IMG/VR virus record: IMGVR_UViG_3300009430_000001
Span: 32,598 to 96,597 of that record
DNA from: a virus
Strand: one strand, 5' to 3'
Length of the DNA: 64,000 bases
Part shown: positions 1-64,000 of the stretch, piece by piece
How the letters are laid out: each line of letters opens with the position of its first letter
How positions within the stretch are numbered: position 1 is the first letter of the stretch
Translations under genes and position numbers: made by a program
Notes under the pieces: generated by a model
The model's input: only the letters and a program-made list of their open reading frames with translations
What the model was told of the DNA's origin: nothing
The model's database searches: none

Positions 1-595
1 TTGAGATCCGGGATGGCACCTCGACTCCAAGCAGCCCGCGGTCCGTCAGCTCGCTGCGGATCTCACGGCTGAAGTCCTCGAGTCGGCGTGGATTCAGCCT
101 GATGCGTGGGTCGCATAGTAGCACACTCCTGATATATTCGCCGTTTTCGTGGTTGTAGTAGTGGAAGATCGCGCAGGTTTTCTCGATCGAGAACCAACCC
201 CAGCCGAATTGGCAGGCGTGCAGAGGTGAGATTAAAAAGAATGGGATCGCGCGCGTGACGCTGAGTTCTTCAGTGGGTGGCGTGTTCCAGGGATTGGCTT
301 TGCTATTGGCGATGAACGGTGGCGGGCGCCAGCCTGGGTCGCTGGGGGCGAGGAAGTTGATGCCGCCATCGCCGCGATATGGGGCGTAAGACTCGAAATC
401 GCCGAGCTCGCCGCACCAATGGACTTCAGCGATCGTGCGCGGAACCTCGATCAGGTGATGGAGGTGCTCGCCAGGCAGCGTGAGCTTGGCGGTGGCCTGG
501 TTGATCGTTTCGATGAAACCGCCGGGCAATGGCCGTGCTGCGGTGGTCGGCGACGTCATGGCTTGATCGCGTTGACGTTGCAGAGTGTACGCCAT
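1..595 (-). CDS. hypothetical protein, 3' end cut by the window edge
   Basis: Read directly from the reverse strand: an ATG at 593-595 opens a frame that stays open for 198 codons to base 1, so the N-terminus is complete and the C-terminus is missing. It starts 14 bases after the stop of the gene at 610-1029, so the two are probably cotranscribed. It contains aromatic-rich stretches (WCGELGDFES, CQFGWGWFSIEK, FHYYNHENGEY). I recognise no family. Confidence 0.7.
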   Translation of the reverse strand, partial: MAYTLQRQRDQAMTSPTTAARPLPGGFIETINQATAKLTLPGEHLHHLIEVPRTIAEVHWCGELGDFESYAPYRGDGGINFLAPSDPGWRPPPFIANSKANPWNTPPTEELSVTRAIPFFLISPLHACQFGWGWFSIEKTCAIFHYYNHENGEYIRSVLLCDPRIRLNPRRLEDFSREIRSELTDRGLLGVEVPSRIS

Positions 596-609
596 GGCGA
601 GCAGGCTGA

Positions 610-1029
610 TCAAGAGCCGGAGGATGAACAAGGTTCGATCGTGATCGGTTGAAACGAAGTGACTGGTCCTTTGTAACCAGGGAGCTGCTCGGCGAGCGAG
701 AACACCAGCATGTCAATCAAGTGCTTTGCTGGAGACCGTGGCCAGTCGATTTCATTGGCGCAAAGCGCGTCGTAAGCTTCGACGGCGCCGATGAGGCGGC
801 CGGGCGCAACCTTGCGAAGTGTTTCAATCTGCAGTCGTGGAAGCAACACGAACTGCTCCAGACGCAGCGGCTCGAGCGATCGATGGCCGGAGATGAGTGC
901 ATCGTAAATGCGGAGAAACACAGGCGAGTCGCTGACGCGGATCAGATCGTCGAGGTATTTGGGGGTGATTTCTGGCGTGAAAGCAAGGGCTGATGTCAGT
1001 ACCTGAAGAACCGTTCGATCGATTGTCAT
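610..1029 (-). CDS. hypothetical protein, 139 aa
   Basis: ATG at 1029 gives MTIDRTVLQV and a 139-residue, mostly helical, Leu-rich soluble protein. A longer start at 1050 would begin inside the terminator hairpin at 1034-1058, so I prefer 1029. First gene after that terminator and followed 14 bases later by the truncated gene at the window edge. No recognised domain or motif. Confidence 0.6.
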   Translation of the reverse strand: MTIDRTVLQVLTSALAFTPEITPKYLDDLIRVSDSPVFLRIYDALISGHRSLEPLRLEQFVLLPRLQIETLRKVAPGRLIGAVEAYDALCANEIDWPRSPAKHLIDMLVFSLAEQLPGYKGPVTSFQPITIEPCSSSGS

Positions 1030-1033
1030 CACG

Positions 1034-1058
1034 AAAAAGCCCAGCTTCAAAGCTGGGC
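1034..1058 (-). terminator. rho-independent terminator
   Basis: On the minus strand a GCCCAGCTT/AAGCTGGGC stem with a short loop is followed by five T. It lies just after the stop of the gene at 1084-1752 and five bases before the next ATG. Confidence 0.8.
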
Positions 1059-1083
1059 ATGAAGGTTGAAGAATGAATGAAGC

Positions 1084-1752
1084 TCACCAATCGTCGTCGC
1101 CGCCAGCAGCAGGAGCAGCGGCTGTTGGCGGTGCGGCGCCGTTGGTACTCATCGGCACGCCGGCTTGAGCCGGTGGAGTGACCGGAGCAGTGAATGGGTC
1201 GTTGCCGCCATTGCTGTACTGGTCCGGAAACCAGGACTCTTGCGCACTGGCGATGACTTTCGGGCTATCCGCGGGCTTGATGTGAAATCGCACCGAATAC
1301 ATGATTTGCGGAGGAGCGTCTTTGTCATAAGTCACCTCGGCAATCGCATTCAGAACATTGTCGTCAGTGAGGAAGATGTTTGGATTACTGGTGAAGGTCT
1401 TGGCGATTGCCTTCTGAACCGAGGATTTGTCGATGATCCAGGCGACAGGGCGCTTCAGTTCACGACAATATGCGCGAACGAACCATACGCATTGCGGCTT
1501 ATCTTTCTCGGTACTCTGGTACGCGTTGCCGATCTCGTTGATGTACTGCTCGAGCGGGGGTTCCGTTGGCGTGATCACGCAGCTCTTGTCTTTTCGGTAA
1601 TACCGATAGCACTTGCTGATCTGCGATGTGATGTACAGATTGTAACTCTGCCCGGGAGGGATCGTGGACATAATGAACATCCACGGGGGAATTCCCGAAA
1701 GATCGTGCGTGAATTCAGCGGGGAGCAAATCGATCGCCGGGATCGGAGCCAT
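1084..1752 (-). CDS. acidic-tailed protein, possibly single-stranded-DNA-binding-like
   Basis: 222 residues from ATG 1752. A globular part of about 165 residues is followed by a Pro/Ala/Gly-rich linker and a short acidic C-terminus ending GGDDDW. A globular domain, flexible linker and acidic tip ending in an aromatic residue is the layout of SSB and phage gp2.5-type proteins, but I cannot see an OB fold by eye, so that role is only a hypothesis. A TTG at 1794 overlapping the upstream stop as TTGA would add 14 residues and is a real alternative start. Followed by a clear terminator. Confidence 0.65.
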   Translation of the reverse strand: MAPIPAIDLLPAEFTHDLSGIPPWMFIMSTIPPGQSYNLYITSQISKCYRYYRKDKSCVITPTEPPLEQYINEIGNAYQSTEKDKPQCVWFVRAYCRELKRPVAWIIDKSSVQKAIAKTFTSNPNIFLTDDNVLNAIAEVTYDKDAPPQIMYSVRFHIKPADSPKVIASAQESWFPDQYSNGGNDPFTAPVTPPAQAGVPMSTNGAAPPTAAAPAAGGDDDW

Positions 1753-1790
1753 AGGTTGTGGGGAGCGATTGGCGGGCCCAGGTCCGAGGC

Positions 1791-2000
1791 TCAACTCCGG
1801 GCGTCGTCTCCGGCCGGAACCAAGCTGCTCGAGGACCGAGCCGGCTCCAGTATAGCATCAACTGGAGTATATCGAAACCCCGAGCCGCTCGAGGCGAGGC
1901 GGGCATTTGCTGCAGCGATCTCTTCCTCGGTTGCGCTCTTCACGATATAGCCGGCGAGCGTTACTCCGCTGGGGATGCATGTCATCTGCCAACTGGCCAT
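1791..2000 (-). CDS. small hypothetical protein, 69 aa
   Basis: ATG at 2000, MASWQMTCIPSG. A TACCCTG box on the minus strand at 2025-2031 lies 24 bases upstream, the same spacing seen before many plus-strand genes here. It contains a stretch SATEEEIAAANARLAS typical of a short helix. The stop overlaps or closely precedes the next gene. Function unknown. Confidence 0.55.
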   Translation of the reverse strand: MASWQMTCIPSGVTLAGYIVKSATEEEIAAANARLASSGSGFRYTPVDAILEPARSSSSLVPAGDDARS

Positions 2001-2024
2001 GGGGTCTGAGGGTCGTGCGTTTTC

Positions 2025-2031
2025 CAGGGTA
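2025..2031 (-). promoter_or_regulatory. TACCCTG box, putative -10 promoter element
   Basis: TACCCTG read on the minus strand, 24 bases before ATG 2000. It is the only minus-strand copy I found in a promoter-like position. Confidence 0.4.
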
Positions 2032-2136
2032 GAAGCGCTGGCCTGGACTGGACCTTAGGAGACACAGCCTGTAAAATGGGGAGGACCCGCGGCGCGTCAA
2101 CGCTCGGGTCCCTGATCAACCTGGGGAAACAGGCCG

Positions 2137-2817
2137 ATGAGTCGAGAGTATCACATCCGCGGCGGCGTGAAGGTGCTGAAGCTGCCGCCGCTGGAGCGCG
2201 TGCAGGAGCTGCTCTACGAGGACCCGGAGCAGCCTGGGGTGCTGCGGTGGCGGGTGAGCAGAGGCTGCCAGCCCGCCGGCTCCGTGGCGGGCGGCCTTAA
2301 TGGTGGTGGCCGTCGGCGGATCATGATTGATGGCGTTCTTTGTTACGCCTCGCGGTTGTTGTGGCTATTGCGCACGGGCGAGGATCCAGGGGCTGGGGTC
2401 ATTGATCATGAGGATCGTGCGAGAGATAATGATCGCTTTGAAAATCTGAGGCTTGCGCCGAATGGCCAGAGCTCTAATACCGCGCACAGTGGCAGGCAGA
2501 GCAATAATACAAGTGGCTATACGGGTGTGAGCTGGGACGATCGTTGTGGCAAGTGGCGCGTGAAACTTCAATACGAAAACAGGCGCATTCACTTGGGCTT
2601 TTTTCGCAACGTCAAAGATGCTTACGCTGTTTATCTTTGCGCAAAGTCAAAGTTTCACGGTGAAGAGTGGCTCGGCGAGCTTGCGCCTGGCTGGACACTC
2701 GAGCAAGCAAAGCAGCGCGTTATTGAAATGAAAAATGCTCGGTCCTGGGAGCTCCGGGATGAGATCTACAAGGCCGAGCGGCAGTTTGTCAAATGGTATA
2801 ACCGGCTAAAACTCTAG
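2137..2817 (+). CDS. HNH endonuclease with AP2 DNA-binding domain
   Basis: 226 residues. An HNH_3-type nuclease core lies at about 70-115 (VIDHEDRARDNDRFENLRL: the DH pair at 90-91, then Asn/Asp and an FENL motif), followed by an AP2/ERF-like DNA-binding domain at about 124-175 (NTSGYTGVSW...KWRVKL...LGFF...AYAVY). This is the usual architecture of free-standing phage HNH homing endonucleases that nick DNA and spread their own gene. It is the only plus-strand gene within a run of minus-strand genes, as expected of an insertion. A GGACCCG/CGGGTCC hairpin lies in its leader, and its TAG stop is directly followed by a copy of the 17-base motif. Confidence 0.88.
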   Translation: MSREYHIRGGVKVLKLPPLERVQELLYEDPEQPGVLRWRVSRGCQPAGSVAGGLNGGGRRRIMIDGVLCYASRLLWLLRTGEDPGAGVIDHEDRARDNDRFENLRLAPNGQSSNTAHSGRQSNNTSGYTGVSWDDRCGKWRVKLQYENRRIHLGFFRNVKDAYAVYLCAKSKFHGEEWLGELAPGWTLEQAKQRVIEMKNARSWELRDEIYKAERQFVKWYNRLKL

Positions 2818-2834
2818 ACTTAGACACAATGCGG
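2818..2834 (+). repeat. 17-base motif copy 1
   Basis: ACTTAGACACAATGCGG, beginning on the base after the HNH stop codon. Copies elsewhere: 4302, 8584, 15904, 23253 (minus), 25330 and 44101. Confidence 0.85.
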
Positions 2835-2838
2835 GGCT

Positions 2839-3213
2839 CTACTTCCCTCTTTCCATTCTGTCCAGCAGTCCTTTGATTCCCGCTTGGTGTTCCCGAAAAC
2901 CTTCAGCTGCATTGTCATCTGCGAGTTCAGTCGTGAAGTCTGCAATCGCTGCCAACATGCAATGCATGCATGCGCATGTCAGGCGCGAAGCTCTGGCGAT
3001 TTCGTCATTGAACACCGGGCCGTCGAGGTATGCAGCAATGTTGGCAAACAGATTGCGCGCAGCTGGTGTGGTGAACGGCGGCATCTTGTCGTCACAATCT
3101 TGCTGGGTTGCAATTTGTGTGCCAAGAAGTATAAGGAAAGACCGCACGAAGTCCATATCATGCGCCAGGCTTGAGTGCCGCAGGTGCTCAGCAATCTGCT
3201 TTTGGTATGTCAT
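2839..3213 (-). CDS. hypothetical protein, 124 aa
   Basis: ATG 3213 gives MTYQKQIAEHLRHSS. Soluble, largely helical, with a Cys cluster in the middle (LTCACMHCM) that could bind a metal, although the spacing fits no zinc-finger class I know. The start was chosen because a hairpin with a T run lies just upstream at 3237-3256; the longer open frame to 3324 would read through that hairpin. Confidence 0.6.
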   Translation of the reverse strand: MTYQKQIAEHLRHSSLAHDMDFVRSFLILLGTQIATQQDCDDKMPPFTTPAARNLFANIAAYLDGPVFNDEIARASRLTCACMHCMLAAIADFTTELADDNAAEGFREHQAGIKGLLDRMERGK

Positions 3214-3236
3214 GGGGGTGAGTTGGGTGAAGAAAG

Positions 3237-3256
3237 AAAAGCGCCCCGAAGGGCGC
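3237..3256 (-). terminator. hairpin terminator between two minus-strand genes
   Basis: GCGCCC/GGGCGC stem with a TTCG loop, followed on the minus strand by TTTT. It lies after the stop at 3284 and 24 bases before ATG 3213. Confidence 0.75.
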
Positions 3257-3283
3257 TGGTATTGGGGAGCTTCTATTATCGCG

Positions 3284-4204
3284 TCAGAAGCCGGCGTCGT
3301 CAAGCACGGTGTCCGCGGTGGCATCCACGGTGGACAGCTGTTGTCCGGTGGTGTCGTAGTAAGCTTGCTCGCCTGCCACGGCAGCGGAACCAGCCGGCAT
3401 CAGGCCATAGCCCTGGAACGCACGCTTGATGCGCTTGACTGTTTCCAGCAGCTCTTCGATCGTGCTGGGTCCGTTGTACCAGCTGTTGTCGGAGAGCTTC
3501 ATCCAGCTTTTGCGATCAGGAGTGGGCACGGAGATCTCGAGGAATCGGGCGCGCTTGCCATTCCGCAGATCGATCCTGCACACGTCAAACAGCTGGCGGC
3601 TGTCGTCTTCCGACTGGCAGATCTCCGCCAGCGCGCCAAGGAAGCTGCGCACCGGGCCGGTGACGCCTGTGCTGCCATCGGGGCGATAGCTGACGGCATT
3701 GAAGTTCAGTTCGATGGCACGACCCTCGGTGTCGCTCATCAGGAAGCGCAGCCGATAGTTGAGCGCATAGGATGCATTCTCATCGGCGGGAGTCACCAGA
3801 AGAAGCATGTCCCGGGCAAATCCGATGATCTTGGATGTTCCGCTGTCTTCGTTGGTGGTTCCACCATCATCGGATACCGTGAAATTCACGGGCTTGTTTG
3901 CAGTCGCAGGTGTGACGGGCTGGAAAGGATTCTTGTACGCGCGGATCGGGGTGTGACCGACGACAGCTGCATCGTCCGGCGGCAGCTGGATCACCGCGGC
4001 TTCGGTCGGGGCCAGGGCGGAGGTCTCCTCGACTTGCTCGGCGACTTGCTCGGTGGCTTGCTCGACAGCTTGCTCAGCGACTTCGGGGATGCTCACGATC
4101 TCAGTTTGAACAGTGGTTTCAGTGGACGGCTCGAGCACTTCAGGGCTGAGTTTGGCGGGCTCGCGGGTACGGGTGGCGCGGGTACGGGTGGAATTCGTAG
4201 CCAT
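3284..4204 (-). CDS. hypothetical protein, 306 aa, coiled-coil N-terminus
   Basis: ATG 4204, MATNSTRTRATR. Residues about 1-65 are basic then Glu/Ala/Val-rich with near-heptad repeats of VAEQ/VEQ type, a probable short coiled coil or disordered arm. Residues about 90-280 form a globular domain (IGFARDMLLLVTP, RLRFLMSD, WMKLSDNSWY). The segment VRSFLGAL is shared with the protein at 5832-6545. It lies downstream of a hairpin leader and motif copy 2. Function unknown. Confidence 0.7.
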   Translation of the reverse strand: MATNSTRTRATRTREPAKLSPEVLEPSTETTVQTEIVSIPEVAEQAVEQATEQVAEQVEETSALAPTEAAVIQLPPDDAAVVGHTPIRAYKNPFQPVTPATANKPVNFTVSDDGGTTNEDSGTSKIIGFARDMLLLVTPADENASYALNYRLRFLMSDTEGRAIELNFNAVSYRPDGSTGVTGPVRSFLGALAEICQSEDDSRQLFDVCRIDLRNGKRARFLEISVPTPDRKSWMKLSDNSWYNGPSTIEELLETVKRIKRAFQGYGLMPAGSAAVAGEQAYYDTTGQQLSTVDATADTVLDDAGF

Positions 4205-4256
4205 TGGAAACAGATGAAGCAGATGAACGCGCTGCCTGTCACGCAGCACAAAGAAA

Positions 4257-4281
4257 AAAGGCCCCCGTGGAGGGAGCCTTT
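4257..4281 (-). terminator. GC-rich hairpin in leader/terminator position
   Basis: Minus strand: AAAGGCTCCC, TCCA loop, then GGGGGCCTTTTTT. The long T run makes this copy a convincing rho-independent terminator. It lies 52 bases before ATG 4204. Confidence 0.75.
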
Positions 4282-4301
4282 GAGTGGGAGGGAAAATCAA
4301 A

Positions 4302-4318
4302 ACTTAGACACAACGCGG
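4302..4318 (+). repeat. 17-base motif copy 2
   Basis: ACTTAGACACAACGCGG (C at the variable position), between the stop at 4329 and the hairpin at 4257-4281. Its plus orientation is antisense to the flanking genes. Confidence 0.8.
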
Positions 4319-4328
4319 AGCGCAGGTC

Positions 4329-4946
4329 TCAGTCTTTGAATCTGTAGTGGTATGGCTTGTAGTGACTGGGATACATCGCATTGATGGGCCCGAGACGTGC
4401 ATTCTGTGCCTCAAGCTGCTCGAGGTCACGGCATGCACGTTCCATGGCGCTGTCACTGTCGAGCTTGGCGAGTAGTGGCAAGCAGGGAATGTAGTGCGTT
4501 GCGCCTTGGAATTTCTTGTTGCCATGGCAAATGATCGTGATGCCGCTGGTCAGCGTGTGATAAGCGCCGGTGCGCATGATCAAGCCGCTAGGCATATGGA
4601 TCATGAACAGCGGTTTGCAGATGCGCGTATTGTGGCTGGCATCATCGGGAAAACCTTCAGGCTCAGGAAGCCGTGGGTCGTCATGTGCCACGAGCTCGAT
4701 GCGATAGTCGCGTTGAGCATTGAACTCATCGAGTGGATCGTAGAGATCGCCGCCCCAGCCGACAGCGATCTTGGTCATGTCGTTAGTGTCAAGCTGTTGC
4801 TTGAGGTCTTGCCGGCGATCTAGTTCGATCGCAATGCGACCGAGGAAGTCGCGGTGGTTGTTGGGGAGTCGGGGTTCGATGTAGCTGTTGAGCATGAACT
4901 GCTTGGTTTTCTTGTCGGTGATACGTGATCCACGGACGTTGTTCAC
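4329..4946 (-). CDS. hypothetical protein, 205 aa
   Basis: The start is GTG 4946, overlapping the upstream stop as GTGA and preceded by AGGAGG at ideal spacing; the open frame extends further upstream but inside the neighbouring gene. It encodes MNNVRGSRITDKKTKQFML with a mixed alpha/beta composition (GWGGDLYDPLDEF, RIELVAHDDPRLPEPEGFP). Translationally coupled to 4943-5491. No family recognised. Confidence 0.7.
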   Translation of the reverse strand: MNNVRGSRITDKKTKQFMLNSYIEPRLPNNHRDFLGRIAIELDRRQDLKQQLDTNDMTKIAVGWGGDLYDPLDEFNAQRDYRIELVAHDDPRLPEPEGFPDDASHNTRICKPLFMIHMPSGLIMRTGAYHTLTSGITIICHGNKKFQGATHYIPCLPLLAKLDSDSAMERACRDLEQLEAQNARLGPINAMYPSHYKPYHYRFKD

Positions 4947-5491
4947 GTTTCCTCCTGCTTCTTGCGGTCTTCGCTCTCTTGGTGCTTCCATGTGCCCCAC
5001 TTCTCGATGTACTCTGTGGCGGTTGGCACGCGCTTCAGCTTGTGCACTTTGCGCCACTGCTCTTCAGTGGTGTCATGGAACTTGGCAGGGCCGCTGATTT
5101 CGTAAAGCTCGAGATCGAGGGTATCTATGCCTGCTTGAATCATCTGCGTCCACGTATTTGTGGGAGTCCAGGCTTGATCGTCTTCGCTCAGGTTGCGTTG
5201 CTGTATCTTGAGCTCTTCGACGTAACCCGTGCGAAGCACGGCCAAGGCCGCTCGCATAATGACGTGAATAACTAGCGCTGGCTGATGTCTGCTGATGCAC
5301 TCACGATAGGTGAAGTTTGTATAATTAAGTTTGTTCTCACAGCGTCTGATTATCGTGATCAGCTCTTTCACTGTGATGATGTCGTGGCGCCAGGCCACGT
5401 GCAGCAGTGCGTTGGCAACGTCTTGGTGAAGCTCAAGCAAATTGTTGTGGGCTTTGCCGTTTTTTTCAATCAGTCGGTTGTAGATGCTCAT
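4943..5491 (-). CDS. hypothetical protein, 182 aa
   Basis: ATG 5491, MSIYNRLIEKNGKAHNN, with a purine-rich ribosome site (AGAGGC) before it. Helical throughout with a lysine- and glutamate-rich C-terminus. It ends in the AGGAGG that serves the next gene. Unknown function; first member of a two-gene coupled unit. Confidence 0.65.
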   Translation of the reverse strand: MSIYNRLIEKNGKAHNNLLELHQDVANALLHVAWRHDIITVKELITIIRRCENKLNYTNFTYRECISRHQPALVIHVIMRAALAVLRTGYVEELKIQQRNLSEDDQAWTPTNTWTQMIQAGIDTLDLELYEISGPAKFHDTTEEQWRKVHKLKRVPTATEYIEKWGTWKHQESEDRKKQEET

Positions 5492-5520
5492 GTTGCCTCT
5501 TGTGGTTGAAGTGAATCCAG

Positions 5521-5835
5521 TTATTGATTGGCAGGTTCTTGGAGGATGTCAAACAGGCTGGCCCAGCCTTCAACAGAACCGCCATGGTTATTAATTACCT
5601 CTTTGGCCCTGGAGTTGAGTGGATCTATTTGCTGAACCATGAGGAAGTTGATTCCAGTTTGAGCGATTGCTATTTGACGGGCGTATTCGCTTTTACTGCG
5701 TGACTTGCGCATGGCAAGACTTGTAACTGTTGCTAGTGTGCAATCGACAAGATAGACGAATGCATGCTCGGTCGTGGTAAATTTTTTGGTGCGAAAGATG
5801 TTTTGATCTTTCTCGGATTTGGTGGCTTTTTTCAT
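5521..5835 (-). CDS. hypothetical protein, 104 aa
   Basis: ATG 5835 overlaps the upstream stop as ATGA and is preceded by AGGAGG, which fixes the start (MKKATKSEKDQ). A basic N-terminus is followed by helices (EHAFVYLVDCTLATVTSLAM). Coupled to 5832-6545. No family recognised. Confidence 0.65.
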   Translation of the reverse strand: MKKATKSEKDQNIFRTKKFTTTEHAFVYLVDCTLATVTSLAMRKSRSKSEYARQIAIAQTGINFLMVQQIDPLNSRAKEVINNHGGSVEGWASLFDILQEPANQ

Positions 5836-6545
5836 GCTGCCTCCTGTAGTTGAATGAGTTTCTGGTCGAGTTGTCGTTTCCTGCTGCCGTGGGCGGGGAA
5901 CGCGATAATCACATGGGGTGGACGCTTCCAGCACAGGCGACAGCCGACACATTGCGGCGCACGTGGATCAGGTGCCAGCCTGGAGTGGGGGCACAGCACA
6001 GCGCGGTTGCCGCCGGCTGTGGTCCACGCCGTGCGCTTCTCGCCGGAAGGCACGATCAGGACGGCGTGCAAGCCGATCGCCACCGCGGCATCAGCCTGGG
6101 CCTCGAGCTCGAAGCTGAGGTTGATCGTGATCCGATGGCCCAGCAGCGCATCGAGGTGCGCCGGCTCATGTCGCCACTCCCGCCTGTGGGAGTACATGAA
6201 GGCGGGGCGCTTGCCCACGGCTGCGGACAGGGCGCCGAGGAAGCTGCGCACCTGGCCTGGCGTCTCCCCGGGGACGTCCCCTGCGACACCATATCGCAAT
6301 GGTGTTGTGGGCGGAAGACGAAAACGGACCCAGTCGATCATTTGGTCGAACTGCATCACGTCTTTGCCGATGCCGGCGCTGTAGTTGTCCCAGTGCCATG
6401 CCATGTAGCCCTGGTCGTGATAGCAGGTGCCATCATTCAATGGACAATCGCTGGGGCATGTGTTGCGGCTGGCGGTGATGGCAGCGATTGGGCCCAGCTT
6501 GTCGTTGTTGGTGGGGTACTTGCAGTGGAAGAAGTATTTGGTCAT
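5832..6545 (-). CDS. Cys-rich phage protein with CPxxCPL motif (DUF7227-like)
   Basis: 237 residues from ATG 6545. The segment NTCPSDCPLNDGTCY at about 28-42, followed by a Trp-rich stretch (YMAWHWDNY), resembles the TCPxxCPLxxxxCY signature of a conserved phage family of unknown function. Further Cys pairs near the C-terminus (APQCVGCRLCW) suggest bound metal or an iron-sulfur cluster. It shares the peptide VRSFLGAL with the protein at 3284-4204. Family assignment is from memory of the motif. Confidence 0.7.
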   Translation of the reverse strand: MTKYFFHCKYPTNNDKLGPIAAITASRNTCPSDCPLNDGTCYHDQGYMAWHWDNYSAGIGKDVMQFDQMIDWVRFRLPPTTPLRYGVAGDVPGETPGQVRSFLGALSAAVGKRPAFMYSHRREWRHEPAHLDALLGHRITINLSFELEAQADAAVAIGLHAVLIVPSGEKRTAWTTAGGNRAVLCPHSRLAPDPRAPQCVGCRLCWKRPPHVIIAFPAHGSRKRQLDQKLIQLQEAA

Positions 6546-6552
6546 GGTTTGA

Positions 6553-6786
6553 TCAGTATTCACCAGGAAACAGCACAATCTCGACTGGATAGCGGATCTC
6601 GCCTTTGTCATTGATCTCCACATCGTAGGGATCGCCAACGACGAATTCGCTTGGCTTGAGTCCAGCTCGAAAGAGCTTCTGCTCAACATCACGCATGATG
6701 CTGTGCCAGTCGGGTTCGGGATTCCAGTATTCCGGCGGCTCACTTGGTCGTGGGTCGCGGAACTGGCGGGGGTCGGTGGTAGCCAT
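6553..6786 (-). CDS. small acidic hypothetical protein, 77 aa
   Basis: ATG 6786. A Pro/Glu-rich N-terminus (SEPPEYWNPEPDWH) is followed by a short alpha/beta domain. Seven bases separate its stop from the next ATG, so it is likely cotranscribed with 5832-6545. No recognised domain. Confidence 0.6.
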   Translation of the reverse strand: MATTDPRQFRDPRPSEPPEYWNPEPDWHSIMRDVEQKLFRAGLKPSEFVVGDPYDVEINDKGEIRYPVEIVLFPGEY

Positions 6787-6865
6787 GGAAGTGATGGAAA
6801 GTGGGTGGGGACTTATATGCCGTCAGAGCGCTTACAGTTGGCCAGCGACGGCAATGCCCCGGGGA

Positions 6866-7846
6866 TCAGGCCTTGATGCCGGCGAGTTCGCGGCAGAAGT
6901 CGCGAGCGACTTCGATGCGGCCCTTGTTGACTCCGAATAGCACGCGGCTGAACTTCTTGATGGCGTTCTGGCCGCTGGGGCTGGTCAGCACCTCAGTGAC
7001 GGCATTGAAGCCGTGCCAGGCGGTGCCGCGGACTCCAGGGATGTCGGTGCCGAGGCCGGTGGTCAGCGCTTCGACCATCGGGTTCCAGTCCCTCAGGTCC
7101 TCGAGCGTCTTGGCACGCACCGGCTTGCCGTCAGCCATGATCGGCCGGGCCAGCTCGGGGGCGTAGACGCGCTTGAGCATTTCGCGGAAGGCCTCGGTGT
7201 TCATCCTTGTTTCCGCGAACAGGTGGTAGTCCTGGACTTCGTCGTTGAAGGACTCCGTGGCGACATTGATGCTCTTGATCAGTCGCGTGATGTCGCTGTT
7301 GACACCTTTGCGGTGGGCCAGGCTGCGCTGGTTCTCGCTGCACATTGCAACTTGTAAAGTATTGCAACAAACCACACGCGTATCGGTGTAGAGAGTGCCG
7401 ACGCCAGTCTTGCCATCGTGGCCGAGGTAGCCGACGATGTAGCGCTCGATCTTGTCGTTGGCGAGTACGTTGTCTTCCAGGCCTTTGATCAGGCCAGTGA
7501 AGGCGACCTTGCGGCCTTCGTCGAGCACGACGAAAGTGTCGAGGATGATGTGGTCTTGAATGGCTTCAGCCATCTCGACCAGGCGCTCATTCTGCGCGAC
7601 CTCGTACTCATGCCCGGCAACGCCGAGCAGTTCGCCGGTGGTGCCGTGGATCAGGGCGCAGCGGTTGGCTTCGTGGGTCTGGTCGTCCCAGTTGTAGAAC
7701 AGGGGCTTCTTGATGACTTCGTAGTTGGCTTTGGCCATCTCGTAAGCCTGGCGGGGTGTGATGGTGATGTCATTGATGCAGAGCTCTTCGCCGTGCCAGG
7801 AGCGAATGCCGCGATTGGTGATTCCGGATTGGAAGTAGCTACCCAT
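6866..7846 (-). CDS. DUF932 family protein (TIGR03299-like)
   Basis: 326 residues, the usual length of the family. Characteristic segments: GEELCINDITITPRQAYEMA, RCALIHGTTGELLGVAG, NERLVEMAEAI, KVAFTGLIKG, TDTRVVCCNTLQVAM and a C-terminal GVRGTAWHGFNAVTE. DUF932 proteins are common on plasmids and phages and their biochemical role is not established. Encoded alone, with a long 57-base leader ending in a hairpin at 7904-7929. Start ATG 7846. Confidence 0.88.
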   Translation of the reverse strand: MGSYFQSGITNRGIRSWHGEELCINDITITPRQAYEMAKANYEVIKKPLFYNWDDQTHEANRCALIHGTTGELLGVAGHEYEVAQNERLVEMAEAIQDHIILDTFVVLDEGRKVAFTGLIKGLEDNVLANDKIERYIVGYLGHDGKTGVGTLYTDTRVVCCNTLQVAMCSENQRSLAHRKGVNSDITRLIKSINVATESFNDEVQDYHLFAETRMNTEAFREMLKRVYAPELARPIMADGKPVRAKTLEDLRDWNPMVEALTTGLGTDIPGVRGTAWHGFNAVTEVLTSPSGQNAIKKFSRVLFGVNKGRIEVARDFCRELAGIKA

Positions 7847-7903
7847 TTTCAGGAAGAATGCAGGTTTGGAAGGGGGTGGTGAATGCCCGTGTGGGCAATG
7901 AAG

Positions 7904-7929
7904 AAAGGCCCCCGCATGATGCGAGGGCT
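7904..7929 (-). terminator. GC-rich hairpin in leader/terminator position
   Basis: Minus strand: GCCCTCGCAT/ATGCGGGGGC stem followed by CTTTCTTC. It lies between the gene ending at 7961 and ATG 7846. Confidence 0.65.
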
Positions 7930-7960
7930 AGGAATCAGCGCAGCATCAGCTGCATGACAT

Positions 7961-8188
7961 TCAGAGCGACAGCGACTGTAAAGCCAATTTCGAGTAGGTC
8001 CCGGTAGCGTGCAGCTCTCTGATGATGTTCGCGGCGCGATTCAAGTCCACGTACTGTGTTGCCTCCCTTGGGTCGTTGACGTGCTGAATGCCGTTGGGCG
8101 GCAACGTCGATGAAGAAGGAAGGTGATTTGCCTTGAGGAAGGACGCGGAGTCTTGATCCAGAATGACGAAGCGGCATGAGCGGTGCAT
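7961..8188 (-). CDS. small hypothetical protein, 75 aa
   Basis: ATG 8188, CRFVILDQDSASFLKANH...DPREATQYVDLNRAANIIREL. The pattern of a short beta-hairpin, a variable loop, then an A-x-x-F/Y-x-D helix resembles small phage proteins of unknown role. The competing frame at 7935-8177 has the arginine/proline-rich look of a shadow. Confidence 0.55.
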   Translation of the reverse strand: MHRSCRFVILDQDSASFLKANHLPSSSTLPPNGIQHVNDPREATQYVDLNRAANIIRELHATGTYSKLALQSLSL

Positions 8189-8220
8189 GGGGTGGATGGG
8201 ATGTCGGGTCGATTGTACGA

Positions 8221-8505
8221 TCAGGCAGACGCTACGGCAAGTCCATTGTAGTGGACTGAAACACTGTGTCCTGCGTCTGTAGTCGCAAGCACAGTTGATA
8301 GGTTGTTCTCGTTGGCGAGGTAGGAAGCGTGCATTTCCATGGCATGGAGCAGCTCAGCTTCGCTGGCGGCTTCGAATACGTAGCTCTCGAGTAGCAGGTT
8401 GTTGATCGGATCTTCGAAGCACACGTGAACCGTGGCCGGTCGCTTGACTGAGCGCACGGTGCTGTTGATCTTGCTGGCAGACGGAATGCGAAGTTCGCGA
8501 GACAT
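8221..8505 (-). CDS. hypothetical protein, 94 aa
   Basis: ATG 8505 (MSRELRIPSAS); an in-frame ATG at 8514 would add MRP. Predicted beta-rich start then helices (SEAELLHAMEMHASYLANENN). The leader holds the element GTCCTTC and a hairpin at 8532-8552 but no Shine-Dalgarno sequence. Unknown function. Confidence 0.6.
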   Translation of the reverse strand: MSRELRIPSASKINSTVRSVKRPATVHVCFEDPINNLLLESYVFEAASEAELLHAMEMHASYLANENNLSTVLATTDAGHSVSVHYNGLAVASA

Positions 8506-8531
8506 GGGTCTCATGGCGAAGGACGCAGAAC

Positions 8532-8552
8532 AAAGGCCCCCGTGGAGGGACC
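8532..8552 (-). repeat. GC-rich leader hairpin
   Basis: Minus strand: GGTCCC, TCCA, then GGGGGCC and TTTG. It lies 18-27 bases before the start codon and is followed by GCGTCCTTC. Confidence 0.65.
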
Positions 8553-8583
8553 ACGGGAGCCGGAGGGTTCTGTGTTTAGTCGG

Positions 8584-8600
8584 ACTTAGACACAATGCGG
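8584..8600 (+). repeat. 17-base motif copy 3
   Basis: ACTTAGACACAATGCGG, between the stop at 8669 and the leader hairpin at 8532. Plus orientation, antisense to the flanking genes. Confidence 0.85.
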
Positions 8601-8668
8601 AGCATCGGCCGGGGGATCAATCGTCGGGCGGCTCCAGGACCAAGTGGAAACGAAGCCGTGACGATCAA

Positions 8669-8965
8669 TCAGCGGGAGTGTAAACGTCGTCGTCGTTGTG
8701 CGCGGTCGAGTGCTTCGCTCGTTTCCAGGATTGGAGCTTCGCCGCGCTGGATCTTTTTTCCAGCTAGCACACGCTCGAGTTGATGGCGCGGGATGCGCTT
8801 CCAGTCGTTCTCGTGTTTGACATAGAAGTCAACGCGATCGATTCGCTTTGTTCCGCGGCTGTAACGAAAGATTGACGTCTTGATCTCAATGTTGTCGATG
8901 ATGGTCTTTTGAGATTCACGCTTATCAAGCGTAATGGCCTTGAGATCGTCGAGGGTGAGTGTCAT
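8669..8965 (-). CDS. hypothetical protein, 98 aa
   Basis: The start ATG 8965 overlaps the upstream stop as ATGA (MTLTLDDLKAITLDK). Lys/Arg-rich, with a basic C-terminus (RAQRRRRLHSR) that may bind nucleic acid. Last gene of the coupled operon running from 14120 to 8669. No family recognised. Confidence 0.65.
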   Translation of the reverse strand: MTLTLDDLKAITLDKRESQKTIIDNIEIKTSIFRYSRGTKRIDRVDFYVKHENDWKRIPRHQLERVLAGKKIQRGEAPILETSEALDRAQRRRRLHSR

Positions 8966-9714
8966 GAGGCGGATTCGTCGTTGGTGTACTCCGATGTCCA
9001 ATACAGGAAGTCGTCACGCTTCTGCACGGGCATGATGATGAAGCGCAGAGACACGTCGCCCCAGGGCTTTTTGGTCTTGGACTTCATCTTTTCCCAGCTT
9101 TCTGAATTTATGCCGGAGCGGATCTCCATGGGCATGATGCTGGAGCTGAAGGCGAACTGTGGATGCTTGGCCTCCAGCTTGATGATGATCTCATTGATTA
9201 CCTTCATGTAGATCGGATCCCAGAGAATGGGCCGCAAAGCGTTCATCGAGTAGTGACAGGGGAAGATGTTATCGAATGCTTGTACGGTTGGGAATGCGTA
9301 AGTCGCTGGGATCGGCTCATGCGCCAGGCGCGCGTTCTCAAGGAAGATCGTACTGATCTTGCCTTCGTCGTTGAATGCGAGAACAGCGGCGTCATTGGAC
9401 ATCCACTTTTCGAAGACCTTGAAGTGGATCAGGAGCTCGGGGATCTCCTGGAAATCACCGGGAGTGTGATCACTGAGGCCTGCTCTCAGCGCAACATGGC
9501 CGTTGGTCGCTTCGATGTAGTAGCACTCGAGCGTGGCATCTGAGCGGATGCGCACGAATTCGAGTGCTTCTATGCCCAGGGGTTTGGCGAGCTTGGCGAT
9601 TTGTGAAGCGGCCCAAAGCAGGGCGGTGGGCAGGCGCAGCGTACCGCCGGCCGCGGAAGGAGTGTCAGGCACGGTGTGAATGACGGTGGAACCGTAGCTG
9701 ATGATGAGAATCAT
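8962..9714 (-). CDS. possible sliding-clamp-like protein, 250 aa
   Basis: ATG 9714 overlaps the previous stop as ATGA. Residues 67-78 (IEATNGHVALRA) resemble the F-x-A-T-D-G-H-R-L signature of DNA polymerase III beta subunits, and the surrounding alternating short strands are compatible with a clamp fold. At 250 residues it is shorter than bacterial beta (about 370) and closer to phage T4 gp45 (228). Only this one motif supports the idea, so I hold it loosely; otherwise unknown. Confidence 0.45.
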   Translation of the reverse strand: MILIISYGSTVIHTVPDTPSAAGGTLRLPTALLWAASQIAKLAKPLGIEALEFVRIRSDATLECYYIEATNGHVALRAGLSDHTPGDFQEIPELLIHFKVFEKWMSNDAAVLAFNDEGKISTIFLENARLAHEPIPATYAFPTVQAFDNIFPCHYSMNALRPILWDPIYMKVINEIIIKLEAKHPQFAFSSSIMPMEIRSGINSESWEKMKSKTKKPWGDVSLRFIIMPVQKRDDFLYWTSEYTNDESAS

Positions 9715-9923
9715 GGGTTTTCAAAAGTAAATTGCTTGGCAATTCCCGATTCGCCACACTCTATGCACTCGATGTAGCTGTTTTCGTTGAAGTTTAGGTC
9801 TCCTCCACACACGTCAGAGCCATTGTCATACATCAGCACGAGTGTGCTGACTTCAATGCGAAATGGCTCTTCGTTGCCGCACTTGGGGCAGCGTATGCCG
9901 GCAAGACAGTTGGTGTTGGTCAT
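9711..9923 (-). CDS. zinc-ribbon protein, 70 aa
   Basis: Two CxxC knuckles, CPKC at 12-15 and CIEC at 53-56, form a classic zinc ribbon; C39 may be additional. Coupled on both sides by ATGA overlaps. Such small ribbons may bind nucleic acid or modulate host RNA polymerase, but nothing here specifies the target. Confidence 0.8.
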   Translation of the reverse strand: MTNTNCLAGIRCPKCGNEEPFRIEVSTLVLMYDNGSDVCGGDLNFNENSYIECIECGESGIAKQFTFENP

Positions 9924-10126
9924 GAGTGGTCTTCAACGGATTTAAGGAATTCGATCGTTCGAATTTTGGGCCATGTGGCCAGTGCTGTGAGCCTGGCGGT
10001 TTCTTGGTTGTCTCCGGCTACCCATACGCGATCACGCATGGGGCAGCCGAAGACATCTTCGATCAGGACGTCGAAGACGTAGTAGGTGGTGGTTTCAGGT
10101 TTCACGGGCAAGACGCTGGTGGGCAT
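9920..10126 (-). CDS. small hypothetical protein, 68 aa
   Basis: ATG 10126, MPTSVLPVKPETTTYYVFDVLIEDVFG. Single alpha/beta unit. It overlaps the upstream gene by 32 bases in another frame and the downstream gene by ATGA. No recognised domain. Confidence 0.6.
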   Translation of the reverse strand: MPTSVLPVKPETTTYYVFDVLIEDVFGCPMRDRVWVAGDNQETARLTALATWPKIRTIEFLKSVEDHS

Positions 10127-10526
10127 AAAGCCTGTAGAATGGTTGAACGGATCTCAGGCCTCCTGCTTCTGAAATACGTTTGATAAGGCCAGAACCTCCT
10201 TTGTGCTTTTGTACTTCATGGATAGATGGGATCTCAAGCGGATAGATGTTGCAGGACTTGAGAAAGTCGTAGATTTCTTCGTAGAATCCAGTGGGATCAA
10301 GGTCTTTGTTGGGGCCGTGTCTGCCGCTGAGGTATTCTGCGGTTGGCATGTAATGCTTGGGCAGTAAATCAGGATGATGGCAGATGAGATAGAGGATCAG
10401 GGCGCAGTCGAGCTCCATGGATGGGCTGCGACGGTCGCGCTGGGCGGCCTCTTCCAGAGCCGTAATGAGATCGGCTGGTGCGGTCCAGTTGACGCGCGGC
10501 CGATTCCCGCGGTCGCCGGTGCTCAT
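10095..10526 (-). CDS. hypothetical protein, 143 aa, possible ribbon-helix-helix N-terminus
   Basis: ATG 10526 overlaps the preceding stop as ATGA. Residues about 10-50 (PRVNWTAPADLITALEEAAQRDRRSPSM) have a strand followed by two helices, as in ribbon-helix-helix DNA-binding proteins; this is suggestive only. The rest is helical with Cys and His scattered and no clear metal motif. Confidence 0.6.
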   Translation of the reverse strand: MSTGDRGNRPRVNWTAPADLITALEEAAQRDRRSPSMELDCALILYLICHHPDLLPKHYMPTAEYLSGRHGPNKDLDPTGFYEEIYDFLKSCNIYPLEIPSIHEVQKHKGGSGLIKRISEAGGLRSVQPFYRLYAHQRLARET

Positions 10527-10723
10527 TGCTTCTCCTCCGGCATCCAGGGATCGGCATCGGCGCGGGCTTCAGCTTCGGAATCGAAGGGCCCGCTCATCTC
10601 GCCGTCAGGCAGGCAGCTGGGAAAGCAGGCTTGCCAGTACCAGTCAATGTCGGAAAAGAGCGTGAATGTTTCGTAGGAGCCGAAGCTTTCACCGCTTTCG
10701 TTATGGAATTGGTAGAAGGTCAT
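10523..10723 (-). CDS. small acidic protein, 66 aa
   Basis: ATG 10723 overlaps the upstream stop as ATGA, which settles the start over the longer frame to 10783. Aromatic-rich (FYQFHNESGESFGSYETF, DIDWYWQACF) and acidic at the C-terminus (DSEAEARADADPWMPEE). Small acidic proteins of this kind can be anti-host factors, but no homology is visible. Confidence 0.6.
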   Translation of the reverse strand: MTFYQFHNESGESFGSYETFTLFSDIDWYWQACFPSCLPDGEMSGPFDSEAEARADADPWMPEEKQ

Positions 10724-10959
10724 CGTTGCGATTGCCTCCAGCGCTGGGTTTCGCCGGGATTCTCTTCGTAGAGATGCCGCCATTCGTCGGATCCACTGAC
10801 GAGGTGTTCGTCAAGCAGAATGCGAAGCGCGCAGTCGAACGCTTCACTGGCGCTCAGCTCACGGCCGTTGGGTCCCTTGATCGGGAATGTTCGGCAGTAC
10901 CGCAAGCGGCGTGCGGCGTTGTAGAGCGAAGCGGTGGGATTGGGGGTGGATAGGGTCAT
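10720..10959 (-). CDS. small hypothetical protein, 79 aa
   Basis: ATG 10959 overlaps the stop of the gene upstream as ATGA. Composition alternates a basic N-terminal third (NAARRLRYCR) with a helical middle (SASEAFDCALRILLDEHL). Function unknown. Confidence 0.6.
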   Translation of the reverse strand: MTLSTPNPTASLYNAARRLRYCRTFPIKGPNGRELSASEAFDCALRILLDEHLVSGSDEWRHLYEENPGETQRWRQSQR

Positions 10960-11363
10960 GGCAGATAGCTCTGATAGCGGTTGGCGTTCCCGACGGCGTG
11001 CTTGAGGGCTGAGGCGAATGCCTCGGCGATGGGCTGGGGTACGTTGAGCTCGAAGATGTCAACTTCGCCTTTGTCTTCGAATATGGGTTCGTGGTGCGGG
11101 CTCAGCGGTGCGCGCCAGAGTTTTTCGCCTTGCATCCAGTAAGCAAAGCCTGTTGGCTTGTGTACCAGATACGATTGCGGATCGCGGCCGGTGCAGTCTT
11201 CGTCAGGGCAGTGGTTTTGGAATTGATGAAGTTGCTTGAGGGTGAGCTCGGTGTAGACGCGGCTGCAGTGGGGGCAGTGAAAGTAGCTGCCCTTCTTGTC
11301 CATTAAGGCTATGAATCGGCTGCCAAGACGAATGTCGTTTGGCGTGATGGCGGGTTCGCTCAT
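10956..11363 (-). CDS. zinc-binding hypothetical protein, 135 aa
   Basis: C30PHC33 and C52PDEDC57 with intervening helices form a probable treble-clef or zinc-ribbon site. ATG 11363 is preferred; 11369 is in frame and adds two residues. Downstream half is alpha/beta (PQPIAEAFASALKHAVGNA). Role unknown. Confidence 0.65.
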   Translation of the reverse strand: MSEPAITPNDIRLGSRFIALMDKKGSYFHCPHCSRVYTELTLKQLHQFQNHCPDEDCTGRDPQSYLVHKPTGFAYWMQGEKLWRAPLSPHHEPIFEDKGEVDIFELNVPQPIAEAFASALKHAVGNANRYQSYLP

Positions 11364-11415
11364 GACCATGCAGTGGAGATTTCGCCGTAAGGGGCGGGGT
11401 GGTAGGTGGGGATAC

Positions 11416-11610
11416 TCACGGATTTTCTTTGGCGAGGTGTGAGCGCAAGTCGACGACGGCCCAACCGGCTTCGATGAATTCATCTCGAATCCGGTCGGCC
11501 TCTATGGAGTGACAGAGACTGCTGATTCGCTCAGAGTCGCCTTTGAACTCCATGAGTAGCGTGCAGTAGCGGCCCGTCGCGGTGGGCGGAATGATGATGA
11601 CTGTGTTCAT
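11416..11610 (-). CDS. small hypothetical protein, 64 aa
   Basis: MNTVIIIPPTATGRYCTLLMEFKGDSERISSLCHSI: a strand, a loop, then a Cys-containing helix. 19 bases follow the previous stop; 52 bases to the next start. No family recognised. Confidence 0.55.
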   Translation of the reverse strand: MNTVIIIPPTATGRYCTLLMEFKGDSERISSLCHSIEADRIRDEFIEAGWAVVDLRSHLAKENP

Positions 11611-11613
11611 GGC

Positions 11614-12054
11614 TTAGGTAGCAATGGATTCAGATCGGTTCGTTGCAGAGGCCCGAGTGGTCTTCGTAGATCGGCTCTTCGTTGTCTGCCGTCGGGTTGC
11701 CGGCCTCTTCGTCGCGCTCGGCGTCGATTTCGGCCCATTCGATCCAGATGTACGCCTGGATGTACGCGGTGCCTTCGGTGCGCTGGATTTCTGGGTTGTC
11801 CGGGACGCTGATGCAGCGTCCTTCGAGGGCTCGAGCTCGATTGATGAGCTCCTGGTCGCTGATGTCGCTGCGGATCTGGTTGGCCATTGGCGGGCGAGGC
11901 GGTCAGAGAGTCGATGAATGAAGCAGCCAAATGCGTATCTGGCTGCGATGGTGAAGGCGATGGCATGAGCCAGGCCGCGGGCCAGGGCCTCGAGCCGATG
12001 CTCGAGATCCCAGGTGCGGTAGGCTCGCCACGCCTCGAGGGGCGTGAGTTGCAT
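11614..12054 (-). CDS. possible overlapping gene with a hydrophobic helix near the N-terminus
   Basis: ATG 12054 opens MQLTPLEAWRAYRTW, then a helix with a hydrophobic stretch (ARGLAHAIAFTIAARYAFGCF). Its first 55 codons fill the otherwise empty 11888-12054 and look genuine, but the frame then continues through the whole of 11630-11887 as Ser/Thr/Arg-rich sequence that looks like a shadow. Either a long overlap, a short membrane protein whose stop was lost, or not a gene. Confidence 0.3.
   Translation of the reverse strand: MQLTPLEAWRAYRTWDLEHRLEALARGLAHAIAFTIAARYAFGCFIHRLSDRLARQWPTRSAATSATRSSSIELEPSKDAASASRTTQKSSAPKAPRTSRRTSGSNGPKSTPSATKRPATRRQTTKSRSTKTTRASATNRSESIAT
11630..11887 (-). CDS. 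small acidic hypothetical protein, 85 aa
   Basis: ATG 11887, MANQIRSDISDQELINRARALEG, with an acidic C-terminal half (EWAEIDAERDEEAGN). The other two frames here are Ser/Arg/Pro-rich shadows, so this frame is the likely coding one. Function unknown. Confidence 0.6.
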   Translation of the reverse strand: MANQIRSDISDQELINRARALEGRCISVPDNPEIQRTEGTAYIQAYIWIEWAEIDAERDEEAGNPTADNEEPIYEDHSGLCNEPI

Positions 12055-12059
12055 GGCGA

Positions 12060-12518
12060 TCAGATGAGGTTGAGCAGGGTGAACCAGGAGTCCGGGGCGT
12101 CCGGTTCTACGGAATCGCCGTCGGGATTTTCGATGACGGAATCGAGCGACCATTGGTCGAACTCAGCTGATGCTGGGATCGGCATCCATTGGCCTTTCCA
12201 GTACATGCCGAAGATGCGACCTGCTTCGGTTTTGAAGCAGGCCACATCGCCACTGGTGTGCAGTGGCCTGTTGGTTTCTGGATCACGAAGCCGGGGCTTG
12301 CCGGCTACGATGCGGCTGAGGCGAACAATCGGCTTCCCGGTGTTCGGGTTCCGTCGTCCGGTGGGGCGAATCGTGGGCTCGGGCTGGAATTGCTCGGCGT
12401 CGCCGTAAAGGTTGCGGTACTCGAGCATGAGTCTCTCGCCGATGGTGGGCGTGCGCTTGTCAAGAAGTTGCTGGATTTCTTTTGTCATTTCGTTGCTAGC
12501 TGTTTCTTTTGTGTTCAT
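12060..12518 (-). CDS. hypothetical protein, 152 aa
   Basis: ATG 12518 overlaps the upstream stop as ATGA. MNTKETASNEMTKEIQQLLDKRTPTIGERL starts with a helical segment, then beta-rich sequence with basic loops (RPTGRRNPNTGKPIVRLSRIVAGKPRLRD). No family recognised. Confidence 0.65.
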   Translation of the reverse strand: MNTKETASNEMTKEIQQLLDKRTPTIGERLMLEYRNLYGDAEQFQPEPTIRPTGRRNPNTGKPIVRLSRIVAGKPRLRDPETNRPLHTSGDVACFKTEAGRIFGMYWKGQWMPIPASAEFDQWSLDSVIENPDGDSVEPDAPDSWFTLLNLI

Positions 12519-12748
12519 TGGTCGTCTTTGAACAGCATATGAGCAGGAGGCTCTGGCTTTGTGCGCCAGAGCTTGCTGTGAGTGGCTTGATCGATCAAGC
12601 CAATCCTGTAGTGGCGGAGGATCCAGTTATCCCACAGCTCGCGAAGCTCGATTGTGGGCTTGAGACCGCGTTGCAAGAGAAACTCGAGATATTCCAGGAA
12701 GAATTTCTCGACTTCTTCAGCGGTCATCGGGGTGGAGTGAAGGTTCAA
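12515..12748 (-). CDS. small helical protein, 77 aa
   Basis: Alpha-helical (MTAEEVEKFFLEYLEFLLQRGLKPTIELRELWDNWIL) and charged. Both ends overlap their neighbours as ATGA, the hallmark of this operon. In-frame ATG at residue 8 is an alternative start. Confidence 0.6.
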   Translation of the reverse strand: MNLHSTPMTAEEVEKFFLEYLEFLLQRGLKPTIELRELWDNWILRHYRIGLIDQATHSKLWRTKPEPPAHMLFKDDQ

Positions 12749-12999
12749 GGGTTTTGTCGCTCCAGTCGGATGGGTGATTCGGAGGAGAAGACGCAGCAGA
12801 TGACAGCGCCACAGCCGTTCTCGTCGTTCATGCGTTCCTCGATCTCTTTGGCGGTGTGGCCGTTCTCTTCGAGTAGGTGCCGAAGCATGCTTGTTGTTGC
12901 TTCGTCTTCGGTGCAGGAACCGAACACATGGCCGGTGTCTTCGTCGTCGAACAACACACGGCCCGTGACGGCCCAGTAGCGGATGGGCTTGTCAAACAT
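12745..12999 (-). CDS. small hypothetical protein, 84 aa
   Basis: ATG 12999 overlaps the previous stop as TAATG, which selects this start over the longer frame to 13059. MFDKPIRYWAVTGRVLFDDED then a helix (STSMLRHLLEENGHTAKEI-like) and a Cys pair (VICCVF). Function unknown. Confidence 0.6.
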   Translation of the reverse strand: MFDKPIRYWAVTGRVLFDDEDTGHVFGSCTEDEATTSMLRHLLEENGHTAKEIEERMNDENGCGAVICCVFSSESPIRLERQNP

Positions 13000-13208
13000 T
13001 AGGATTCGGGATAGAAGAAGCTGATGTCGCTGCCTTGCTGCACAAGCAGCTCTTTGCATTCATCATCGGAGATGGCGTTTGTTTCCGAGGTGTAGGCGCC
13101 GGAGTAATCTCCTTCGACTGCTTCTCGCCAGATTCCAGCTGGGGTCATGTCATCGGGGATGGGATCCTGGCTCAGGATTTCCATCGTGATCGTGGTGAGG
13201 TAGGGCAT
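12999..13208 (-). CDS. small acidic protein, 69 aa
   Basis: ATG 13208, MPYLTTITMEILSQDPIPDDMTPAG, acidic throughout. The first 59 bases overlap the 3' end of the DUF6915-like gene in another frame. The stop and the next ATG share TAATG. Confidence 0.5.
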   Translation of the reverse strand: MPYLTTITMEILSQDPIPDDMTPAGIWREAVEGDYSGAYTSETNAISDDECKELLVQQGSDISFFYPES

Positions 13209-13563
13209 GGCTTTCTTGTGTAAGCTTGGAGTGGAGGAGCTTGGCTCGCTGGCTGGCCCAGCGCGGGCAGCGCAGGAGATCGACGTAGTCCTGGAGCGTG
13301 GGCACCATGCCCAGGTCCTCCAGGACGTGTTGCTCGGCGAGCAGGGAGGTCGGTACGCGCCGGCCTCGGGAGTTGGTGATCGTGTCACCAAACAGGGCAA
13401 CCGCATCGGCGATGCCCTGGGTGTGATGGGCCAACATGCGATGCATGAGGCGATCAGTGCCAGCGCGGCCGCGGTCCATCCAGCGATGCAGCGCCATGTA
13501 GTCATCGGGGTCACCCCCGAATGCATTGGCGCTGCTGATGGCGTGGTAGCTGTAATGGCTCAT
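13150..13563 (-). CDS. DUF6915-like protein, 137 aa
   Basis: MSHYSYHAISSANAFGGDPDDYMALHRWMD, then RMLAHHTQGIADAVALFGDTI, then LLAEQHVLEDLGMVPTLQDYVDLL. The His-rich N-terminus, the HH...G motif and the EQHVxEDLGxxPT signature match what I remember of DUF6915, a phage and plasmid family of unknown function. Start ATG 13563 overlaps the upstream stop as ATGA. Confidence 0.75.
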   Translation of the reverse strand: MSHYSYHAISSANAFGGDPDDYMALHRWMDRGRAGTDRLMHRMLAHHTQGIADAVALFGDTITNSRGRRVPTSLLAEQHVLEDLGMVPTLQDYVDLLRCPRWASQRAKLLHSKLTQESHALPHHDHDGNPEPGSHPR

Positions 13564-14120
13564 AGTGTTATGGTCGAGTAGTCTTGGGTGATGACGTTGT
13601 TGTTGTGGTTGATCTCGATGCTGACGCCATGTTCGATGCCGTCCTCGAGCTCTTCCTCGGTGGCTTGGCGAATGATGATTTCACCGAATCCACCTTCATT
13701 GATCTCGAAGCCCGGGTGGTAGCCGTAGGCCACATCCCAGGCGATGGCGTCAAGCGCCTCGCTGATGCTGCTGGGATCGGGAGCGACCACGGGTTTCCAG
13801 CACATGGCTTTGCTGTCGTATTGCTGTCCCACGGTTCGCTGATAATTAAATTCAGCGGGCATGTCTTCATCGAGGAGCTGGTTGAGTTCTTTTAAGATTT
13901 CGGTGTTGCACTCGGCGGGTTCGACGGTGATGTCGGAAATATCGCCGGAATCGCCTGAGCCCTCGTACGTGATCGTGATCTTGTGGACACGTTCGTCCTT
14001 GGAGCGCAGGTAGAGAAAGATGCCCTTGAGAAGGAGGCATCCCTTCTGCGCTTGATCCTTGAGTTGTTTTTGGTACTCGATGATTTCGGCGAGAACTTCG
14101 TTGATGTTGATGGGGTTCAT
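13560..14120 (-). CDS. DUF6878-like protein, 186 aa
   Basis: The segment ITITYEGSGDSGDISDI and the later DAIAWDVAYGYHPGFEINEGGFGEIIIR, followed by a His/Asn-rich strand, resemble DUF6878 proteins, which commonly occur in phages and mobile elements; biochemical role unknown. First gene of the coupled operon, after an HNH gene. Start ATG 14120. Confidence 0.65.
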   Translation of the reverse strand: MNPININEVLAEIIEYQKQLKDQAQKGCLLLKGIFLYLRSKDERVHKITITYEGSGDSGDISDITVEPAECNTEILKELNQLLDEDMPAEFNYQRTVGQQYDSKAMCWKPVVAPDPSSISEALDAIAWDVAYGYHPGFEINEGGFGEIIIRQATEEELEDGIEHGVSIEINHNNNVITQDYSTITL

Positions 14121-14137
14121 GGGATTGGTGCGGGTGG

Positions 14138-14836
14138 CTAGGGGTTGGTGAGCGATGGTGGAAGCGGGTAGATACCGCGCGGCTTGCCGGGCGGAGTGGT
14201 CACGGTTTCGGCTTCACTCCAGCCGCATTTGTCTATTCGACTTTTGACAAGCCAGTCGTTTCCCTCGAGTGAGCGTGACCAGTCTGTTAGGCATAGTGTT
14301 ATGCCTTGGTAGGTGACGAATCTAGTGTCAGTTCGGTTTCGTGCTTGTTGCGCATAGGTAGCCCAACGCACGTTGCCTGGTTCGTAGTTTCCGTGGCGGT
14401 TGGGAAATCTGTCTAGCTGATGCAGCGAAGATGGTCGTGGGCCTATTAAGCTTAAAATGTCGTTGTAGAATGTTTCAAAATCGTTAATCCATGGCGGGTG
14501 AATTTGAATGCTCTTTTGCAGGTAGTGCAAAGAAGATGTTGAATTCGGATTGAGGCATCTGGTTTTCATGCCACACCAAATGCTGTAGTATATGGTTCGC
14601 TTCTTTGTGCGCGCCTGTCCATGGGTTGAGTTTAGGAGACTAAGGCTTTTGATTCGCTTGCATCCGCAGCTTGTTGTGCGGCCGGAGGCTAACGCAGTTG
14701 CGATTACCAACACGCAAAGACGTTCGCAGGAGCAGGTGCACCACCACTGCGCGTTTTTGTGCTTGTTGTTCCAGCCGCGTTTAATAGCTGTCAGATTCCC
14801 GAATGTTTGATTTTTGAGATCGAGTGGGAGTCCCAT
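14138..14836 (-). CDS. HNH-type homing endonuclease with N-terminal zinc-binding DNA-recognition domain
   Basis: The N-terminus (DLKNQTFGNLTAI at 6-18, C33TC35SC37, SCGC at 56-59) is the zinc-binding repeat found in many free-standing phage homing endonucleases. YSIWCGMKTRC at 84-94 and LDRFPNRHGNYEPGNVRWAT at 141-160 with following AQQARNR are the nuclease signature of the same family. Lower GC than its neighbours, a sign of recent arrival. It sits between 14840-15232 and the coupled operon, four bases after the former's stop. Confidence 0.85.
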   Translation of the reverse strand: MGLPLDLKNQTFGNLTAIKRGWNNKHKNAQWWCTCSCERLCVLVIATALASGRTTSCGCKRIKSLSLLNSTHGQARTKKRTIYYSIWCGMKTRCLNPNSTSSLHYLQKSIQIHPPWINDFETFYNDILSLIGPRPSSLHQLDRFPNRHGNYEPGNVRWATYAQQARNRTDTRFVTYQGITLCLTDWSRSLEGNDWLVKSRIDKCGWSEAETVTTPPGKPRGIYPLPPSLTNP

Positions 14837-14839
14837 GGT

Positions 14840-15232
14840 TTATAGGTCAATGATTTTACCTTCAAGGGTAATGCGTTGCAGTTTGTTGCACTGCAGTCGA
14901 CCAACAAGGTTTTGTTCACTGTCAAACCTAAGGCGGCACAGTTGCTCGACGGCATTTTCGCCGGTTATGAGCTGTAGCCGCCAAAGCAAGCAGCGTTGTT
15001 GGCTGGTTATGAGCGTCCAGCGGGGATACTCTTGCCCTTTGGACAGCTCATTCCAGTATGCCATTGCGGATTCAAGCGAGTCTTGCTCGACTCGCCTGAC
15101 TTCGCGGAATAGCTCTTTGGCGGCAGGTTCCCATTTGTAGCGATCGAAGGTAGGCCGCTGTTGGCTTAGCGGCACTAGCTCAACAGTGGAGCCGGCCTCG
15201 GTGGGGGTGGAAGCGGTGGAGATGATGGTCAC
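14840..15232 (-). CDS. hypothetical protein, 130 aa
   Basis: GTG 15232 (MTIISTASTPTEAG) is preferred because the longer frame to 15337 reads through the leader hairpin at 15261-15281. Mid-region helical (KELFREVRRVEQDSLESAMAYW). The leader holds a TGTCCCC element. Function unknown. Confidence 0.6.
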   Translation of the reverse strand: MTIISTASTPTEAGSTVELVPLSQQRPTFDRYKWEPAAKELFREVRRVEQDSLESAMAYWNELSKGQEYPRWTLITSQQRCLLWRLQLITGENAVEQLCRLRFDSEQNLVGRLQCNKLQRITLEGKIIDL

Positions 15233-15260
15233 GGGTGTCCATGAGAGGGGACACAGAACG

Positions 15261-15281
15261 AAGGCCCCCGTGGAGGGGGCC
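15261..15281 (-). repeat. GC-rich leader hairpin
   Basis: Minus strand: GGCCCCC, TCCA, CGGGGGCC, TTCG; 28 bases before the GTG start and 22 bases after the stop of the gene upstream. Weak T run, so termination is uncertain. Confidence 0.65.
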
Positions 15282-15303
15282 ATGGAGCGGAGGGGCTTGC
15301 TGG

Positions 15304-15831
15304 TTACCACCAGCCGTGGTATTTGAAGGAGATCCATTTCTTGGCCTCTTCCGGGAGCTCAAGCCAAGGCTTGAGCTGGTTGACGGTGTCTCGGAGATCA
15401 CTCCAGTACCAGTCGCCCATATCGGCAGGGCCGAAGAAGAAGCCGGAGCTTAGCGGGAGTTCCTGCATAGCCGTTTCTTCGTTGCGGCTTTTGAGCAGCT
15501 GTTCGCATAGCTTGACAAGTTCTGCGAGTTTGTCGAATGTGACTTCGATTTCCTCGCAGTTCTCGAGGCCGTCGGGGCCTTTCAGCCTGTCAAACCAGCG
15601 ATGGATCTGGTTTGCTTTGCGCCAGTAGGCGCAGTCGAGTTGGATGCTGAGAACGCCCGGGACATCGAACAGTCCGAAGACCTGATTGGTCGATGTTTTG
15701 AGTTTGAGTGTTCCCAGAACGTAGGTGCGGAGTTCGCTCCACGCCTTGGTGGTGGGGTTCTTCGCTTCTTCGCGAAGAGCATCGTGATCGGGAAGAGTGA
15801 TAGACGCCTTGAGGTACTGATCGAGTCCCAT
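15304..15831 (-). CDS. conserved phage protein of the MGLDQYL type, 175 aa
   Basis: Begins MGLDQYL and carries YWRKANQIHRWF, ENCEEI, LVKLCEQLL, and SGFFFGPADMGDWYW near the C-terminus. This pattern is typical of a widespread family of phage proteins of unknown function that I recognise by sequence but cannot name by number. Preceded by the leader hairpin at 15859-15885 and a TGTCCTTC element. Start ATG 15831. Confidence 0.75.
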   Translation of the reverse strand: MGLDQYLKASITLPDHDALREEAKNPTTKAWSELRTYVLGTLKLKTSTNQVFGLFDVPGVLSIQLDCAYWRKANQIHRWFDRLKGPDGLENCEEIEVTFDKLAELVKLCEQLLKSRNEETAMQELPLSSGFFFGPADMGDWYWSDLRDTVNQLKPWLELPEEAKKWISFKYHGWW

Positions 15832-15858
15832 TGGTTGGTGAGTGAAGGACATGAAAAC

Positions 15859-15885
15859 GAGGACCCCGCCTGATGGCGAGGGCTC
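15859..15885 (-). repeat. GC-rich leader hairpin
   Basis: Minus strand: GAGCCCTCGCC, ATCA, GGCGGGGTCCTC, then GTTTTC. It lies between motif copy 4 and ATG 15831, followed by TGTCCTTC. Confidence 0.65.
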
Positions 15886-15903
15886 GTGGTGGGCATAAGC
15901 CCG

Positions 15904-15920
15904 ACTTAGACACAATGCGG
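15904..15920 (+). repeat. 17-base motif copy 4
   Basis: ACTTAGACACAATGCGG, between the stop at 15949 and the hairpin at 15859. Plus orientation, antisense to its neighbours. Confidence 0.85.
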
Positions 15921-15948
15921 CACGCAGTGGACGCGCCGTCACATTGCG

Positions 15949-16116
15949 TCAGAACGACACGTTGCGCGCGCGGCGGAAGCCGACCGTGCCATCAGGGAAC
16001 TGGATGCGCACGAAGCCGTGCGGTGCAGGCGTCAGTTGACGCACAGGGCAGCTGGGGCCTTGCACGGGCACAGCGGCGGAAGCGGTGGCGCGAACGGTCG
16101 TGGAAGTGGGGGCCAT
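15949..16116 (-). CDS. small hypothetical protein, 55 aa
   Basis: MAPTSTTVRATASAAVPVQG, ending with a beta-rich piece (GFVRIQFPDGTVGFRRARNVSF) that could be a small SH3-like barrel strand set. ATG 16128 adds four residues and is equally possible. Preceded by a leader hairpin at 16147. Confidence 0.5.
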   Translation of the reverse strand: MAPTSTTVRATASAAVPVQGPSCPVRQLTPAPHGFVRIQFPDGTVGFRRARNVSF

Positions 16117-16146
16117 GGAGTGTTCCATGAAGTGGGCAGCAAACCG

Positions 16147-16166
16147 AGGCCCCCGTGGAGGGGACC
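16147..16166 (-). repeat. GC-rich leader hairpin
   Basis: Minus strand: GGTCCCC, TCCA, CGGGGGCC, TCGG. 19-31 bases before the start of 15949-16116. Confidence 0.6.
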
Positions 16167-16177
16167 AGAGGCTGGGG

Positions 16178-16645
16178 TCAGGACCACTCGTCTGGCCATT
16201 CGTCTTTGGTGATGAGGATGTACCGGAGGTTGCACACCTCGGTGGGATTGTTGAAGCGATCTTCTGGTGCTTGATCGACAGGCCACCAGTCATCTTCGTG
16301 AGGCGACGATGCATAGTCGATGCAGGTGACGTCGATGGTCTTGAGCCAGGCGGCCGGCGCCTGGAAGTGGACCCAGAGGACAGCCGTCGGTGAATCCTTG
16401 GGCCAGTCGAGGCGGAGCTCGGCTTCGGACAGGTCGGCGCCCGGGAGCTGGCCCTGGGCCCAGTCGGCGAGCGATGGGTCGTAGCTGGCCCAAAGTTCGG
16501 GGTCGTGCGAGGCCACGAGAGCACTGACGGCTTCGAGAGAAAAGGCCTTGCATTGGTCATCGAGCACGGTGAGGGCGTACTCGATGGATTTGGTGCGATC
16601 GGGATCGCTGAAGGCGCGGACGGTGGTGGGAGTGAAGGGGGCCAT
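16178..16645 (-). CDS. hypothetical protein, 155 aa
   Basis: ATG 16645, MAPFTPTTVRAFSDPDRTKSI. The MAPF start is shared with neighbours at 17170 and 18964. Trp-rich (DWAQGQLPGAD, RLDWPKDSPTAVLWVHF, WPVDQAPEDRF). Leader hairpin at 16670-16690 with a TGCCCTTC element. No family recognised. Confidence 0.65.
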   Translation of the reverse strand: MAPFTPTTVRAFSDPDRTKSIEYALTVLDDQCKAFSLEAVSALVASHDPELWASYDPSLADWAQGQLPGADLSEAELRLDWPKDSPTAVLWVHFQAPAAWLKTIDVTCIDYASSPHEDDWWPVDQAPEDRFNNPTEVCNLRYILITKDEWPDEWS

Positions 16646-16669
16646 GGTCAGATGGAAGGGCAATGAGCC

Positions 16670-16690
16670 AAGGCCCCCGGGGAGGGGCCA
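16670..16690 (-). repeat. GC-rich leader hairpin
   Basis: Minus strand: GGCCCCTCCCCGGGGGCC, TTGG; stem almost perfect. Followed by TGCCCTTC and then ATG 16645. Confidence 0.65.
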
Positions 16691-16705
16691 ATGGGGGCAA
16701 TGATT

Positions 16706-17170
16706 TCATTGAACACCATTTGGGTATTCAATGATGCCAGGGATGTCGCGATCTGGCAGTTGATTGGAAAACCAGCGAAGCAGGTTTTCCTTGACTTTTG
16801 GGTTGTGGGTTCTGCCGGCCTGGTGGAGCAGGGCCATCAGAGCACCTAAAGGGAAGCCCTTGGATGGTTGTCGGAGTGTTTTCCAATCAGTGATTCCATG
16901 TTCACGAAGAATGTGTGTGGCCTCGTAGAAGATGCATTGGGCAATTGCCAGTTCCTGGGAGTAGGCATTATGGATTTCCCATTGTTCAGGGGACTGATCG
17001 GTGGTGGGCAGGTAATCGTCGATGATGTAAGGCCAGGGGAAGCCATTGTCGATTCCTTGCGGAAGGACGATTTCGCCGTTTTCATGGGCATGTCCCAGGA
17101 GGTCAGCCGCCTTGAGTGGGTCAAGTTTGGCCATCAGGAGCAGGTTTGTGCGATCGAAGGGGGCAGTCAT
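16706..17170 (-). CDS. hypothetical protein, 154 aa; paralogue of 18431-18964
   Basis: MTAPFDRTNLLLMAKLDPLKAADLLGHAHENG at the N-terminus, GFPLGALMALLHQAGR in the middle and IIEYPNGVQ at the end align position by position with the protein at 18431-18964. The two are probably a local duplication separated by the plus-strand gene at 17256. Function unknown. Leader hairpin 17193-17216. Confidence 0.65.
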   Translation of the reverse strand: MTAPFDRTNLLLMAKLDPLKAADLLGHAHENGEIVLPQGIDNGFPWPYIIDDYLPTTDQSPEQWEIHNAYSQELAIAQCIFYEATHILREHGITDWKTLRQPSKGFPLGALMALLHQAGRTHNPKVKENLLRWFSNQLPDRDIPGIIEYPNGVQ

Positions 17171-17192
17171 TGCGAAATCAGCAGAACACATG

Positions 17193-17216
17193 AAAAAGGC
17201 CCCCGCGGAGGGGGCC
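17193..17216 (-). terminator. GC-rich hairpin with T run
   Basis: Minus strand: GGCCCCCTCCGCGGGGGCC followed by TTTTTCA. 22 bases before ATG 17170. No minus-strand gene lies just upstream, since the adjacent gene is on the plus strand, so it acts in the leader itself. Confidence 0.65.
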
Positions 17217-17231
17217 ATGGAGTCGGAGGGT

Positions 17232-17238
17232 TACTCTG
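17232..17238 (+). promoter_or_regulatory. TACTCTG box, putative -10 element
   Basis: TACTCTG 17 bases before the TTG start at 17256. One change from TACCCTG. Confidence 0.4.
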
Positions 17239-17255
17239 CATCCAGGAGTTGAACA

Positions 17256-18434
17256 TTGCCAGCGAGGCTTCCGAATTCTGAGGAGTGGCGCAGGGCCGTG
17301 ATCGATGCCGCCGGCTATGGCGCCGCGGCTTCGGGAGCTGGTGCCCTGGCGGCGCTGTTGATGCGCCCCGAGCAGGCAGAGCCTGGGATCGAGGGCCGGC
17401 CAGATCCGGATGCACCGCCGACGCAGGAGCGTGATCAGGCGGTGATCGATGGTGCATTGGCCGGCCTGGCCGGTGGTGCACTGGGGGCTGGTGCCGCTTC
17501 GCTGTGGATGAACCGCAAGGCGGGTAGCCCTGAAGTGGTGGCCCGGGTGCAGAGCACTCGAGGGGGTGGGGGTCAGCCGCCTGCTGCGGCGCCTCCCCCC
17601 GCTCCGAAAGGACCCCCGGGGGGTGGCGGTGAGATCGAGATCGATCTGGATGGCAGTGCCAGGATGGCATTGAAGGCCGTGAATGATCAGGTGATACGTG
17701 CAGTGCCGACACTTTCGAAGGCACTGGGGATTCCGGTTGAAGAGATGGCTGAGATTGTTGCAGGTGAAGCTGCTGATTTTATGGCAAAAGCTGATCCAGC
17801 TTTGTATGGTGAGATGATTCAGATGGCTCGCAAGTATGATTTTGATAAAGCTGAGAATCTTGATAATTTTGGCGCAGAGGCAAGGCGGAGACTGGGATGG
17901 ACAATGAGGGAAGCAGCTGATAACGCTGCGGCGGAAATACGCAAAAGTGAAGACAGCCTTAGTGGGGCTGTCCAGAATGCCTACAAAGAAATGTACGATG
18001 TGCATCCTTTGAATAAAGCATTGTACTTGTTGATGCATGGAGTTGGCTCTGATCCTGACAAAGAGTCAAGAGCTGCGCGGATGGCGGCAGCTGCCATGAT
18101 TGATGCATCAATGGCGAAAACGCCGTATGGCGGGGTGTTTGGGCATGGAATCAGGGCACCTATCATGAATGCAGAGAATACGCTAGATATGGCAGATCAG
18201 TTGATAGCGGAAACCGGCAGTGGTCCTTACCACCTTCTGCGTGAATTGGCTCATGGTGTTGGTGACAATTCACTGGATGACTGGGAGCTGCCAGAGCATT
18301 TGCGGCCTGGCGCTCCGGTGTCTCCTCATGAGAACTGGTGGTATGCGACGCCTGAGAATCGATGGCTGAATCGCCACGATCCCCAGCAGCCCATGAGACA
18401 CCCGGCCTGGCAGCCGCGGCCACGCAGGACCTAG
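17256..18434 (+). CDS. virion-type protein with two glycine-rich hydrophobic segments, 392 aa
   Basis: TTG start at 17256 behind CAGGAG. Two Gly/Ala-rich hydrophobic helices (AAGYGAAASGAGALAALLM at about 18-36 and ALAGLAGGALGAGAASLWM at about 67-85), then a Pro/Gly-rich linker and a soluble C-terminal half of about 270 residues. The same plan recurs in plus-strand proteins at 24369, 25653 and 30725. It may be an internal virion or ejected protein. It lies as an isolated plus-strand gene between minus-strand genes and converges with 18431-18964 by four bases. Confidence 0.7.
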   Translation: MPARLPNSEEWRRAVIDAAGYGAAASGAGALAALLMRPEQAEPGIEGRPDPDAPPTQERDQAVIDGALAGLAGGALGAGAASLWMNRKAGSPEVVARVQSTRGGGGQPPAAAPPPAPKGPPGGGGEIEIDLDGSARMALKAVNDQVIRAVPTLSKALGIPVEEMAEIVAGEAADFMAKADPALYGEMIQMARKYDFDKAENLDNFGAEARRRLGWTMREAADNAAAEIRKSEDSLSGAVQNAYKEMYDVHPLNKALYLLMHGVGSDPDKESRAARMAAAAMIDASMAKTPYGGVFGHGIRAPIMNAENTLDMADQLIAETGSGPYHLLRELAHGVGDNSLDDWELPEHLRPGAPVSPHENWWYATPENRWLNRHDPQQPMRHPAWQPRPRRT

Positions 18435-18964
18435 ATGGTCCCGTTGGGGTAGAAGATGTTGCTCTCGCTTGCAGTGGGGAACACCCTTGCCAGGTGATCA
18501 GCACCGATCACCAGTGATTCTGGGTGTTGAAACCTGCTTGCGAAGTCAAGGTAGACGTAAACGGCTTGCAACGGGAAGCCGGGAATGGAAGGAGCTGACT
18601 CGAGGCCAAGCTCGGCCTCGATCTGGGCTTGACGCATGCCAGGCCGACTGACGTTGCCGGTGGCCTGAAGGACTTGGCTGACTCGTCGTTGCAGGTGGTA
18701 GGCGTAGACGAGGATCTCGTCTGCAATTGCTGCGATGGTGGCGTAGTCAGCCTTGATTGAGGCGAAGTATGCCTCTTCTGCGTCGCTCAGTTCGTCGTCT
18801 TCTGGCTGGGTGTGAGCAAGGAGCTCAGGCCAGCCGAAGGGGCCACCTTCTCCTTCAGGAAGAGTGAAGTGGCTCTCGGTATGCGCTGTGCGCAGAAATT
18901 CTGCTGCGCCTTGGGGGTTGATGTGAGCGAGGTCGAGGAAATGCGTACGGTTGAAGGGGGCCAT
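18431..18964 (-). CDS. hypothetical protein, 177 aa; paralogue of 16706-17170
   Basis: MAPFNRTHFLDLAHINPQGAAEFLRTAHTES, GFPLQAVYVYLDFASR and IFYPNGTI align with the gene at 16706-17170. It carries an extra acidic middle segment (QPEDDELSDAEEAYF). Leader hairpin at 18989-19008. Start ATG 18964. Confidence 0.65.
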   Translation of the reverse strand: MAPFNRTHFLDLAHINPQGAAEFLRTAHTESHFTLPEGEGGPFGWPELLAHTQPEDDELSDAEEAYFASIKADYATIAAIADEILVYAYHLQRRVSQVLQATGNVSRPGMRQAQIEAELGLESAPSIPGFPLQAVYVYLDFASRFQHPESLVIGADHLARVFPTASESNIFYPNGTI

Positions 18965-18988
18965 GGAGAAGATGCAACAGCATCGAAC

Positions 18989-19008
18989 AAAGGCCCCCGA
19001 GGAGGGCA
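18989..19008 (-). repeat. GC-rich leader hairpin (imperfect)
   Basis: Minus strand: GCCCTCC/GGGGGCC stem with a short loop, then TTTGTTCG. 24 bases before ATG 18964. Confidence 0.55.
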
Positions 19009-19020
19009 AGGGAGCGTGTG

Positions 19021-19027
19021 TACTCTG
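19021..19027 (+). promoter_or_regulatory. TACTCTG box, putative -10 element
   Basis: TACTCTG 24 bases before ATG 19052; first element of the plus-strand island 19.05-20.12 kb. Confidence 0.4.
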
Positions 19028-19051
19028 TGGGACAGCAGATGAGGGACCGCA

Positions 19052-19252
19052 ATGATTGGCAGGCTTGCTGTGGGAGCATTGCTTGGCGCTGCAGGCGGTG
19101 GCCTGCTGGGGACGATCCCGGGAGTGCTGGCGCAGAACAATGTCGGAATTGATTTGGGCCCAATGGGCGCCTGGGGCTATAGCTTGGATCCCGTTAGCGG
19201 AAATGTAGTGTACACCGGCAGAGGGCCGGGTGGATTCAGTGAGCTCACTTAA
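19052..19252 (+). CDS. small membrane-type protein, 66 aa
   Basis: MIGRLAVGALLGAAGGGLLGTIPGVLAQNN: a glycine-zipper hydrophobic helix at about 5-27, then a short polar tail. No signal-peptidase site is obvious. First of three plus-strand genes in this island, all small and hydrophobic; likely a virion or lysis-associated membrane protein, but lysis is untested. Confidence 0.6.
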   Translation: MIGRLAVGALLGAAGGGLLGTIPGVLAQNNVGIDLGPMGAWGYSLDPVSGNVVYTGRGPGGFSELT

Positions 19253-19258
19253 TCGACA

Positions 19259-19477
19259 GTGCCGGGATTTCATCCAACCGTAGGCGCCTTGTCTGGCGCT
19301 TTGGTTGGCGCGATGGCCTTGGCAGCGCTTGAGATAATTGATCAGGCTTATGACAAAGAGGGTTGGGATGCGGCGAAGCAGCGGGTTGATGAATTCATCA
19401 ATAATCTGCATCGCCAGAGGGCTGAGCGCCAAGGGGCTGAACGGCCTAGGCGGATGATCCGCATTCAGCAGGCTTGA
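19259..19477 (+). CDS. small protein with N-terminal hydrophobic helix, 72 aa
   Basis: GTG start 19259 (MPGFHPTVGALSGALVGAMALAALEIIDQ): glycine-zipper helix at about 8-27, then an amphipathic, Arg-rich C-terminus (RQRAERQGAERPRRMIRIQQA). Six bases after the previous stop. Same class as 19052-19252. Confidence 0.55.
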   Translation: MPGFHPTVGALSGALVGAMALAALEIIDQAYDKEGWDAAKQRVDEFINNLHRQRAERQGAERPRRMIRIQQA

Positions 19478-19478
19478 G

Positions 19479-19485
19479 TACCCTG
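19479..19485 (+). promoter_or_regulatory. TACCCTG box, putative -10 element
   Basis: TGAg-TACCCTG directly after the stop of the previous gene, 22 bases before ATG 19508. Confidence 0.5.
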
Positions 19486-19507
19486 GGGGCACAGGCTTCT
19501 TCTTTCC

Positions 19508-20119
19508 ATGGCAGTCAAGAGATACGCCGGTAGTAGCAATGTCGTGGATGACATCTTGGCGGCTGTTGGCGACAATGCATATACTAGGGCGTGGAGTGAC
19601 GCCATGGGAAATGCGATACGGCCTGTGGATAGAATGATTGCTTCTGACTCTGATCGGTTTGCGTCTTCCTTGAAAGAAATGGAAGGGCTGATTAACCGTG
19701 GAGTCGAGGAAGCGAAAGGGCAGGGGTTATCGCAGGCTGCAGGGGAGCAGCTGCTTGCAAGGTTGAATCGGCTTGATCCTAGCGGTGCTCTCGCTGAAAA
19801 CATGGGAGCTGGGCTGAGTCAGGCAGTGGAAAGAGCAAAGCGGAATGGGTCTTCGGTGGGGAGTGAATTTGCGGGTTTGGTATTTGATGCTCGAGAAGAT
19901 CTGAAACCGGAGTTGATCGATGCGTATCTGAAGCAGCATCCGCCCTCTGATGTTCACATGATGACCAAGGCGGGCGGATTGCTTCATGCAGCAGCAGGCA
20001 TGGCGCCTTCTGCGTATGGCATCCCGGCTGCGGGAGCAGGTCTTGCTGCGTGGGGCCTGCATGATTATCTGCAGGCCCAGCAGCAGGCGGAGAAGGAGTC
20101 TCAGCTTCCAATGAGCTGA
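19508..20119 (+). CDS. virion-type protein with C-terminal hydrophobic segment, 203 aa
   Basis: ATG 19508. Helical body with charged repeats (DSDRFASSLKEMEGLINRGVEEAKGQG) and a Gly/Ala-rich helix near the C-terminus (GGLLHAAAGMAPSAYGIPAAGAGLAAWGL). Same plan as the glycine-zipper proteins after 24 kb. It converges with the minus-strand gene at 20124. No family recognised. Confidence 0.65.
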   Translation: MAVKRYAGSSNVVDDILAAVGDNAYTRAWSDAMGNAIRPVDRMIASDSDRFASSLKEMEGLINRGVEEAKGQGLSQAAGEQLLARLNRLDPSGALAENMGAGLSQAVERAKRNGSSVGSEFAGLVFDAREDLKPELIDAYLKQHPPSDVHMMTKAGGLLHAAAGMAPSAYGIPAAGAGLAAWGLHDYLQAQQQAEKESQLPMS

Positions 20120-20123
20120 GGGC

Positions 20124-20450
20124 TTAGCAGTGATTGAGCTCTTCTGCGAGGAGCTGGTTGTCCAGTAAGGCTGCCTGGATCTCGTCGGGAGACATGTTGT
20201 CAGCTCCTCTACTGCGGTTGAGATCAGCGGCTTCGGGAATGATGTTACTCCAGTCGTCGGTGAGCTCGGGGCAGTTGTGTTGGCTGATGACGTGAGAAAG
20301 ATCTCGCTGCTCCCAGAATTCTTTGATTTCATGGGGGTCATCGAGTTCTTCAGGCGTAACAGCCAGCATGTCGGAGAAGTCTCCTCCGTAGGGCTCGGCT
20401 CGACTGTCGAGGTATGAGGTGAGATTGAATGGTAGGTTCATCGTGGTCAA
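20124..20450 (-). CDS. hypothetical acidic protein, 108 aa
   Basis: ATG 20450 overlaps the stop of 20447-21334 as ATGA (MTTMNLPFNLTSYLD). Acidic (PEELDDPHEIKEFWEQRDL). Function unknown; cotranscribed with the gene upstream. Confidence 0.6.
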   Translation of the reverse strand: MTTMNLPFNLTSYLDSRAEPYGGDFSDMLAVTPEELDDPHEIKEFWEQRDLSHVISQHNCPELTDDWSNIIPEAADLNRSRGADNMSPDEIQAALLDNQLLAEELNHC

Positions 20451-21334
20451 GAGGAGAAGAAGGCTGTTATGTTGTAAGTCGTGGTGTTGGTGATTATTCT
20501 TGCCAAGGTGACGGCATTAGAGTTGGTGAATTTTGTTGATTGTTTTTGATGTGGTTTTAGCAACAGGGTGTTGACATCTAGGGCGTCTTCGAGCAAGAGC
20601 TGGGGAAAGAAGCCGTGGAGTGGGTTGTTGATGTATTTTCTGTGCCATTGAATGGACTTGCGGGGAGCAGCTAAAGATGATATAGCTAAAGAATTGTCTT
20701 TGAATTCGTTTAGGATGTTTTGGTAGTCTGCGACAAGATGTCTGTTGGTGATTTCCTTTGAAGAAATAAATGCTATTTCTTCGTCTTCCAGTTGGGTGAT
20801 AAGTCGCTTTCTGCCTTCGATCCTCTGGGTTAGAGGTGAGCTGATGATGCCAAGTGAGGCAAATGCCAAAATGCCCGTTGCAGCATCGCCCAAGAAGGCT
20901 GGAAAGTCGTATTGCTTTGCTCTTTTAAGTCGGCTTTCTTTGATTCGTAGTTCGTTGTAGTAGATTTCGTTGAAGCGGGTGATTTTGGTTAAAATGGAAT
21001 GAGCGTCTTTGGCAATGCGCTGATTCTTGAGGATTTTACGTTCAAGATTTGCATGTAGTGATCCCGGCTGTATGATGTCATATAGCCGGGTTTGTCCTGA
21101 TGGTTTTTGATAGACCTGGGCAAATAGGTGATCACCTGCCCTGTATTGACAGAACAGGTCAGCAGCCTCTGATCGATGTTGTGACCGTCTGTCGAAGCAG
21201 GTGATTTCAGTTGGTGGTCCGTTTTCAGGGATGAGGGTCAGGCGCCTGCCAAGTCGGAATGGGATGACTTCAGCGACGGCGCCACTGATGAGTCTGGTAG
21301 TAGCGAAAATGTTTGGATTTTGAAAAGTAGTCAT
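20447..21334 (-). CDS. hypothetical protein, 295 aa, AT-rich
   Basis: ATG 21334, MTTFQNPNIFATTRLISGAVAEVIPF. A Lys/Arg-rich middle (RKILKNQRIAKDAHSILTKI, NELRIKESRLKRAKQYDF) is followed by a possible membrane-proximal segment (FLGDAATGILAFASLGIISSP). Base composition is visibly lower in GC than the surroundings, suggesting a separate origin. Upstream hairpin 21386-21412 is a strong terminator. Confidence 0.7.
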   Translation of the reverse strand: MTTFQNPNIFATTRLISGAVAEVIPFRLGRRLTLIPENGPPTEITCFDRRSQHRSEAADLFCQYRAGDHLFAQVYQKPSGQTRLYDIIQPGSLHANLERKILKNQRIAKDAHSILTKITRFNEIYYNELRIKESRLKRAKQYDFPAFLGDAATGILAFASLGIISSPLTQRIEGRKRLITQLEDEEIAFISSKEITNRHLVADYQNILNEFKDNSLAISSLAAPRKSIQWHRKYINNPLHGFFPQLLLEDALDVNTLLLKPHQKQSTKFTNSNAVTLARIITNTTTYNITAFFSS

Positions 21335-21385
21335 GTTGGCGATGGGGTGAAAGATTGAGCGAGCGTCAGCGAGCTGGCGCTAATG

Positions 21386-21412
21386 AAAAAAACCACCCCG
21401 TAGTGGGGTGGC
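21386..21412 (-). terminator. rho-independent terminator
   Basis: Minus strand: GCCACCCCACTACGGGGTGG followed by TTTTTTT. It separates 21437-21847 from 20447-21334. Confidence 0.85.
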
Positions 21413-21436
21413 TTTTGAGTCATGAAGGCTCTGGAC

Positions 21437-21847
21437 TCACTTGGCGCGACGCAGCGCGTTCCCTTCCGGGTAGCGTTTGTCAGCCAGATGGTCCGAGAAG
21501 GCGTAAACGCCAATGCCAGACCGCTGAACGGTCTTGTTCTCCTCGTCTCGGGTGACGACGCCGAGACTTAGTCCGCAGCCGTTTTCAACGGGAGACTCGA
21601 ACGAGATGAACAGAGGGCCTGCCTCGTGAAAGACGCCGTCGGCGTTCTCGAGGGTGATGCGGGCGTCCTTACGGGCAGCCGCAGCGGACTCCTTGCGGCA
21701 CTCGGGAGAACCAGCAACGGGAGCACTGGCGGACTCCTTCTTGGAGTCCTGGGGCGCCGAGCCATTGCCATTACTGGCGGGGCCTTCGACCTTCCTTTCG
21801 GTGGTCTCGGCACTGGTCTCGACGGTTTGGGTGGCGGCTTCAGCCAT
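21437..21847 (-). CDS. hypothetical protein, 136 aa, disordered N-terminus
   Basis: Residues 1-65 are Ala/Ser/Glu-rich and low-complexity (VETSAETTERKVEGPASNGNGS), then a beta-rich domain (GPLFISFESPVENGCGLSLGVVTRDEENK). Leader 51 bases long with hairpin at 21901-21922 and a TGCCCTC element. Start ATG 21847. Confidence 0.65.
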   Translation of the reverse strand: MAEAATQTVETSAETTERKVEGPASNGNGSAPQDSKKESASAPVAGSPECRKESAAAARKDARITLENADGVFHEAGPLFISFESPVENGCGLSLGVVTRDEENKTVQRSGIGVYAFSDHLADKRYPEGNALRRAK

Positions 21848-21900
21848 GATGGATGAACTTGGGATTGTGTGGTGCCCATCTCCACTGAGGGCATAAAAAC

Positions 21901-21922
21901 AAGGCCCCCGTGGAGGGGCCTT
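21901..21922 (-). repeat. GC-rich leader hairpin
   Basis: Minus strand: AAGGCCCC, TCCA, CGGGGGCCTT, GTTTTTATGCCCTC. Both the hairpin and the following element are close to consensus. Confidence 0.7.
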
Positions 21923-21937
21923 TGGATGAGGAGGGGA

Positions 21938-22096
21938 TCAGCGCATGACGCGCTGAATGACTGGAGACGGCACTGGCCGGTCTAGTTGACCGAATGTGCC
22001 GTATGCGGAGCGGAGCTCGCGCCATTGCACGATGGTCATGCAGATGACCATACCTGCAATGGTGACGCAGGCATGAGGGGTGTAATCGCGATTCAT
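21938..22096 (-). CDS. small membrane protein, 52 aa
   Basis: Read directly: ATG 22096 gives MNRDYTPHACVTIAGMVICMTIVQW, a single hydrophobic helix at about 8-24, then a short polar tail ending VIQRVMR. Too short for most gene callers. It follows the usual hairpin and TGCCCTTC leader at 22124-22149, which supports it as a gene. Confidence 0.6.
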   Translation of the reverse strand: MNRDYTPHACVTIAGMVICMTIVQWRELRSAYGTFGQLDRPVPSPVIQRVMR

Positions 22097-22123
22097 GGTG
22101 AATCACGCGAAGGGCATAAAAGG

Positions 22124-22149
22124 AAGGCCCCCGATTACTCGAGGGCCTT
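22124..22149 (-). repeat. GC-rich leader hairpin
   Basis: Minus strand: AAGGCCCTCGAGTAATCGGGGGCCTT, followed by CCTTTTATGCCCTTC. 28 bases before ATG 22096. Confidence 0.7.
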
Positions 22150-22153
22150 GAGG

Positions 22154-22327
22154 TTAGATATTGGAATTGATGGCGATCAATTCTTCGCATTCTTGATGAA
22201 TGCGATCAAGGATTTCCATAAGATCTGGATCTTGATCCATCTCCCATGCAATCCAGAAATGATTGCGGGAATCCTGTTCAAAGGATTCAAGGGCGGCCTG
22301 AGCGGCCTCGGAGTATGGAGCATCCAT
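22154..22327 (-). CDS. small acidic protein, 57 aa
   Basis: Read directly: ATG 22327 shares TGATG with the stop of the gene upstream. MDAPYSEAAQAALESFEQDSRNHF, rich in Glu/Asp and predicted helical. Coupled to 22327-22530. Function unknown. Confidence 0.55.
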   Translation of the reverse strand: MDAPYSEAAQAALESFEQDSRNHFWIAWEMDQDPDLMEILDRIHQECEELIAINSNI

Positions 22328-22530
22328 CAGAGGAGCTCCAGGACGATTTCATCTATGGCGTCCTGAAGGGAGGCGCCAGCCTTCATGCGGGAATCGACAT
22401 CCCGAGCCACGTGGCCCAGGTTGTCATAGCCCATCATGAAGACGGATGAAAGAGGCTGATACGCCTCAATGGCCAGCGCGATGCGCTGGAGATGGAGCGG
22501 CGCGGCGCTCCAGGAAGGATTGAGAGCCAT
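22327..22530 (-). CDS. small hypothetical protein, 67 aa
   Basis: ATG 22530, MALNPSWSAAPLHLQRIALAIEAYQ, predicted helical (KAGASLQDAIDEIVLELL). Its leader carries the best copy of the module: hairpin 22554-22576, then GTGTCCTTC, then 10 bases to ATG. Confidence 0.6.
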   Translation of the reverse strand: MALNPSWSAAPLHLQRIALAIEAYQPLSSVFMMGYDNLGHVARDVDSRMKAGASLQDAIDEIVLELL

Positions 22531-22553
22531 GGCTCTATTGAAGGACACTGATG

Positions 22554-22576
22554 AAAGGCCCCCGTGGAGGGGCCTT
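22554..22576 (-). repeat. GC-rich leader hairpin
   Basis: Minus strand: AAGGCCCC, TCCA, CGGGGGCCTTT, then CATCAGTGTCCTTC before ATG 22530. Confidence 0.75.
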
Positions 22577-22582
22577 GTGGGG

Positions 22583-22819
22583 CTAGCCGTAGTTGGCTGG
22601 GAGTTCAACGTCTTTGGCGAGGATCTCGTGGAAGAGATCGTCGGCCTGAGGTGTGAACTCAGTGCCTTCACGGCGTTGATCGAGCACTTGCTCGAAGGTG
22701 AGTGGGGAGTCGCACGGCATGAGTGGTGCCGTGCGGATGATGGGAACGTCCCACATGTCGTGGAGCGATCCCATGGAGTCCTCCATGGTGTAGGAGGACA
22801 TGAAGAATTGAGCTTGCAT
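22583..22819 (-). CDS. small hypothetical protein, 78 aa
   Basis: ATG 22819, MQAQFFMSSYTMEDSMGSLHDMW; Met-rich N-terminus and acidic C-terminus (QADDLFHEILAKDVEL). Leader hairpin at 22846-22869 followed by TGTCCCTC. Function unknown. Confidence 0.6.
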   Translation of the reverse strand: MQAQFFMSSYTMEDSMGSLHDMWDVPIIRTAPLMPCDSPLTFEQVLDQRREGTEFTPQADDLFHEILAKDVELPANYG

Positions 22820-22845
22820 GATGCTGCGCTCGAGGGACAGTAAAC

Positions 22846-22869
22846 AAAGCCCCCCGTGGAGGGGGCCTT
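22846..22869 (-). repeat. GC-rich leader hairpin
   Basis: Minus strand: AAGGCCCCCTCCACGGGGGG and CTTT, followed by GTTTACTGTCCCTC. Confidence 0.7.
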
Positions 22870-22881
22870 GTGGCGATGGAG

Positions 22882-23055
22882 CTACTCGAGCTCTGCAAGC
22901 CACATGGATTCCATGTGATGGCCAATGAGCATTGCCGCAGCATAGTCAGGGTCTGTGCTGGGCGGAATGTCAGTGTTGTGGCGAAGTCTTGCACGCTCGA
23001 TTGCTTGATTGAGTGAGTTGATCATCCATGAGTGATCAACGAGTGAGATTGTCAT
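22882..23055 (-). CDS. small hypothetical protein, 57 aa
   Basis: ATG 23055, MTISLVDHSWMINSLNQAIERARLRHNTD. Helical, ends MESMWLAELE. Leader hairpin at 23083-23101, then GTGTCCTTC as in 22327-22530, with nearly identical spacing. Function unknown. Confidence 0.55.
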   Translation of the reverse strand: MTISLVDHSWMINSLNQAIERARLRHNTDIPPSTDPDYAAAMLIGHHMESMWLAELE

Positions 23056-23082
23056 TGCTGATGCAATTGAAGGACACTGATT

Positions 23083-23101
23083 AAAGGCCCCCGCGGAGGC
23101 C
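23083..23101 (-). repeat. GC-rich leader hairpin
   Basis: Minus strand: GGCCTCCGCGGGGGCCTTT, then AATCAGTGTCCTTC before ATG 23055. Confidence 0.7.
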
Positions 23102-23252
23102 AATGCCGGCTCCAGAGAGGGTTTGCCGGCCAACTCCTGCGCCTGAAATTGCCTCCAGGGGGCAAAGTGTAATGACCGGGGGTAATTGTGAGACTGCTTG
23201 CTATACTAGCCGTCGCAGTTTGATATACCCCCGGGGTGTAAGTGTGGGACTT

Positions 23253-23269
23253 CCGCATTGTGTCTAAGT
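23253..23269 (-). repeat. 17-base motif copy 5 (only minus-strand copy)
   Basis: ACTTAGACACAATGCGG read on the minus strand, immediately after the TAG of the possible gene at 23270-23692; the arrangement CTAG-ACTTAGACACAATGCGG is the same as after the HNH gene at 2818. Confidence 0.8.
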
Positions 23270-23692
23270 CTAGCCAAAGCGAAAGATCCCTGTGGTACCA
23301 ACGGGTCTGGGGCCTGTGGGTATAGCTGAATAGCTGGATGCATGGCTGTATGTCGACATGCGCCGCTGGTCGCGGCAGCAGTCGTATTGAATGTGGAGAT
23401 GGGCTGATGGATGGGTGAGATCCCTTGCAGCGACTGGGATCTCGAGGAATATGCGCCCGGTGCCGCACCGTCTGGGCGGTATGCGGCGGGGCTTATGAAG
23501 GCTTACGTGCGTTTGCTGTAGATGTGCACAGGGGGGCACTAGCAGCCGAGGTAGCACGTGACGCTTATGAGGACGCATGCACGTGAGCTGCAGATGCACA
23601 CGGGGGCATTGGCAGCTGATGATGCGCATGGAGCTGATGCAGCATTGGTATGCTGATGATTCATTTGCTTTCATGCGAGCGGAAGCGAGCAT
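23270..23692 (-). CDS. possible Cys/His-rich protein with a duplicated segment, 140 aa
   Basis: An ATG at 23692 opens 140 codons ending in TAG at 23270. The hairpin at 23705-23728 lies 12 bases upstream, the position leader hairpins take before other minus-strand genes. The composition is odd (high Cys, His, Arg and Pro). Two segments of CP-x-V/A-HLQ-x-T followed by HK-x-R repeat about 33 residues apart, matching direct repeats at 23521-23549 and 23593-23619. It may equally be non-coding; codon bias does not look like the neighbours. Confidence 0.3.
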   Translation of the reverse strand: MLASARMKANESSAYQCCISSMRIISCQCPRVHLQLTCMRPHKRHVLPRLLVPPCAHLQQTHVSLHKPRRIPPRRCGTGRIFLEIPVAARDLTHPSAHLHIQYDCCRDQRRMSTYSHASSYSAIPTGPRPVGTTGIFRFG

Positions 23693-23704
23693 GGGGAGCA
23701 AATG

Positions 23705-23728
23705 AAAAAAGAGTCCCCGTAGGGACTC
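23705..23728 (-). terminator. rho-independent terminator
   Basis: Minus strand: GAGTCCCTACGGGGACTC followed by TTTTTT, directly after the stop of 23736-23999. Confidence 0.85.
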
Positions 23729-23735
23729 TGGTGCA

Positions 23736-23999
23736 CTACTTGGCGTAGATGCAGACGCGGGCATTGCCCGCCTTAGATTTGATGACCTTTCCGAAGGCGT
23801 CAGGCGCCTCCTCGTCTGGCCCGAAGCCAGACAGGACGTGCACGCCGATGAGGGAAGCCAAGAACTCTTCGGCCTTGACTTCAGACCCGAGGGCCTGAGC
23901 AAGCCTGGCCTTGAACTTCTTGGTGAAGCCCAAGTTACCAAGCCAAAGTACGTCCTTGGTGTCGGTGGAGGCGTTGGCCTGAGTGGTGGCGTTAGCCAT
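23736..23999 (-). CDS. hypothetical protein, 87 aa
   Basis: ATG 23999, MANATTQANASTDTKDVLWLGNLGFTKKF. Short Thr/Ala-rich arm, then a helix-strand domain (KARLAQALGSEVKAEEFLASLIGVHVL) ending VCIYAK. Hairpins at both ends. Function unknown. Confidence 0.65.
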   Translation of the reverse strand: MANATTQANASTDTKDVLWLGNLGFTKKFKARLAQALGSEVKAEEFLASLIGVHVLSGFGPDEEAPDAFGKVIKSKAGNARVCIYAK

Positions 24000-24029
24000 G
24001 TGTCGCTACTGCGAACTACAGCAATCAAA

Positions 24030-24046
24030 GGTCCCCGTGGAGGGAC
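24030..24046 (-). repeat. GC-rich leader hairpin
   Basis: Minus strand: GTCCCTCCACGGGGACC, TTTG; 31 bases before ATG 23999. Confidence 0.6.
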
Positions 24047-24048
24047 AC

Positions 24049-24234
24049 ATGATTCTGTAGTGGTATGTGTAGCTTTGGTATGTGTGTCCTGATTTAGGGG
24101 TAGGTGGGGTTTTTTATGCAGGGCCCCCGTTGGAGGGCTAGGGAGGGGCGTGTCTCGATTATGTTTTTAACGATTTTCCGCGCGCGTATAGCGGCTAGTT
24201 GGCTTGTACTAGCTGTGTACCCTGAGGCGGTCGC
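24049..24234. other. intergenic region at the divergence of early and late genes
   Basis: No gene seen. It holds a GCCCTCC/GGGGGC hairpin at 24121-24139 with no T run, a direct repeat ACACATACCA at about 24067-24096 read on the minus strand, and a TACCCTG box on the plus strand at 24218-24224. It separates minus-strand genes from the long plus-strand late cluster, so divergent promoters are expected here. Confidence 0.5.
24218..24224 (+). promoter_or_regulatory. TACCCTG box, putative -10 element
   Basis: TACCCTG, 10 or 19 bases before the two candidate ATGs of the 24.2 kb gene. First box of the main plus-strand cluster. Confidence 0.45.
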
Positions 24235-24243
24235 ATGCTGCTG

Positions 24244-24372
24244 ATGGCAAAGTCACCAACGATCGCCGGCAAGATCGTCATCGTCTCGAAGCCGAAGAAG
24301 ACCACGCAGGGCCAGGGCCAGCACAGCCGGCCGCGGAACGGGCGGAAGAAAATGCGGGGGCAGGGGCGGTGA
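24244..24372 (+). CDS. small basic protein, 42 aa, resembling a conserved cyanophage-type protein
   Basis: Read directly: ATG 24244 (in-frame ATG 24235 adds MLL). MAKSPTIAGKIVIVSKPKKTTQGQG, then RPRNGRKKMRGQGR. The IVSKPKKTxQGxGxH...GRKKxRGQGR pattern matches small proteins I associate with phages of marine and freshwater picocyanobacteria; role unknown, strongly cationic. Its stop overlaps the next start as GTGA. Confidence 0.65.
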   Translation: MAKSPTIAGKIVIVSKPKKTTQGQGQHSRPRNGRKKMRGQGR

Positions 24373-25091
24373 AGCCGCGCTATCAAGCCATTCATTTGCC
24401 ACCTGGGCGCCCAAAAGAGCGCAATGAGGCCTGGCGGGTAATGGAGACCCTCGGCTCGATGGAAGCGTGGGGAAAAGACGATCCAAGAACTGATCGCATC
24501 TTCACGCTTCTTGGTCATGGCGGTGAGCTCAATGAAGATCGCCTCCTTGACCCAACTCATGCGCCGCGGCTTGAGGTGCAGGATCTCGAGCTTCTGGCTG
24601 ATGCGCATGATGAGATTGTTCGCGCAGACCCTGCATTACGCGAGGAGATGGAGTTCATCCCTCGGATTCTTGCCAGAGCCACAGAGCCTCGCGATCTACC
24701 CTCTTCATCAAGTGACGAGGCGCAGCCGGGCAACATGAGGCAGTGGAAGCGAAGCGGCAAGCAGCCTTCATGGGCGGCCGGTGTCGCGGATGACGTCCTC
24801 GGCGGGGAGGCGCCGCCAGCGCCAGACAAGGAGGTCACGCCGCCCGATCCTCAGGTGCGGCAGCCGGCCGAGCGGAGCAACCCCACCGGGCAGGAGACGC
24901 CGCAGACGAACCTGAAGACGAAGAAGGATGCCGAGGAGGCCTGGGACTGGGGTCGATTCGCCGGGGATGCCCTGCCCTGGCTTGCGGCCGCAGGTGGCGG
25001 CGCCGTGGGTGGCGCAGCGCTCATGCACTTGCTCTCGAGGCCGGCTGTCGCGGCTCCGGCCATTGCTCAACCTGGAGCGGAGAACTACTGA
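24369..25091 (+). CDS. virion-type protein with C-terminal glycine-rich helix, 240 aa
   Basis: GTG start 24369 (MKPRYQAIHLPPGRPKERNEAWRVMETL), coupled by GTGA. The N-terminal 115 residues are helical and acidic, then a Pro/Ala/Lys linker with KTKKDAEEAWDWGRF, and a hydrophobic helix near the C-terminus (LPWLAAAGGGAVGGAALMHLL). Probable internal or ejected virion protein by its plan and position; no homologue recognised. Confidence 0.6.
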   Translation: MKPRYQAIHLPPGRPKERNEAWRVMETLGSMEAWGKDDPRTDRIFTLLGHGGELNEDRLLDPTHAPRLEVQDLELLADAHDEIVRADPALREEMEFIPRILARATEPRDLPSSSSDEAQPGNMRQWKRSGKQPSWAAGVADDVLGGEAPPAPDKEVTPPDPQVRQPAERSNPTGQETPQTNLKTKKDAEEAWDWGRFAGDALPWLAAAGGGAVGGAALMHLLSRPAVAAPAIAQPGAENY

Positions 25092-25321
25092 TGCCGATCA
25101 CACGATTTGCTGGAGAGAAGCTTCGGAGCAAGGTCGAGAACGGCCCGTCTGACATCACGAATCCAATGGAGCCACTGCGGGAGAGGATTCTCAATGCGGC
25201 TGCTCTCTTGACTTCCTTGGGTGAGAGGAATCCCGTTGGAGCCGTTTGGGCTGGCATTAACGCTGGAAAAGCGGGTGCTGTCACGCTCGATGACGCTCGC
25301 AGAAACGGCTGGATGCAGTGA
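25091..25321 (+). CDS. small hypothetical protein, 76 aa
   Basis: ATG 25091 shares TGATG with the previous stop. MPITRFAGEKLRSKV. Predicted helical and basic, with VWAGINAGKAGAVTLDDARRNGWM at the end. The opening M-x-I/V-T-R-x-AG-x-x-L is shared with 30151-30732. Function unknown. Confidence 0.6.
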   Translation: MPITRFAGEKLRSKVENGPSDITNPMEPLRERILNAAALLTSLGERNPVGAVWAGINAGKAGAVTLDDARRNGWMQ

Positions 25322-25329
25322 TTTTCCAC

Positions 25330-25346
25330 ACTTAGACACAACGCGG
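25330..25346 (+). repeat. 17-base motif copy 6
   Basis: ACTTAGACACAACGCGG, four bases before ATG 25351. Here the motif lies upstream of a gene of the same orientation. Confidence 0.85.
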
Positions 25347-25350
25347 AACC

Positions 25351-25605
25351 ATGGCACTTCGAAAAGCGGGCGACAAGCTGCGAGAGCACGCTGAAAAGAG
25401 CAAAAAGCCGGTTGTGCCCAAAGATGCACCGATGACGCATGGCGGCAAAGGCGGGACGAAGGGCACGTTCACGGCTGCTGCATCACGTCACGACATGGGC
25501 GTGCAGGAGTTTGCGAGCCAAGTCAAAGCACATCCGGAAAATTACAGCCCGGCGATGCGCAAAAAGGCGAATTTCGCCGCAAATGCCGCAAAATGGAAGC
25601 ATTGA
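25351..25605 (+). CDS. small basic phage protein, 84 aa
   Basis: MALRKAGDKLREHAEKSKKPVVP, then HGGKGGTKGTF, HDMGVQEFASQVKAHPENYSP and MRKKANFAANAAKWKH. The pattern of a short amphipathic start, a Gly/Lys loop and a C-terminal R-K-x-A-NFA-x-NA-x-K is one I have seen in phage structural-gene clusters; function unknown. Start directly after motif copy 6. Confidence 0.65.
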   Translation: MALRKAGDKLREHAEKSKKPVVPKDAPMTHGGKGGTKGTFTAAASRHDMGVQEFASQVKAHPENYSPAMRKKANFAANAAKWKH

Positions 25606-25623
25606 TCGCCTGAATTCAGCGCC

Positions 25624-25630
25624 TACCCTG
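25624..25630 (+). promoter_or_regulatory. TACCCTG box, putative -10 element
   Basis: TACCCTG 22 bases before the GTG start at 25653; flanked by a CCTAC/GTAGG inverted repeat. Confidence 0.5.
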
Positions 25631-25652
25631 GTCGTAGGCATGGATTCCTAGC

Positions 25653-28600
25653 GTGGTTGTACTTGCTCCCACTGATTTCGTCGCATTTTCGCAGGCGATT
25701 GGCACTGATTACGCCGCCAGTGATGAGGAAAAGGCCCGCATCGCGCCGATCGTGGCGCAATGGAAGGCCGAAGTGGCGTCTCAGCAGCGCGAGGACCGCG
25801 GGCCCAACGCTCTCGGCGGCGTCCTGGCCGGCGCGGGGATCCTCGGGGCCGGTCTTGGTGGGGCCTGGCTGGCGCGCCAGCTCAAGAAGCAGGGCGTCAG
25901 GCCCGAGATCGCCGAGCAGACCGCGGCTGCGGTGGCCGCCAAGGGCTCGCCCCCCCCGGCATCGGGCGGTGCGCCACCGGCTTCGGTTGTGGCGTCACCT
26001 GCGACGCGGGGCCTGGATCGGGTTACCCGGCAAGGCGGCGGGATCTCCCGGGCGCGCGGCGAGTACGACCCCGCCAGCTTGATCCAAAATCCAAAGCTGG
26101 GTCCGCAGATCATGCAGGCCGACACGCCAGAGAAGCGATCGGCACTCGTTCAGGACCTGGCCGCCGCTGGTGACTCCCGGGCCGAGCGTGTTCAACGTTT
26201 GCTCGAGGTTGGCGAGCAGGATTGGCCGACTGAAACGGCTGGGGTGGGCCGGGAGTCGGGCCAGCCTTTCGAGGTCACCTACCAGTCGGCGGCTGGAGCG
26301 CTCGCCGGGATCGGCGGTCGGCAGCGTTACGGCAGCACCACCTATGGTGAGACCGAGGCCGATGCTATGGCTGCGGGCTTCAATGCGCCTACATTGGGTC
26401 AGACGCGGCGCACCGGTGCTGGCATGTATCAGCCTGGGTATTACGAGCCAGAGGAGCAGTACGGGGCGAACATCGAGCTTTCAAATGGCAAGCTCTTAAT
26501 GCGCAGTAACGGCAAGGGAGGCCAGACGCCGGTGCGCTTTGGAGAGCAAAATGCTGCTTTGAACTTTTACAAGGCCGAGAAGCGGCCAATTGCGAAAAGT
26601 GATCTTGTCGCGGCCGAAGATCCGGAGCGCGACGAAAAGGTTCGTGGTTATATTGATCGTGAAGATGCGACTACTGCAGGAATGATTGAGTCGCTGCCAG
26701 CGACATCGAAGCAGTGGCCTCGTACTGGCTATGTGGATACATCTGCGGCTCGCATTCCAATTACGCCGCCTGAGCGCGTTCTCAATGTTGATGCGCTGGG
26801 CTTGGCCGGTGAACTTCCTATTGATCAAATGTCAATGTATGATATTTACGAACATCAGGCAAATCCCTCGCTTGCAAATCCTTCGTTGACGCAGGGGCAA
26901 AAGTATTTGGTTTTGAAGCCGGAATGGCAAAGTAGGATCGACGCATTGGCAGATAATCTCGAGCCTGGTCGGCCGTATCCGTATAAGTTCAATCAGCCTG
27001 AGGAGCCATGGTCATATCAGGCAAATAAGGGCTACACGATTGGCAGTGAGGCTGTTCCAGGTGGCAAGGGCGCGCGTCGTCAGGTCTTTCGTAGAGAGAC
27101 TTACACGGAGTACGATCCCAATTTGGTTCGCGAGATTCCGATTTATGATAAAGAGGGTAATATCACTCGCATGGAGCGTGTTGTCGGCGGTTTTGGTCCA
27201 ACGAGGGAGACGGTTGCTGATCGCGATATTGAATTGCCAACTCTCGAAAGAGTTCCGATTGATGCAAGCGCCTATCGCGGCAAGACGTCGCTTGAGACGG
27301 CTGGAGCCGAGGGAGAGCCGGTGGATTACAGCATTAATCGGTGGCAGGATCGCATTGTTCCGCGCGATGACGATTTTACGTCTTCGTTGCTTGATTATGC
27401 CGCCAAAGCGCATCGGCATGTTCAGGCCCTTCGCGCACAGGCCCAGGTCCTTGAATTTTCCGACCCTAGAGGGGCAAAGCAGCTTTTAAGGGAAGCTGGC
27501 GTCGCGGAACAGGCGGTGATCACTGTTCAGCGCAAGATAGAGGATCTACGCTATCAGACAGCCGAACAGGAGGGTCGAATTAAATCGGTCAACGCGAGTT
27601 TCGCGCAGGGTCCTTACATTCTCAAGGAGTTTGGCGAATCTGGCATGCGTGCTGGCGCACGCTTGAGAGTTGCTGCCAAGGATCACTTGTCGCGCACGGG
27701 AAAGCCGTTGACGCAGCGGCAAGAGATGGATCTGGCCACTGATCTGGCGGTGCAGCACAACACGGATCTTTTCACGGTGTTGCGTGCTTCTCGTCTTGGC
27801 ACCGTGACGCAACCGGAACGCTTGGATGCTGGTGGCGGAAGACTGACAGATCCTCAGGAGCGTCAGCGCGGTGGCGATGTCGTGGGCCTTCGCCAGTTCA
27901 AAGAGTCTGGTGCTATTGTTGGAACCGCTAAGCCGATTGGCGGTAAAGAGCCAGATTTTCTTGAGCGCGTGTATGAAGTGCTCGAGCTGCAACCGCGGCT
28001 TGGCCGTTCCGCTGAGCGCAATGCGGCGTTGGAGGGCAAGGCAAGGGAGTTGGCTGACTCCTTTCAGAACCAGATTCCGGAGCTCGGTAAACTGCTCAAG
28101 CTTGGTGGTGTTTCTGAGCAGGAAAAGGTTAGCCTTGTCTTTGAGGCGATTTCGATGGCTGCCAAAGACTATCACAAGGCGATCAAGGTATTTCCGGAGC
28201 TTGGCGCAAAGGCCTATGCGGGCGGGCCTGGCACGCACTTCTTTGAGGCTTTCATGAAGACCTACGTGCGCAAGGCTGCAAATTTGATGGGTATTGAGTT
28301 ATCCGGTGGCCAGGGCACACAGGCATCATTGATGACGCTTGCCGCCGGCACCAGTGAACGCTTGATTAACAAGGCGCGTCGCGAGGGGGTTTCGCCTCGT
28401 GTTGTGTTAGATGAGGTGATTGCTGGCGCTGAATCGCCGGCCGAGGCTTTCGAGCGTCTCGATGCGCGTATCAGCAATGTGCAGAAGACGGAAGCGGCGG
28501 ATGACCCGAATACCAATGGATCGTTGCTGGCTGAAAAGCTTTGGCAGTTGCCAAGCAGTGAGATTGGTGATACTGCTGCGGGCCAGTTGAAGCAGCGCCT

Positions 28601-29795
28601 GGCGGCACGCTCTTCCGGCACCGGAGGTCGCTTGGGGCCCAGCCGTTTTCCCGTGGCGATCAAGCTGGCGACCACGTTGCCAGATGAAAGCATGTTCCCG
28701 GGCCGTCGGTCTTCTCAGGAGGTGGATGCGGTGCGTCGTCAGGGGATCACGGGAACTTATAGATCATCGCAGGATGATTCCGTGATCGCCGAGGGAACAT
28801 TCAAGCGGAATAAGCAGGAGACGTTGCTGGATCGCGCTCGTGACCCTGAAGCACGTCGCTTTGGCTCCAATGCAGAATTGAACTCAGAGTTCAAGGCGCT
28901 GGAGACTGAAAAACAGTTGCTGCTCAAAAAAGACAAGGAATCGCCTCGCTTGAAGGAGATTGGCGATTTGCAGCAGGGTTTGATTGATGAACAGCGTGAG
29001 ATTGACGAGCATCGCTTTGTGATTGAGCAAGCAATTGGCCGCTTCAATACGGAGTCGATGTCAAGCGGTCGTGTTGTGGGTCCTGGGCATGTCATCATCA
29101 ACTCTGGCGTTGGGGTTCGCATTGAGCCGGATCTGCGTGCAGCGCCACGCTCGATGGAGGCGCAACCGCAAAGGGGGGAGATCAGTGATTCGGCCGAGAC
29201 AGCTGAAGATGCGCTGGATATGCGTGACGTGGCCGCAGATCGCGATGTGGCTCGTGATTATTTGGCGGACGCTCTTTCGAGAGGCGTGGATGTTGACGTT
29301 GAGGTCCTTGGTGAGGGTGCCGAGCGGGATGCTGATGCGCTGAGCGCTCCGCGCCGCCCGGAGGTGACACTGACAGATGCAGAGGTGCGTGATATTCAGG
29401 CTCGTGGAGGGCAAGGCATTGCGCCTCGTCAGCGAGAAGGCGAGCCGATGCGAATCGACGAGCGACAGGTGGCTCATGTTCTTGACCTTGTCCGTAGGGC
29501 GAAACCTACCCTGATCAGAGCGAGGAAGTCGTCCGTGCCGGAGATCGCACCGCAAGAGCGAGAGCGCGCTGAGTTTGGCCGCAAGGTTGACTTTTTCATC
29601 AACAATCCGCAGAGCAAGCAGATCGGCTACAAGGACCTCGAGAGTGGCGCCTTCCGTCCGATGGCGCCGCTTTCGGATGCGGCAATCCGGGCCAGCATGG
29701 CGGCGGAGGGCTCCAGGCGCGCCAGGCGAGAGGAGCTCATTCAGCAGGTGCTCAGTGACGTGGCCCTGCGTCGTCGCATGGGGGTTCGGGGCTGA
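25653..29795 (+). CDS. very large virion-type protein, 1380 aa, possible ejected internal protein
   Basis: GTG 25653 (MVVLAPTDFVAFSQAIGTD). Glycine-rich hydrophobic helix at about 51-71 (LGGVLAGAGILGAGLGGAWL), a Pro/Ala-rich linker at about 88-115, a long hydrophilic middle with Tyr/Pro-rich loops, and a charged predicted coiled coil near 1080-1130 (FKALETEKQLLLKKDKE). It is the largest protein in the window. I see no Walker, transglycosylase or RNA polymerase signature. Size, plan and position among glycine-zipper proteins suggest an internal or ejection protein, but this is inference; a tape measure is the alternative. Confidence 0.65.
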   Translation: MVVLAPTDFVAFSQAIGTDYAASDEEKARIAPIVAQWKAEVASQQREDRGPNALGGVLAGAGILGAGLGGAWLARQLKKQGVRPEIAEQTAAAVAAKGSPPPASGGAPPASVVASPATRGLDRVTRQGGGISRARGEYDPASLIQNPKLGPQIMQADTPEKRSALVQDLAAAGDSRAERVQRLLEVGEQDWPTETAGVGRESGQPFEVTYQSAAGALAGIGGRQRYGSTTYGETEADAMAAGFNAPTLGQTRRTGAGMYQPGYYEPEEQYGANIELSNGKLLMRSNGKGGQTPVRFGEQNAALNFYKAEKRPIAKSDLVAAEDPERDEKVRGYIDREDATTAGMIESLPATSKQWPRTGYVDTSAARIPITPPERVLNVDALGLAGELPIDQMSMYDIYEHQANPSLANPSLTQGQKYLVLKPEWQSRIDALADNLEPGRPYPYKFNQPEEPWSYQANKGYTIGSEAVPGGKGARRQVFRRETYTEYDPNLVREIPIYDKEGNITRMERVVGGFGPTRETVADRDIELPTLERVPIDASAYRGKTSLETAGAEGEPVDYSINRWQDRIVPRDDDFTSSLLDYAAKAHRHVQALRAQAQVLEFSDPRGAKQLLREAGVAEQAVITVQRKIEDLRYQTAEQEGRIKSVNASFAQGPYILKEFGESGMRAGARLRVAAKDHLSRTGKPLTQRQEMDLATDLAVQHNTDLFTVLRASRLGTVTQPERLDAGGGRLTDPQERQRGGDVVGLRQFKESGAIVGTAKPIGGKEPDFLERVYEVLELQPRLGRSAERNAALEGKARELADSFQNQIPELGKLLKLGGVSEQEKVSLVFEAISMAAKDYHKAIKVFPELGAKAYAGGPGTHFFEAFMKTYVRKAANLMGIELSGGQGTQASLMTLAAGTSERLINKARREGVSPRVVLDEVIAGAESPAEAFERLDARISNVQKTEAADDPNTNGSLLAEKLWQLPSSEIGDTAAGQLKQRLAARSSGTGGRLGPSRFPVAIKLATTLPDESMFPGRRSSQEVDAVRRQGITGTYRSSQDDSVIAEGTFKRNKQETLLDRARDPEARRFGSNAELNSEFKALETEKQLLLKKDKESPRLKEIGDLQQGLIDEQREIDEHRFVIEQAIGRFNTESMSSGRVVGPGHVIINSGVGVRIEPDLRAAPRSMEAQPQRGEISDSAETAEDALDMRDVAADRDVARDYLADALSRGVDVDVEVLGEGAERDADALSAPRRPEVTLTDAEVRDIQARGGQGIAPRQREGEPMRIDERQVAHVLDLVRRAKPTLIRARKSSVPEIAPQERERAEFGRKVDFFINNPQSKQIGYKDLESGAFRPMAPLSDAAIRASMAAEGSRRARREELIQQVLSDVALRRRMGVRG

Positions 29796-30151
29796 TGGCA
29801 TTTCGCAACCAGGCTCTGCCAGCCCAGATCCGCTCCGGGAACGACAGCCGCCTCAGGCAGCTGGGCCAGCCGCCTGCCGGGTTCAGCCAGGGCGCCGCGG
29901 CCCGGGCGAAGGTGGCCGCCGGCAAGTTCAGCGAGGGGGATCCCGGGGCCGATGCCGCTGCGCCGTGGTTCGTCGGCATGCAGCCGTTCAGCCAGATCCG
30001 GGCGGCGAACCAGAACGTGTTCAATGACTGGGACGATCGATTCACCAACGCCACCGACATCGGCTTCCGGTTCCGGCCGCCACCGCCTGAACCCGAGCCG
30101 GCACCGGTCGAGGGCGGCTCGAGCTCTGGTGGCGAGGAGGTGAAGGGCTGA
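29795..30151 (+). CDS. hypothetical structural protein, 118 aa
   Basis: ATG 29795 (MAFRNQALPAQIRSGNDS) overlaps the previous stop as TGATG. Soluble N-terminus, then a Pro/Glu-rich C-terminus (RPPPPEPEPAPVEGGSSSGGEE). Small, disordered, typical of accessory virion proteins. Coupled to 30151 by TGATG. Confidence 0.55.
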   Translation: MAFRNQALPAQIRSGNDSRLRQLGQPPAGFSQGAAARAKVAAGKFSEGDPGADAAAPWFVGMQPFSQIRAANQNVFNDWDDRFTNATDIGFRFRPPPPEPEPAPVEGGSSSGGEEVKG

Positions 30152-30732
30152 TGGCGGTCACACGATTGGCTGGCAAGGCATTGCGCGGGGTCTGGCATCG
30201 CAAGCCCTTGAAGGATCTGGGCACCTGGGAGCACACGCGGCAGGCCGTGATGCCGCGGGGAGCCCTGGAGTGGGGGGTGGAACTGGCGCCGGACCTGATC
30301 GGGGCAGGCATGATGATGATGAACATGGAGGGCGCCACGCCACTGGAGCGGGCGATGGCCGGGGCCTTTGATCTCGGCGCCGGGCTGGGCCTGTCGTTCG
30401 GCGGTCGCCTGGCCGGCGGAGCCATCGGAGACGCTGGGGCCAGGCTGGGCGGCGCGACTCGCGCACGGGATTTGCGCCGCGCGGCGAGCACCGGCGCCGG
30501 CATCGGTGGCTACGTCGGTCCGATGTCGATGATAGTGATGCCCTACGAGAAGCTCAACCCGGCCTATGGCGGTTACGTGGAGCGCATGCAGGCGCAGGGC
30601 GCGCAGCAGCAGGAATTGTCACCGGAGGAATACGGCATGCTTCAGCAGCTGTATCTCAATGCTGCGCAGAGTCCGAAGGTGACGGGCCTGCAGGAGGCGT
30701 TGGGAATGTCGGGGATGCCGATGTATGGCTGA
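30151..30732 (+). CDS. glycine-rich virion-type protein, 193 aa
   Basis: MAVTRLAGKALRGVWHRKPLKDLGTWEHTRQAV. Hydrophobic Gly-rich stretches (ELAPDLIGAGMMMMNM, AGAFDLGAGLGLSFGGRLAGGAIGDAGARLGG) between basic pieces. It starts like 25091-25321. It overlaps the next gene by eight bases. Probable internal virion protein. Confidence 0.6.
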   Translation: MAVTRLAGKALRGVWHRKPLKDLGTWEHTRQAVMPRGALEWGVELAPDLIGAGMMMMNMEGATPLERAMAGAFDLGAGLGLSFGGRLAGGAIGDAGARLGGATRARDLRRAASTGAGIGGYVGPMSMIVMPYEKLNPAYGGYVERMQAQGAQQQELSPEEYGMLQQLYLNAAQSPKVTGLQEALGMSGMPMYG

Positions 30733-31876
30733 AGTCGTTGTCAATGAACAGCAGGGCACCGCGCAGCACAAGCGCAATGTGTGGGAGCAGCTTGTCGAGG
30801 GCTTCTATCGTGGTGCAGAGGATCGGTCTTATGAGATAGGTGCCACGCCGGTTGAACACATCATTCACGATGCGGCGTGGAATCCGAAAAACTGGCAGCA
30901 GGCCTATCGCGGCACCGGCGATCGTCCACCGACATTTGCTGAGCGCATTGGTGCGACGATGGGTTTGGCGGTCAAGGATTTGATGCGAGATGGCTCTCGC
31001 ATTCCCTACTGGGCGCTCAATCACCCATTGGCGATCTATGGTGTTGCCAGTGATGCAGCGGCAGAAGCGGCGGGGCTGCGGCCTGATTATGCGGCGCTTG
31101 AAAAGCATGCTAAGAAAAACAAGACATCGATTGACAGGGATGTCCTGCAGGCGCAATGGGAAGAGCACATGGGCTTCGACAAGAAGCGCATTCCGCTTGT
31201 CATTGCCGGCCGCGCTGCTCCATTCATTGGTGCTGCGGCATTGGTGCAAGCGTCCGGCAACCATGATTTGCTGAATCCACTCGAAGGTGGGCGCTCTCCG
31301 GGCTTTGAGGCTGTCATTCCACAAGAGGGGGATCCGACAAAGTCGGCGAATGTGCCGGGTGAAGTAGTTGCTCGTTACCTCTTTGGCCGTACGGGGCGCC
31401 TGTTGCCGTGGGAGCAGTTCACCGAAGAGCGGCCTGATGTGTCGCCACAGGACTACGGCTCTTATCGCGCTCATCAATACGACAAGGGCCTTTTCAACAT
31501 TGGCTTGTTCAAGGGCACCTCGAGGAACATCGAAGGCGAGCCTGAGTTCACGATGATGGGGTTTCGCACGCCGCTCTCGGCGGTGGGGGCTGGCGCGGGC
31601 GCCCTCACCGGCAGCGTCCTGGGCGCCAGCGCTGCTGTGGCCGCCGCAGCGAAGACGGCACGGGAGCTCTCTGGCGATGGTCCTTTTCCCGCTGGCCGGC
31701 ACATGGGGCCGCGGCGCCTGGCGGGCTCTATCGCTGGTGCCATTGCTGGGGCCATCGCCGGCAAGTACGGCACGCAGGCGGTCAACGACCTTGCGCTGCA
31801 GCCGTTGATCAATCCTGAGGCGGTGGAAGCTGAGCGCGTGTGGCGCGAGCAGCAGCGTGCTGCTGGGGCCCTCTGA
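30725..31876 (+). CDS. virion-type protein with C-terminal glycine zippers, 383 aa
   Basis: MAEVVVNEQQGTAQHKRN. Soluble N-terminal two thirds, then two Gly/Ala helices, VGAGAGALTGSVLGASAAVAAA at about 291-312 and LAGSIAGAIAGAIAGKYG at about 336-353 with GxxxG spacing, followed by a charged tail. Such zippers can insert into membranes and oligomerise, as expected for a protein delivered across the envelope. Confidence 0.6.
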   Translation: MAEVVVNEQQGTAQHKRNVWEQLVEGFYRGAEDRSYEIGATPVEHIIHDAAWNPKNWQQAYRGTGDRPPTFAERIGATMGLAVKDLMRDGSRIPYWALNHPLAIYGVASDAAAEAAGLRPDYAALEKHAKKNKTSIDRDVLQAQWEEHMGFDKKRIPLVIAGRAAPFIGAAALVQASGNHDLLNPLEGGRSPGFEAVIPQEGDPTKSANVPGEVVARYLFGRTGRLLPWEQFTEERPDVSPQDYGSYRAHQYDKGLFNIGLFKGTSRNIEGEPEFTMMGFRTPLSAVGAGAGALTGSVLGASAAVAAAAKTARELSGDGPFPAGRHMGPRRLAGSIAGAIAGAIAGKYGTQAVNDLALQPLINPEAVEAERVWREQQRAAGAL

Positions 31877-31877
31877 C

Positions 31878-31884
31878 TACCCTG
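31878..31884 (+). promoter_or_regulatory. TACCCTG box, putative -10 element
   Basis: TGAc-TACCCTG directly after the stop at 31876, 20 bases before the GTG start at 31905. Confidence 0.5.
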
Positions 31885-31904
31885 GCCTCAGGCTGATTCT
31901 TGAC

Positions 31905-33251
31905 GTGGATTTCGTCTCTCAATTCTTCTATGAGCGTCAGCGACGGCGCACCGAGCGAGAGCGCGAGTGGAATCGGACGCACATGGTTCTCGGTGGCAAT
32001 CCGAACTACCTCGTGCCTCCGACCGTTGGCATGGCGCCGAGCCCGCAATTTTCGGGTCGCCCAGCTCCTGTGCCGCTCTGGGGTGACAACTGGGACTATG
32101 GCAGTCCGGTGGGGCGCGTCGGCTATATGACGGCGCCCGATGGCCCGGAGCGGATGCAGGAGCTCAGGGGGTATCCGGGTGCCCCTTCGTTCGGTCCCGA
32201 TGTGACCTCGATGGCGGCATCGGTGGCTCTGGATGCCGGGCTTCAGATGGCGCCGCAGCTGCTGCAGGCCCCAACTCCGCGGGCCAATGGTCCGGTGATG
32301 GTGCAGATCCCCCGACCGCGAAATCCCACCATCCTGCCCACGCCTCCTGGCCCTCGAGGGGGTGGGCAGCCGGTGGCTGTGGTTGGTCCCGCGCCGGGGG
32401 TGGAGCCTTCCGCGACGGCCCCAGGGAATGGGGGCGGGGTGACCACGGTGCCAGGGGCGCCTGGTGGGTCGGAGCCGAACGTCACGCAGATGGGCATCAA
32501 CGAGGCCCAGGCCGTTCGCAAGGCCGCTGCTCGGGGTCGATCGATCGAATCAATCAACGGCGCTCAGCTCTGGAATGGCATCGAGGAGCCGTCCGCGATG
32601 CCCGACGCCACGGCCGAAAGGGTGAGGCGGGCCCGGACCGGCGGTAGCAAGCCGCGCAGCGGGCCCGCCACCGGCTACGGGAAGCTCTACCAGGGGGCCG
32701 AGAGCTTCGATCTGCCGGAATGGATCGAGGGAGCTTCCCGGCGCGGGGCCGCCTACGTGCGCAAGACCGGTGGCGCCGCCGAGACTCGGGCGCTGCAGAA
32801 GAGCATGATCCGGGCCGGCAAGTGGGGCGCCACTGCAGCCCGAGTCGCTCCCTATGCCACCGGCGCCCTGGTCGCGATTGGCGCCGGCATGCAGGGCTCC
32901 CAGGAGGCGGGCCTGGCCGGTGGGCTCACTTCCGCGGCGACAAGCACGGCTGGTCAGGTTGGAGGGGCGGTGCTTGGTGGCACCATTGGCACGATGCTCG
33001 CTCCGTTCACTGCTGGCGCTTCGATTCCGATCGGCGCCACGATCGGCGGCATCGTTGGCGGCATGGGCGGGCAGTGGGTTGGCAGTCAGGCCAACAAGTT
33101 CACAGTCAGCCAGGTCGATCAAGGCACCGGCTTCGGGGCCATGATGGATCCGTTCGTGACGACAGAGCGCGAACGCATGCAGGCTGAAGTGCTGAGAGCG
33201 CTCAACAGTCCTGCGTACATTGCGTCGCGGCCACTCGAACCTTACATCTGA
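31905..33251 (+). CDS. virion-type protein with C-terminal glycine-zipper membrane segments, 448 aa
   Basis: GTG 31905 (MDFVSQFFYERQRRRTEREREW) follows a TACCCTG box at the usual distance; the open frame reaches 31857 and an ATG exists at 31983. Residues about 110-215 are Pro/Gly-rich and low-complexity. Toward the C-terminus long zipper segments appear (ALVAIGAGMQGSQEAG, TIGTMLAPFTAGASIPIGATIGGIVGG read in parts). It lies in the same cluster as 30725. Confidence 0.6.
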   Translation: MDFVSQFFYERQRRRTEREREWNRTHMVLGGNPNYLVPPTVGMAPSPQFSGRPAPVPLWGDNWDYGSPVGRVGYMTAPDGPERMQELRGYPGAPSFGPDVTSMAASVALDAGLQMAPQLLQAPTPRANGPVMVQIPRPRNPTILPTPPGPRGGGQPVAVVGPAPGVEPSATAPGNGGGVTTVPGAPGGSEPNVTQMGINEAQAVRKAAARGRSIESINGAQLWNGIEEPSAMPDATAERVRRARTGGSKPRSGPATGYGKLYQGAESFDLPEWIEGASRRGAAYVRKTGGAAETRALQKSMIRAGKWGATAARVAPYATGALVAIGAGMQGSQEAGLAGGLTSAATSTAGQVGGAVLGGTIGTMLAPFTAGASIPIGATIGGIVGGMGGQWVGSQANKFTVSQVDQGTGFGAMMDPFVTTERERMQAEVLRALNSPAYIASRPLEPYI

Positions 33252-33253
33252 TC

Positions 33254-33682
33254 ATGGCAGCAGCACACCTCTCTCCAAGGCCGCTGATGTCCGCACAGGG
33301 TGGACGCGGCAGCTACATGATTCAACCCCAGCAGGACAACAGCTGGGCGCAGCTCGCTGCAACGTCAACTACGGCGCAGGCGAGCATGTTCAACAATGCG
33401 ATGAACGCTGCCTACGGCCTGGCGAACACGGGCCTGCAAGAGCTTGGACGGCTCCGCAATACTGGCCTGATTGGTGAATGGAACTTCCGCAATACGACGC
33501 AGCAGATTCCCGCGCAACTGGCTGCCACGAAGTACACGGCTGATCAACAGCTCAAGGCGGCGGAATTGCAGGCTGAGGCCCAGGTCAAGGCGGCTAAGGC
33601 GCAGCGAAGTGGTGGTGCGATGAGCGGGCTGGGCTCTCTGGCCATGGGTGGCGTCATGCTCGCAACTGGAGGATTCAAGTAA
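33254..33682 (+). CDS. hypothetical structural protein, 142 aa
   Basis: MAAAHLSPRPLMSAQGGRGSY. Gln/Ala/Asn-rich, predicted helical (QLKAAELQAEAQVKAAKAQ) with a hydrophobic C-terminus (GLGSLAMGGVMLATGG). The next gene starts on its stop as TAATG. Small virion protein by context. Confidence 0.55.
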   Translation: MAAAHLSPRPLMSAQGGRGSYMIQPQQDNSWAQLAATSTTAQASMFNNAMNAAYGLANTGLQELGRLRNTGLIGEWNFRNTTQQIPAQLAATKYTADQQLKAAELQAEAQVKAAKAQRSGGAMSGLGSLAMGGVMLATGGFK

Positions 33683-34578
33683 TGGCTCAGGATTGGACGA
33701 CGAATTGGGCTCAACTGGGCAGTGACCTCACGGGCCTCATCGACAAGGGCCGCTGGCTCGTGGACCTGCCCGGTGCCGCGGTAACTGCTGCAGGGAATGC
33801 AGTTGGTGATGCGATTAAGCCTGGAGTTAGCACAGCCGCTAGCAATGTGGCCGGTTTTTTTCAGAACAAGGGCGACGAAAAGACAGTGAAGGATACCGCG
33901 ATATTGACGCATGACAAGCGTGATGCAAAGACGCCGATCACTTATACGGTTACCGGCAAGGATAGAGAGACCGGAGAGGCAAGGACGTTTGAGGGGCTTT
34001 CACCTGAGGACATTCAGTCAAGGTTCCCGACACTTGGGAAGAACTACGCAGGTAGATTGACTAGAGCAACGGCTGAAAATGAAAGGCGATTGACGACTGG
34101 CGGCGCGATACAGGTAGAGACGGAGCGCGAGGGCAGGGCGGATCAGCGCCAGAAAGAGGCTGAGCTAAGAGCGGAGCAACGTGAAAAAGAACGCGCGGAA
34201 CAAGAGAGGAAGCGAAGAGAGGCGGAGATCACGTTGCAGCATAATCTCACAAAAGGGAGAGAGGAGGCTGGTCGAGAATTTGAAGGCACACAAAGAGGCC
34301 TGGATCGTCAGCACACGACTAACGAGAATAGGGATACTCGCACGCATCAAAAAGATCTGGCGGAAGGCGAGCAGGCATGGCGAAGCGGCGAATCCGCTTT
34401 GGATCGCAATCAGGCGTGGCTTATTCACAAAGATGCTCAGGGCATTCAAGAGGGCTATCTCACGCTTTCTCAGCAAAAGCTCGAGCTTGAGAAAGATCAG
34501 GATCGCAAAGACCGCCTCATGCTTATCTATACGATGATAGGCAAGGGCCTTGATCAAATGTTGGGGAATTTCGGCTGA
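33682..34578 (+). CDS. coiled-coil virion-type protein, 298 aa
   Basis: MAQDWTTNWAQLGSDLTGL. A hydrophobic/amphipathic N-terminus is followed by an alternating Glu/Arg/Lys/Gln central coil (REGRADQRQKEAELRAEQRE, then more charged repeats) of about 130 residues. Lower GC than the neighbours. Coupled by TGATG to the next gene. A structural or scaffold-like role is plausible; nothing specific recognised. Confidence 0.6.
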   Translation: MAQDWTTNWAQLGSDLTGLIDKGRWLVDLPGAAVTAAGNAVGDAIKPGVSTAASNVAGFFQNKGDEKTVKDTAILTHDKRDAKTPITYTVTGKDRETGEARTFEGLSPEDIQSRFPTLGKNYAGRLTRATAENERRLTTGGAIQVETEREGRADQRQKEAELRAEQREKERAEQERKRREAEITLQHNLTKGREEAGREFEGTQRGLDRQHTTNENRDTRTHQKDLAEGEQAWRSGESALDRNQAWLIHKDAQGIQEGYLTLSQQKLELEKDQDRKDRLMLIYTMIGKGLDQMLGNFG

Positions 34579-35168
34579 TGGCAACGCTCAACCAGTACAA
34601 CCAGGCGCTCGGTCAAGCCAGTGGCGGGGCGCAGCAACCGGGCAATCCGTACCAGTCGTGGTATCAGGATGCGTTTCGCGACATCATGAACTGGAGCGTC
34701 AGCCCCAGTCAGCAGAATCCCAATCGTGGCGCACAGCGTGATGCGTTCCAGATGGGTGCTGCAATGGCGGGTGTCAACACGCAGAACTCGAAAGAGTTGA
34801 TGAACACCGCTGCAGACTTGGATCTGCGCAATCAGCAGCAGATCATGGGTGCTGAGCACGGCTACAACCTTGCGGGCATGACGCATGCCAACGAACTGGC
34901 CAAGGATTACCTGCAGAACGAAACCGCCAGCGCAGTTCGTCAGCAGCAGGAGGGAGGCTTGCAGCAGCGACTGCTCACCCAGGAGACGGGCTTCCAGGAG
35001 CGCCAGAGCCAGGCCGAGGCCGGCTATCAGGCGCGCGCTACGACCCGGGTGCAGGGCCAGGAGAACCGGGCTCAGATCCGCACGCAGGGTGACGAGGCTC
35101 GCCGGCTGATGACGCACGATCGTGACACCGCGGCTCGCATGGCCGTCAGTCAGTCGAGGCGCGCATGA
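34578..35168 (+). CDS. hypothetical structural protein, 196 aa
   Basis: MATLNQYNQALGQASGGAQQPG. Gln/Asn/Arg-rich with repeated Q-x-x-E/Q-R helices (GGLQQRLLTQETGFQERQ). It overlaps the next gene as ATGA. Similar in composition to 33254 and 33682, which suggests a related set of filamentous or internal proteins. Confidence 0.55.
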   Translation: MATLNQYNQALGQASGGAQQPGNPYQSWYQDAFRDIMNWSVSPSQQNPNRGAQRDAFQMGAAMAGVNTQNSKELMNTAADLDLRNQQQIMGAEHGYNLAGMTHANELAKDYLQNETASAVRQQQEGGLQQRLLTQETGFQERQSQAEAGYQARATTRVQGQENRAQIRTQGDEARRLMTHDRDTAARMAVSQSRRA

Positions 35169-35698
35169 GTGATTCTGCCCTGCAGGTCCGCGCGGATTTT
35201 CAGCCGATCGAGGCCTGGCTGGATCAGATTCCGGAGCGCAAGAAGAGCTCGATTTTGCAGTATGCAGCATCCGAGCGCAGCCCGGTGCTCAGCTACCTCT
35301 ACGCCTCCATGCTGGGACTCCCGGCTTCGGTCGATGACTGGGAGGCGTGGGTGGCCAAGCGGTGGAAAAAGCTCGATCATCGCGCTGTACTTGAAACAGA
35401 GATCATGTCGCTCTATGACGACATCGCGAAGATTCGTGATGCGGTGGAGCAGGGCTCAATCAATTTGCGCGATAGCCCGACCAAATTGGCGTACCTCTCT
35501 CGTGAGCTGCGCGGGCACATCGAGCATCTCTCGAAGGAGGTTTCCACCCATGATCGCCGGGCCCTGCTGCTCGCCGGCGTCGAGATCACCGCTAAGATGC
35601 TGAAGAAAGTGTTCGGTCGCAACGCTGCTGTCTGGCCGGCGATCGAGGAAGCGATGCAGTCCGTCTGGGCTGACATCGATGCCCGTCATTCGCTCTGA
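35165..35698 (+). CDS. possible small terminase subunit, 177 aa
   Basis: MSDSALQVRADFQPIEAWL, helical throughout with a basic patch (WVAKRWKKLDHRAVLETEI) and a C-terminal helix bundle (RRALLLAGVEITAKMLKKVFG). Position just before the large terminase, length and helical composition fit a small terminase, which recognises packaging sites, but I see no clear helix-turn-helix, so the name is tentative. Confidence 0.4.
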   Translation: MSDSALQVRADFQPIEAWLDQIPERKKSSILQYAASERSPVLSYLYASMLGLPASVDDWEAWVAKRWKKLDHRAVLETEIMSLYDDIAKIRDAVEQGSINLRDSPTKLAYLSRELRGHIEHLSKEVSTHDRRALLLAGVEITAKMLKKVFGRNAAVWPAIEEAMQSVWADIDARHSL

Positions 35699-35702
35699 GC
35701 TC

Positions 35703-35822
35703 ATGGTCTACGCCTGCCTCGAGTCGCTTCGCCGCCTGCTTCGCTCCTACGGCTGGGGCACCCGGCCCCGGACGATGCAGCTCCTGGCCGGCGGGGCGAT
35801 CGCGGCACACGAGGATCCCTGA
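35703..35822 (+). CDS. very small basic protein, 39 aa
   Basis: ATG 35703 gives MVYACLESLRRLLRSYGWGT, ending AGGAIAAHEDP. Four bases after the previous stop and before the 106-base gap to the terminase. Too short to call with confidence; no family recognised. Confidence 0.35.
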   Translation: MVYACLESLRRLLRSYGWGTRPRTMQLLAGGAIAAHEDP

Positions 35823-35864
35823 GGGCCGAAAATTTCTGCTACGCGCGCGCCCGTCACATGAGCC

Positions 35865-35882
35865 CTAGTATCAATGTACTAG
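35865..35882. repeat. CTAGTA...TACTAG inverted repeat upstream of the terminase
   Basis: Six-base perfect arms with a six-base spacer, 46 bases before ATG 35929. It may be an operator or a weak hairpin. The region 35823-35928 holds no gene. Confidence 0.4.
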
Positions 35883-35928
35883 CCGGGGTCGCAATCTCGC
35901 ATCCTAGCACTGATTCCAGGGGTCGAGC

Positions 35929-37491
35929 ATGGACGCTTCAGTAGGTCTCCTGGCACGCGCGAAAGCCCTGGCCAACGCGGACACGCGCATTGACATCGAG
36001 GTTCCGCCGGACATTCGTCTTGCGCGCACGGATTTCTCGGTGTTCTGCAAGGTGATGGGCAAGCCGAATGCTCGCCATCACGAGGAATGGGTGCACGAGT
36101 TCGTCACGGAGGAGACGAGCTCACGGTTGCTGCGCATTGCTGGAGCGGACACGGCGATCCTCGCGCCGCGAGGTTCGGCGAAGAGCACAGTGCTGGCGCT
36201 GTTCACGGCGTGGGCGATTGGTATTCACAGTGAAGCGCGCAAGCTGTTGCGGATTCTCTACATTAGCTATGCACTGGACATTGCGCGATCGAAGAGTTTT
36301 CAGATCAAGCAGATCATCAACTCGAAGCCCTTTCGCGAGGTCTTTCCCACGGTGCGACTTGGCAAGGACCGCACGTCGGATGAGCTCTGGGCGATCGACA
36401 TGGACTTCGCGGATGTTCAGGTTGATGCTGATGATCCGTACACGCTCTGCGCTTCTGGCCTTGGTGGTGCCATCGTGTCGCGCCGCGCGGATCTGATCGT
36501 GATTGATGACGCGATCAAGAGCGTGGACTCGATCTCGAATCCTGACATTCGCGCCAAGTTGATCACGAACTGGCAGCAGGTGGTGCGGCCGTGCTTGCTG
36601 GACGGTGGTCGCTGCATTGCGTTGGGCACGCGATTCAGCGCTGTTGACATCTACGGCACAACATTTGTGCAGAAGAATGGTTGGCGCGTCATCGTCGAGA
36701 AGGCGATTCTCACTGATGGTGATGGACTCGAGTGGTCGTACTGGCCTGAGATGTGGTCGTTGCCGTATCTGCAGAAGCTTCGTCGTGAGTCGCCGACAGA
36801 CTTCAGCTTTCAGTTTCAGAACCTGCCCGTTGCGCAGAGTGAGCTCAATTTCCCTGAAACGTGGTTCGTGCAGGAGCCGCTGAAGCGCGATAGCGGTGGT
36901 GCTGTTCAGCCTTATGACATGCTTTGTGTTGGCGTGGATCTCAGCAGTGGACTGAAGGAGCGCAATGATTACACGGTCATGCTGCTGGGCGGCATTCGCG
37001 ATGGCAATGTCGAGATGATCAGCTACCAGCGCATGCGGGCCATGGGCAATCTCGAGAAGCTCGACGCTTTGCTTGACATGCTGGAGGAGCAGGAGCTGGT
37101 GCGCGTTGAGGAGATCAACGGTGAGGAGCGCTGGCATCCGACTGATTGCCCGGTGACGGTGCTGTTTGAAGAGATCAGCTACCAGCAAAGCATTCGCGGT
37201 GACGCCAAGGCGATTCTTCACGACAAGCGCGGGCTCTACAACATCGTGCTGCGCGGAGTCAAGGGCTACCGTGGTGACAAGCTCAGTCGTTTTCGCGGCA
37301 CCTTGGGCCTGTTCCAGACGGGCAAGGTGACGTGGAATCCGCTCTACAACTGGGATGCTTTCAAAGACGAGATGGTGAACTTCGGTTACACCGATCACGA
37401 TGACTGCGTGGATGCCACGGTGCTCACGATCCGCGGCCTGGTCGGCCAGGGGGCTCTTCAGGCGCAGTGGGGCGACTGGGATCTCGAGTAG
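35929..37491 (+). CDS. terL: terminase large subunit
   Basis: 520 residues. ATPase: Walker A APRGSAKST at 79-87, Walker B LIVIDD at 189-194, a coupling motif near ALGTRF at 231-236. Nuclease (RNase H fold): VDLSS with D337, an EE pair at 414-415, and DHDDCVDA at 489-496. All key acidic residues are present, so it should both power packaging and cut concatemers. Length fits the family. No close relative is asserted. It starts the terminase-portal-scaffold block and is followed 29 bases later by the portal. Confidence 0.93.
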   Translation: MDASVGLLARAKALANADTRIDIEVPPDIRLARTDFSVFCKVMGKPNARHHEEWVHEFVTEETSSRLLRIAGADTAILAPRGSAKSTVLALFTAWAIGIHSEARKLLRILYISYALDIARSKSFQIKQIINSKPFREVFPTVRLGKDRTSDELWAIDMDFADVQVDADDPYTLCASGLGGAIVSRRADLIVIDDAIKSVDSISNPDIRAKLITNWQQVVRPCLLDGGRCIALGTRFSAVDIYGTTFVQKNGWRVIVEKAILTDGDGLEWSYWPEMWSLPYLQKLRRESPTDFSFQFQNLPVAQSELNFPETWFVQEPLKRDSGGAVQPYDMLCVGVDLSSGLKERNDYTVMLLGGIRDGNVEMISYQRMRAMGNLEKLDALLDMLEEQELVRVEEINGEERWHPTDCPVTVLFEEISYQQSIRGDAKAILHDKRGLYNIVLRGVKGYRGDKLSRFRGTLGLFQTGKVTWNPLYNWDAFKDEMVNFGYTDHDDCVDATVLTIRGLVGQGALQAQWGDWDLE

Positions 37492-37494
37492 CGA

Positions 37495-37501
37495 TACCCT
37501 G
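37495..37501 (+). promoter_or_regulatory. TACCCTG box, putative -10 element
   Basis: TACCCTG 19 bases before ATG 37521, with AGGAG between. Best-formed plus-strand example. Confidence 0.5.
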
Positions 37502-37520
37502 AACGCAAGATAGGAGCGCC

Positions 37521-39773
37521 ATGCAAGGTCCGGATCAGACGCGCTTTATGCAGATGCTGGAGGCAGCGCGCACGCGGCGCTCCTCTGATGATGCGGCATC
37601 GATGATCGTGCCGGCGCATCTGGCGCAGATGCGTCTGTTCATGACGCGGCAGGGCATCGAGTTTCACGCCAAGCAGGACAGCTACGGCCAACGGCGCGAT
37701 TTCATTGAGCGGGTCTCGGCATTCAACAAGCTACCTGGGCGCCTTGAGGGGATCATTGACTCGTTCCTGATTGATGGACGCGGGCTTTTCTATTTCAGGC
37801 CCAGCAAGGATTTGTACAGGGTTCACTATTTCCGCTACGATCAATATCGCGCCTACTACGATGATGATGGTGACCTGACGGAGCTGCAGATTATCTACAG
37901 CTTCAAGGTCAGGCCGCCGAAGGGCTTTGGTGCTTCCCTCGGTGCCGCGCAGGTTGGTCAGGATGTGCGTTTTGTCGGCGGACCCTCGAATGCGCAGCTG
38001 CGCTGGATCAAGCTCGAGGTGTACAAGGATCGCGTTGAGCAGACGATCTCTGAAGAGCGGCCGGAGTTCGATGGACTCGCCTCTGCGAAGAAGACGGTGA
38101 TGACCAACGCGCTCGGGTTCATCCCAGCGGTGGAGGTCTTCAACAACCGCAGCTTGGAGGAAGGCGAGGGCTATGGCGAGTTTGACTGGCTGGCATCGCA
38201 CATCCTTGAGCACGATCGCCTGGTGCGCTCGATCCGCAAGAACGTTCACTTCTTCGGCAATCCGACGCTGGTGAGCTCTCGCCCGCGTCATGACCTGATC
38301 GAGCCGGACGAAGATGGCGCACAGGCTCAACGGGCCACCGTGGCGAGCAACAGCGGCTTCAATGGCGTGCGAACGCGGAGCACGCGGGTCTCAGAACCCG
38401 GCTACGGAGGGGATGCACTGCGCGTGCCGCGCGTGATCGCCAACGTGGAAGCGGCGGATCGCGTCGGCTACATCAGCCCGGATGCGGTGAGCGGCGATCT
38501 GACGTCCTGGACGACGATGTGCCAGGAGATGATCCGCACGGCGCTCGGCGGGGTGGACGATCTGTCGATCAACAGTGGCGCCACGGCTTACGAGGTGAAG
38601 ACGCTGTACGGGCGTGTTTCCGCAACTGCAAAGCGCAAGTGCCGGGATCTGTTCGAGTACGGCTTGTGTCAGCTGTTTCAGCTGATGATCTTCCACGAGG
38701 AGACGTTGTTCCGCGAGTCGCTTGCCGTGGCGCTTGGCATCATCAAGCCGGAGCCGCCGCTGGAGGAAACCATTCCGCCTGAGCAGTTTCCGCAGATCAT
38801 GCAGATGTATCAGCAGTTGATGCAGCAGTGGAATGAAGCGGTTAACAGCGCGATCATGCAGATCAAGAAAACAGGCGAGGTGCCACCAGGCGTCATTGGC
38901 TTGATTCCCGACGGTGAGACGACGGTGTTGTATCGTTGGATGGGTGAAGTATTTCCGCAGTCTAACGAAGAAATTCTCCAAGCAAGCATAGTTGTCCGAA
39001 ATCTCCAAGAAATAGGCGTTGATTCATTGGAAGCACTCATGTGGCTTTTCCCCGAGAAGACGCCAGAGGAGCGGGCCGCGATGCTGGGTGGATACCCTTT
39101 CCGTGTGGCCGAGGCGACACAGCGTGCGATTGGGATCACGATCGACACCATCCGGGCGTTTTTCTCGACCCCCCATCCGCAGGAGCCGGACCTGCCTCTC
39201 GCCGCCGATCCTGCGCTGGATCTGACGCCCTACCTGTACCGAACACTTGCCCACCTTCGTACCGAGCTGACCTATGGAGGCCGCTATTCAGAGCGGGATG
39301 CAACCGTCGGCATCCCCGACACCCTCACAGATGCCGACCGCTTACGCGCCGCCCGCGGTCTCGCAACAGGCGCCGACCGGGCCGATGCCCAGCGGCGTGC
39401 CAGCTTCGCCGCAGCAGCTCGCTTCGTGGCAGGCTCCCGTCCAGGACAGCTGGGCTTCGATTCCGGCGCAATGGCAGCAGGCATTCCAGGGGACGCCGGC
39501 CGCCTTTCCTACTCCGAGTCCCCAGTTTTCGGCGCCGGCGGGACCCTCGCTTACGACCCAGCCGATTCCGCCCGCAACGGCGCTCAACTGGGCAGTGGCG
39601 CAGGCCCCGGCAGTGGCTTCGGCGAGCCCGACCTGGCAGCCCCAACCAACGCCGGCCTACTACCAGCAGCCCCAGGCCCAGCCCCAGTACCCGCAGGCCC
39701 AGCCGCAGGTGCAAATGGTGCCGGTGGCGGTGCCCCAAGCCGCAACGGCACCAAGCGGCGCCGGCGCGGTTGA
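37521..39773 (+). CDS. portal protein
   Basis: 750 residues, placed between terminase and scaffold. A beta/alpha body with YFRPSKDLYRVHYFRYDQYR, then a helical middle region and a membrane-like LFQLMIFHEETLF. Size and gene order fit a portal (dodecameric DNA gate and packaging site), although I recognise no short signature. The last 166 codons overlap the scaffold gene in another frame: that part of the portal is Ala/Gly/Pro-rich and ends with a basic tail (NGTKRRRRG). Confidence 0.75.
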   Translation: MQGPDQTRFMQMLEAARTRRSSDDAASMIVPAHLAQMRLFMTRQGIEFHAKQDSYGQRRDFIERVSAFNKLPGRLEGIIDSFLIDGRGLFYFRPSKDLYRVHYFRYDQYRAYYDDDGDLTELQIIYSFKVRPPKGFGASLGAAQVGQDVRFVGGPSNAQLRWIKLEVYKDRVEQTISEERPEFDGLASAKKTVMTNALGFIPAVEVFNNRSLEEGEGYGEFDWLASHILEHDRLVRSIRKNVHFFGNPTLVSSRPRHDLIEPDEDGAQAQRATVASNSGFNGVRTRSTRVSEPGYGGDALRVPRVIANVEAADRVGYISPDAVSGDLTSWTTMCQEMIRTALGGVDDLSINSGATAYEVKTLYGRVSATAKRKCRDLFEYGLCQLFQLMIFHEETLFRESLAVALGIIKPEPPLEETIPPEQFPQIMQMYQQLMQQWNEAVNSAIMQIKKTGEVPPGVIGLIPDGETTVLYRWMGEVFPQSNEEILQASIVVRNLQEIGVDSLEALMWLFPEKTPEERAAMLGGYPFRVAEATQRAIGITIDTIRAFFSTPHPQEPDLPLAADPALDLTPYLYRTLAHLRTELTYGGRYSERDATVGIPDTLTDADRLRAARGLATGADRADAQRRASFAAAARFVAGSRPGQLGFDSGAMAAGIPGDAGRLSYSESPVFGAGGTLAYDPADSARNGAQLGSGAGPGSGFGEPDLAAPTNAGLLPAAPGPAPVPAGPAAGANGAGGGAPSRNGTKRRRRG

Positions 39774-40398
39774 TCGCTACCTCAGCCAGATCAGCGACGA
39801 ATCGCTCGAGCTGCTCGAGCATTTCGGGCCCGAAGCGCCGGTTCGCCTGAACACCTACGCCTGCCAGGTCGAAGACGCTCTGCTGGAGGCCCTGCAGCAC
39901 CAGCAGTACCAGGCCGACGTCGTCAGGGAGTACCAGGGCTACGTCGAGAAGGTGGTGCCACTGCTCGAAGCCGCCAAGGCCGAGCGTGAAGCGCTGACCC
40001 ACATCCTCACCGATCCCAAGCGACTGGGCGAGTACGTCGAGGGCTTCTTCGGTCCCGAGGGCCCGTTCCCGACGCAGACCCCAGGCGAGGAGGCTCGCGA
40101 TCGCCTGCAGCAGGGCATCGCCGAGACGCAGGGCCGGCTCGTGCCCATGCAGGACTTCCGCGCTCAGGACTGGGCCGATCAGCAGGCCGCCGCTCAACAG
40201 CAGGCCGCGGCGCAGCAGGGATTCCAGCGGCCGCAGATGCCCATGCCGGCCCCGGGCGGGGGTGGCGGGATCTCGGCTCAGGACGTCTGGGGTGCCTTCA
40301 CCCAGGCGATGGACGCGCGACCCGAGGACGCCTGGAAGGTGTTGGCTCAGGCTCCGCCTGATGCGATCCGCCAGAAGATCCTTTTCATGGGTGAGTGA
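39274..40398 (+). CDS. scaffold-like protein, 374 aa, overlapping the portal gene by 500 bases
   Basis: ATG 39274. Residues 1-160 are Pro/Gln/Ala/Ser-rich and disordered (SQMPTAYAPPAVSQQAPTGP), and 165-300 are helical and charged (LSQISDESLELLEHFGPEAP, VDRYLS). A C-terminal domain (AQDVWGAFTQAMDARPEDAW) may bind coat protein. Disordered/coil composition and position between portal and capsid are those of scaffolds. No protease motif is visible. The N-terminal 166 codons lie inside the portal gene. Confidence 0.7.
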   Translation: MEAAIQSGMQPSASPTPSQMPTAYAPPAVSQQAPTGPMPSGVPASPQQLASWQAPVQDSWASIPAQWQQAFQGTPAAFPTPSPQFSAPAGPSLTTQPIPPATALNWAVAQAPAVASASPTWQPQPTPAYYQQPQAQPQYPQAQPQVQMVPVAVPQAATAPSGAGAVDRYLSQISDESLELLEHFGPEAPVRLNTYACQVEDALLEALQHQQYQADVVREYQGYVEKVVPLLEAAKAEREALTHILTDPKRLGEYVEGFFGPEGPFPTQTPGEEARDRLQQGIAETQGRLVPMQDFRAQDWADQQAAAQQQAAAQQGFQRPQMPMPAPGGGGGISAQDVWGAFTQAMDARPEDAWKVLAQAPPDAIRQKILFMGE

Positions 40399-40400
40399 CG

Positions 40401-41177
40401 ATGAGCAACAAGCTGTCAGGGGCGCAGGTTGAATATCTGCGCAAGAGAGTCAAGCAGAACATGACCGCGCAGAGGTCACTGCTGATGGGAATCCAGAACG
40501 CGACTGGCTTGCCCACCGCGATTGACCTGAAAACACCCGGCGGCAAAGATGATCTTCGTGTTACCGGCGCTGGCTGGGATGCATGGGATCGTAAAAATCA
40601 GCAGATCAGGGCGGATCTCGATCCAGTCGATGCCACTGCGGCGTTCATGGCCGAGACGAGCCGTGCTGGTGGCTCAAGAGGAAAAGCGGATCCCGCTGTT
40701 GTTTCTGATCTTGCCGCACAATTACGCGCACATGATGCGTTGAGGGATAAGTCCGTTGACGAGCAAAGGACTATTCTTTCGCGAATTCAGCGGATCGCCA
40801 ACCTTCAAGGCGGGCAGTCGAACGACGCCTACGAACGCACGCTTTTGGGGTTAAAGGATGATCCGATGAAAGTCGACGTCCTTCACCAGGCCGGCATCAT
40901 CGACGAGAAGCAGGCCAAGCTGCTCAAGGGCGAGGCGCTGCCGGCCGATGAACTCGAGGCCAAGGCGATCGGCCTTCCGTGGGCTGACGCCATCCCCTGG
41001 TTGAAGGACATGCCTGCTGAGCAACGCCTTCCGTGGGATGTCGGCGGCATCGCGCTCGCCGGCGCCGGCGCCACCGCTGGATCGATCGCTCTGGCCAACA
41101 TGCTCATGCAGCAGGGCCAGCAGCAGAGCGATTACAACGCCTACGCCGCTGCTGTGCAGTCGGCGCACGCCTACTGA
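40401..41177 (+). CDS. glycine-zipper virion protein, 258 aa
   Basis: ATG 40401, MSNKLSGAQVEYLRKRVKQNM. Helical and charged for 210 residues, then a C-terminal hydrophobic zipper (VGGIALAGAGATAGSIALANML at about 215-236) and a Gln-rich tail. Same architecture as 30725 and 31905. Three bases follow the scaffold stop. Confidence 0.6.
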   Translation: MSNKLSGAQVEYLRKRVKQNMTAQRSLLMGIQNATGLPTAIDLKTPGGKDDLRVTGAGWDAWDRKNQQIRADLDPVDATAAFMAETSRAGGSRGKADPAVVSDLAAQLRAHDALRDKSVDEQRTILSRIQRIANLQGGQSNDAYERTLLGLKDDPMKVDVLHQAGIIDEKQAKLLKGEALPADELEAKAIGLPWADAIPWLKDMPAEQRLPWDVGGIALAGAGATAGSIALANMLMQQGQQQSDYNAYAAAVQSAHAY

Positions 41178-41191
41178 TTTCCTGACTCGCC

Positions 41192-41728
41192 ATGCTTACC
41201 GCCGGTCCTCGTCCCACTCGCCAGGTCGCTGTTCCGGGCATTGAGCCCGGCCAGTTCGCACGCAAGCAGATGCTCGGCGTTGCTCAGGAGGTCGCCGATC
41301 TCGGCGCCTCCCAGCAGCCGAACCCCGCGGCCAAGGCGATGCCCACCGGGCGGCTCCAGGCGCCGCTGCACCCCGAGGGAGCCGCCACCTACGGCGATGC
41401 AGCGCCATCGGCCATGGGGCGCGTCCTCCCCGGCAACGAGATGGTGGCTGAAACGCCGGGCCAGCAGATGGAGCGCATGGAGACGCTTCATGCGAACAAC
41501 GAGCGGCGTCGGGTCGAATCCCGCGGCCTCGAGGGTGCTCGCGGGCAGATGCAGACCGTGCCGGCCAACCTGGCTCAGACGGCTGCCGACCTCCAGCGCC
41601 AGCGAGTCGGCATGGCTCTGCAGGGTGAGCGTGGTGATCGCACTCCTTTCGCGCCGGTGTCGCAGGAGGCGCTGAGCTACATGCTCAAGGAGGCCCACGC
41701 GCCTCGTCGTCAACCTTCCATCATGTGA
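41192..41728 (+). CDS. hypothetical structural protein, 178 aa
   Basis: MLTAGPRPTRQVAVPGIEPGQF. Pro/Gln/Arg-rich, low complexity, largely disordered with a few helices (MERMETLHANNERRRVE). The C-terminus carries PFAPVSQEALSYMLKE, similar to PLAPVSPVDLEELAKF in 48979-49536. Small virion component by context. Confidence 0.5.
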   Translation: MLTAGPRPTRQVAVPGIEPGQFARKQMLGVAQEVADLGASQQPNPAAKAMPTGRLQAPLHPEGAATYGDAAPSAMGRVLPGNEMVAETPGQQMERMETLHANNERRRVESRGLEGARGQMQTVPANLAQTAADLQRQRVGMALQGERGDRTPFAPVSQEALSYMLKEAHAPRRQPSIM

Positions 41729-41734
41729 TCGCCC

Positions 41735-42133
41735 ATGGCACGAAATCTTCCTTCTACGAGAGCCGGCACTCTCTACGCGCAGAAGCCGGTCATGCCGCAG
41801 GGCGAGTACGCCAGCACGGTCGGTCCGCGGCAGGGCCGGGTTGCGCCACGGGACGACCGCTACTCGCAGTATTACGCCGATCCGCGGGAAAACTACAACA
41901 TCTTCGATGAGGGCGTTCGCGATCGGCTCTGGACCTCCATGGTGCATGCGCCGATAGGCGGTTATGTGCGCCGCTTCGGTGAAGATCAGCTGGGCCTGAG
42001 TCGCGGCCATGCGCGCCTGCTTGAGATGGGTGCAGCGGCCAGCGCTGTCGGCGTCGGAGCTGGCACCTTCCTGGCCGCCGTGCAATCGCTGAACGAGAAC
42101 ACGCAGACGCCGGGGACGATCCCGATTCAGTAA
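41735..42133 (+). CDS. hypothetical structural protein with C-terminal hydrophobic helix, 132 aa
   Basis: MARNLPSTRAGTLYAQKPVMPQGEY. Tyr/Arg-rich start, C-terminal glycine-rich helix (MGAAASAVGVGAGTFLAAVQSL). Six bases follow the previous stop. Stop is directly followed by the TACCCTG box at 42134. Confidence 0.5.
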   Translation: MARNLPSTRAGTLYAQKPVMPQGEYASTVGPRQGRVAPRDDRYSQYYADPRENYNIFDEGVRDRLWTSMVHAPIGGYVRRFGEDQLGLSRGHARLLEMGAAASAVGVGAGTFLAAVQSLNENTQTPGTIPIQ

Positions 42134-42140
42134 TACCCTG
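42134..42140 (+). promoter_or_regulatory. TACCCTG box, putative -10 element
   Basis: TAA-TACCCTG, 21 bases before GTG 42162. Confidence 0.5.
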
Positions 42141-42161
42141 CGATCAGAGCCGGGTGTTGCT

Positions 42162-42443
42162 GTGGTCGAGCGCTTTGCCGCCAGTCCTGAGGTCTACAGC
42201 GCTGTGCGGCGTCACCTGCAAAGTGACGGTGTTCCGCGTGAGGCCGCCAACCATCTCACATCCGAGATGGTCACGCACGGTGAAGACGTCGATTCATCGA
42301 TCGATCGCTTCCAGGAGCTGCATGCGCGCCTGCGGTCACAGGGCTTCGATGACGAGGCGGCGCAGGCTCTGGCCGTTGAGTCGATGGAGGGCCGCCAGCC
42401 CGAGCCGCGCGCCACGCTTCGCTACCAGATGACGGAGGCCTGA
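42162..42443 (+). CDS. small acidic protein, 93 aa
   Basis: GTG 42162 (MVERFAASPEVYSAVRRHLQSD), acidic and helical with His. TGATG-coupled to the lysozyme-like gene. Function unknown. Confidence 0.55.
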   Translation: MVERFAASPEVYSAVRRHLQSDGVPREAANHLTSEMVTHGEDVDSSIDRFQELHARLRSQGFDDEAAQALAVESMEGRQPEPRATLRYQMTEA

Positions 42444-43246
42444 TGGCGGACTTACTCGCGCGTTACCGGCAGCTCCTGCAGAACCCGAACGTTCGCCGGA
42501 CGCTGGACACGATCAGCTACGCGGAGGGCACCTCGGGCCCCGAGGGCTACCGCACGATGTTCGGTGGCGGCAAGTTCGACACTTCCGGCGGCTGGCGGCA
42601 CCCGGATCGAGTGGTGCACGGCGGCGGTTACAGCAGCGCCGCAGCCGGCAAGTATCAGTTCATGCCCGACACCTGGACCGGTGTCTCGCAACGTCTGGGC
42701 CTGAAGGACTTCAGCCCCGAAAGCCAGGATCTCGGCGCGCTGGCCAAGATCGAGGAGCGCGGCGTCAACCTCGAGGAGATCGCCAAGGGCGGCCTGAAGG
42801 CGGGCCACATCCACAAGCTGGCGCCGGAGTGGGCGTCATTGCCGACCGCCCAGGGCAAGAGCTACTACGGCCAGCCAGTGAAGGGGCTCGGTGAGCTCCA
42901 GAAGGTCTACGGCGGCCAGATCGGCGCCGGTGGTGGAGGCGGCAGCACTGCGAGCTCCGGTGGCGGCACGAGCAGCGGCAGCAGCAGCGGCACGAGCAGC
43001 AGCAGTAGCGGCGCGAGCGGTGGTGACGGCATCATCCAGCCGGAGCCGATCACGCCGCCCAAGCCGATCACGCCGGCCGCCATCCAGACGCCTGGTGCGA
43101 CGCTGATCAAGCCCGCCGCTTCGTTCGGCGTCGGGCCCAATGCCTGGGAGGGCGCGGGCGGCCAGGACGCCACGCCGTCGGGCAATCGCCTTGCCGGCTC
43201 GCGCTCGATCGTGCGCCAGCTGATGCAGATGCTCATGGGCGCCTGA
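42443..43246 (+). CDS. lambda-R-like lysozyme / transglycosylase (GH104-like), 267 aa
   Basis: Catalytic domain at about 1-150: SYAEGT (probable catalytic E28), a GAGRYQ-like AAAGKYQF at 67-74, and GLKDFSPESQDLGALAKIEERG at 86-107, all matching lambda endolysin R, which has LGLKDFSPKSQDAVAL and catalytic E19. Then a Gly/Ser/Thr-rich linker (about 159-190) and a Pro-rich C-terminus. The long flexible tail and position between virion genes suggest a virion-associated muralytic enzyme rather than a free endolysin, though either is possible. It overlaps 43233-44078 by 14 bases. Confidence 0.8.
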   Translation: MADLLARYRQLLQNPNVRRTLDTISYAEGTSGPEGYRTMFGGGKFDTSGGWRHPDRVVHGGGYSSAAAGKYQFMPDTWTGVSQRLGLKDFSPESQDLGALAKIEERGVNLEEIAKGGLKAGHIHKLAPEWASLPTAQGKSYYGQPVKGLGELQKVYGGQIGAGGGGGSTASSGGGTSSGSSSGTSSSSSGASGGDGIIQPEPITPPKPITPAAIQTPGATLIKPAASFGVGPNAWEGAGGQDATPSGNRLAGSRSIVRQLMQMLMGA

Positions 43247-44078
43247 GTGGGATCGCCGGCGGCTCGAGCACCCGGGCCGTCCGTTCGCTGGCGATCAGCG
43301 GCGGCTCCTCCAGCCAGGCATCCGGATCTAGCTGGGGCACCACATGGCTCCGGCGCATCCGGCGCTCCTCCACCGGCGGCGGACCGGGCGGCGCGGTCCA
43401 GCCCGGGTCTTCATCGGTGATCCTCACCATCTCTTCGGTGTGGAACTGATCCCGCAAGCAGCGGGCCTGCGCCATCCACGTGTGGCTGATGGCGCGGATC
43501 AGCTTCGCCACGTCCTTTGGGCTGTAGCGGATCATTGGCCGTTCCTGGGCGCTGGGGCTGTGGCCGATGCGGCCGGTTGCTCCAGTGAGCGTGTAGATCC
43601 AGTCATGCACCAGCTGCGCGGATTCCCACGAGTAGCGATGCAGGTGCAGATGGCCGATCAATCCTCGTGATCGCTTCGACGGGAAGATGCGGCCGCGATC
43701 GGCCCACAGCGCACCGATGCCTTCAGCGCCGATCAATTCCAGCGCGCTGCTCGTGATTTGAAAGTTGCCCTCGGGGTACAGCAGCTTGTAGGCCGTCTCG
43801 AACCACTTGCTGCCCACGCGGATCCGCCAGTTCCCGGCTCCGGGCCTGGATTCTGGGTTGTAGCTGCCGACGAAGCTGGGCTCTGGCGCCTTCGGCATGA
43901 ACTGCTTCAGGCGCTTCCACTGGTAGAGCGCGTACTCCTCGTGCTCGAACGGGTGGTGGATGATCAGGCTGTAGGAGTTCCCGGGCCGGCCGAGCAGCCC
44001 ACGACCCAGGCAGTAGCCGATCACCAGGCGCGTCAGGGCCGCGGATTCTTCCCAGCTGAGCCTGGCAGGTGCGGGCAT
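43233..44078 (-). CDS. LAGLIDADG-like protein with both catalytic acidic residues replaced
   Basis: 281 residues, the only minus-strand gene of the late region, lying between lysozyme and the intron-containing capsid gene. VIGYCLGRGLL at 19-29 and IGALWADRGRI at 121-131 align with two LAGLIDADG helices; around them are the family's usual companions (EYALYQWKRLKQFM at 48-61, LLYPEGNFQI at 99-108, YSWESAQLVHDWIYTL at 149-164). At the catalytic Asp positions both helices read R-G, so DNA cleavage is doubtful and an RNA-maturase role for the nearby introns is an option. Pro-rich C-terminus. Confidence 0.7.
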   Translation of the reverse strand: MPAPARLSWEESAALTRLVIGYCLGRGLLGRPGNSYSLIIHHPFEHEEYALYQWKRLKQFMPKAPEPSFVGSYNPESRPGAGNWRIRVGSKWFETAYKLLYPEGNFQITSSALELIGAEGIGALWADRGRIFPSKRSRGLIGHLHLHRYSWESAQLVHDWIYTLTGATGRIGHSPSAQERPMIRYSPKDVAKLIRAISHTWMAQARCLRDQFHTEEMVRITDEDPGWTAPPGPPPVEERRMRRSHVVPQLDPDAWLEEPPLIASERTARVLEPPAIPLRRP

Positions 44079-44100
44079 GGCTTGATGATGCTTTTTCCAA

Positions 44101-44117
44101 TCTTAGACACAATGGGG
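44101..44117 (+). repeat. 17-base motif copy 7 (most divergent)
   Basis: TCTTAGACACAATGGGG, differing at the first base and one base near the end. 25 bases before ATG 44143 of the capsid gene, and just upstream of a TACTCTG box. Confidence 0.7.
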
Positions 44118-44122
44118 GTTCA

Positions 44123-44129
44123 TACTCTG
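44123..44129 (+). promoter_or_regulatory. TACTCTG box, putative -10 element
   Basis: TACTCTG, 13 bases before ATG 44143. Confidence 0.4.
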
Positions 44130-44142
44130 ACCTCAGTTCCGC

Positions 44143-45946
44143 ATGGAAGACCTGCACTTCGGTGCAGGGCACCTCGACAAGGGAAGCCGGTTTCGGCAGC
44201 AGACCCTCCGCAGCAATGCGCTGTCGGAGCTCGCGCTCTTGCGCAAGCGGAACGTGTCGTTTACTCATGGAGGTCCACACGTGTGGATTGATTCCGATAA
44301 ATGGATTGTCGCCCGCATCGGTAACGGTGCGGTGAAAACCGGGTGAATTCGGGGAAACCCAAACGTTAAGTCGTGGGCAATCCCGAGCCAAGCCAGCAAA
44401 GCGTTGCTGGAAGGTGTAGAGACTACGCGGTGGAAGACGCTTCTTCCGTAATACGCGATCAGCGCCCGGCATCCCACTGGGATGAAGATATAGTCCGTGC
44501 TGCGCGAAAGCGTAGAATTTCACGTTTCCAAAGATCCTGGGTGCGGAACTCTATCGTCCGCATCCCAGTTACATCTCCGAGCTCGCAATCGAGCCAGTTG
44601 TTGTACACGATTATTCCAGAATGCCGGGTCAAACGGTACAACTGGACCGGTACAATTACTGGGGGAATCCTGGAACGAAAGAGTCCAGAGAGCGTACTCC
44701 GGATCAAACAATCGGCACGGCTTCCGGCCGCAACATCACCAAGCAAAAGGTCTTGGTGACGTTGAAGGAATACTCGGGGCCTGCAGATCCGAACGATCCG
44801 TCACAGCCGAGCACGTTCAAAGTTTCAAGGCAAAACCTCATGACCGCGCAGCGATTGCTGCTCGACACGGGTAACCTGGGCGTGTTTCATCAGTCGATCG
44901 GCAGCCTCACGCTGCTCGATGACTACCGACGCTGGCGCGATCGCGTCTTTCTCAACGAATTGTACAAGTGCTACGCACGCGGCAAGGCGGATGAGGAGCG
45001 CGGTGGCTACTACTTCCCCGGCAAGCTGAGCGAAGCTGAGCTCGCCGCTCCTGGATACAACGTGTCCACCGCCGGAACGGCTGATTCGGCGAAGTTCTCC
45101 GTCAAGGAGGACCTGCTGACGGTCGTCACCGACATGCGTACCCGGAACGTGCCCACGTTCCAGGATGGGTACTACCGGTGCATCTGCGATCCGAACGCAA
45201 TGAAGCACCTCCGCCAGGACAGCGACTTTCGCGAGATCGCTCGCTACCCCGGCAACGGCATGATCAATCCGATGATGCCGATGATGCAGCCCAATGCCAT
45301 CAACTACCTCGGCAATGGGCCTGCTTACGGTCAAGCCGGCTTTGTCGCCGGTGCGCCGACCATGCCTGAACAACCACGGGCCCTCGCGGCGTGAGTCGCG
45401 TTGCAAACGGGGTGAATTGCTGGAACGCCTCCACCAATTGGCGAATCAGCAGCCAAGCCGGATCACAGTCCGGAAGGTTCAACGACTAGGTCCCGAGTGG
45501 CAACACGGTAATGGACCCACGAGTGCCCCGCTACTTGCTATGCTTTTATTCGCGAGTAGGTGAGATAGTCTGACCACGCCGGATGGGAAACGGCGTGAAC
45601 TGGAGGATAAAGAGCCTCCAGGGTAACACAGGTGAGTGGCTTCCTCTTCGAGGGCGTTCGCTGGTTCGAGTCCACCAACATCGCCTCGCACACCTACAAC
45701 GTGGCGATCCAGGGTGCCAAGGGTTTCACTGGCAATACCGCCAAACAGAACCCTGCCGCACTGATGATGTTTTTTGGACCACAAAGTATCGGGATCGGCA
45801 TCGGTGGCAATAACGCTCAAGTGGCCCTGAATTCAAATGACGATTTCTCAAGATTCGTGATTTTGATATGGCTACTCTACGCAGGTTGGGAGGTTTTGAA
45901 TATGGATTTTGTGACAATCGCTCACAGTTTCCTATACTCCATCTGA
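44143..45946 (+). CDS. putative major capsid protein, split by two group I introns
   Basis: Three exons: 44143-44298, 44534-45367 and 45632-45946. Removing the introns gives one open frame of 434 residues. Exon 1 begins MEDLHFGAGHLDKGS and ends HVWIDSD; exon 2 begins ILGAELYRPHPSYIS and ends GAPTMP; exon 3 begins VSGFLFEGVRWFES. The joins are phase 0 with no gaps. Position after scaffold and before a probable decoration protein, and size, fit the major capsid protein; I do not see a fold signature, so the name rests on context. Without splicing, exon 1 stops after 67 codons. Confidence 0.75.
44299..44533 (+). ncRNA. group I intron 1 (no ORF), 235 bases
   Basis: Core elements are readable: P at 44346-44360 (AATTCGGGGAAACCC), Q at 44375-44394 (GGGCAATCCCGAGCC then AAGCC), R at 44409-44430 with GACTA, S at 44485-44496 (AAGATATAGTCC), and a CUGCGC-GAAA-GCGUAG P9 stem at 44500-44515. 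P1 is CGAUAA/UUGUCG closing AUGGA, with the required U-G pair at the 5' splice site after 44298. P10 is 3'-exon AUCC with GGAU of the guide, giving the 3' site after G44533. Length leaves the correct frame. The core resembles the IC3 (tRNA-Leu) class. Confidence 0.88.
45368..45631 (+). ncRNA. group I intron 2 (no ORF), 264 bases
   Basis: P at about 45413-45429 (TGAATTGCTGGAACGCC), Q at 45440-45459 (GGCGAATCAGCAGCC then AAGCC), R at 45472-45490 (GGTTCAACGACTAGG), S at 45562-45573 (GAGATAGTCTGA). P9-type stems at 45575-45597 (CACGCCG/CGGCGTG) and 45600-45621 (CTGGAGG/CCTCCAG). P1 is GCCU/GGGC with the U-G pair at the 5' site after 45367; P10 pairs GUG of exon 3 with CAC. Length is a multiple of three and both ends restore the frame. 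Peripheral stems differ from intron 1, so the two look independently acquired. Confidence 0.85.
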
Positions 45947-45984
45947 GCCATTTGGCTGTTTCGTTCACATGATCCTCATCTCCC

Positions 45985-46779
45985 ATGGCTGAGACTTACT
46001 CCAAGATCCTGCCGGGGAACTTTACGGTTCCCCTCAGCGCCTACGCGCTTCCCAACGCCGCCTTCACCGGACCCAAGGGCGATCCCAAGAATCGCCACCA
46101 GCAGGCCGTTCTGGTCATGCCGGGCATCCTCGCGGTGCACAAGGTCGGCGTCGCCCACATCACCGATGGCGGTGGCACCGATTTCGATGTCATCGTCCCT
46201 TCGCCTGACACCGAGCAGTCGCCTCACAAGGCGCGCGCCGACATCCAGGGCCTGTTCGTGCCGACCGGCGCGGTGCTGACCCGGGTTGGCCTGCGCATCA
46301 CCGGTGCCTCCGAGCAGCCGGGCTACTACAGCTCCGGCCGACGCGGCGTCGATCCGGTCTTCGACAAGACGACCGGCCTCGCGCTGCCCGAGGACTCCGG
46401 CCTGGTCGGCACCGCCGGTGATGCACTGATCCTGGCCACCGCCGGCACCGCCACTGGCGCCGGGGCGATCACCGCCACCGCGGCGCACACCTCCGATACC
46501 ACCTGCAAGCTCGGCACCGATGGCCGCATCTTCTCTCACGAGGAATCGGTCAACGCCAATCCGCTGCTCGGTGGCACCGCCACCGTCACCACGGCCGATC
46601 TCACCTTCAAACTGTTCAACACCGACGCGGCTGGCGGCCCCGGGACCGGCATCAAGTCCGACATCCTCGGTGGCGTCTACGTCATCGCGGAGGTCGTCTA
46701 CCTGATCGCTGATCGCGTCGCCGGCATGGGCGATGGGATCAAGCTTTCGGGAGGAGAGTACAGTGGCTTCGGTGGCTGA
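45985..46779 (+). CDS. probable head decoration or minor capsid protein, 264 aa
   Basis: ATG 45985, MAETYSKILPGNFTVPLSAYALP. Beta-rich, Gly/Thr/Ala-rich (GTATGAGAITATAAHTSDTT), with a C-terminal strand-rich part (GVYVIAEVVYLIADRVAG). Position directly after the capsid gene and the composition suggest a decoration or minor head protein; not recognised by family. Followed by the terminator at 46853. Confidence 0.55.
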   Translation: MAETYSKILPGNFTVPLSAYALPNAAFTGPKGDPKNRHQQAVLVMPGILAVHKVGVAHITDGGGTDFDVIVPSPDTEQSPHKARADIQGLFVPTGAVLTRVGLRITGASEQPGYYSSGRRGVDPVFDKTTGLALPEDSGLVGTAGDALILATAGTATGAGAITATAAHTSDTTCKLGTDGRIFSHEESVNANPLLGGTATVTTADLTFKLFNTDAAGGPGTGIKSDILGGVYVIAEVVYLIADRVAGMGDGIKLSGGEYSGFGG

Positions 46780-46852
46780 TCTGTCGTAGAGTTCACGGGT
46801 CTCCACTCGGCAACGGCGCTGAGTGCGGGAATCCGGGTGAACTATGGGTTAC

Positions 46853-46875
46853 TGGGGGCCTCCGGGCCCCTTTTT
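46853..46875 (+). terminator. rho-independent terminator after the head genes
   Basis: Plus strand: GGGGCC-TCCG-GGCCCC followed by TTTTT. Clear late-gene terminator. Confidence 0.88.
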
Positions 46876-46923
46876 CATGGCGGCTTGCATCGCGTACACT
46901 GAGCGTGCTATCACGCGCGCGCG

Positions 46924-47364
46924 ATGACTCAGGTTTACCAGGATCGCCGCACCGGCAAGCGCGTTCGCATTGTCGGTGGCATGAGCGACAAGGAAGATTT
47001 TGTTCTCGTTACCACGGACGGCCAGGCTCCCTTCTACTGCCAGGTCGATCAATTGATGAAGATTGATGAAGCTGGGGTTCCCGATTTCGCCAGCGTCGCC
47101 AGGCCTCGCATTGAAGAGGTCGAGGAGAAGGCGCCGGACCCCGTGATTCCGATCCCCGAGACGCGGCTCAATCTCAACGTCGCCACGCCGGAGGAGATCA
47201 GCAAGCGCATCCCCGGCGTCGGGTATCGCATCGCCAAGCGCATCGTCGATGCACGCCTGGCATTGCCGGGTGAGCGGTTCACGACGCTGGATCAGGTGAC
47301 CGCGGTCTCGAGCCGCGTCAACTGGGAAGAGGTGCAGCGCGCCAACCTGATGTTCATCGGTTGA
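46924..47364 (+). CDS. helix-hairpin-helix protein, 146 aa
   Basis: A small N-terminal beta domain (YQDRRTGKRVRIVGG, DGQAPFYCQVDQLM) and at about 83-140 a ComEA/HhH-type DNA-binding domain (LNLNVATPEEISKRIPGVGYRIAKRIVDAR, then LDQVTAVSS). HhH domains bind DNA backbone. In a virion cluster it may be a head-tail or packaging-associated protein; role not established. Confidence 0.75.
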   Translation: MTQVYQDRRTGKRVRIVGGMSDKEDFVLVTTDGQAPFYCQVDQLMKIDEAGVPDFASVARPRIEEVEEKAPDPVIPIPETRLNLNVATPEEISKRIPGVGYRIAKRIVDARLALPGERFTTLDQVTAVSSRVNWEEVQRANLMFIG

Positions 47365-47368
47365 AGCC

Positions 47369-47863
47369 ATGCGACTAAGTGATTACGACATTGATCGTGC
47401 CGCTTTCCATTTGGGCATGAATCCTGGCTCAATGGTGCCCGCTGGTGATATGGCTCGTTTTTATGAAGCGGTTAATCGAATTGCGAGTACGCATTGGTAT
47501 AATCGCGTGATTGGTCAGCTTGATCGTTGCGATCGAGCCTATGATGCGTCAGAAGTGTTGAGCGAGGTAGCCACCGAAGGGGCTATTGCACCAAGTCGTC
47601 AGCAACAAATCTGGGGAGACACGAATAGAACGATTAGCATTTCAGATCCATTAAGCGCCGATAATCAGTACTGGGAAATTTATTTGCGAGAGGGGGACAG
47701 GCTTGCTGAGACGCTGTATGTTGCCAATTATCGAAGGCCGGACGTACGCCGCTATGCGTTTGAACGTGCCGGCTCTGAATTTATTAATTGCATTCCGGGG
47801 CCCGCGGACACGAGTGTGGCCATGCGCGTGCTCTGTTCGATTGGTGGTCTAGGGATTCGCTGA
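47369..47863 (+). CDS. hypothetical structural protein, 164 aa
   Basis: ATG 47369, MRLSDYDIDRAAFHLGM. Mixed alpha/beta; lower GC than neighbours. A plausible head-tail connector or neck protein by position only. Four bases after the HhH stop; followed by the TACCCTG box at 47865. Confidence 0.55.
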   Translation: MRLSDYDIDRAAFHLGMNPGSMVPAGDMARFYEAVNRIASTHWYNRVIGQLDRCDRAYDASEVLSEVATEGAIAPSRQQQIWGDTNRTISISDPLSADNQYWEIYLREGDRLAETLYVANYRRPDVRRYAFERAGSEFINCIPGPADTSVAMRVLCSIGGLGIR

Positions 47864-47864
47864 G

Positions 47865-47871
47865 TACCCTG
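47865..47871 (+). promoter_or_regulatory. TACCCTG box, putative -10 element
   Basis: TGAg-TACCCTG, 23 bases before ATG 47895. Confidence 0.5.
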
Positions 47872-47894
47872 AGCGCAGATTGCGTGCACGTTGA

Positions 47895-48977
47895 ATGGCT
47901 GGCTCTGCCATCGGGGATCCCTGGGTCAGTGAGATTTTGCGCAGGCAGGGCGCCACGCCCGGCAATCCAGCCAGCGCGCCACCGACCGAGCTCATGCAGG
48001 CCTTTGCCGGTGTTGGGAAAACACCGAAGCCCGACGCAGCGCCGCCGAGCAATCCCTACCCCCGGGGCCTGCTCGATGCCGTGCGCGGCGATGTCACTGC
48101 TGCTCTGGCCCAACCGGCGCCGACCGCTCCCGCCGCGCCACCGCCGGCCACCACCGCACCAGCCGAGGGGCTGACCGCTGCGATGCAGCCGACGGGCATC
48201 AGCCCCGTGGCGCCTGGCGTGAGCGCACCACCCGGGGTGGGCCAGCAGAGCTTCCCGGGCGCCTTCGAGCCGGCCGGCGCTTCGCCCGGGTCGGCCGAGC
48301 CGCCGAAGCCGGCGATGGCTCCTTCCGATGCGGCGCCGATCGATCGCCTCAAGAAGGCACTCGAGGGCCTGACGCGCGAGGAAGCCGGCGGCGGGTCGCT
48401 GTCCCGCGAGGACCAGATCAGCGCTGCCTGGAACAGCACCGATGATTCGATGGCCGCCACGCGCAAGGTGCGGGGCCTGCGCGATCAGTTCGCCAAGGAG
48501 GACGAGGCCAATGCCTCGGGCGGCCTGGCCGGCATCAACGCGCGCTTCGCCGAACCCACGTCGCCGAACGCTGATCCCCTGCCTTCGTTCACCGAGGCGG
48601 CACGCGAAGGCACGGGCCTCGATCCGACGAAGTTCAAGCTGACGCCGGAGATCGTCAATGGCTTCCTGCAGAGCGATACGTTCAAGAAGTCGCTGAACCG
48701 GGACTTCACCGGCGTCAACAGTGATGCCGTCAACCTGCAGCTGCGCGATGATCCGGATCTGAGCGAGCGGCTCAGCTCCTACGCGGCGCTGGGCCAGACG
48801 GCGCCACGCAAGCCCGAGGAGCAGCTGCTCAATCCGAACCTGTTCAGCTCGCAGGGCGCCTTCGGCAACACGCTCAACCTGGGCTTCTTCGAAGAGGGCA
48901 TGCTGCCGCCACTGGGTTCCGGGATCCGGGTGAGCACGCCGTCGGAGTTCAAGAGCGCATTCCTGCCAGGAGCCTGA
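47895..48977 (+). CDS. Pro/Ala-rich structural protein, 360 aa
   Basis: ATG 47895, MAGSAIGDPWVSEILRRQGAT. Residues about 35-150 are Pro/Ala/Gly low-complexity (PAAPPPATTAPAEGL), then a helical region (RLKKALEGLTREEAGGGSLS) and a compact C-terminal part (NTLNLGFFEEGMLPPLG). A virion protein by context; unknown role. Confidence 0.5.
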   Translation: MAGSAIGDPWVSEILRRQGATPGNPASAPPTELMQAFAGVGKTPKPDAAPPSNPYPRGLLDAVRGDVTAALAQPAPTAPAAPPPATTAPAEGLTAAMQPTGISPVAPGVSAPPGVGQQSFPGAFEPAGASPGSAEPPKPAMAPSDAAPIDRLKKALEGLTREEAGGGSLSREDQISAAWNSTDDSMAATRKVRGLRDQFAKEDEANASGGLAGINARFAEPTSPNADPLPSFTEAAREGTGLDPTKFKLTPEIVNGFLQSDTFKKSLNRDFTGVNSDAVNLQLRDDPDLSERLSSYAALGQTAPRKPEEQLLNPNLFSSQGAFGNTLNLGFFEEGMLPPLGSGIRVSTPSEFKSAFLPGA

Positions 48978-48978
48978 G

Positions 48979-49536
48979 ATGAAACCAGAGCGCAAGGGAC
49001 CCTACCGCGAGAAGCAGTACCCCGGCCGCGGAACAGGCGCCTGGGTTGAAAACCCGCGCGAGATTCAACGGGCCAACACCGCTTACTTCGGCGGGCACAA
49101 CAATCCGCGCAACACCGACAGTCATCTGATCGAGATGACGCGCGACAATGGGCAGATCTACAGCAACAGCTACGGCGATGGTCGCGGACCGATGGCGCCG
49201 GTGCCGTTTGTCGAGACGCGGCCGATCCCGGAGAACATGCGCCTGGTGCAGCAGCCGCCGGATGCAATGAACGACGGGCTCGAGCGGCCGATGGGCTTCC
49301 CGGGCACGCTGCCGGCCAATGCTGGCCCGTCGCCGATCAGTGGTCCGCCCAATGAGGTGGCGATGGCGCCAGGCCTGCCGGGCGAGCAGACCGAGCGGGG
49401 GCAGATGCTGCGCACCGGCCGGCCGGGACAGATGCCGCTGGCGCCGGTGAGCCCGGTCGATCTCGAGGAGCTGGCGAAGTTCGGGCTGCCGCCGAATGCG
49501 ATGCCCGGCGCCGTACCCTCGCGGAAGAAGGGTTGA
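48979..49536 (+). CDS. hypothetical structural protein, 185 aa
   Basis: MKPERKGPYREKQYPGRG. Pro/Gly/Arg/Asn-rich, mostly disordered (NAGPSPISGPPNEVAM). Its C-terminal PLAPVSPVDLEELAKFGLPP resembles the end of 41192-41728, suggesting paralogy. Virion cluster. Confidence 0.5.
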   Translation: MKPERKGPYREKQYPGRGTGAWVENPREIQRANTAYFGGHNNPRNTDSHLIEMTRDNGQIYSNSYGDGRGPMAPVPFVETRPIPENMRLVQQPPDAMNDGLERPMGFPGTLPANAGPSPISGPPNEVAMAPGLPGEQTERGQMLRTGRPGQMPLAPVSPVDLEELAKFGLPPNAMPGAVPSRKKG

Positions 49537-49539
49537 GCC

Positions 49540-50304
49540 ATGGCGTACCAGGACACCAAGCGGCGCATTGATCCGCAGAATTTCCTTCAAAGCAGCATTG
49601 CGCATTACGGCGAGTACAGTCGTTTGCACAACGCTGGCATCAAGGTCGGCAGACAGGCCGAAGAGGCGCTGCGGCTTCGCTACAATGATCCCAGCAAGAT
49701 GACGGCTCAGCAGATGGAGCTGTCAGATCCGCTGAACATTCGTGCCGCGGTTGACACACACAAACAGGGCGGCAACATCAATACCTACAACAGCACCAAT
49801 GACCTGGAGAAATCGTACGATCGCATTCTCAGCGGCGGCAAGCAGGAATCAGGCGGCAGTGACACGCTGGGATTGAGCCAAGAGGATTTCGATCACTATT
49901 CATCGTTGGCTCGCGACATGGGCCTCAACAAAGGCGGTGGAGCCCTGAGCGCGAATGATTTGCGCCAGGTGCGCGAACGCGAAGCCGCGAAAGCGCCACC
50001 GGCCAGTCCTGCGCCTGCGGAGGCTCCAGCTGCGCCGCCGCCCACGGAGTATGAGCGTGATCAGATCGCCAGACAGGAGACGGGCAATCCGTGGGCCAAC
50101 AGGTTCAGCGGCCATTCATCGCAAACTGCTGAGCCCGACTGGTATGACGTGATCACGGACAAGACCAATCAAGCAGCGATGGGCATGTATGGGCAGATTG
50201 GCGATGATCTGCGCTCTGATTATACGATGATGGCGGATCGCTCCAAGACGACTGAGAAAGACAGCCGCAGCTACCTCAAGCAGTACATCAACCAGCTGAT
50301 GTGA
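49540..50304 (+). CDS. hypothetical structural protein, 254 aa
   Basis: MAYQDTKRRIDPQNFLQSSIAHYGEY. Gln/Ser/Asn-rich and helical (EEALRLRYNDPSKMTAQQMELS), then Pro-rich (APPASPAPAEAPAAPPPTEYE), then charged helices to the end. Virion cluster; unknown function. Confidence 0.5.
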   Translation: MAYQDTKRRIDPQNFLQSSIAHYGEYSRLHNAGIKVGRQAEEALRLRYNDPSKMTAQQMELSDPLNIRAAVDTHKQGGNINTYNSTNDLEKSYDRILSGGKQESGGSDTLGLSQEDFDHYSSLARDMGLNKGGGALSANDLRQVREREAAKAPPASPAPAEAPAAPPPTEYERDQIARQETGNPWANRFSGHSSQTAEPDWYDVITDKTNQAAMGMYGQIGDDLRSDYTMMADRSKTTEKDSRSYLKQYINQLM

Positions 50305-50307
50305 TTC

Positions 50308-50844
50308 ATGGCCACAACCTCTTCAAACAAGCAGCCCCTGCTGATCGATCGGCCGCTTCACGTCGTCGCTCGGCTGGATCAGACCAGCCAGCCCGCAGGA
50401 TCCGTTGATCCCGGCACCGGGACGAATGGCGTGCTACTGGTCGACTGCACGGGCACAAGTGATGGCGCGTTTCTCGACACGATCTTCCTGATTCAGCGTG
50501 TCAGCGATGATGAGTCGATCGTCAATCTGTTCTTCTCAGAGAGCAATGGCATGCTTGGCGTGGTGACAACCGGCGGGCAGGCGAATGCCTGGTTCATCAA
50601 CACCTGCAAGTTCCCGGCCACCACGCCGGTGGGGCAGCATGTCGAGTTCGAGCTGCCACACGTGCTCTCGCCGATCCCCCATGCCGGCGCCAACCTGGCA
50701 CTGCAGGGGCGCAGCGGCGTCTCTGAGCCGCCACGCTATCGAGGCCTTTATGTGCCAAGAGGCAAGGCGTTGTGGGCGGCGGTGTTTCACCCGGCGCCCG
50801 TGCCTCATGCACCCAACATCGCTTGCCAGGGAGGCTGGTACTGA
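50308..50844 (+). CDS. beta-rich tail or collar protein, 178 aa
   Basis: MATTSSNKQPLLIDRPLHVVARLDQTS, with strands such as GVLLVDCTGTS and NLALQGRSGVSE. No recognised family; probably a tail or neck structural protein from its place among them. TGATG-coupled to the next gene. Confidence 0.5.
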   Translation: MATTSSNKQPLLIDRPLHVVARLDQTSQPAGSVDPGTGTNGVLLVDCTGTSDGAFLDTIFLIQRVSDDESIVNLFFSESNGMLGVVTTGGQANAWFINTCKFPATTPVGQHVEFELPHVLSPIPHAGANLALQGRSGVSEPPRYRGLYVPRGKALWAAVFHPAPVPHAPNIACQGGWY

Positions 50845-51842
50845 TGGCCACGCTTGCTCAACAGCGCGCGCAGACATTTCAGCAGCGCAATCCCTACCAG
50901 AACGTCAACGATCCGTATCACGTTCCTGGTTACATTCCGCCGAATACGCAAGGCGGTTACAACGGTCCGGTCTATGGTTCGGCGGCTGGCACGTACCTGC
51001 CGTACAGCAACAAGGCCACCTACGACCCGTACCAGGAGCTCGGCGCTGCCGCGGAGAATCCCGACTACTACGCGGCCACCGGTGGCGCCATGCAGCCTGG
51101 CGGCTCGAGGGTCAGCGGTGGCTCCGATGGGTCGAGCTTCTCGAATGGCAGCCAGCCCTCGGGCTCCAGTGGCAACCAGTCGAAGTCCGGTGAAGACGGC
51201 TCGAAATCTGGCGGCTCGCAGGTGCCCGCCGGTTACGAGCCGAACATCCTGGGTGCGCAGTGGAACCCGGCGCCAGGCGGCGGGTATGTGCAGCGCAGCA
51301 ACGGGGCGGTGATCACCAGCGCTGGCGATGGCGGGACATTCGATGCGTACAACCCGGGGCGTTTCAAGGGCCAGGGAAATGTGGATCCACGTCAGGGCGC
51401 TTCTGCCGGAAGCGGCTATTCGGGCTTTGGCCAGGACAAGTACGTCGGCAGTGAACAGTTCTATTCGAGTGATGCGATCGCCTATCGCACCAGCAGCGGG
51501 ACGACTGCCGCGGATCGCACCTACAACATGGAGGGCACGGCGCCGCGCAAGCAGATCGACAGATCCCTGAGCTACGAGGGCACAAGCCCCGATGCTTACA
51601 ACGGCGGTGGCGGCGATCGTGCGGCCGGGCGTCAGGAGTGGGGCTTCATGGATGAGAACGACGCCAGCACGCATCAGCGTGGCTCGGCGCCGGGCTACCG
51701 GCAGGACTACGGCCGCTACGCGGCGCAGCCGGCACCTGGGAGTGGCGGCTCGGGCGCTCCGGGTCGCCCGGGTGGGCCCACCCATCGCCGGCCAACGGGT
51801 CAGCGCCTGGCTGGCGAGGCGCTCCGCAGCCTCGGGGTCTGA
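50844..51842 (+). CDS. Gly/Ser/Tyr-rich tail-associated protein, 332 aa
   Basis: ATG 50844, MATLAQQRAQTFQQRNPYQNV. Extended low-complexity Gly/Ser/Tyr/Asn/Pro sequence (YNGPVYGSAAGTYLPYSNKA; SGGSDGSSFSNGSQPS). A structural, possibly flexible, virion protein. TGATG-coupled to the next gene. Confidence 0.5.
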   Translation: MATLAQQRAQTFQQRNPYQNVNDPYHVPGYIPPNTQGGYNGPVYGSAAGTYLPYSNKATYDPYQELGAAAENPDYYAATGGAMQPGGSRVSGGSDGSSFSNGSQPSGSSGNQSKSGEDGSKSGGSQVPAGYEPNILGAQWNPAPGGGYVQRSNGAVITSAGDGGTFDAYNPGRFKGQGNVDPRQGASAGSGYSGFGQDKYVGSEQFYSSDAIAYRTSSGTTAADRTYNMEGTAPRKQIDRSLSYEGTSPDAYNGGGGDRAAGRQEWGFMDENDASTHQRGSAPGYRQDYGRYAAQPAPGSGGSGAPGRPGGPTHRRPTGQRLAGEALRSLGV

Positions 51843-53359
51843 TGCCTCGCTCGTTCGGTCCGGGCCTTTCGCCGCGCGCGAACTTCGGCGGCCAGGGGTT
51901 GAGCAGCGGCATCGGCCGGGGTGCCGCTTTCCACAGGGGCCGGCCGGATCCCGGCGGCGTTTTCCCCAGGAAGGGCAAGGGCTGGGGAATTCAGGGCGAG
52001 GCGGCATTCCCCGATCTGCTCACCTACTGGGACAAGGTGACGCAGTGGCAGTCGTGGCGGCGCGGCATGAACCTGGCGTTCGGGGCCAGCTATGGCCAGA
52101 CGGTGGCTGCCGATGGCGTCGAGGTGCTGATCCGCCCGGCCTTCAAGCCTGACCACGGCTTCGTGCAGCGTGAGGTGGTGATGCTGCGCTTCGCGAGTTC
52201 GAGCTCGCCGGTGGGCTCCTGGGCGGTGACGGTCAAGCCGCGGGGGTTCAACACGGCGCCGCTGCCGCTGCTGACGATGATGCAGCGCCACGAGACACGC
52301 ACGCACGCAACCACCGGTGGGCAGCTGCCGGTGCTCGTGGTCGATGGCGGCCTCGGCTGGCAGACGACGCTGGAGGCCACCAGCTCGCTGGTCGGCGAGC
52401 TCGTCACCGACAGCTGCGCAGGCCTGGGGAATCTGCTGCAGCCGGAGGATGGGATCGCCCTGCTCTGCCTGCAGGTGGATCCCGGCACCGGGCAGATGGT
52501 CTTCGATGCCAGCCGCTACTGGCGCTACGAGGTGAACGGGCGGGGGGCGCGCGTGCTGATCGAGCACAGCGTTGGCCCGGGCGATTCGGCGCCGCAGTTC
52601 CAGGTCGGCCGGCACCTGACGCAGGCGCTGACGCTCTCCTGCAACTGCCCGAGTCACCTGGGGGTCGAGCATGCCCGGCTGCGGGATGTGCGCATCGGCA
52701 CGCAGGACGTGTTTCCGCAGCAGGGCGGTCAGGAGATCTTCCCCAACAAGGCGAGCCATGACATGGCGGAAGGTGTCAAGCGACGCTTTGGACAGCTGGA
52801 ATGGGCGCGGATCCCGGGGCATGAATGCAAGCACTGCTACGCGGCGCGATTCTTGCTACGTGCGCCATTGCCCGAGCCAAGTGACATGCTCTCTCCTGCT
52901 TCGGATTACTGGCAGACGGGACGCGGATTCGATCGTCTCGAGGGCATGCCGGATGTGTTCGATGAACGGCGGATGATGTTGGAGGCGGAGCGCTCGATGC
53001 TGTTGCGCAATGAGTGGGAGGAGATTGATCAGACGTTGCTGGCTGCCAGTGTCGGCGATGCGCTGACGGTGCTGCCGGTGCGCATCAGCCATGATCCGCC
53101 GATCGCGGAAGAGCAGCTGCCGATGGCGGATGTGATGATGCGGCAGTGCTTCCGCATGGCCGGCAATCCACCGCGCTTCAACGAGATGCATTTCAGCCGG
53201 AGACCCGAGGAGGACGACGACGCGATTCGCGGGGACTGGTGGGTGGGCCGCGGCACCAACACCCAGGTGCGCACCTACGACGGCGTCCATCACGTTCTCG
53301 ATGAGCCAGCAATGCGGCCGCTGCGCCGCGCGGCCACCCTGAGCGAAGTGGTGGTCTGA
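51842..53359 (+). CDS. large tail protein with SWIM-like zinc site, 505 aa
   Basis: ATG 51842. N-terminal 45 residues Gly/Arg/Phe-rich, then a beta-rich domain, then C267NC269P and C329KH331 about 60 residues apart, the spacing CxC...CxH of a SWIM zinc finger (usual in DNA/protein-binding proteins). C-terminal 150 residues helical (ERRMMLEAERSMLLRNEWEE). A tail protein by position; no named homologue. Confidence 0.6.
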   Translation: MPRSFGPGLSPRANFGGQGLSSGIGRGAAFHRGRPDPGGVFPRKGKGWGIQGEAAFPDLLTYWDKVTQWQSWRRGMNLAFGASYGQTVAADGVEVLIRPAFKPDHGFVQREVVMLRFASSSSPVGSWAVTVKPRGFNTAPLPLLTMMQRHETRTHATTGGQLPVLVVDGGLGWQTTLEATSSLVGELVTDSCAGLGNLLQPEDGIALLCLQVDPGTGQMVFDASRYWRYEVNGRGARVLIEHSVGPGDSAPQFQVGRHLTQALTLSCNCPSHLGVEHARLRDVRIGTQDVFPQQGGQEIFPNKASHDMAEGVKRRFGQLEWARIPGHECKHCYAARFLLRAPLPEPSDMLSPASDYWQTGRGFDRLEGMPDVFDERRMMLEAERSMLLRNEWEEIDQTLLAASVGDALTVLPVRISHDPPIAEEQLPMADVMMRQCFRMAGNPPRFNEMHFSRRPEEDDDAIRGDWWVGRGTNTQVRTYDGVHHVLDEPAMRPLRRAATLSEVVV

Positions 53360-53361
53360 GC

Positions 53362-54477
53362 ATGGCCCTGTCGGTTCGCGAGCCGCCGCGCAAGACCGGT
53401 GATCACGGCACGCTCCTGAAGCCCAACCCGGTCGGCCTGGAAGTGGACGGGCTGACCCGGCTGCGGACGCGGCTGGGCTACGAGGCGATCCCCAGCAGCG
53501 ACTTCTGGTGCTTCACGGTGAATCGTGACACCGAGCTGCGGGTGGATCGGGTCAGTGACGACATCTACGCCGTGCATGTCGGCGTGGCTCTGATCGACCA
53601 GCACAACATGCGCGTGGCGCCGCTGGTGCAGACGCAGGACGGCCACGGCGATTGGGTGCGGATCAAGCCCGGGTACTACAAGATCGTCGCCAGTCTCGGC
53701 ATGCCCGAGGAGGTGGCGGTGGAGCTGCAGGTGCAGGCCCGCCATCCGCGCGTGCCGCTCTGGGGCATCGGGATCGAGATGGCGCCCGGGACGGCCCGGC
53801 TGTTCCTGCCGCGCGCCCGGGCGATCGCCTGGGTCGGCTTTGGGGCCAGCGCGTTCATGAATCACGAGCGGCCGGGCAGCCGCGGCACGGCATTTGCGCT
53901 CCTGCAGTGCTGCGGCTGGGCGACGATGCGATCGGCTGCAGCCAGATCGACGGCGATCGGCACCGAGGCGGCGCCGGGGATCGCCAGGCTTTCATCGCCC
54001 AGCAAGGCTCGGCTCGACATCTACGCGCTCGGCCTGGCCCGCCTGCGCACCGTGCACCCGAAGGCGGTCGGCACCGAGGCAGCGCCAGGCATCGCTCATC
54101 TGCGCGGCAGCCTGGTGGCACTCGGCGTCGAGGACGCCCCGGGCATTGCGCACATGGGCGTGCAGAGCGGCGGCAGGCTCCGAGGCATCGGCATCGAGAT
54201 GGCGCCAGGGCTGGCGAGGCTGGCGGTGCCGGCGCGGGCGATTGGGGTGGAGCCGGCCCAGGGCCTGGCGCATCTCAATGCTGACCTCGGCTCGAGCGCT
54301 CCGGCTCTCGCGGCGCTGCGCTACTCGCCGTTGTGGGATGGCCGCCTGCGCGGCATCAGCAGCACGGTGCTGCTGGCCGCCGCGACGATGCGTGATCCAT
54401 CGATCAGCCGGCCGCCACCACAGCGTCCGCCAGAGCAGGGGTGTGCTTACGATCCACCACCGCGGTTCGTACCCTGA
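53362..54477 (+). CDS. tail protein with six tandem GxExAPGxAxL repeats, 371 aa
   Basis: ATG 53362. An N-terminal 135-residue domain (beta-rich, with PGYYKIVASLGMPEEVAVEL) is followed by six copies of G-I/T/V-E-x-AP/AQ-G-x-A-R/H-L/M at 137, 200, 237, 255, 277 and 295, separated by variable loops. A beta-solenoid or beta-prism fold is plausible. Ends with the TACCCTG box inside its last codons. Confidence 0.6.
   Translation: MALSVREPPRKTGDHGTLLKPNPVGLEVDGLTRLRTRLGYEAIPSSDFWCFTVNRDTELRVDRVSDDIYAVHVGVALIDQHNMRVAPLVQTQDGHGDWVRIKPGYYKIVASLGMPEEVAVELQVQARHPRVPLWGIGIEMAPGTARLFLPRARAIAWVGFGASAFMNHERPGSRGTAFALLQCCGWATMRSAAARSTAIGTEAAPGIARLSSPSKARLDIYALGLARLRTVHPKAVGTEAAPGIAHLRGSLVALGVEDAPGIAHMGVQSGGRLRGIGIEMAPGLARLAVPARAIGVEPAQGLAHLNADLGSSAPALAALRYSPLWDGRLRGISSTVLLAAATMRDPSISRPPPQRPPEQGCAYDPPPRFVP
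54470..54476 (+). promoter_or_regulatory. TACCCTG box, putative -10 element
   Basis: TACCCTG overlaps the stop codon of 53362-54477; 21 bases before ATG 54498. Confidence 0.45.
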
Positions 54478-54497
54478 AGCCACTCGGGTGATCATTC

Positions 54498-54953
54498 ATG
54501 GCGTTCGCGCAGGCTGTTGCTGATCCGCTGCTGAGCTGGATTCTCGGCACGCCGATGCCAGCACCGCCGACGATGCTCGCGATGTCACTGCACACGCAGA
54601 GCGGCGTCAGCGCGGCCAACGAGGTGAGCGGTCAGGTGGGCGGGCGTAAGCAGGTTGACCCCGCCTGGTTCTCGTCGCCGCGACCGGCGACCGGCGTCGA
54701 TGCGCGTGAGATCGCCAACGTGCAGGCGATCGTCTTCGGGAACGCGCAGACAGCGTTGTCGATCACGAGCTGGGGCCTGTGGAGCGGACTCACTGGTGGC
54801 ACTTTATTATTCGCCGGTGATGTAATTCCCGACATTCAGCTGCGTGCTGGTGATCCTGCGATTTTCTCGCCGGGAGATGTGATCATTCGCATCGGCCAGG
54901 CGATTCTGCCAGGCGCCATCACGCCAAGCCCGACGCCAATCCTGGTTCCTTGA
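54498..54953 (+). CDS. phage tail fibre-type protein, 151 aa
   Basis: MAFAQAVADPLLSWILGTPMPAPPTMLAMSLHT opens like the M-A-F-x-x-A-x-A-D-x-L family of tail proteins; SWGLWSGLTGGTLLFAGDV and AGDPAIFSPGDVIIRIG are the typical core. These short proteins are usually baseplate, fibre-adapter or fibre parts. Unknown target. Confidence 0.7.
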   Translation: MAFAQAVADPLLSWILGTPMPAPPTMLAMSLHTQSGVSAANEVSGQVGGRKQVDPAWFSSPRPATGVDAREIANVQAIVFGNAQTALSITSWGLWSGLTGGTLLFAGDVIPDIQLRAGDPAIFSPGDVIIRIGQAILPGAITPSPTPILVP

Positions 54954-54954
54954 G

Positions 54955-55506
54955 ATGGCGACGCTCCCCGGCACCACCACGCCGACCTGGGCGTACATCA
55001 CCGAGCACGGCTACAACTTCGGCAGCATCCTCCGCGCACTGAAGGTCATCCTGCTCACCATCAACCCCACAGGCACGTTGACAAAGGAGTACCCGCCCAA
55101 CTTCCAAGGCATCACCTAAGCGCTGGCCGATGTCGCCGAGATGCTGCAAGGGCATCTGGCGAGGAGTGCGATCTGGCCTCCGCCGAGCGGTGCCCCCGCG
55201 GCGCCAGGCAGTGGGCCCAATCAGCTGGCCGAGGGCAGCTTGTGGTGGAGTTCCGTGATGGGGCGGCTGTTCATCAAGGCTGATGGGCAGTGGTGGCAAA
55301 CCAACGGAGCTGAATCGCTCTGTCACGTCGGGCCGTTTCCACCGCAGGATGCCAGCGGGCAGTTCCTCGAGCAGCAGGGGCGGACATGGTTCAGGACCAC
55401 AGACGCCCGGAACTTCATCTATGTGGATGAGCCGGCTGCGCAGGGAGAGCCTGGCTGGTATCAGAACACAGTGGATACGGACTTCGAGTTGGCTCAGGGC
55501 CCCTGA
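54955..55506 (+). CDS. tail protein interrupted by an in-frame TAA
   Basis: ATG 54955 (MATLPGTTTPTWAYITEHGYN) reaches TAA at 55117-55119 after 54 codons (NFQGIT). The same frame then resumes as ALADVAEMLQGHLARS and stays open to 55506; a second ATG is at 55141. The amino-acid character is continuous across the stop, and a single CAA-to-TAA change would create it. Read-through would give about 183 residues; the downstream part alone is 121. It contains the LWW...GRLFIKADGQWWQT module shared with other tail genes. Confidence 0.65.
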
Positions 55507-55555
55507 GCGTGAACTACAGTTGAGGCGCAGCTGAACGGAGCGGGAACTCCGCCCG

Positions 55556-55562
55556 TACCCTG
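55556..55562 (+). promoter_or_regulatory. TACCCTG box, putative -10 element
   Basis: TACCCTG, 25 bases before TTG 55588. Confidence 0.45.
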
Positions 55563-55587
55563 ACGGCAGCAGCTGCAGCCGTGCCCG

Positions 55588-56361
55588 TTGACCGCGATCG
55601 GCCAGGTTTCCATCAACGTGATCGGCCCTGTGATCGACGGGCAGCCGCTGGAGCTGCGCGCCTCGATCAGCGGGGATGCCGCGGCCCCTCGATTCGCCTG
55701 GTCGGCTCCAGTCGGTTCGCGCCTGACACCGCCTGCAGCCGGCGGCGGCACCTGGCAGATCCCGGTGTTCACCGCGGCGGCGGACGCGGGCGTCTTCTCG
55801 CTACAGGTCACGGACAGCGCGGCATCGGATTCGCCGAAGTCCGGATCGCTGAATGTGCAGCCGGGGCGCACGATCTCGAGATTCGGGCGTCTGTTCACCT
55901 GGTCCCCGCACCAGGGCGTGCCGGGTGGCGTGTGGTTGCTGACCGGCCCCGGGGTGGGCCCTGACGGCATCGGTGTTCCAGCTGCGCATGCTCCGCTGGA
56001 TCCTGCTTCGCCGATCTTCACGCAGGCGGGCCAGGTGATCTATCTCAAGCCCGATGGCCATGCTGCATTGGCGAAAGCTGATGACTTTGCCACTGCGGTG
56101 GCGATCGGCGTGGTTGTCAATGGCTCGCGGCCAGGGCAGATCACGAGCTACACCAGTGATGGCACCGTCTCCAGGGCTGACTGGACGCCGATCACCGGCA
56201 CGGCCAATCTGATCCCCGGACGGCGTTACTTCCTCAGCCCGAGCAACATCGGCCGGCTGGTGGATCAACCACCTGTCCGTCCGCATTACATCTGCTCGAT
56301 CGGTCGTGCGACGAGCTCGACGACGCTCGAGGTCGAAATTCAACCTGCGGTAAAAGCCTGA
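55588..56361 (+). CDS. tail-fibre/decoration protein with Ig-like region, 257 aa
   Basis: TTG 55588 (MTAIGQVSINVIGPVIDGQPL); GTG 55581 lies in another frame. A beta-rich Ig-like N-terminal half (about 1-90) is followed by a module of about 80 residues (AVAIGVVVNGSRPGQITSY...DWTPITGTANLIPGRRYFLSPS) repeated in the next gene. TGATG-coupled to 56361. Confidence 0.6.
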   Translation: MTAIGQVSINVIGPVIDGQPLELRASISGDAAAPRFAWSAPVGSRLTPPAAGGGTWQIPVFTAAADAGVFSLQVTDSAASDSPKSGSLNVQPGRTISRFGRLFTWSPHQGVPGGVWLLTGPGVGPDGIGVPAAHAPLDPASPIFTQAGQVIYLKPDGHAALAKADDFATAVAIGVVVNGSRPGQITSYTSDGTVSRADWTPITGTANLIPGRRYFLSPSNIGRLVDQPPVRPHYICSIGRATSSTTLEVEIQPAVKA

Positions 56362-58565
56362 TGACTGACTTTCGCCCGCTTGTTCTTGATCCCAGCAAGG
56401 GAGTTCCGCAGGTTCTCGGCGATGGTGCCGTTCTCGCCGTAGGCGGAAGCAATGGCACCGTTGGCGGATTCAGGCACACCGGCGGCTGGCTTGGATTCAA
56501 CAACAGACAGGGCCTCAATCAGATTCCGCAGCTGTTCGGCAGCGGGATTGACGTCTTCCGTCAGGTTGTCGACAGCCTGGTGGAATATGGCCTACTGGAG
56601 AGCCATTTGGGCGCAGGCTGGGCCGATCGGCTCGTCTACCTCCAGCAGCTGGCATCGATCAACTCGCATGTCACCGGGCGACTGATCGTCGGCAGCGCGG
56701 GAGGCTTCACAGCTCTCGATCTCCCAGCCGATCAGCCCGATGTGCTGCAGGTACCGGCCCGGACGGGATCCGTCCTTGGGTACGCACCGGTGGTCACCGT
56801 CGGCGATCAGCCGCCGCTTCGCCCGGCGCCGGGCTGCATCTGGGTGGACACCAGCAGGCCGGATGCCCCTCGCCTGCGCGTGTTCCGCGAAGGCGGCAGC
56901 TGGATGGATCTGCTTGCCGCACCGCTGCGGGACCTGGGCCTGGCCGGGCCCGCGGTGCACGGCGGCATGCTGATCGCTGATCGCGGCAGCTGGTCGGTCC
57001 TCGGACCAGGCGGCGCCGGGCAGGCGCTGACGATCGGGCCGAATGGCCGGCCGGTGTGGGCCGACTTCCTGCGCTTCGGGCCCAAGCCGCCCTGGAAGGA
57101 TCACGACACGGTCCCGCATCCGCCGACGATCTGGGTCGACCCGGCCGCCAACGCCGAGCGGCTCAGCTGGTGGTGCCCGGATTCCCGGCAGTGGCAGGGC
57201 GTCTACTCCAACTCGCCGATCCTCGATCGCCTGGCGGAGCTCCGGGCCCAATACCGCGAAGGCGATCTACTCGGCTTCGCCGCCGGCCAGATTCAGCGCC
57301 TCGGCGCCGGGCGCCAGGCCGATCGGCTGACGATGCGCGGCGGGGTGCCGGTGTGGGAGCCGGCGCTTCACATCTCCGATGCAGCGCCGGCGGGCCACGA
57401 CGGCGAACTTTGGTACCAGGCCGATCGCGGCGTGCTGCGCGTGCGGCATGCGGGCGAATGGCAGATCGCCAACGGCACGATCTGGAGCGACCTCAACGCC
57501 AGTGGCGCCCGGCTCGAGCCTGGCACCGCGGTGTTCCTGAACTCCGGTGGCTGGAAGCGCGTCGATGCGTCGCTGAGCGGCAGCAGCCAGTTCGGCGGCC
57601 TGGTCGTCACTGGCGGCGATGCTGGCGACATGGTGGCCGTCGCCTGGGGCGGCGTCGTCACCCTGGGCCCCTCGGACTGGGATGCGGTGATCGATCCGGC
57701 TGACGGCCAGGCGCCAGGCGGGCTGAACCCCGGCCGCACCTACTACGCCAGCGCGGGCCAGCCCGGGATGCTGAGCGTCAATCCGGCTTCGGGCCTGCCG
57801 ATCGGCCAGGCGCTGGATGGCACCTCGCTGTTCCTGTTCCCCCAGGCGGACCTGGGCGGCGGGTCCGCGGCGGCCAGGTGGTTCCTCGGCACGCTCGATC
57901 CATGCCTGCCGCATGCCTTCGATGACGGCGACGTGCTCGGCTGGAACGGCCACCAGTTCGGCAAGGCCGCCTGGATCAACGGGGCCCGCACGCCGATCGC
58001 CATCCGGCACTCGAGTCGTCTGGTGGACCCGGTAACTGGCAAGCCGACGCTGCCCGGCACGCCCGGGGCCCAGGCCGAAGCACCAACCGACACCGGCCTG
58101 CCCAATGGCGTGTCGTTCCTGCGCGACGGTGAGCTGTTCCTCGGGACCAACCCGGCCGATCCGGCGCTGTGGTGGAAGCTCTCCGATGGCTCCACCTACC
58201 GCTTCGCGGGCGGCGGCGGGCCCGGCGCACTCGATTTCCACGCCGAGGATTTCGCCACCGATCCGGATGCGGCGCAGATCGTCCTCGATGCCGGTGGGCG
58301 CCGGCGGGAGGTGGTGCTGCGCGGGGCGGACGGGATCGAGGTCACGGCCACGAACCAGGGCACCCTGGTGATCAGCGGCGCTGCGCTGCTCAACCGGCGT
58401 CAGCCCGGGATCGATGGGGGCAGGTTTTCGCCCAAAGCCGCCTTCCGCCCAGGTGTCACGGGCGCTTCGGCGCTCGATGCCGGGCGGTTCACCCTGCCGG
58501 AGGTGCAGCCGCCGAAAGCCAGGCGCGAGATCGACGCTGGCGATTTCCACATCGGGAAGCCCTGA
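56361..58565 (+). CDS. large tail-fibre protein, 734 aa
   Basis: ATG 56361, MTDFRPLVLDPSKGVPQVLGDGAV. It contains repeated W-centred modules (GCIWVDTSRPDAPRLRVF; TIWVDPAANAERLSWW; ELWYQADRGVLRVRHAG), and at about 400-500 the same module as the protein at 55588 (DAGDMVAVAWGGVVTLGPSDW, LNPGRTYYASAG). C-terminal part has DAGRFTLPE and DAGDFHIGK repeats. Host-receptor fibre or baseplate protein by context. Confidence 0.7.
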   Translation: MTDFRPLVLDPSKGVPQVLGDGAVLAVGGSNGTVGGFRHTGGWLGFNNRQGLNQIPQLFGSGIDVFRQVVDSLVEYGLLESHLGAGWADRLVYLQQLASINSHVTGRLIVGSAGGFTALDLPADQPDVLQVPARTGSVLGYAPVVTVGDQPPLRPAPGCIWVDTSRPDAPRLRVFREGGSWMDLLAAPLRDLGLAGPAVHGGMLIADRGSWSVLGPGGAGQALTIGPNGRPVWADFLRFGPKPPWKDHDTVPHPPTIWVDPAANAERLSWWCPDSRQWQGVYSNSPILDRLAELRAQYREGDLLGFAAGQIQRLGAGRQADRLTMRGGVPVWEPALHISDAAPAGHDGELWYQADRGVLRVRHAGEWQIANGTIWSDLNASGARLEPGTAVFLNSGGWKRVDASLSGSSQFGGLVVTGGDAGDMVAVAWGGVVTLGPSDWDAVIDPADGQAPGGLNPGRTYYASAGQPGMLSVNPASGLPIGQALDGTSLFLFPQADLGGGSAAARWFLGTLDPCLPHAFDDGDVLGWNGHQFGKAAWINGARTPIAIRHSSRLVDPVTGKPTLPGTPGAQAEAPTDTGLPNGVSFLRDGELFLGTNPADPALWWKLSDGSTYRFAGGGGPGALDFHAEDFATDPDAAQIVLDAGGRRREVVLRGADGIEVTATNQGTLVISGAALLNRRQPGIDGGRFSPKAAFRPGVTGASALDAGRFTLPEVQPPKARREIDAGDFHIGKP

Positions 58566-58568
58566 ACC

Positions 58569-59045
58569 ATGGCCACCTGCTGCGACACGAGTTTCACCGG
58601 GCTGCCGACGCATCGCGAGCCGATCCGGCTGGCGCGCGGCACCTACTGCTCGCTCTACTCCAATCGCGACATGCTTTGCGATGGCGAGGTGGTCTACGCC
58701 GAGGACCTGCGGGCCCTGTTCATCGCCGAGTGCCGCAATGGCCGCATCGAGCTCAACCCGGTGCGCAGCACGATCCGGCCGGAAGCGCCACCGGTGCTGC
58801 GGCTTCAGGGGTTCATCGATCTGACGCAGCCTTCGACGCTCACGGGCCTGCAGCACGGTGATCTGCTCGTCAACACCCATGACGGCACGGCCGATGCGAG
58901 CTGGCGCCTGCCGCCGCCGGCCACTGTGACCAAGGGCGATGTGCTGGTCTGGGATGGGACGGCCGGCACCTGGATCCAGCAGAGCGGCCTCGTCGGGCTG
59001 CCGAACATCCCGCTCGATCTCTCCACGCTGCCGCTGCTGCCATGA
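58569..59045 (+). CDS. small tail protein, 158 aa
   Basis: MATCCDTSFTGLPTHREPIRLARGTYC. Cys-rich N-terminus, then helices and a beta-hairpin (HGDLLVNTHDGTADASWRLP; GDVLVWDGTAGTWIQQSG). The last is similar to the WDG-x-x-WIQ modules of fibres. Overlaps the next gene by four bases (ATGA). Confidence 0.55.
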   Translation: MATCCDTSFTGLPTHREPIRLARGTYCSLYSNRDMLCDGEVVYAEDLRALFIAECRNGRIELNPVRSTIRPEAPPVLRLQGFIDLTQPSTLTGLQHGDLLVNTHDGTADASWRLPPPATVTKGDVLVWDGTAGTWIQQSGLVGLPNIPLDLSTLPLLP

Positions 59046-62000
59046 CCGCCACGCCGATCGCTGCTCCTCATCACGTCACGCCACTGGATCGGACACCGCT
59101 GCTCATCGCGCGCGGGCGCCGCGTCGATCTGGTCGCCTCGCTGTCCCTGTTCAACGAGGGTGAGCTCTGCTGGGCCGAAGACGAGGGGATCCTCTACATC
59201 GTCACGGCAGAGGCGGGCATCAAGGAGCTGCGCCAGGCCAGTGCCGGCGTGTTCATCGGCATTCAGCCGCCGGTCTACAAGGGGTTGAGCGCACCGAACA
59301 GCCCTGAAGTCGGCACGCTCTGGTTCGATTCTAACGGAGGGATCCTCAAGGTCTGGAACGGCCGTCAGTGGCTGACGATCGGCGACATGGCGCCAACGGT
59401 GGTGAGCCCGACGCGGCCCACCTCCCCGGCGCCGCACCAGTTCTGGGTGGACACCTCGAATGCCGCGCAGCCGCGGTTGTTCGTCTATGACGGCCATCAG
59501 TTCATCGAGATCAAGCCGCCGCTGGCCTCGGCGCACAACCACGGCCTGCTCGCCCAGGCCGACTGGGTGAAACTGCAGGGTCTGCAGAATGCCGCCACGC
59601 CGGACTGGAATGCAGGTCCGGGCGTGCCGGGCGAGATTCTCAACAAGCCGGTGATTCCGGCGCCCGTGCCGCTGGCGACCACCACCCGCCCCGGCATCGT
59701 GCAGCTGGCCACGGCGCAGGACCTGCAGGATCCGAACTGCGCGGATCGGGCCGTGGTGGCCAATCAGGTGCAGTGGCTGGCGGCAGCCCTGGCCTGGTGG
59801 AGATCGACCTGGCTGCCGAGCCGGATCGATTTCCTCGACAACCATCCCGGGATCTGGATGGGCCGCGATGATGCGCTGGAGACGCACGGGCCGATCGAGA
59901 TCTCTCTCGATGACGGGCCCTGGGGCACTGGGCCGAGCGCGGTCCACCTCAACACAAAGGTGGAGGGCCGCTGGGATCTCGATGCGGTGCTGGTCGCCAG
60001 CCACGGTGATCGACTGGCCGGCTGGATCCGCGGCCCGCTCGAGAACCTCCAGAAGGACTACGAGCTGACGCTCGATCGGCAGATCGATGTGCCGACGTTC
60101 CCGTCGGTGGTCGATGTGCCACTGGGCGGCTGGGCCGAAAGCGAGGCGGCCCCGCTCCTGGGCGGCAATGCGCCGTACTGGATCTGGGCACAGACGAATT
60201 CCGAGCGGGCCGAGGTGGCGGTCAACGGCGGCGAGTGGATCGTCCTGCCGAGCACCCCGGGCGGCCTGGTCGTGTTCCCCGGTGCACAGGTGCGCCTGCG
60301 GCAGCGGATGGGGGTTCACAGCGGCATGAGCGTGGCGACGGTGCTGTTCGCCGGCGACGGGGTCGTCAACGACGGCGGCACGTTCCAGGCCACCGCGGTG
60401 CGCGAGGCGCTGCCGGTGCTGGCGGATCTCGATGGCGTGCTGCTTGAGGAGGTCACCCCGGGCGGACCGCGGTTCACTGATCAGTCGTTCCGGGCGACGT
60501 TGAACTTCGAGGAGCGTGGCGTCCCCGAGCCAGTGGCCTGGCTGCGGGGCTGGGTGGAGGCCACGATCGATCGAACGCTGCGCACCGATGCGATCACGGC
60601 GATCACGCGTTCCACGGCAGGCCTGGGCCGGGAGTTCCGCTGCGCGATTCAGTGGAACGACGGCTCCAGGCCCGTGGGCAACCCGAATCAGAACTGGCCG
60701 TACATCGATTGCGACGATGATGACGGCGAGCTCGGCACACGCTGGGCGGATTACGATCCGAGTCGCTGCCAGCGCTGGTCGTCCTGGACGTTCCGTGGGT
60801 TCTCCTGCACGACGAACTGGCAGTATCCCTCCTCGCGGCTCGTCGTTCTGCTCGATGCGGAAGATGAGCAGGTGATCACGCTGGATGCAACGGGTTCGCC
60901 CTGGCGTGCAGGTGATGAGCATCATGAATACGATGTCAAGTTCTGGCGGTGGGACAGCGCTCAGCGCAAGTGGATCAAAGATGGCACCAGGCGCGGCAGG
61001 GACCTGCAGAACTACTTGCCCTACACCTTCAGCCAGCCGGCGCGGTATGTGGCGATCTCCGGCAAAGGCGGCTTCCCGCTGGCCTCGATCTGCACCTTAC
61101 GTCCGCGGCGCACTGTGCTGACCTTTGCCAGTGCGGAGGACCTGGCCTACTTCCGGGTTGGCGATCCGGTGCAGCAGGACGATGCGTCGCTGCAGCAGAC
61201 GGCGCATGTGATCGGCTGGAGCGGCGACAGGCTCAAGGACTGCGATCGGATTGGCGCTCTGCCGAGCAGCAGCCCCTATCCGAGCACGGGCCGGCTGCCG
61301 AGGGAGCTGGAGGATCTGCGCGGCCTGGCCTCGAAGCGCTCGATTCGTGTCGACTTCCGCGGCGCGCAGATCGGCGGCACGCTGGACATCGGCCTGGTCT
61401 GCTACGGGGAGGAGCGTCGCTACAGCTATGCGGTGATGACGCAGTACAAGGCGATCGTCCGGGATCGCACCGGCAAGCAGGTGGCCAGCCAGATCATCGA
61501 TCTGCGGCGCTTCCACGAGGACAGCGAGGATGCCGCCGCTGTGCAGTCAGCGCAGGTCCAGACGCCGGTGCGTGATGGCAGCCTGGAGCTCGTGCGGCTC
61601 TATGCCCGGCAGGTCTGCCCGGATGATCGCTGGGATCGCGATGACGAGGACGACGAGGTGACGCTCAAGCTGCTCTGGCTGGGCGGACGTTCCCTGCAGC
61701 CGACGGCGGTGGTCCAGGCGATCGATATGGCGGCTCGCACGATGACGATCGAGCAGGTCTGGGGGACGTTCGCGGTGGGCCGGCGGATCGTCGGCGATGC
61801 GCGGCGGATCGATGGCGTGCGGCGCTGGCTGCTGCTGGGCGAGGACGGCGAGGTGCTGGGGCTGCGGTCTGCGCCGAGCGACTTCCGCAAGCTGGCGTTC
61901 AGCAACGACAGCACGACGCTGCATTTCCCGGCGCTGCTCGATTCTGGCCATCCACCGGATGTTGATCTGCCGGCCGGTGCGCAGATCCAGGTGGAGGTGC

Positions 62001-62224
62001 GGGTCGAAAACCGCATCGGGGCGGACATCGCTGCTTCGAACTGGGTGCAGCCGGGCGGGCCGACGGCTGTCACCGAGGTGATGCTGCAGCAGTTCCGCTC
62101 GGCGCAGGCGGGCTATGCGGCCGGCGTGACGCAGCAACGACAGGCGGCTGTGGCGAAACTGCAGGGCCTGCAGCTCAGCGGCCTCGATCTCGAGGTGCTG
62201 CGCCTGATCCCGCACGACCACTGA
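59042..62224 (+). CDS. large tail-fibre protein, 1060 aa
   Basis: ATG 59042, coupled by ATGA. N-terminal 170 residues with the W-module twice (GTLWFDSNGGILKVWNGRQW; FWVDTSNAAQPRLFVYDG), then a fibre-type PGIVQLATAQDLQD region at about 215, followed by a long beta-rich shaft and C-terminal domain (EVMLQQFRSAQAGYA) that ends with LSGLDLEVLRLIPHDH. Probably a receptor-binding fibre. No endosialidase or peptidase signature seen. Confidence 0.7.
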   Translation: MTATPIAAPHHVTPLDRTPLLIARGRRVDLVASLSLFNEGELCWAEDEGILYIVTAEAGIKELRQASAGVFIGIQPPVYKGLSAPNSPEVGTLWFDSNGGILKVWNGRQWLTIGDMAPTVVSPTRPTSPAPHQFWVDTSNAAQPRLFVYDGHQFIEIKPPLASAHNHGLLAQADWVKLQGLQNAATPDWNAGPGVPGEILNKPVIPAPVPLATTTRPGIVQLATAQDLQDPNCADRAVVANQVQWLAAALAWWRSTWLPSRIDFLDNHPGIWMGRDDALETHGPIEISLDDGPWGTGPSAVHLNTKVEGRWDLDAVLVASHGDRLAGWIRGPLENLQKDYELTLDRQIDVPTFPSVVDVPLGGWAESEAAPLLGGNAPYWIWAQTNSERAEVAVNGGEWIVLPSTPGGLVVFPGAQVRLRQRMGVHSGMSVATVLFAGDGVVNDGGTFQATAVREALPVLADLDGVLLEEVTPGGPRFTDQSFRATLNFEERGVPEPVAWLRGWVEATIDRTLRTDAITAITRSTAGLGREFRCAIQWNDGSRPVGNPNQNWPYIDCDDDDGELGTRWADYDPSRCQRWSSWTFRGFSCTTNWQYPSSRLVVLLDAEDEQVITLDATGSPWRAGDEHHEYDVKFWRWDSAQRKWIKDGTRRGRDLQNYLPYTFSQPARYVAISGKGGFPLASICTLRPRRTVLTFASAEDLAYFRVGDPVQQDDASLQQTAHVIGWSGDRLKDCDRIGALPSSSPYPSTGRLPRELEDLRGLASKRSIRVDFRGAQIGGTLDIGLVCYGEERRYSYAVMTQYKAIVRDRTGKQVASQIIDLRRFHEDSEDAAAVQSAQVQTPVRDGSLELVRLYARQVCPDDRWDRDDEDDEVTLKLLWLGGRSLQPTAVVQAIDMAARTMTIEQVWGTFAVGRRIVGDARRIDGVRRWLLLGEDGEVLGLRSAPSDFRKLAFSNDSTTLHFPALLDSGHPPDVDLPAGAQIQVEVRVENRIGADIAASNWVQPGGPTAVTEVMLQQFRSAQAGYAAGVTQQRQAAVAKLQGLQLSGLDLEVLRLIPHDH

Positions 62225-62228
62225 TTTT

Positions 62229-62235
62229 TACCCTG
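62229..62235 (+). promoter_or_regulatory. TACCCTG box, putative -10 element
   Basis: TACCCTG seven bases after the TGA, 21 bases before GTG 62257, with a GGAG ribosome site between. Confidence 0.5.
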
Positions 62236-62256
62236 AACTTATCTGGAGCCTGAGCC

Positions 62257-64000
62257 GTGACCCTGCAGCCCACCGACATCTTCCTGTGCCAGCGCGGGAC
62301 GACGCTCTATCAGGTGCCGGCCTCGGACCTGGGCCAGGTGCGGGGCGTCACGGGCTCCGGGGCTCTCCAGGTGGTGATGGCCAACGGCATTGCCCACCTC
62401 TCCATCTTGTCGGCATCCGCCAATCGGATCGGCACGGTGCAGCTGGCGGATGCCAATGCGCTCAATGCCGGTACGCCGGGGCTGGTGCCGGATGCGCAGG
62501 TGATGAAGGCGGCGCTGGCGGCCGTGATGATTCCTTCGGCCACACCTGTGCTCGAAGGCAAGGTGAGGCTTGCCACCGAGGCGGAGGTGATCGCGGGGCA
62601 GTCGTCGGCAGTGGTGACAGCCTCAGGCCTGCATGCGTTCATCTATGGATCGATGAGCGGCAACTGGTTGCCGGATGCGGTGATGGCGCCGACGGAGACA
62701 CGGCGCAGTATCTGGGATGGACCGGATGATCGACTCACCGCCACGGGTGACATCGATTTCCGGCTCAATGGTGGTGGCTGGGGGCAGAACGATCGCGCCG
62801 TACGCGCTGGCGATGAGATCGAGGTGCGCTATGCGCCGGCCCGAGTCCAGGCCGCAGCCCACAACGGGGGCCTGACCGGCACGATGCAGAACATGAGCAA
62901 CAGTGTGCACCGGACCTGGAATGCGGTCGTGGACCGCGAGCCGAATCCGCTGTCCGTGCCGGAGCTGCAGACCGCGGCGCCGGGGCAGTGGATCACCAGC
63001 GACTACACCGCGCCGCTGTCGGGCGTCAACGTGCCGGTGCTCGCCTGGGGGCTGCCGGCCGTGCCGGCGGAGGTGCAGATCGAGGAGGGTCCCTGGACGC
63101 CGCTGGCGATGGGCGTCGACGCTGGCCTGCCGATCAACCCGGGCCAGCGGCTACGGATGCGGCATCGCGCTGCTGAGGGCTCTGCCGCGGTGACGGTCAG
63201 CTCGGTGAATGTGGGCAGCGGTGCGCATTTCATCACCGTTGAGTTCCGCACGCGCAACACCAGTCAGGTGGCGCCGGTGATCAGCGGCGTGCTCGTCAGC
63301 GAAGCCAACGCGGCGGATCCGAATCGATTCACGGGCAGCACGTTCTACGCCGATGTGCCGATGCTTCAGCCTGGTGTGCCGAAGGAAGAGGTGCGCATCG
63401 CCGGCCGCGTTGAGGGCATGGTTAGCGGGCCGATCGTGACCACGGCGATCACGGCTGTTGGCGGTGGTGGATCCAGCGCGGGTACGCCCTCCACGCAGTA
63501 CCGGATCACAGGGCGGATTGGCGATGGCAATGGGCTTGTCAGCTCGCAGCGACTGACGACATTGCAGGCTTCGCTGGGCACAGCCATCAATCCCGCGAAC
63601 TTCCGCACGTCGGATATGAGTTCGTTCGCGAACTTCGGCTCTCTGACAAGTGGCGGCAATGATCCGGGGCGCGAAGATGACCGTTATTACTTCTTCCTGC
63701 TCAATGGCCGTGCCGCAAAGGTGACACTGGCGCGTAGCGGTGGAGACTCCAGTGACGAAAACGAGCTCTACTACTGGGATGGCACGACCTGGAAGCATGA
63801 TCAGGACTTTGCCTTTTCCGGCAGTTTTGCGGTTGCCAGCAGGAATGCCGCAACAGCTTTTGCTGTTGTTGTGCGCGACAATGATTCGGCCGTAATGGGT
63901 GCTGGCGGCTTCCGCCTGCAGTCCCCGGTGGACGACAGCGCTTCGGGGCTGTTGGCGTTGACTTTCACGGATGCCACGGGACTGAATCTGCTGCGCGCCG
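62257..64000 (+). CDS. tail-fibre protein, 5' end only (runs off the window)
   Basis: GTG 62257 opens a frame of 581 codons with no stop to the window end. MTLQPTDIFLCQRGTTLYQV, then GTVQLADANALNAGTPG (a fibre VQLA repeat), LATEAEVIAGQSSAVVTASGLHAF and later beta-rich repeats. The VQLA/ATEAEV pattern with an alternating strand rhythm is typical of tail fibres. 3' end unknown. Confidence 0.75.
   Translation, partial: MTLQPTDIFLCQRGTTLYQVPASDLGQVRGVTGSGALQVVMANGIAHLSILSASANRIGTVQLADANALNAGTPGLVPDAQVMKAALAAVMIPSATPVLEGKVRLATEAEVIAGQSSAVVTASGLHAFIYGSMSGNWLPDAVMAPTETRRSIWDGPDDRLTATGDIDFRLNGGGWGQNDRAVRAGDEIEVRYAPARVQAAAHNGGLTGTMQNMSNSVHRTWNAVVDREPNPLSVPELQTAAPGQWITSDYTAPLSGVNVPVLAWGLPAVPAEVQIEEGPWTPLAMGVDAGLPINPGQRLRMRHRAAEGSAAVTVSSVNVGSGAHFITVEFRTRNTSQVAPVISGVLVSEANAADPNRFTGSTFYADVPMLQPGVPKEEVRIAGRVEGMVSGPIVTTAITAVGGGGSSAGTPSTQYRITGRIGDGNGLVSSQRLTTLQASLGTAINPANFRTSDMSSFANFGSLTSGGNDPGREDDRYYFFLLNGRAAKVTLARSGGDSSDENELYYWDGTTWKHDQDFAFSGSFAVASRNAATAFAVVVRDNDSAVMGAGGFRLQSPVDDSASGLLALTFTDATGLNLLRA

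Follow-up and report, generated by a model that had tools for sequence, protein, structure and literature searches.

A repeated GC-hairpin leader in front of 15 minus-strand genes of a virus related to cyanophage S-EIV1

Repeated regulatory cassettes are a known kind of element in phage genomes, and the leader module reported here is among them. The PeSL cassettes of T4-type phages, said to have been described by Arbiol et al. in 2010, reportedly combine an early promoter with a stem-loop and precede small early genes within a plastic part of the genome, presumably aiding gene shuffling. At a class I pause, a pyrimidine-G step follows the hairpin after ~10-11 nt. Pauses of this hairpin-stabilised class are of the type found in the his and trp leaders (PMC11087558, PMC6336406). 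Halovirus HF2, an archaeal virus, has repeated intergenic elements with AT-rich promoter motifs (PMC8707807), and cyanobacterial leaders of the rbcS type, which are devoid of a Shine-Dalgarno (SD) sequence, need S1 according to a passage in PMC6847405 that cites Mutsuda and Sugiura 2006. Little is known about early-gene control in cyanophages beyond the T4- and T7-like groups, and a single short RNA leader before 15 genes, with an invariant hairpin-to-YG geometry, offers a handle on a shared control point, the candidates being transcription pausing, attenuation, and SD-less ribosome loading.

Leader copies and their position relative to genes

The window, i.e., the whole stretch of 64,000 nucleotides analysed here, comes from a 96.6-kb record of a virus of cyanobacteria with kinship to cyanophage S-EIV1. 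An earlier note on this DNA had placed a GC hairpin before at least fourteen minus-strand genes and had proposed a covariance model built from the copies; the hairpins are where it put them, and the model (R2) raises their number to 15, all on the minus strand between 4243 and 24054 and preceding 15 different genes. The R2 E-values of 3e-13 to 2e-5 are far beyond chance, for a model built from the same 15 window copies that it recovers. Two copies (4243-4284 and 7890-7935) lie outside the interval 8532-24046 of that note, and a repeat search returned a 34-nt family of 11 copies and a 23-nt family of 13. R2 found no further copy above noise in the rest of the record; among relatives, the module is present in two contigs, one of them with a TerL 57% identical. 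The genes behind the leaders are presumably early genes.

The leader at 24000..24054 (hairpin 24046-24031, outer stem ACTACAG/CTGTAGT; R2 E 1.9e-9, alignment A2 and fold) precedes gene 23736-23999, the first of its unit, which has no same-strand gene upstream. Further copies stand at 23056..23110 (gene 22882-23055; E 8.4e-7), where the closest same-strand gene upstream is 634 nt away, at 22820..22873 (gene 22583-22819; E 6.4e-13), at 22531..22581 (gene 22327-22530; E 2.7e-13), and at 22097..22153 (gene 21940-22096; E 2.1e-9). The copy at 18965..19016 (gene 18431-18964; E 1.5e-7) has 1.1 kb upstream free of same-strand genes, and the one at 17171..17222 (gene 16706-17170; E 1.3e-11) adjoins a divergent predicted gene on the plus strand (17298-18434), just as had been claimed for the copy at 17193. 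These are followed by 16646..16696 (gene 16178-16645; E 1.2e-12), 16117..16172 (gene 15949-16116; E 1.6e-9), 15832..15890 (gene 15304-15831; E 1.8e-5), which lies 62 nt past the upstream gene, and 15233..15287 (E 1.1e-12), whose gene 14840-15232 takes GTG 15232 as its start by frame, the ATG at 15242 being out of frame. The copy at 8506..8561 (gene 8221-8505; E 8.5e-12) lies 107 nt past the upstream gene.

The remaining three copies are long leaders: 21848..21927 (gene 21437-21847; E 1.4e-12), 7847..7935 (DUF932 gene 6866-7846; E 6.6e-6), and 4205..4284 (gene 3284-4204; E 2.9e-12). Each carries a second hairpin that begins at the TG(Y) element (TGCCC/GGGCA in the first two, GTGCTGC/GCAGCGC in the third). 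Gene 21437-21847 shows distant kinship to leader-bearing genes in contigs G001 and G002, and a distant homologue of gene 3284-4204 in G002 likewise bears an element resembling the leader (14.6 bits). With two hairpin anchors corrected, we count 26-31 nt between the hairpin and the start codon in 12 of the 15 copies and 55-60 nt in the three long leaders, so that the upstream position claimed in the earlier note holds, and its broad range of 20-55 bases gives way to two narrow ones.

The distance from the upstream stop to the hairpin, unlike the near-constant distance to the downstream start, runs from 6 to more than 1000 nt: eight copies lie 6-32 nt past a same-strand stop, three others are separated from the upstream gene by 50-107 nt, and for four (24046, 23101, 19007, and 17216) the 600 nt upstream hold no same-strand gene, i.e., 4/15 do not close a transcribed gene as an intrinsic terminator would. 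Because the distance to the start codon is fixed, because these four copies lack a nearby upstream gene and three more are distant from theirs, and because the architecture recurs in the two related contigs, we assign the module to the downstream gene; it is not merely the terminator of the upstream one, in agreement with the earlier note.

The hairpin, the element behind it, and transcription

In the module a hairpin is followed by a 9-nt spacer and then by pyrimidine-G-pyrimidine (YGY) at +10 to +12 after the hairpin. In alignment A2 this YGY occurs in 15/15 copies, counting the 24,030 copy with its hairpin anchor moved by 2 nt (14/15 otherwise), vs 35/523 (6.7%) of the remaining hairpins in the record. 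Of the 15 copies, 11 have YGYCC. The TGYCCYTC element proposed earlier is right in part: a conserved 3' element exists, and the full octamer is limited to six copies (23086, 22849, 22557, 22126, 16672, and 15861). YG at +10 was also considered as a general property of terminators, and this was rejected, as only 1/19 E. coli terminators has YG at that place. Since YGY at +10 never varies among the copies and YG is so rare in those terminators, the view that these hairpins lack a conserved 3' element fails.

Most stems are 6-11 bp long and GC-rich as in intrinsic terminators, with window copies folding at -8.6 to -17.5 kcal/mol; the copy at 8506..8561 folds with an 11-bp stem and the outer stem CAGAAC/GTTCTG. 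In three copies the usual loop is replaced by an upper stem and the hairpin is kept: A/U with GUAA at 22097..22153 (CCCTCGA-GTAA-TCGGGGG, by folding), CC/GG with AUCA at 15832..15890 (by folding, with the outer stem ACGAG/CTCGT), and CA/UG with UCA at 7847..7935 (CA/TG in the DNA). The sense strand folds better in summed energy (-357 vs -328 kcal/mol). The two arms of the outer stem match each other better when taken from the same copy than from different ones, with 505/20000 permutations doing as well; for the window copies alone this effect falls short of significance (p 0.20). An RNA-level leader is well supported. Conservation of the 3' arm and loop exceeds what a hairpin by itself would call for, which counts against our best explanation. 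At curated thresholds, Rfam matched the module to no family, two group I introns being its sole matches in the window; its best sub-threshold matches had E 0.4 or worse.

It is unlikely that the copies are ordinary intrinsic terminators of the upstream genes, compacted and copied between genes, with the pyrimidine-rich stretch being the leader of the next gene. A T-rich stretch does come after the GC stem (in the window, 5.2 T among the first 8 positions), most copies look terminator-like in a simple scan, where several (8561, 17216, and 4281) would qualify, the eight copies close behind a stop suit this reading, and the unrelated contigs L061 and L067 have the same hairpin and U-run as a plain terminator-like end. 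Against it are the position tied to the downstream start, the four copies without an upstream gene, and the YGY at +10, rare after other hairpins. The U-tail scores, 2.9 in the window and 2.5 in the relatives, fall below the 4.2 of plain terminators in these phages, of which 23710..23729 and 21393..21411 (minus strand) are contrast cases at unit ends; in several relatives the spacer is also poor in U (TTGCACTGG, TTGAGCAAC), and the relatives have strong terminators apart from the leader.

A conditional terminator or attenuator, at which host polymerase is halted before each early gene unless a phage antiterminator loads at the pause, appears distinctly unlikely. First genes carry the hairpin in their 5' region and it is found between genes too, the constant Y|G at hairpin +10 resembles hairpin-stabilised pause geometry, and the phage encodes transcription factors of its own, e.g., a sigma-70 factor; however, no antiterminator was identified, the U-tails are moderate, and the leaders stand on presumed early genes, ahead of much phage protein.

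We regard as quite improbable that the module is a DNA promoter for host or phage polymerase, with transcripts starting at the invariant YG (pyrimidine at -1, G at +1) and 5' leaders of 16-21 nt. YG suits start-site preference, the repeated intergenic elements of HF2 proved to be promoters (PMC8707807), and sigma-70 matches in the region are not in excess (9 vs 8.5 expected), so the early promoters are otherwise unaccounted for. But the hairpin-preserving insertions (22126, 15861, and 7907) fit RNA or single-stranded DNA rather than a duplex site, and a consistent -10-like element is absent. No sigma-70-type match lies inside the leaders, the promoter count being equal to that of shuffles. A T7-type RNA polymerase was not found either: PF00940 gave no match in G000, G002, and S-EIV1 in a search whose control genomes were also silent, the contigs perhaps being incomplete, and a Pfam search of the large proteins gave no polymerase match; a hairpin promoter of the N4 virion type would call for such a phage-encoded polymerase. 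Three copies have another conserved motif ~20 nt upstream, which also speaks against the hairpin as promoter: GCATTGTGTCTAAGTC at 8583..8598 (minus strand, upstream of the 8561 hairpin), with others at 15903-15918 and 4301-4316. By motif count the window holds seven copies vs 0.31 expected; GCATTGTGTCTAAGTC is a possible promoter or operator.

Occurrence elsewhere and the proposed role

In S-EIV1 itself, R2 found no module above noise. S-EIV1 has a hairpin leader of its own, GTCCYRAGYATGACNYTAAA, which stands in front of minus-strand genes six times, about as far from the start codon; this related-phage leader is like the module in being a repeated hairpin so placed, and unlike it in its unrelated sequence, its AU-containing hairpin, and the lack of a U-tail or other terminator likeness. 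A 16-mer of this leader had 34 viral matches, about the chance expectation for a 16-mer. When 84,980 species genomes were scanned with a pattern for the module, four matches turned up, none cyanobacterial and apparently due to chance, and a host-derived element was rejected. By itself the GC hairpin is also seen in unrelated phage contigs, mostly within genes and without YGY, a relaxed pattern search added only chance-level matches, and relatives sought via gene 21437-21847 were the same two contigs only. Possible, though doubtful, is the idea that S-EIV1-related cyanophages have exchangeable hairpin leaders, phage-specific in sequence and near-equal in start distance, read by a dedicated factor (a phage antiterminator or a ribosome/S1 route), which would be an undescribed coordinated control of early genes.

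Pairing with the anti-SD at or below -4 kcal/mol is found in 0/15 leader genes, which bears out the reported absence of AGGAGG; yet the other early minus-strand genes are mostly SD-poor too. Low SD content and accessibility set the leader genes apart from late genes, and do not separate them from leaderless early genes (p 0.21 for SD poverty, p 0.5 for accessibility), and for this reason the data hint only weakly at an S1 or standby site. In the long leaders the YGY element is base-paired and therefore not always a single-stranded S1 site.

The explanation we favor, tentatively, is a duplicated 5' RNA leader, one for each separately started early gene, that would join a hairpin pause to a pyrimidine-rich ribosome-loading stretch; a polymerase pause, S1 loading, or a phage factor would be the agent. 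The leader would precede every early gene requiring a separate start and be omitted where genes overlap or pack tightly. In the nascent RNA the GC-rich arm would form the hairpin, and host RNA polymerase may pause in class I style at the Y|G that follows after 10 nt, terminating only in part if at all. Once polymerase resumes, the 26-31 nt before the AUG could offer a pyrimidine-rich landing stretch to a non-SD ribosome. Many short early genes might in this way be expressed evenly and at matched levels, and genes with their own leader would be easily reshuffled. If confirmed, the leader would also serve cyanobacterial genetics as a compact expression module.

Comparison with known systems

Like intrinsic (rho-independent) terminators, the module has a GC hairpin followed by a T-rich stretch; unlike them, its U-tail is weaker, its YGY at +10 is fixed, and its position is set by the downstream start. 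With the HF2 repeats it shares a short sequence that recurs between virus genes at positions kept among relatives, whereas its core is a GC hairpin at a fixed start distance instead of AT-rich promoter motifs, and a promoter is only putative here. The rbcS-type leaders, as far as the cited passage describes them, are likewise SD-less and belong to a cyanobacterial host setting; the YGYCC of the module is sometimes paired and its S1 role putative, in contrast to S1-dependent leaders. With its YG at +10/+11 in 15/15 copies, the module matches the spacing of a class I pause, and it differs from the his and trp pauses in occurring in many copies before unrelated genes, the pause here being read from sequence geometry. 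The PeSL cassettes resemble it in that a stem-loop is repeated in front of small early genes; the module differs from these in having no identifiable early promoter, in belonging to an unrelated phage, and in its fixed YGY at +10.

Invariant core and apparent hairpin selection

Fifteen copies of the module, all on the minus strand, lie between 4243 and 24054; hairpin scans, a repeat finder and R2 (the covariance model built from the window copies) are concordant, bearing out the earlier note's hairpins before at least fourteen minus-strand genes. The suggested model search of record and relatives found no further copies above noise in the rest of the record or in S-EIV1, while copies are present in two related contigs. 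The core usually reads GGCCCC(C)-TCCNC-GGGGGCC and is followed by a T-rich 9-nt spacer and then pyrimidine-G-pyrimidine (YGY). In alignment A2 of the leader copies, YGY at +10 to +12 behind the hairpin is invariant (15/15); it follows 6.7% of 523 other hairpins in the record, and among 19 E. coli terminators one carries YG at +10/+11. The longer TGYCCYTC described by the note is, unlike its YGY part, only a tendency, being exact in 6/15 copies, with YGYCC in 11/15.

Hairpin formation appears to be under selection, based on three sequence features. The copies at 22126, 15861 and 7907 have the usual loop swapped for differing self-complementary upper stems (A/U with GUAA, CC/GG with AUCA and CA/UG with UCA, respectively), and lower stem and YGY spacing are retained. 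The summed fold energy is more favorable for the sense strand than for the opposite one (-357 vs -328 kcal/mol). Flank pairing is stronger within than between copies except in 505 of 20,000 permutations; the relatives alone give p 0.017 and the window alone a nonsignificant p 0.20. The outer stem predicted from these flanks is optional and present in some copies: CAGAAC/GTTCTG at 8561 and ACTACAG/CTGTAGT at 24046, GGCACC/GGTGCC and CCCCAAC/GTTGGGG in the relatives.

Position relative to genes

Please note that gene calls came from a home-made codon-score method, so start codons are predictions. The hairpin does lie upstream of the starts, not as a continuum of about 20–55 bases but in two classes, counted from the end of the hairpin: 12 copies are 26–31 nt away from the start codon, and the other three are 55, 55 and 60 nt away. 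Each long leader holds a second hairpin starting at the TG(Y) element (TGCCC/GGGCA in two, GTGCTGC/GCAGCGC in one). Spacing to the upstream stop varies: eight copies are 6–32 nt and three 50–107 nt behind a same-strand gene, and those at 24046, 23101, 19007 and 17216 have no same-strand gene within 600 nt upstream. This near-fixed downstream and variable upstream distance argues that the module belongs with the downstream gene. Tightly packed genes, e.g., 8669–14836, are without a copy. We infer that the minus-strand genes are early from their small size, ORFan character and the late-type structural genes on the plus strand.

Products of 16706–17170 and 18431–18964 (minus) resemble paralogues by eye (MTAPFDRTNLLLMAKLDP... 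and MAPFNRTHFLDLAHINP...), which suggests that genes were duplicated along with their leaders. GCATTGTGTCTAAGTC occurs seven times (0.31 expected; 2817, 4301, 8583, 15903, 23255, 25329, 44100), three copies preceding leader hairpins by about 20 nt and others beside an HNH gene (2137–2817) and near a group I intron; it is a candidate promoter, operator or insertion target. Two such introns (44289–44516 and 45313–45597, plus) lie in the region of a gene homologous to S-EIV1 60859–62010, matches to which flank the second on both sides.

Terminator, attenuator and promoter readings

The module has no Rfam match, and that assignment was rejected. A main rival reading is a terminator, and several window copies could, judged by sequence, terminate to some degree; however, the U-tail (U-rich stretch after the hairpin) scores 2.9 in the window and 2.5 in the relatives vs 4.2 for these phages' plain terminators, whose U-runs are longer. 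These weaker U-tails, the YGY and the four copies without a same-strand gene <600 nt upstream agree with the note that the module is not just the upstream gene's terminator. The other main rivals are an attenuator that a phage factor lets polymerase read through and a promoter with transcription starting at YG; sigma-70 promoter matches in the module region show no excess over shuffled expectation.

The phage encodes its own 432-aa sigma-70 factor left of the window (L003:18187–19485, minus, record coordinates), with regions 1.2, 2, 3 and 4 each exceeding Pfam cut-offs. Motif TACCCTGAG (TAYMCTG at -45 to -12) precedes 12 of 106 scored genes (0.5 expected), with late-gene examples at record 3801, 19479, 70118, 80492 and 87095 (the last three at window about 37500, 47880 and 54480), and is possibly a -10 element read by this factor. 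Two other GC hairpins, GGCCCCCTGGATAGGGGGCT and GGCCGTCTGCATAGGCGGCC (record 12823 and 14103, plus, left of the window), with CTGCATAG common to both, lie 40–45 nt before late genes, the second being a tail-fibre gene; the second hairpin has TGC at +10.

Relatives and known systems

The 96,597-base record (61% GC; the window is bases 32,598–96,597, and the other 32.6 kb were also examined) is a relative of the freshwater cyanophage Synechococcus phage S-EIV1, based on the 37521–39773 large protein, whose single relative in the phage collection is from S-EIV1 (49% identity), and on TerL (44%). The sample is this single metagenomic record and a small number of independent relatives. A full-pattern scan of IMG/VR returned, besides this record, only contigs G001 and G002, both from metagenome 3300035670; wider patterns gave chance matches only and no new carriers, and cyanobacterial genomes scanned for the pattern gave 0 matches. 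G001 TerL is 57% identical to that of the record, and G002 has many proteins in common with it; since parts of the two contigs are closely similar, they represent little more than one independent lineage. G001 has about 5–7 copies and G002 about 8–12, those aligned with the same YGY at +10, and relatives of gene 21437–21847 (about 43% over 54 residues) bear the leader in all three.

S-EIV1 has its own repeated leader, GTCCYRAGYATGACNYTAAA, with six minus-strand copies (25919, 30513, 33602, 38809, 39528, 43012). The first base of each copy precedes an ATG by 47–58 nt, and five of these ATGs are annotated starts. This leader is unrelated to the module and not terminator-like in appearance, suggesting a group-wide habit of placing hairpin leaders in front of such genes, with sequences that change. 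Two more S-EIV1 leader families have two copies each, and none of the S-EIV1 families has an Rfam match.

As read from the sequence, the module has a hairpin of RNA type, followed ten bases later by an invariant Y|G, and lies at a tightly kept distance from a start codon without a Shine-Dalgarno (SD) site. In class I RNA polymerase pauses, the hairpin is 10–11 nt from the pause site. The module's hairpin and Y|G would resemble such a hairpin-stabilized pause (described in general in PMC11087558, PMC6336406). As the note had it, AGGAGG-type sites are lacking: anti-SD pairing of -4 kcal/mol or lower occurs in 0/15 leader genes vs 48% of plus-strand genes (p 2e-4). The 26–31 nt behind the hairpin, pyrimidine-rich (67%), may serve as a landing stretch. 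Predicted accessibility of leader genes (0.57) exceeds that of late genes (0.42, p 2e-4) but not of other minus-strand genes (0.54, p 0.5), so this reading is weak, as is the S1/standby part of the note's proposal. Cyanobacterial rbcS, in the passage of PMC6847405 that cites Mutsuda and Sugiura (2006), has SD-less, S1-dependent initiation, and the SD-less start is also a feature of the leader genes here.

Follow-up and report, generated by a model that had tools for sequence, protein, structure and literature searches.

Two predicted group I introns in the major capsid protein gene of an uncultured S-EIV1-like phage

We asked how a full-length capsid protein could be made from a gene whose reading frame is broken in two places. 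The gene lies in a 64,000-nt stretch of viral DNA (the window, by which we mean the whole stretch analysed) that forms part of a 96.6-kb virus record. The reading we favour, with a probability of about 93%, is that two predicted group I introns in the major capsid protein (MCP) gene of an S-EIV1-like phage excise themselves from its mRNA, which then encodes a capsid protein of 390 aa, and that these introns were acquired separately and are probably passengers.

The capsid gene and its exon boundaries

The interrupted protein matches PHROG 1357 ('major head protein', E 4.9e-17), and the same match was found in 21 of 21 relatives, in line with the putative capsid function proposed in an earlier note on this DNA. 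The protein had no Pfam match. An AlphaFold prediction for the MCP family was too poor (pLDDT 43) to show an HK97 fold and was left unused, and comparison of an MCP alignment profile with solved structures gave nothing convincing, with no relative among the solved sequences. The single MCP relative in the phage collection is that of Synechococcus phage S-EIV1 (KJ410740), which is 62.5% identical and has the same start context; judged from its sequence, the source virus is thus an uncultured S-EIV1-like phage, a relative of a Synechococcus phage. A scan of IMG/VR confirmed at least 570 further relatives, of which 80 were kept. As a side observation, the S-EIV1 MCP gene itself (KJ410740.1, 9019-10170), whose start is probably GTG, is misannotated: AHV82227 on the opposite strand covers its front and AHV82228 only its end.

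To place the exon boundaries, every position near each junction was tried without any splice-site rule and scored against six homologues. The optimal joins were 44298/44525 and 45367/45635, and a spliced-alignment program run with three references returned identical joins. In this rule-free search a T precedes the 5' end of both introns and a G is their last base; for intron 2 a join one base earlier scores equally, and the T/G rule breaks the tie. The resulting features are as follows (all on the + strand).

44269..44273, Shine-Dalgarno sequence GGAGG, 7 nt 5' of GTG 44281 (sequence reading)
44281..44298, exon 1, GTG TGG ATT GAT TCC GAT (VWIDSD), 6 codons (start codon from the alignment of homologues)
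44299..44524, intron 1, 226 nt, group I with P7.1/P7.2 (IA-like), ORF-less, terminal G44524 (RF00028, boundary search, covariation)
44344..44346, in-frame TGA for a ribosome running into intron 1
44525..45367, exon 2, FPKILGAEL...GAPTMP, 281 codons (DFPK[LI]LGAELY and MP[TS]G uninterrupted in intronless relatives)
45368..45634, intron 2, 267 nt, group I with P7.1 and P9.1 (IA-like), ORF-less, terminal G45634 (RF00028, boundary search)
45392..45394, in-frame TGA for a ribosome running into intron 2
45635..45946, exon 3, SGFLFEGV...FLYSI, 103 codons plus the stop TGA 45944-45946 (MP[TS]GF.FEGV in homologues)

Excision of both blocks restores a single reading frame, in which VWIDSD is joined to FPKILG and TMP to SGFLF; in intronless relatives the corresponding motifs read through both junctions unbroken. 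We place the start at GTG 44281 because ATG, TTG or GTG stands at the matching codon in all 77 intronless relatives that align as far as the first residue. Purine-rich sites like GGAGG also lie 5' of the start codon in the relatives displayed. The gene therefore runs from GTG 44281 to TGA 45944-45946 and its predicted spliced product has 390 aa. The earlier note had recognised the restored frame and both 5' sites (44298 and 45367) correctly. Its start at ATG 44143 is ruled out by the homologues, and its 3' ends (44533 and 45631) are ruled out by homology as well: the ends are G44524, 9 nt away, and G45634, 3 nt away, so that the introns measure 226 and 267 nt instead of 235 and 264 nt and the frame counts 390 codons, not 434.

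The predicted introns, their splicing and the neighbouring LAGLIDADG gene

The assignment to group I was made with the Rfam covariance model RF00028 (Intron_gpI, gathering score 50 bits). Intron 1 was matched at 44289-44516 with 72.8 bits (E 1.5e-16), and intron 2 at 45313-45597 with 50.5 bits (E 7e-10), barely above the cut-off and with its P1 wrongly placed; nothing else in the 64,000-nt window exceeded the Rfam cut-offs. The main pairings, again on the + strand, are listed below.

44295..44311, intron 1 P1, CGAU 44295-44298 with GUCG 44308-44311, U-G at the 5' splice site (pairing check)
44302..44305 and 44527..44530, intron 1 P10, UGGA with UCCA (exon half by pairing check, guide half by hand)
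44421..44495, intron 1 P7, GACUA 44421-44425 with UAGUC 44491-44495 (pairing check)
44497..44499 and 44521..44523, intron 1 P9.0, GUG with CAC, adjoining terminal G44524 (hand reading)
45364..45381, intron 2 P1, GCCU 45364-45367 with GGGC 45378-45381, U-G at the 5' splice site (pairing check)
45374..45377 and 45636..45639, intron 2 P10, CCAC with GUGG (partners by hand)
45484..45570, intron 2 P7, GACUA 45484-45488 with UAGUC 45566-45570 (pairing check)
45573..45575 and 45631..45633, intron 2 P9.0, ACC with GGU, adjoining terminal G45634 (partners by hand)

In both introns P1 with its U-G pair, P2, P3, P4, P5, P6a, P7, P7.1, P8, P9, P9.0 and P10 can be drawn, the P9.0 and P10 pairings partly by hand. 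P1 is just 4 bp long in either intron, and P10 is of about the same length. The two differ in that P7.2 is present in intron 1 only (a P7.2 pairing tried for intron 2 did not hold) and P9.1 in intron 2. Both appear IA-like, an assignment taken from the P7.1/P7.2 stems. The ORF list contains no ORF of note within either intron, and no homing endonuclease ORF of their own. Thus the group I nature of the two blocks, the readable core with its U-G pair, P10 and P9 stems, and the lack of ORFs, all proposed in the earlier note, agree with the Rfam run, the pairing check, the hand reading and the ORF list.

The fold of intron 1 was compared within its lineage (an alignment of 10 introns; see below for the lineage). 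There, 97.9% of the pair cells are standard, and both sides have changed in 20 of 42 pairs, as against 12.7 in shuffles (0 of 500 shuffles reached this) and at most 7 in slid controls. The covariation score is 0.426 versus 0.132 in shuffles and collapses when the alignment is slid. P7.1 and P7.2 covary within the lineage, and P7 is invariant in all ten. The folding energy of intron 1 is better than that of 200 of 200 shuffles (z -3.5), and that of intron 2, which is close to the shuffles, better than 191 of 200 (z -1.9). Two contigs of the same species from other metagenomes (L001 and L002, 99.85% identical) carry both introns with zero differences, which means that the introns are not assembly errors. 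On these sequence grounds, the MCP gene is interrupted twice by predicted ORF-less group I introns.

How would the protein then be made? Introns 1 and 2 would leave the mRNA via two guanosine-initiated transesterifications. We infer that both are spliced and, from what is known of group I introns in phages, that splicing would be autocatalytic, with no protein needed. Ribosomes on unspliced RNA would halt at TGA 44344 or TGA 45392, ahead of most of the catalytic core. Because these in-frame stops lie early in the introns, full-length MCP depends on splicing, as the earlier note had argued. Early in-frame stops have been described for many group I introns in protein genes (PMC3984707).

The two introns might instead be degenerate and no longer splice, in which case the gene would be broken or its pieces translated separately, for example from ATG 44621 or GTG 45632. 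This would fit with the bare margin by which intron 2 passes the Rfam cut-off and with the exon pieces being ORFs of their own. However, the exon frames are intact, every core stem is complete, P7 included, both introns are identical in the two further metagenome contigs, and the homologues form one continuous protein over both junctions and do not begin at 44621 as a separate gene, as the earlier note had considered; we therefore regard loss of splicing as very improbable. Even less credible is a spliced product with the earlier sites (44298/44534 and 45367/45632, start at 44143), that is, a longer protein that lacks FPK and has gained a V. With these sites, too, the frame is preserved and a G precedes either 3' site, but all 77 aligned homologues have DFPK, have MP[TS]G without an extra residue and start at the codon of GTG 44281, other boundaries score best, and P9.0 adjoins G44524 and G45634.

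Can a protein acting in trans be involved? The candidate would be the following gene, which lies outside the introns about 200 nt from the MCP start.

43233..44078, - strand, divergent gene, 281 aa, LAGLIDADG fold, both catalytic Asp replaced (LGRG, WADRG)

Its match to Pfam LAGLIDADG_2 reached 21.5 bits, below the cut-off of 25, and its predicted structure (pLDDT 81.8) had I-SceI as the top match (E 4.5e-9), with the bI3 maturase and WhiA lower. A splicing maturase at this place would be in keeping with the fold, with the bI3 maturase among the structure matches and with the short distance to the MCP gene, and the missing catalytic residues are compatible with it, as maturase action need not vanish with the loss of LAGLIDADG nuclease residues. 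On the other hand, the closest intronless relatives retain a homologue of this gene in the same place, and the freestanding gene is not enriched at intron-bearing MCP genes (3 of 37, versus 20 of 107; P 0.19). Its presence beside intronless MCP genes and the lack of enrichment speak against a dedicated maturase, and we consider the need for one unlikely and retain self-splicing of both introns as our reading.

What else could such proteins do at the capsid locus? Single-copy homologues were found in the intronless relatives L006, L007, L008 and L392, and two tandem LAGLIDADG_2 homologues lie on the opposite strand upstream of an intronless MCP in L018, L024, L044, L049, L055, L068, L070 and others. 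In the tandem pairs of many marine relatives the MCP-proximal copy has the first Asp and lacks the second, and the distal copy lacks both; the intron-encoded LAGLIDADG_2 proteins retain both Asp wherever both motifs are readable. The pN/pS of the freestanding gene (0.34-0.76) is consistent with purifying selection. WhiA is a LAGLIDADG-derived transcription factor. We tentatively suggest, as a minority possibility, that these are former homing endonucleases without intact catalytic sites, now resident at the capsid locus, where they would regulate the capsid promoter or mask homing sites. If they cover homing sites, this would amount to resistance to intron invasion. Elsewhere in the window (2137-2817, + strand) we noted an HNH_3 protein of 226 aa that also matches AP2 weakly and resembles a freestanding phage HNH endonuclease.

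Introns in the capsid genes of the clade and the origins of introns 1 and 2

Pattern scans for group I cores gave about 240 loci, of which about 40 hold introns in the S-EIV1-like MCP family. In the first scan, whose patterns called for an intact start region or a motif close by, only one intron-bearing locus besides the window's species was present among the 80 relatives kept. When loci were selected by a stretch of exon 2 and not by introns, 17 of 70 evaluable MCP genes contained introns; this sample includes near-copies and a few unclear calls, and 'about a quarter' is a rough figure. Nearly every Rfam match in the intron-bearing records falls within the MCP gene, and this holds also for records that span 59 to 78 kb. 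For 8 of the 40 records the matches are below the cut-off only, at least partly because an endonuclease gene splits the core. The MCP gene of the S-EIV1-like clade thus appears to be a recurrent target of group I introns.

Spliced alignment placed these introns at no fewer than 15 sites, which in window residues are 5, 7, 18, 31, 36/37, 49, 54, 86-89, 133, 145, 220, 237, 243, 288 and 358 (sites 36/37 and 86/88/89 may each be a single site smeared by the alignment). Calls in L410, L421 and L463 are ambiguous, and the very long site-5 introns of L207 and L228 look artefactual, owing to a four-codon first exon, and were omitted in that form from the tree described below. The highest count was found in L183 (3660-5882), whose MCP gene is interrupted by six introns that each give a separate Rfam match above the cut-off; the spliced MCP of L183 has no stop and is identical to that of an intronless relative at 367 of 382 positions. 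At least five introns interrupt the MCP gene of L210 (about 3440 to 6700), two of them carrying LAGLIDADG_2 and LAGLIDADG_3 genes. An HNH-like ORF was also seen there on the minus strand, directly upstream of the MCP gene. Outside the S-EIV1-like MCP family, two close group I core matches were observed in each of the phage contigs L174, L284, L349, L198 and L186.

We then asked where introns 1 and 2 came from. A tree of 57 intron cores, built on 132 short columns and with several long branches that meet, groups the introns by insertion site (16 changes versus 35.4 in shuffles), and the introns of one gene do not cluster together. Intron 1 falls in a set with 17 site-5 introns (support 100/97), its nearest relative being that of L281 (88% of core columns), and the partner of intron 2 is the L324 intron at site 288 (support 100/98). 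Introns 1 and 2 are separate lineages, as the earlier note had supposed from their peripheral stems. The exact site of intron 2 is shared by the introns of L209, L230, L302 and L324, two of which carry LAGLIDADG endonuclease genes. Intron 1 lies at site 7, two codons (6 nt) downstream of its site-5 lineage and occupied in the window's species only. When insertions behind the sixth codon were sought by pattern, L001 and L002 were the only MCP loci to come up, so that the exact site of intron 1 is unique among the loci seen; a scan for GAATTCGGGGAAACCC likewise returned MCP genes only in L001 and L002.

Between introns 1 and 2 and the introns nearest to them identity is 82-83%, versus about 62-70% for the DNA of exon 2, and L006-L008, the nearest relatives among the matches listed, lack both introns. 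Because of this higher identity and these intronless relatives, the two introns seem to have arrived separately and laterally. Sister introns carry endonuclease genes of the LAGLIDADG_2 (sites 36, 49 and 8x), LAGLIDADG_3 (sites 145 and 288) and HNH_3 (site 5) types, and introns 1 and 2 are probably ORF-less descendants of mobile ancestors, or passengers. Intron 2 would derive from the lineage that carries a LAGLIDADG_3 gene at the same site elsewhere (no LAGLIDADG_3 gene was found in the window's own genome), and intron 1 from the lineage two codons upstream, some members of which have an HNH gene. Both the site of intron 1 and site 5 end in GAU, which can pair with the guide GUCG, making reverse splicing to the second GAU a possible route for the 6-nt shift.

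Significance and comparison with known systems

The major capsid gene is among the most highly expressed phage genes, and each intron in it must therefore splice well. The clade offers a natural series for intron arrival, endonuclease loss and movement: its MCP genes contain from none to six introns, spread over at least 15 sites, one and the same site can hold introns with and without an endonuclease gene, and one lineage occupies two sites that lie 6 nt from each other. In this aquatic family, MCP genes are also easily overlooked or fragmented in annotation and in capsid-based surveys. In the literature searched, which included few subscription journals, we did not find the clade-wide pattern, a six-intron MCP gene or resident non-catalytic LAGLIDADG proteins.

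Finally, we compared the gene with known cases. The earlier note had called two introns in one capsid gene unusual, a view that is not supported: MCP introns are common in the clade, and multi-intron phage MCP genes are already known, to which the window gene adds another case. The MCP gene of a crAss-like Zeta-group phage (cMAG OLRF01000054) has four intervening segments, three of them with domains typical of group I (PMC7886860). Like the window gene, it is a phage MCP gene known from a metagenome and interrupted by several segments, but it belongs to another phage order and has other introns, whereas the window introns have no endonuclease gene, and in the S-EIV1-like clade a single MCP gene can hold six introns and the sites are mapped clade-wide. 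S-EIV1 itself has no group I intron in its whole record. In mycobacteriophage LittleE splicing of one capsid intron was proven by RT-PCR and protein sequencing (PMC3706429). That intron resembles ours in interrupting the major capsid gene, in following a U and in ending in G; it differs in that it stands alone, is about 0.8 kb long and carries a homing endonuclease gene, in contrast to the two ORF-less introns here (226 and 267 nt). The tail-gene intron of mycobacteriophage BAKA, for which splicing was also shown (PMC3706429), is similarly small (265 nt) and without an endonuclease gene, but it is the only intron in its gene. Several group I introns per phage gene, with splicing shown for several, are known as well from the polymerase and terminase genes of Bastillevirinae, with two or three introns, and from Twort, with three in one gene (PMC11878797 and references therein). 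The Bastillevirinae introns, for which exon skipping has been seen, differ from those of the window in that they interrupt replication and packaging genes and not the capsid gene.
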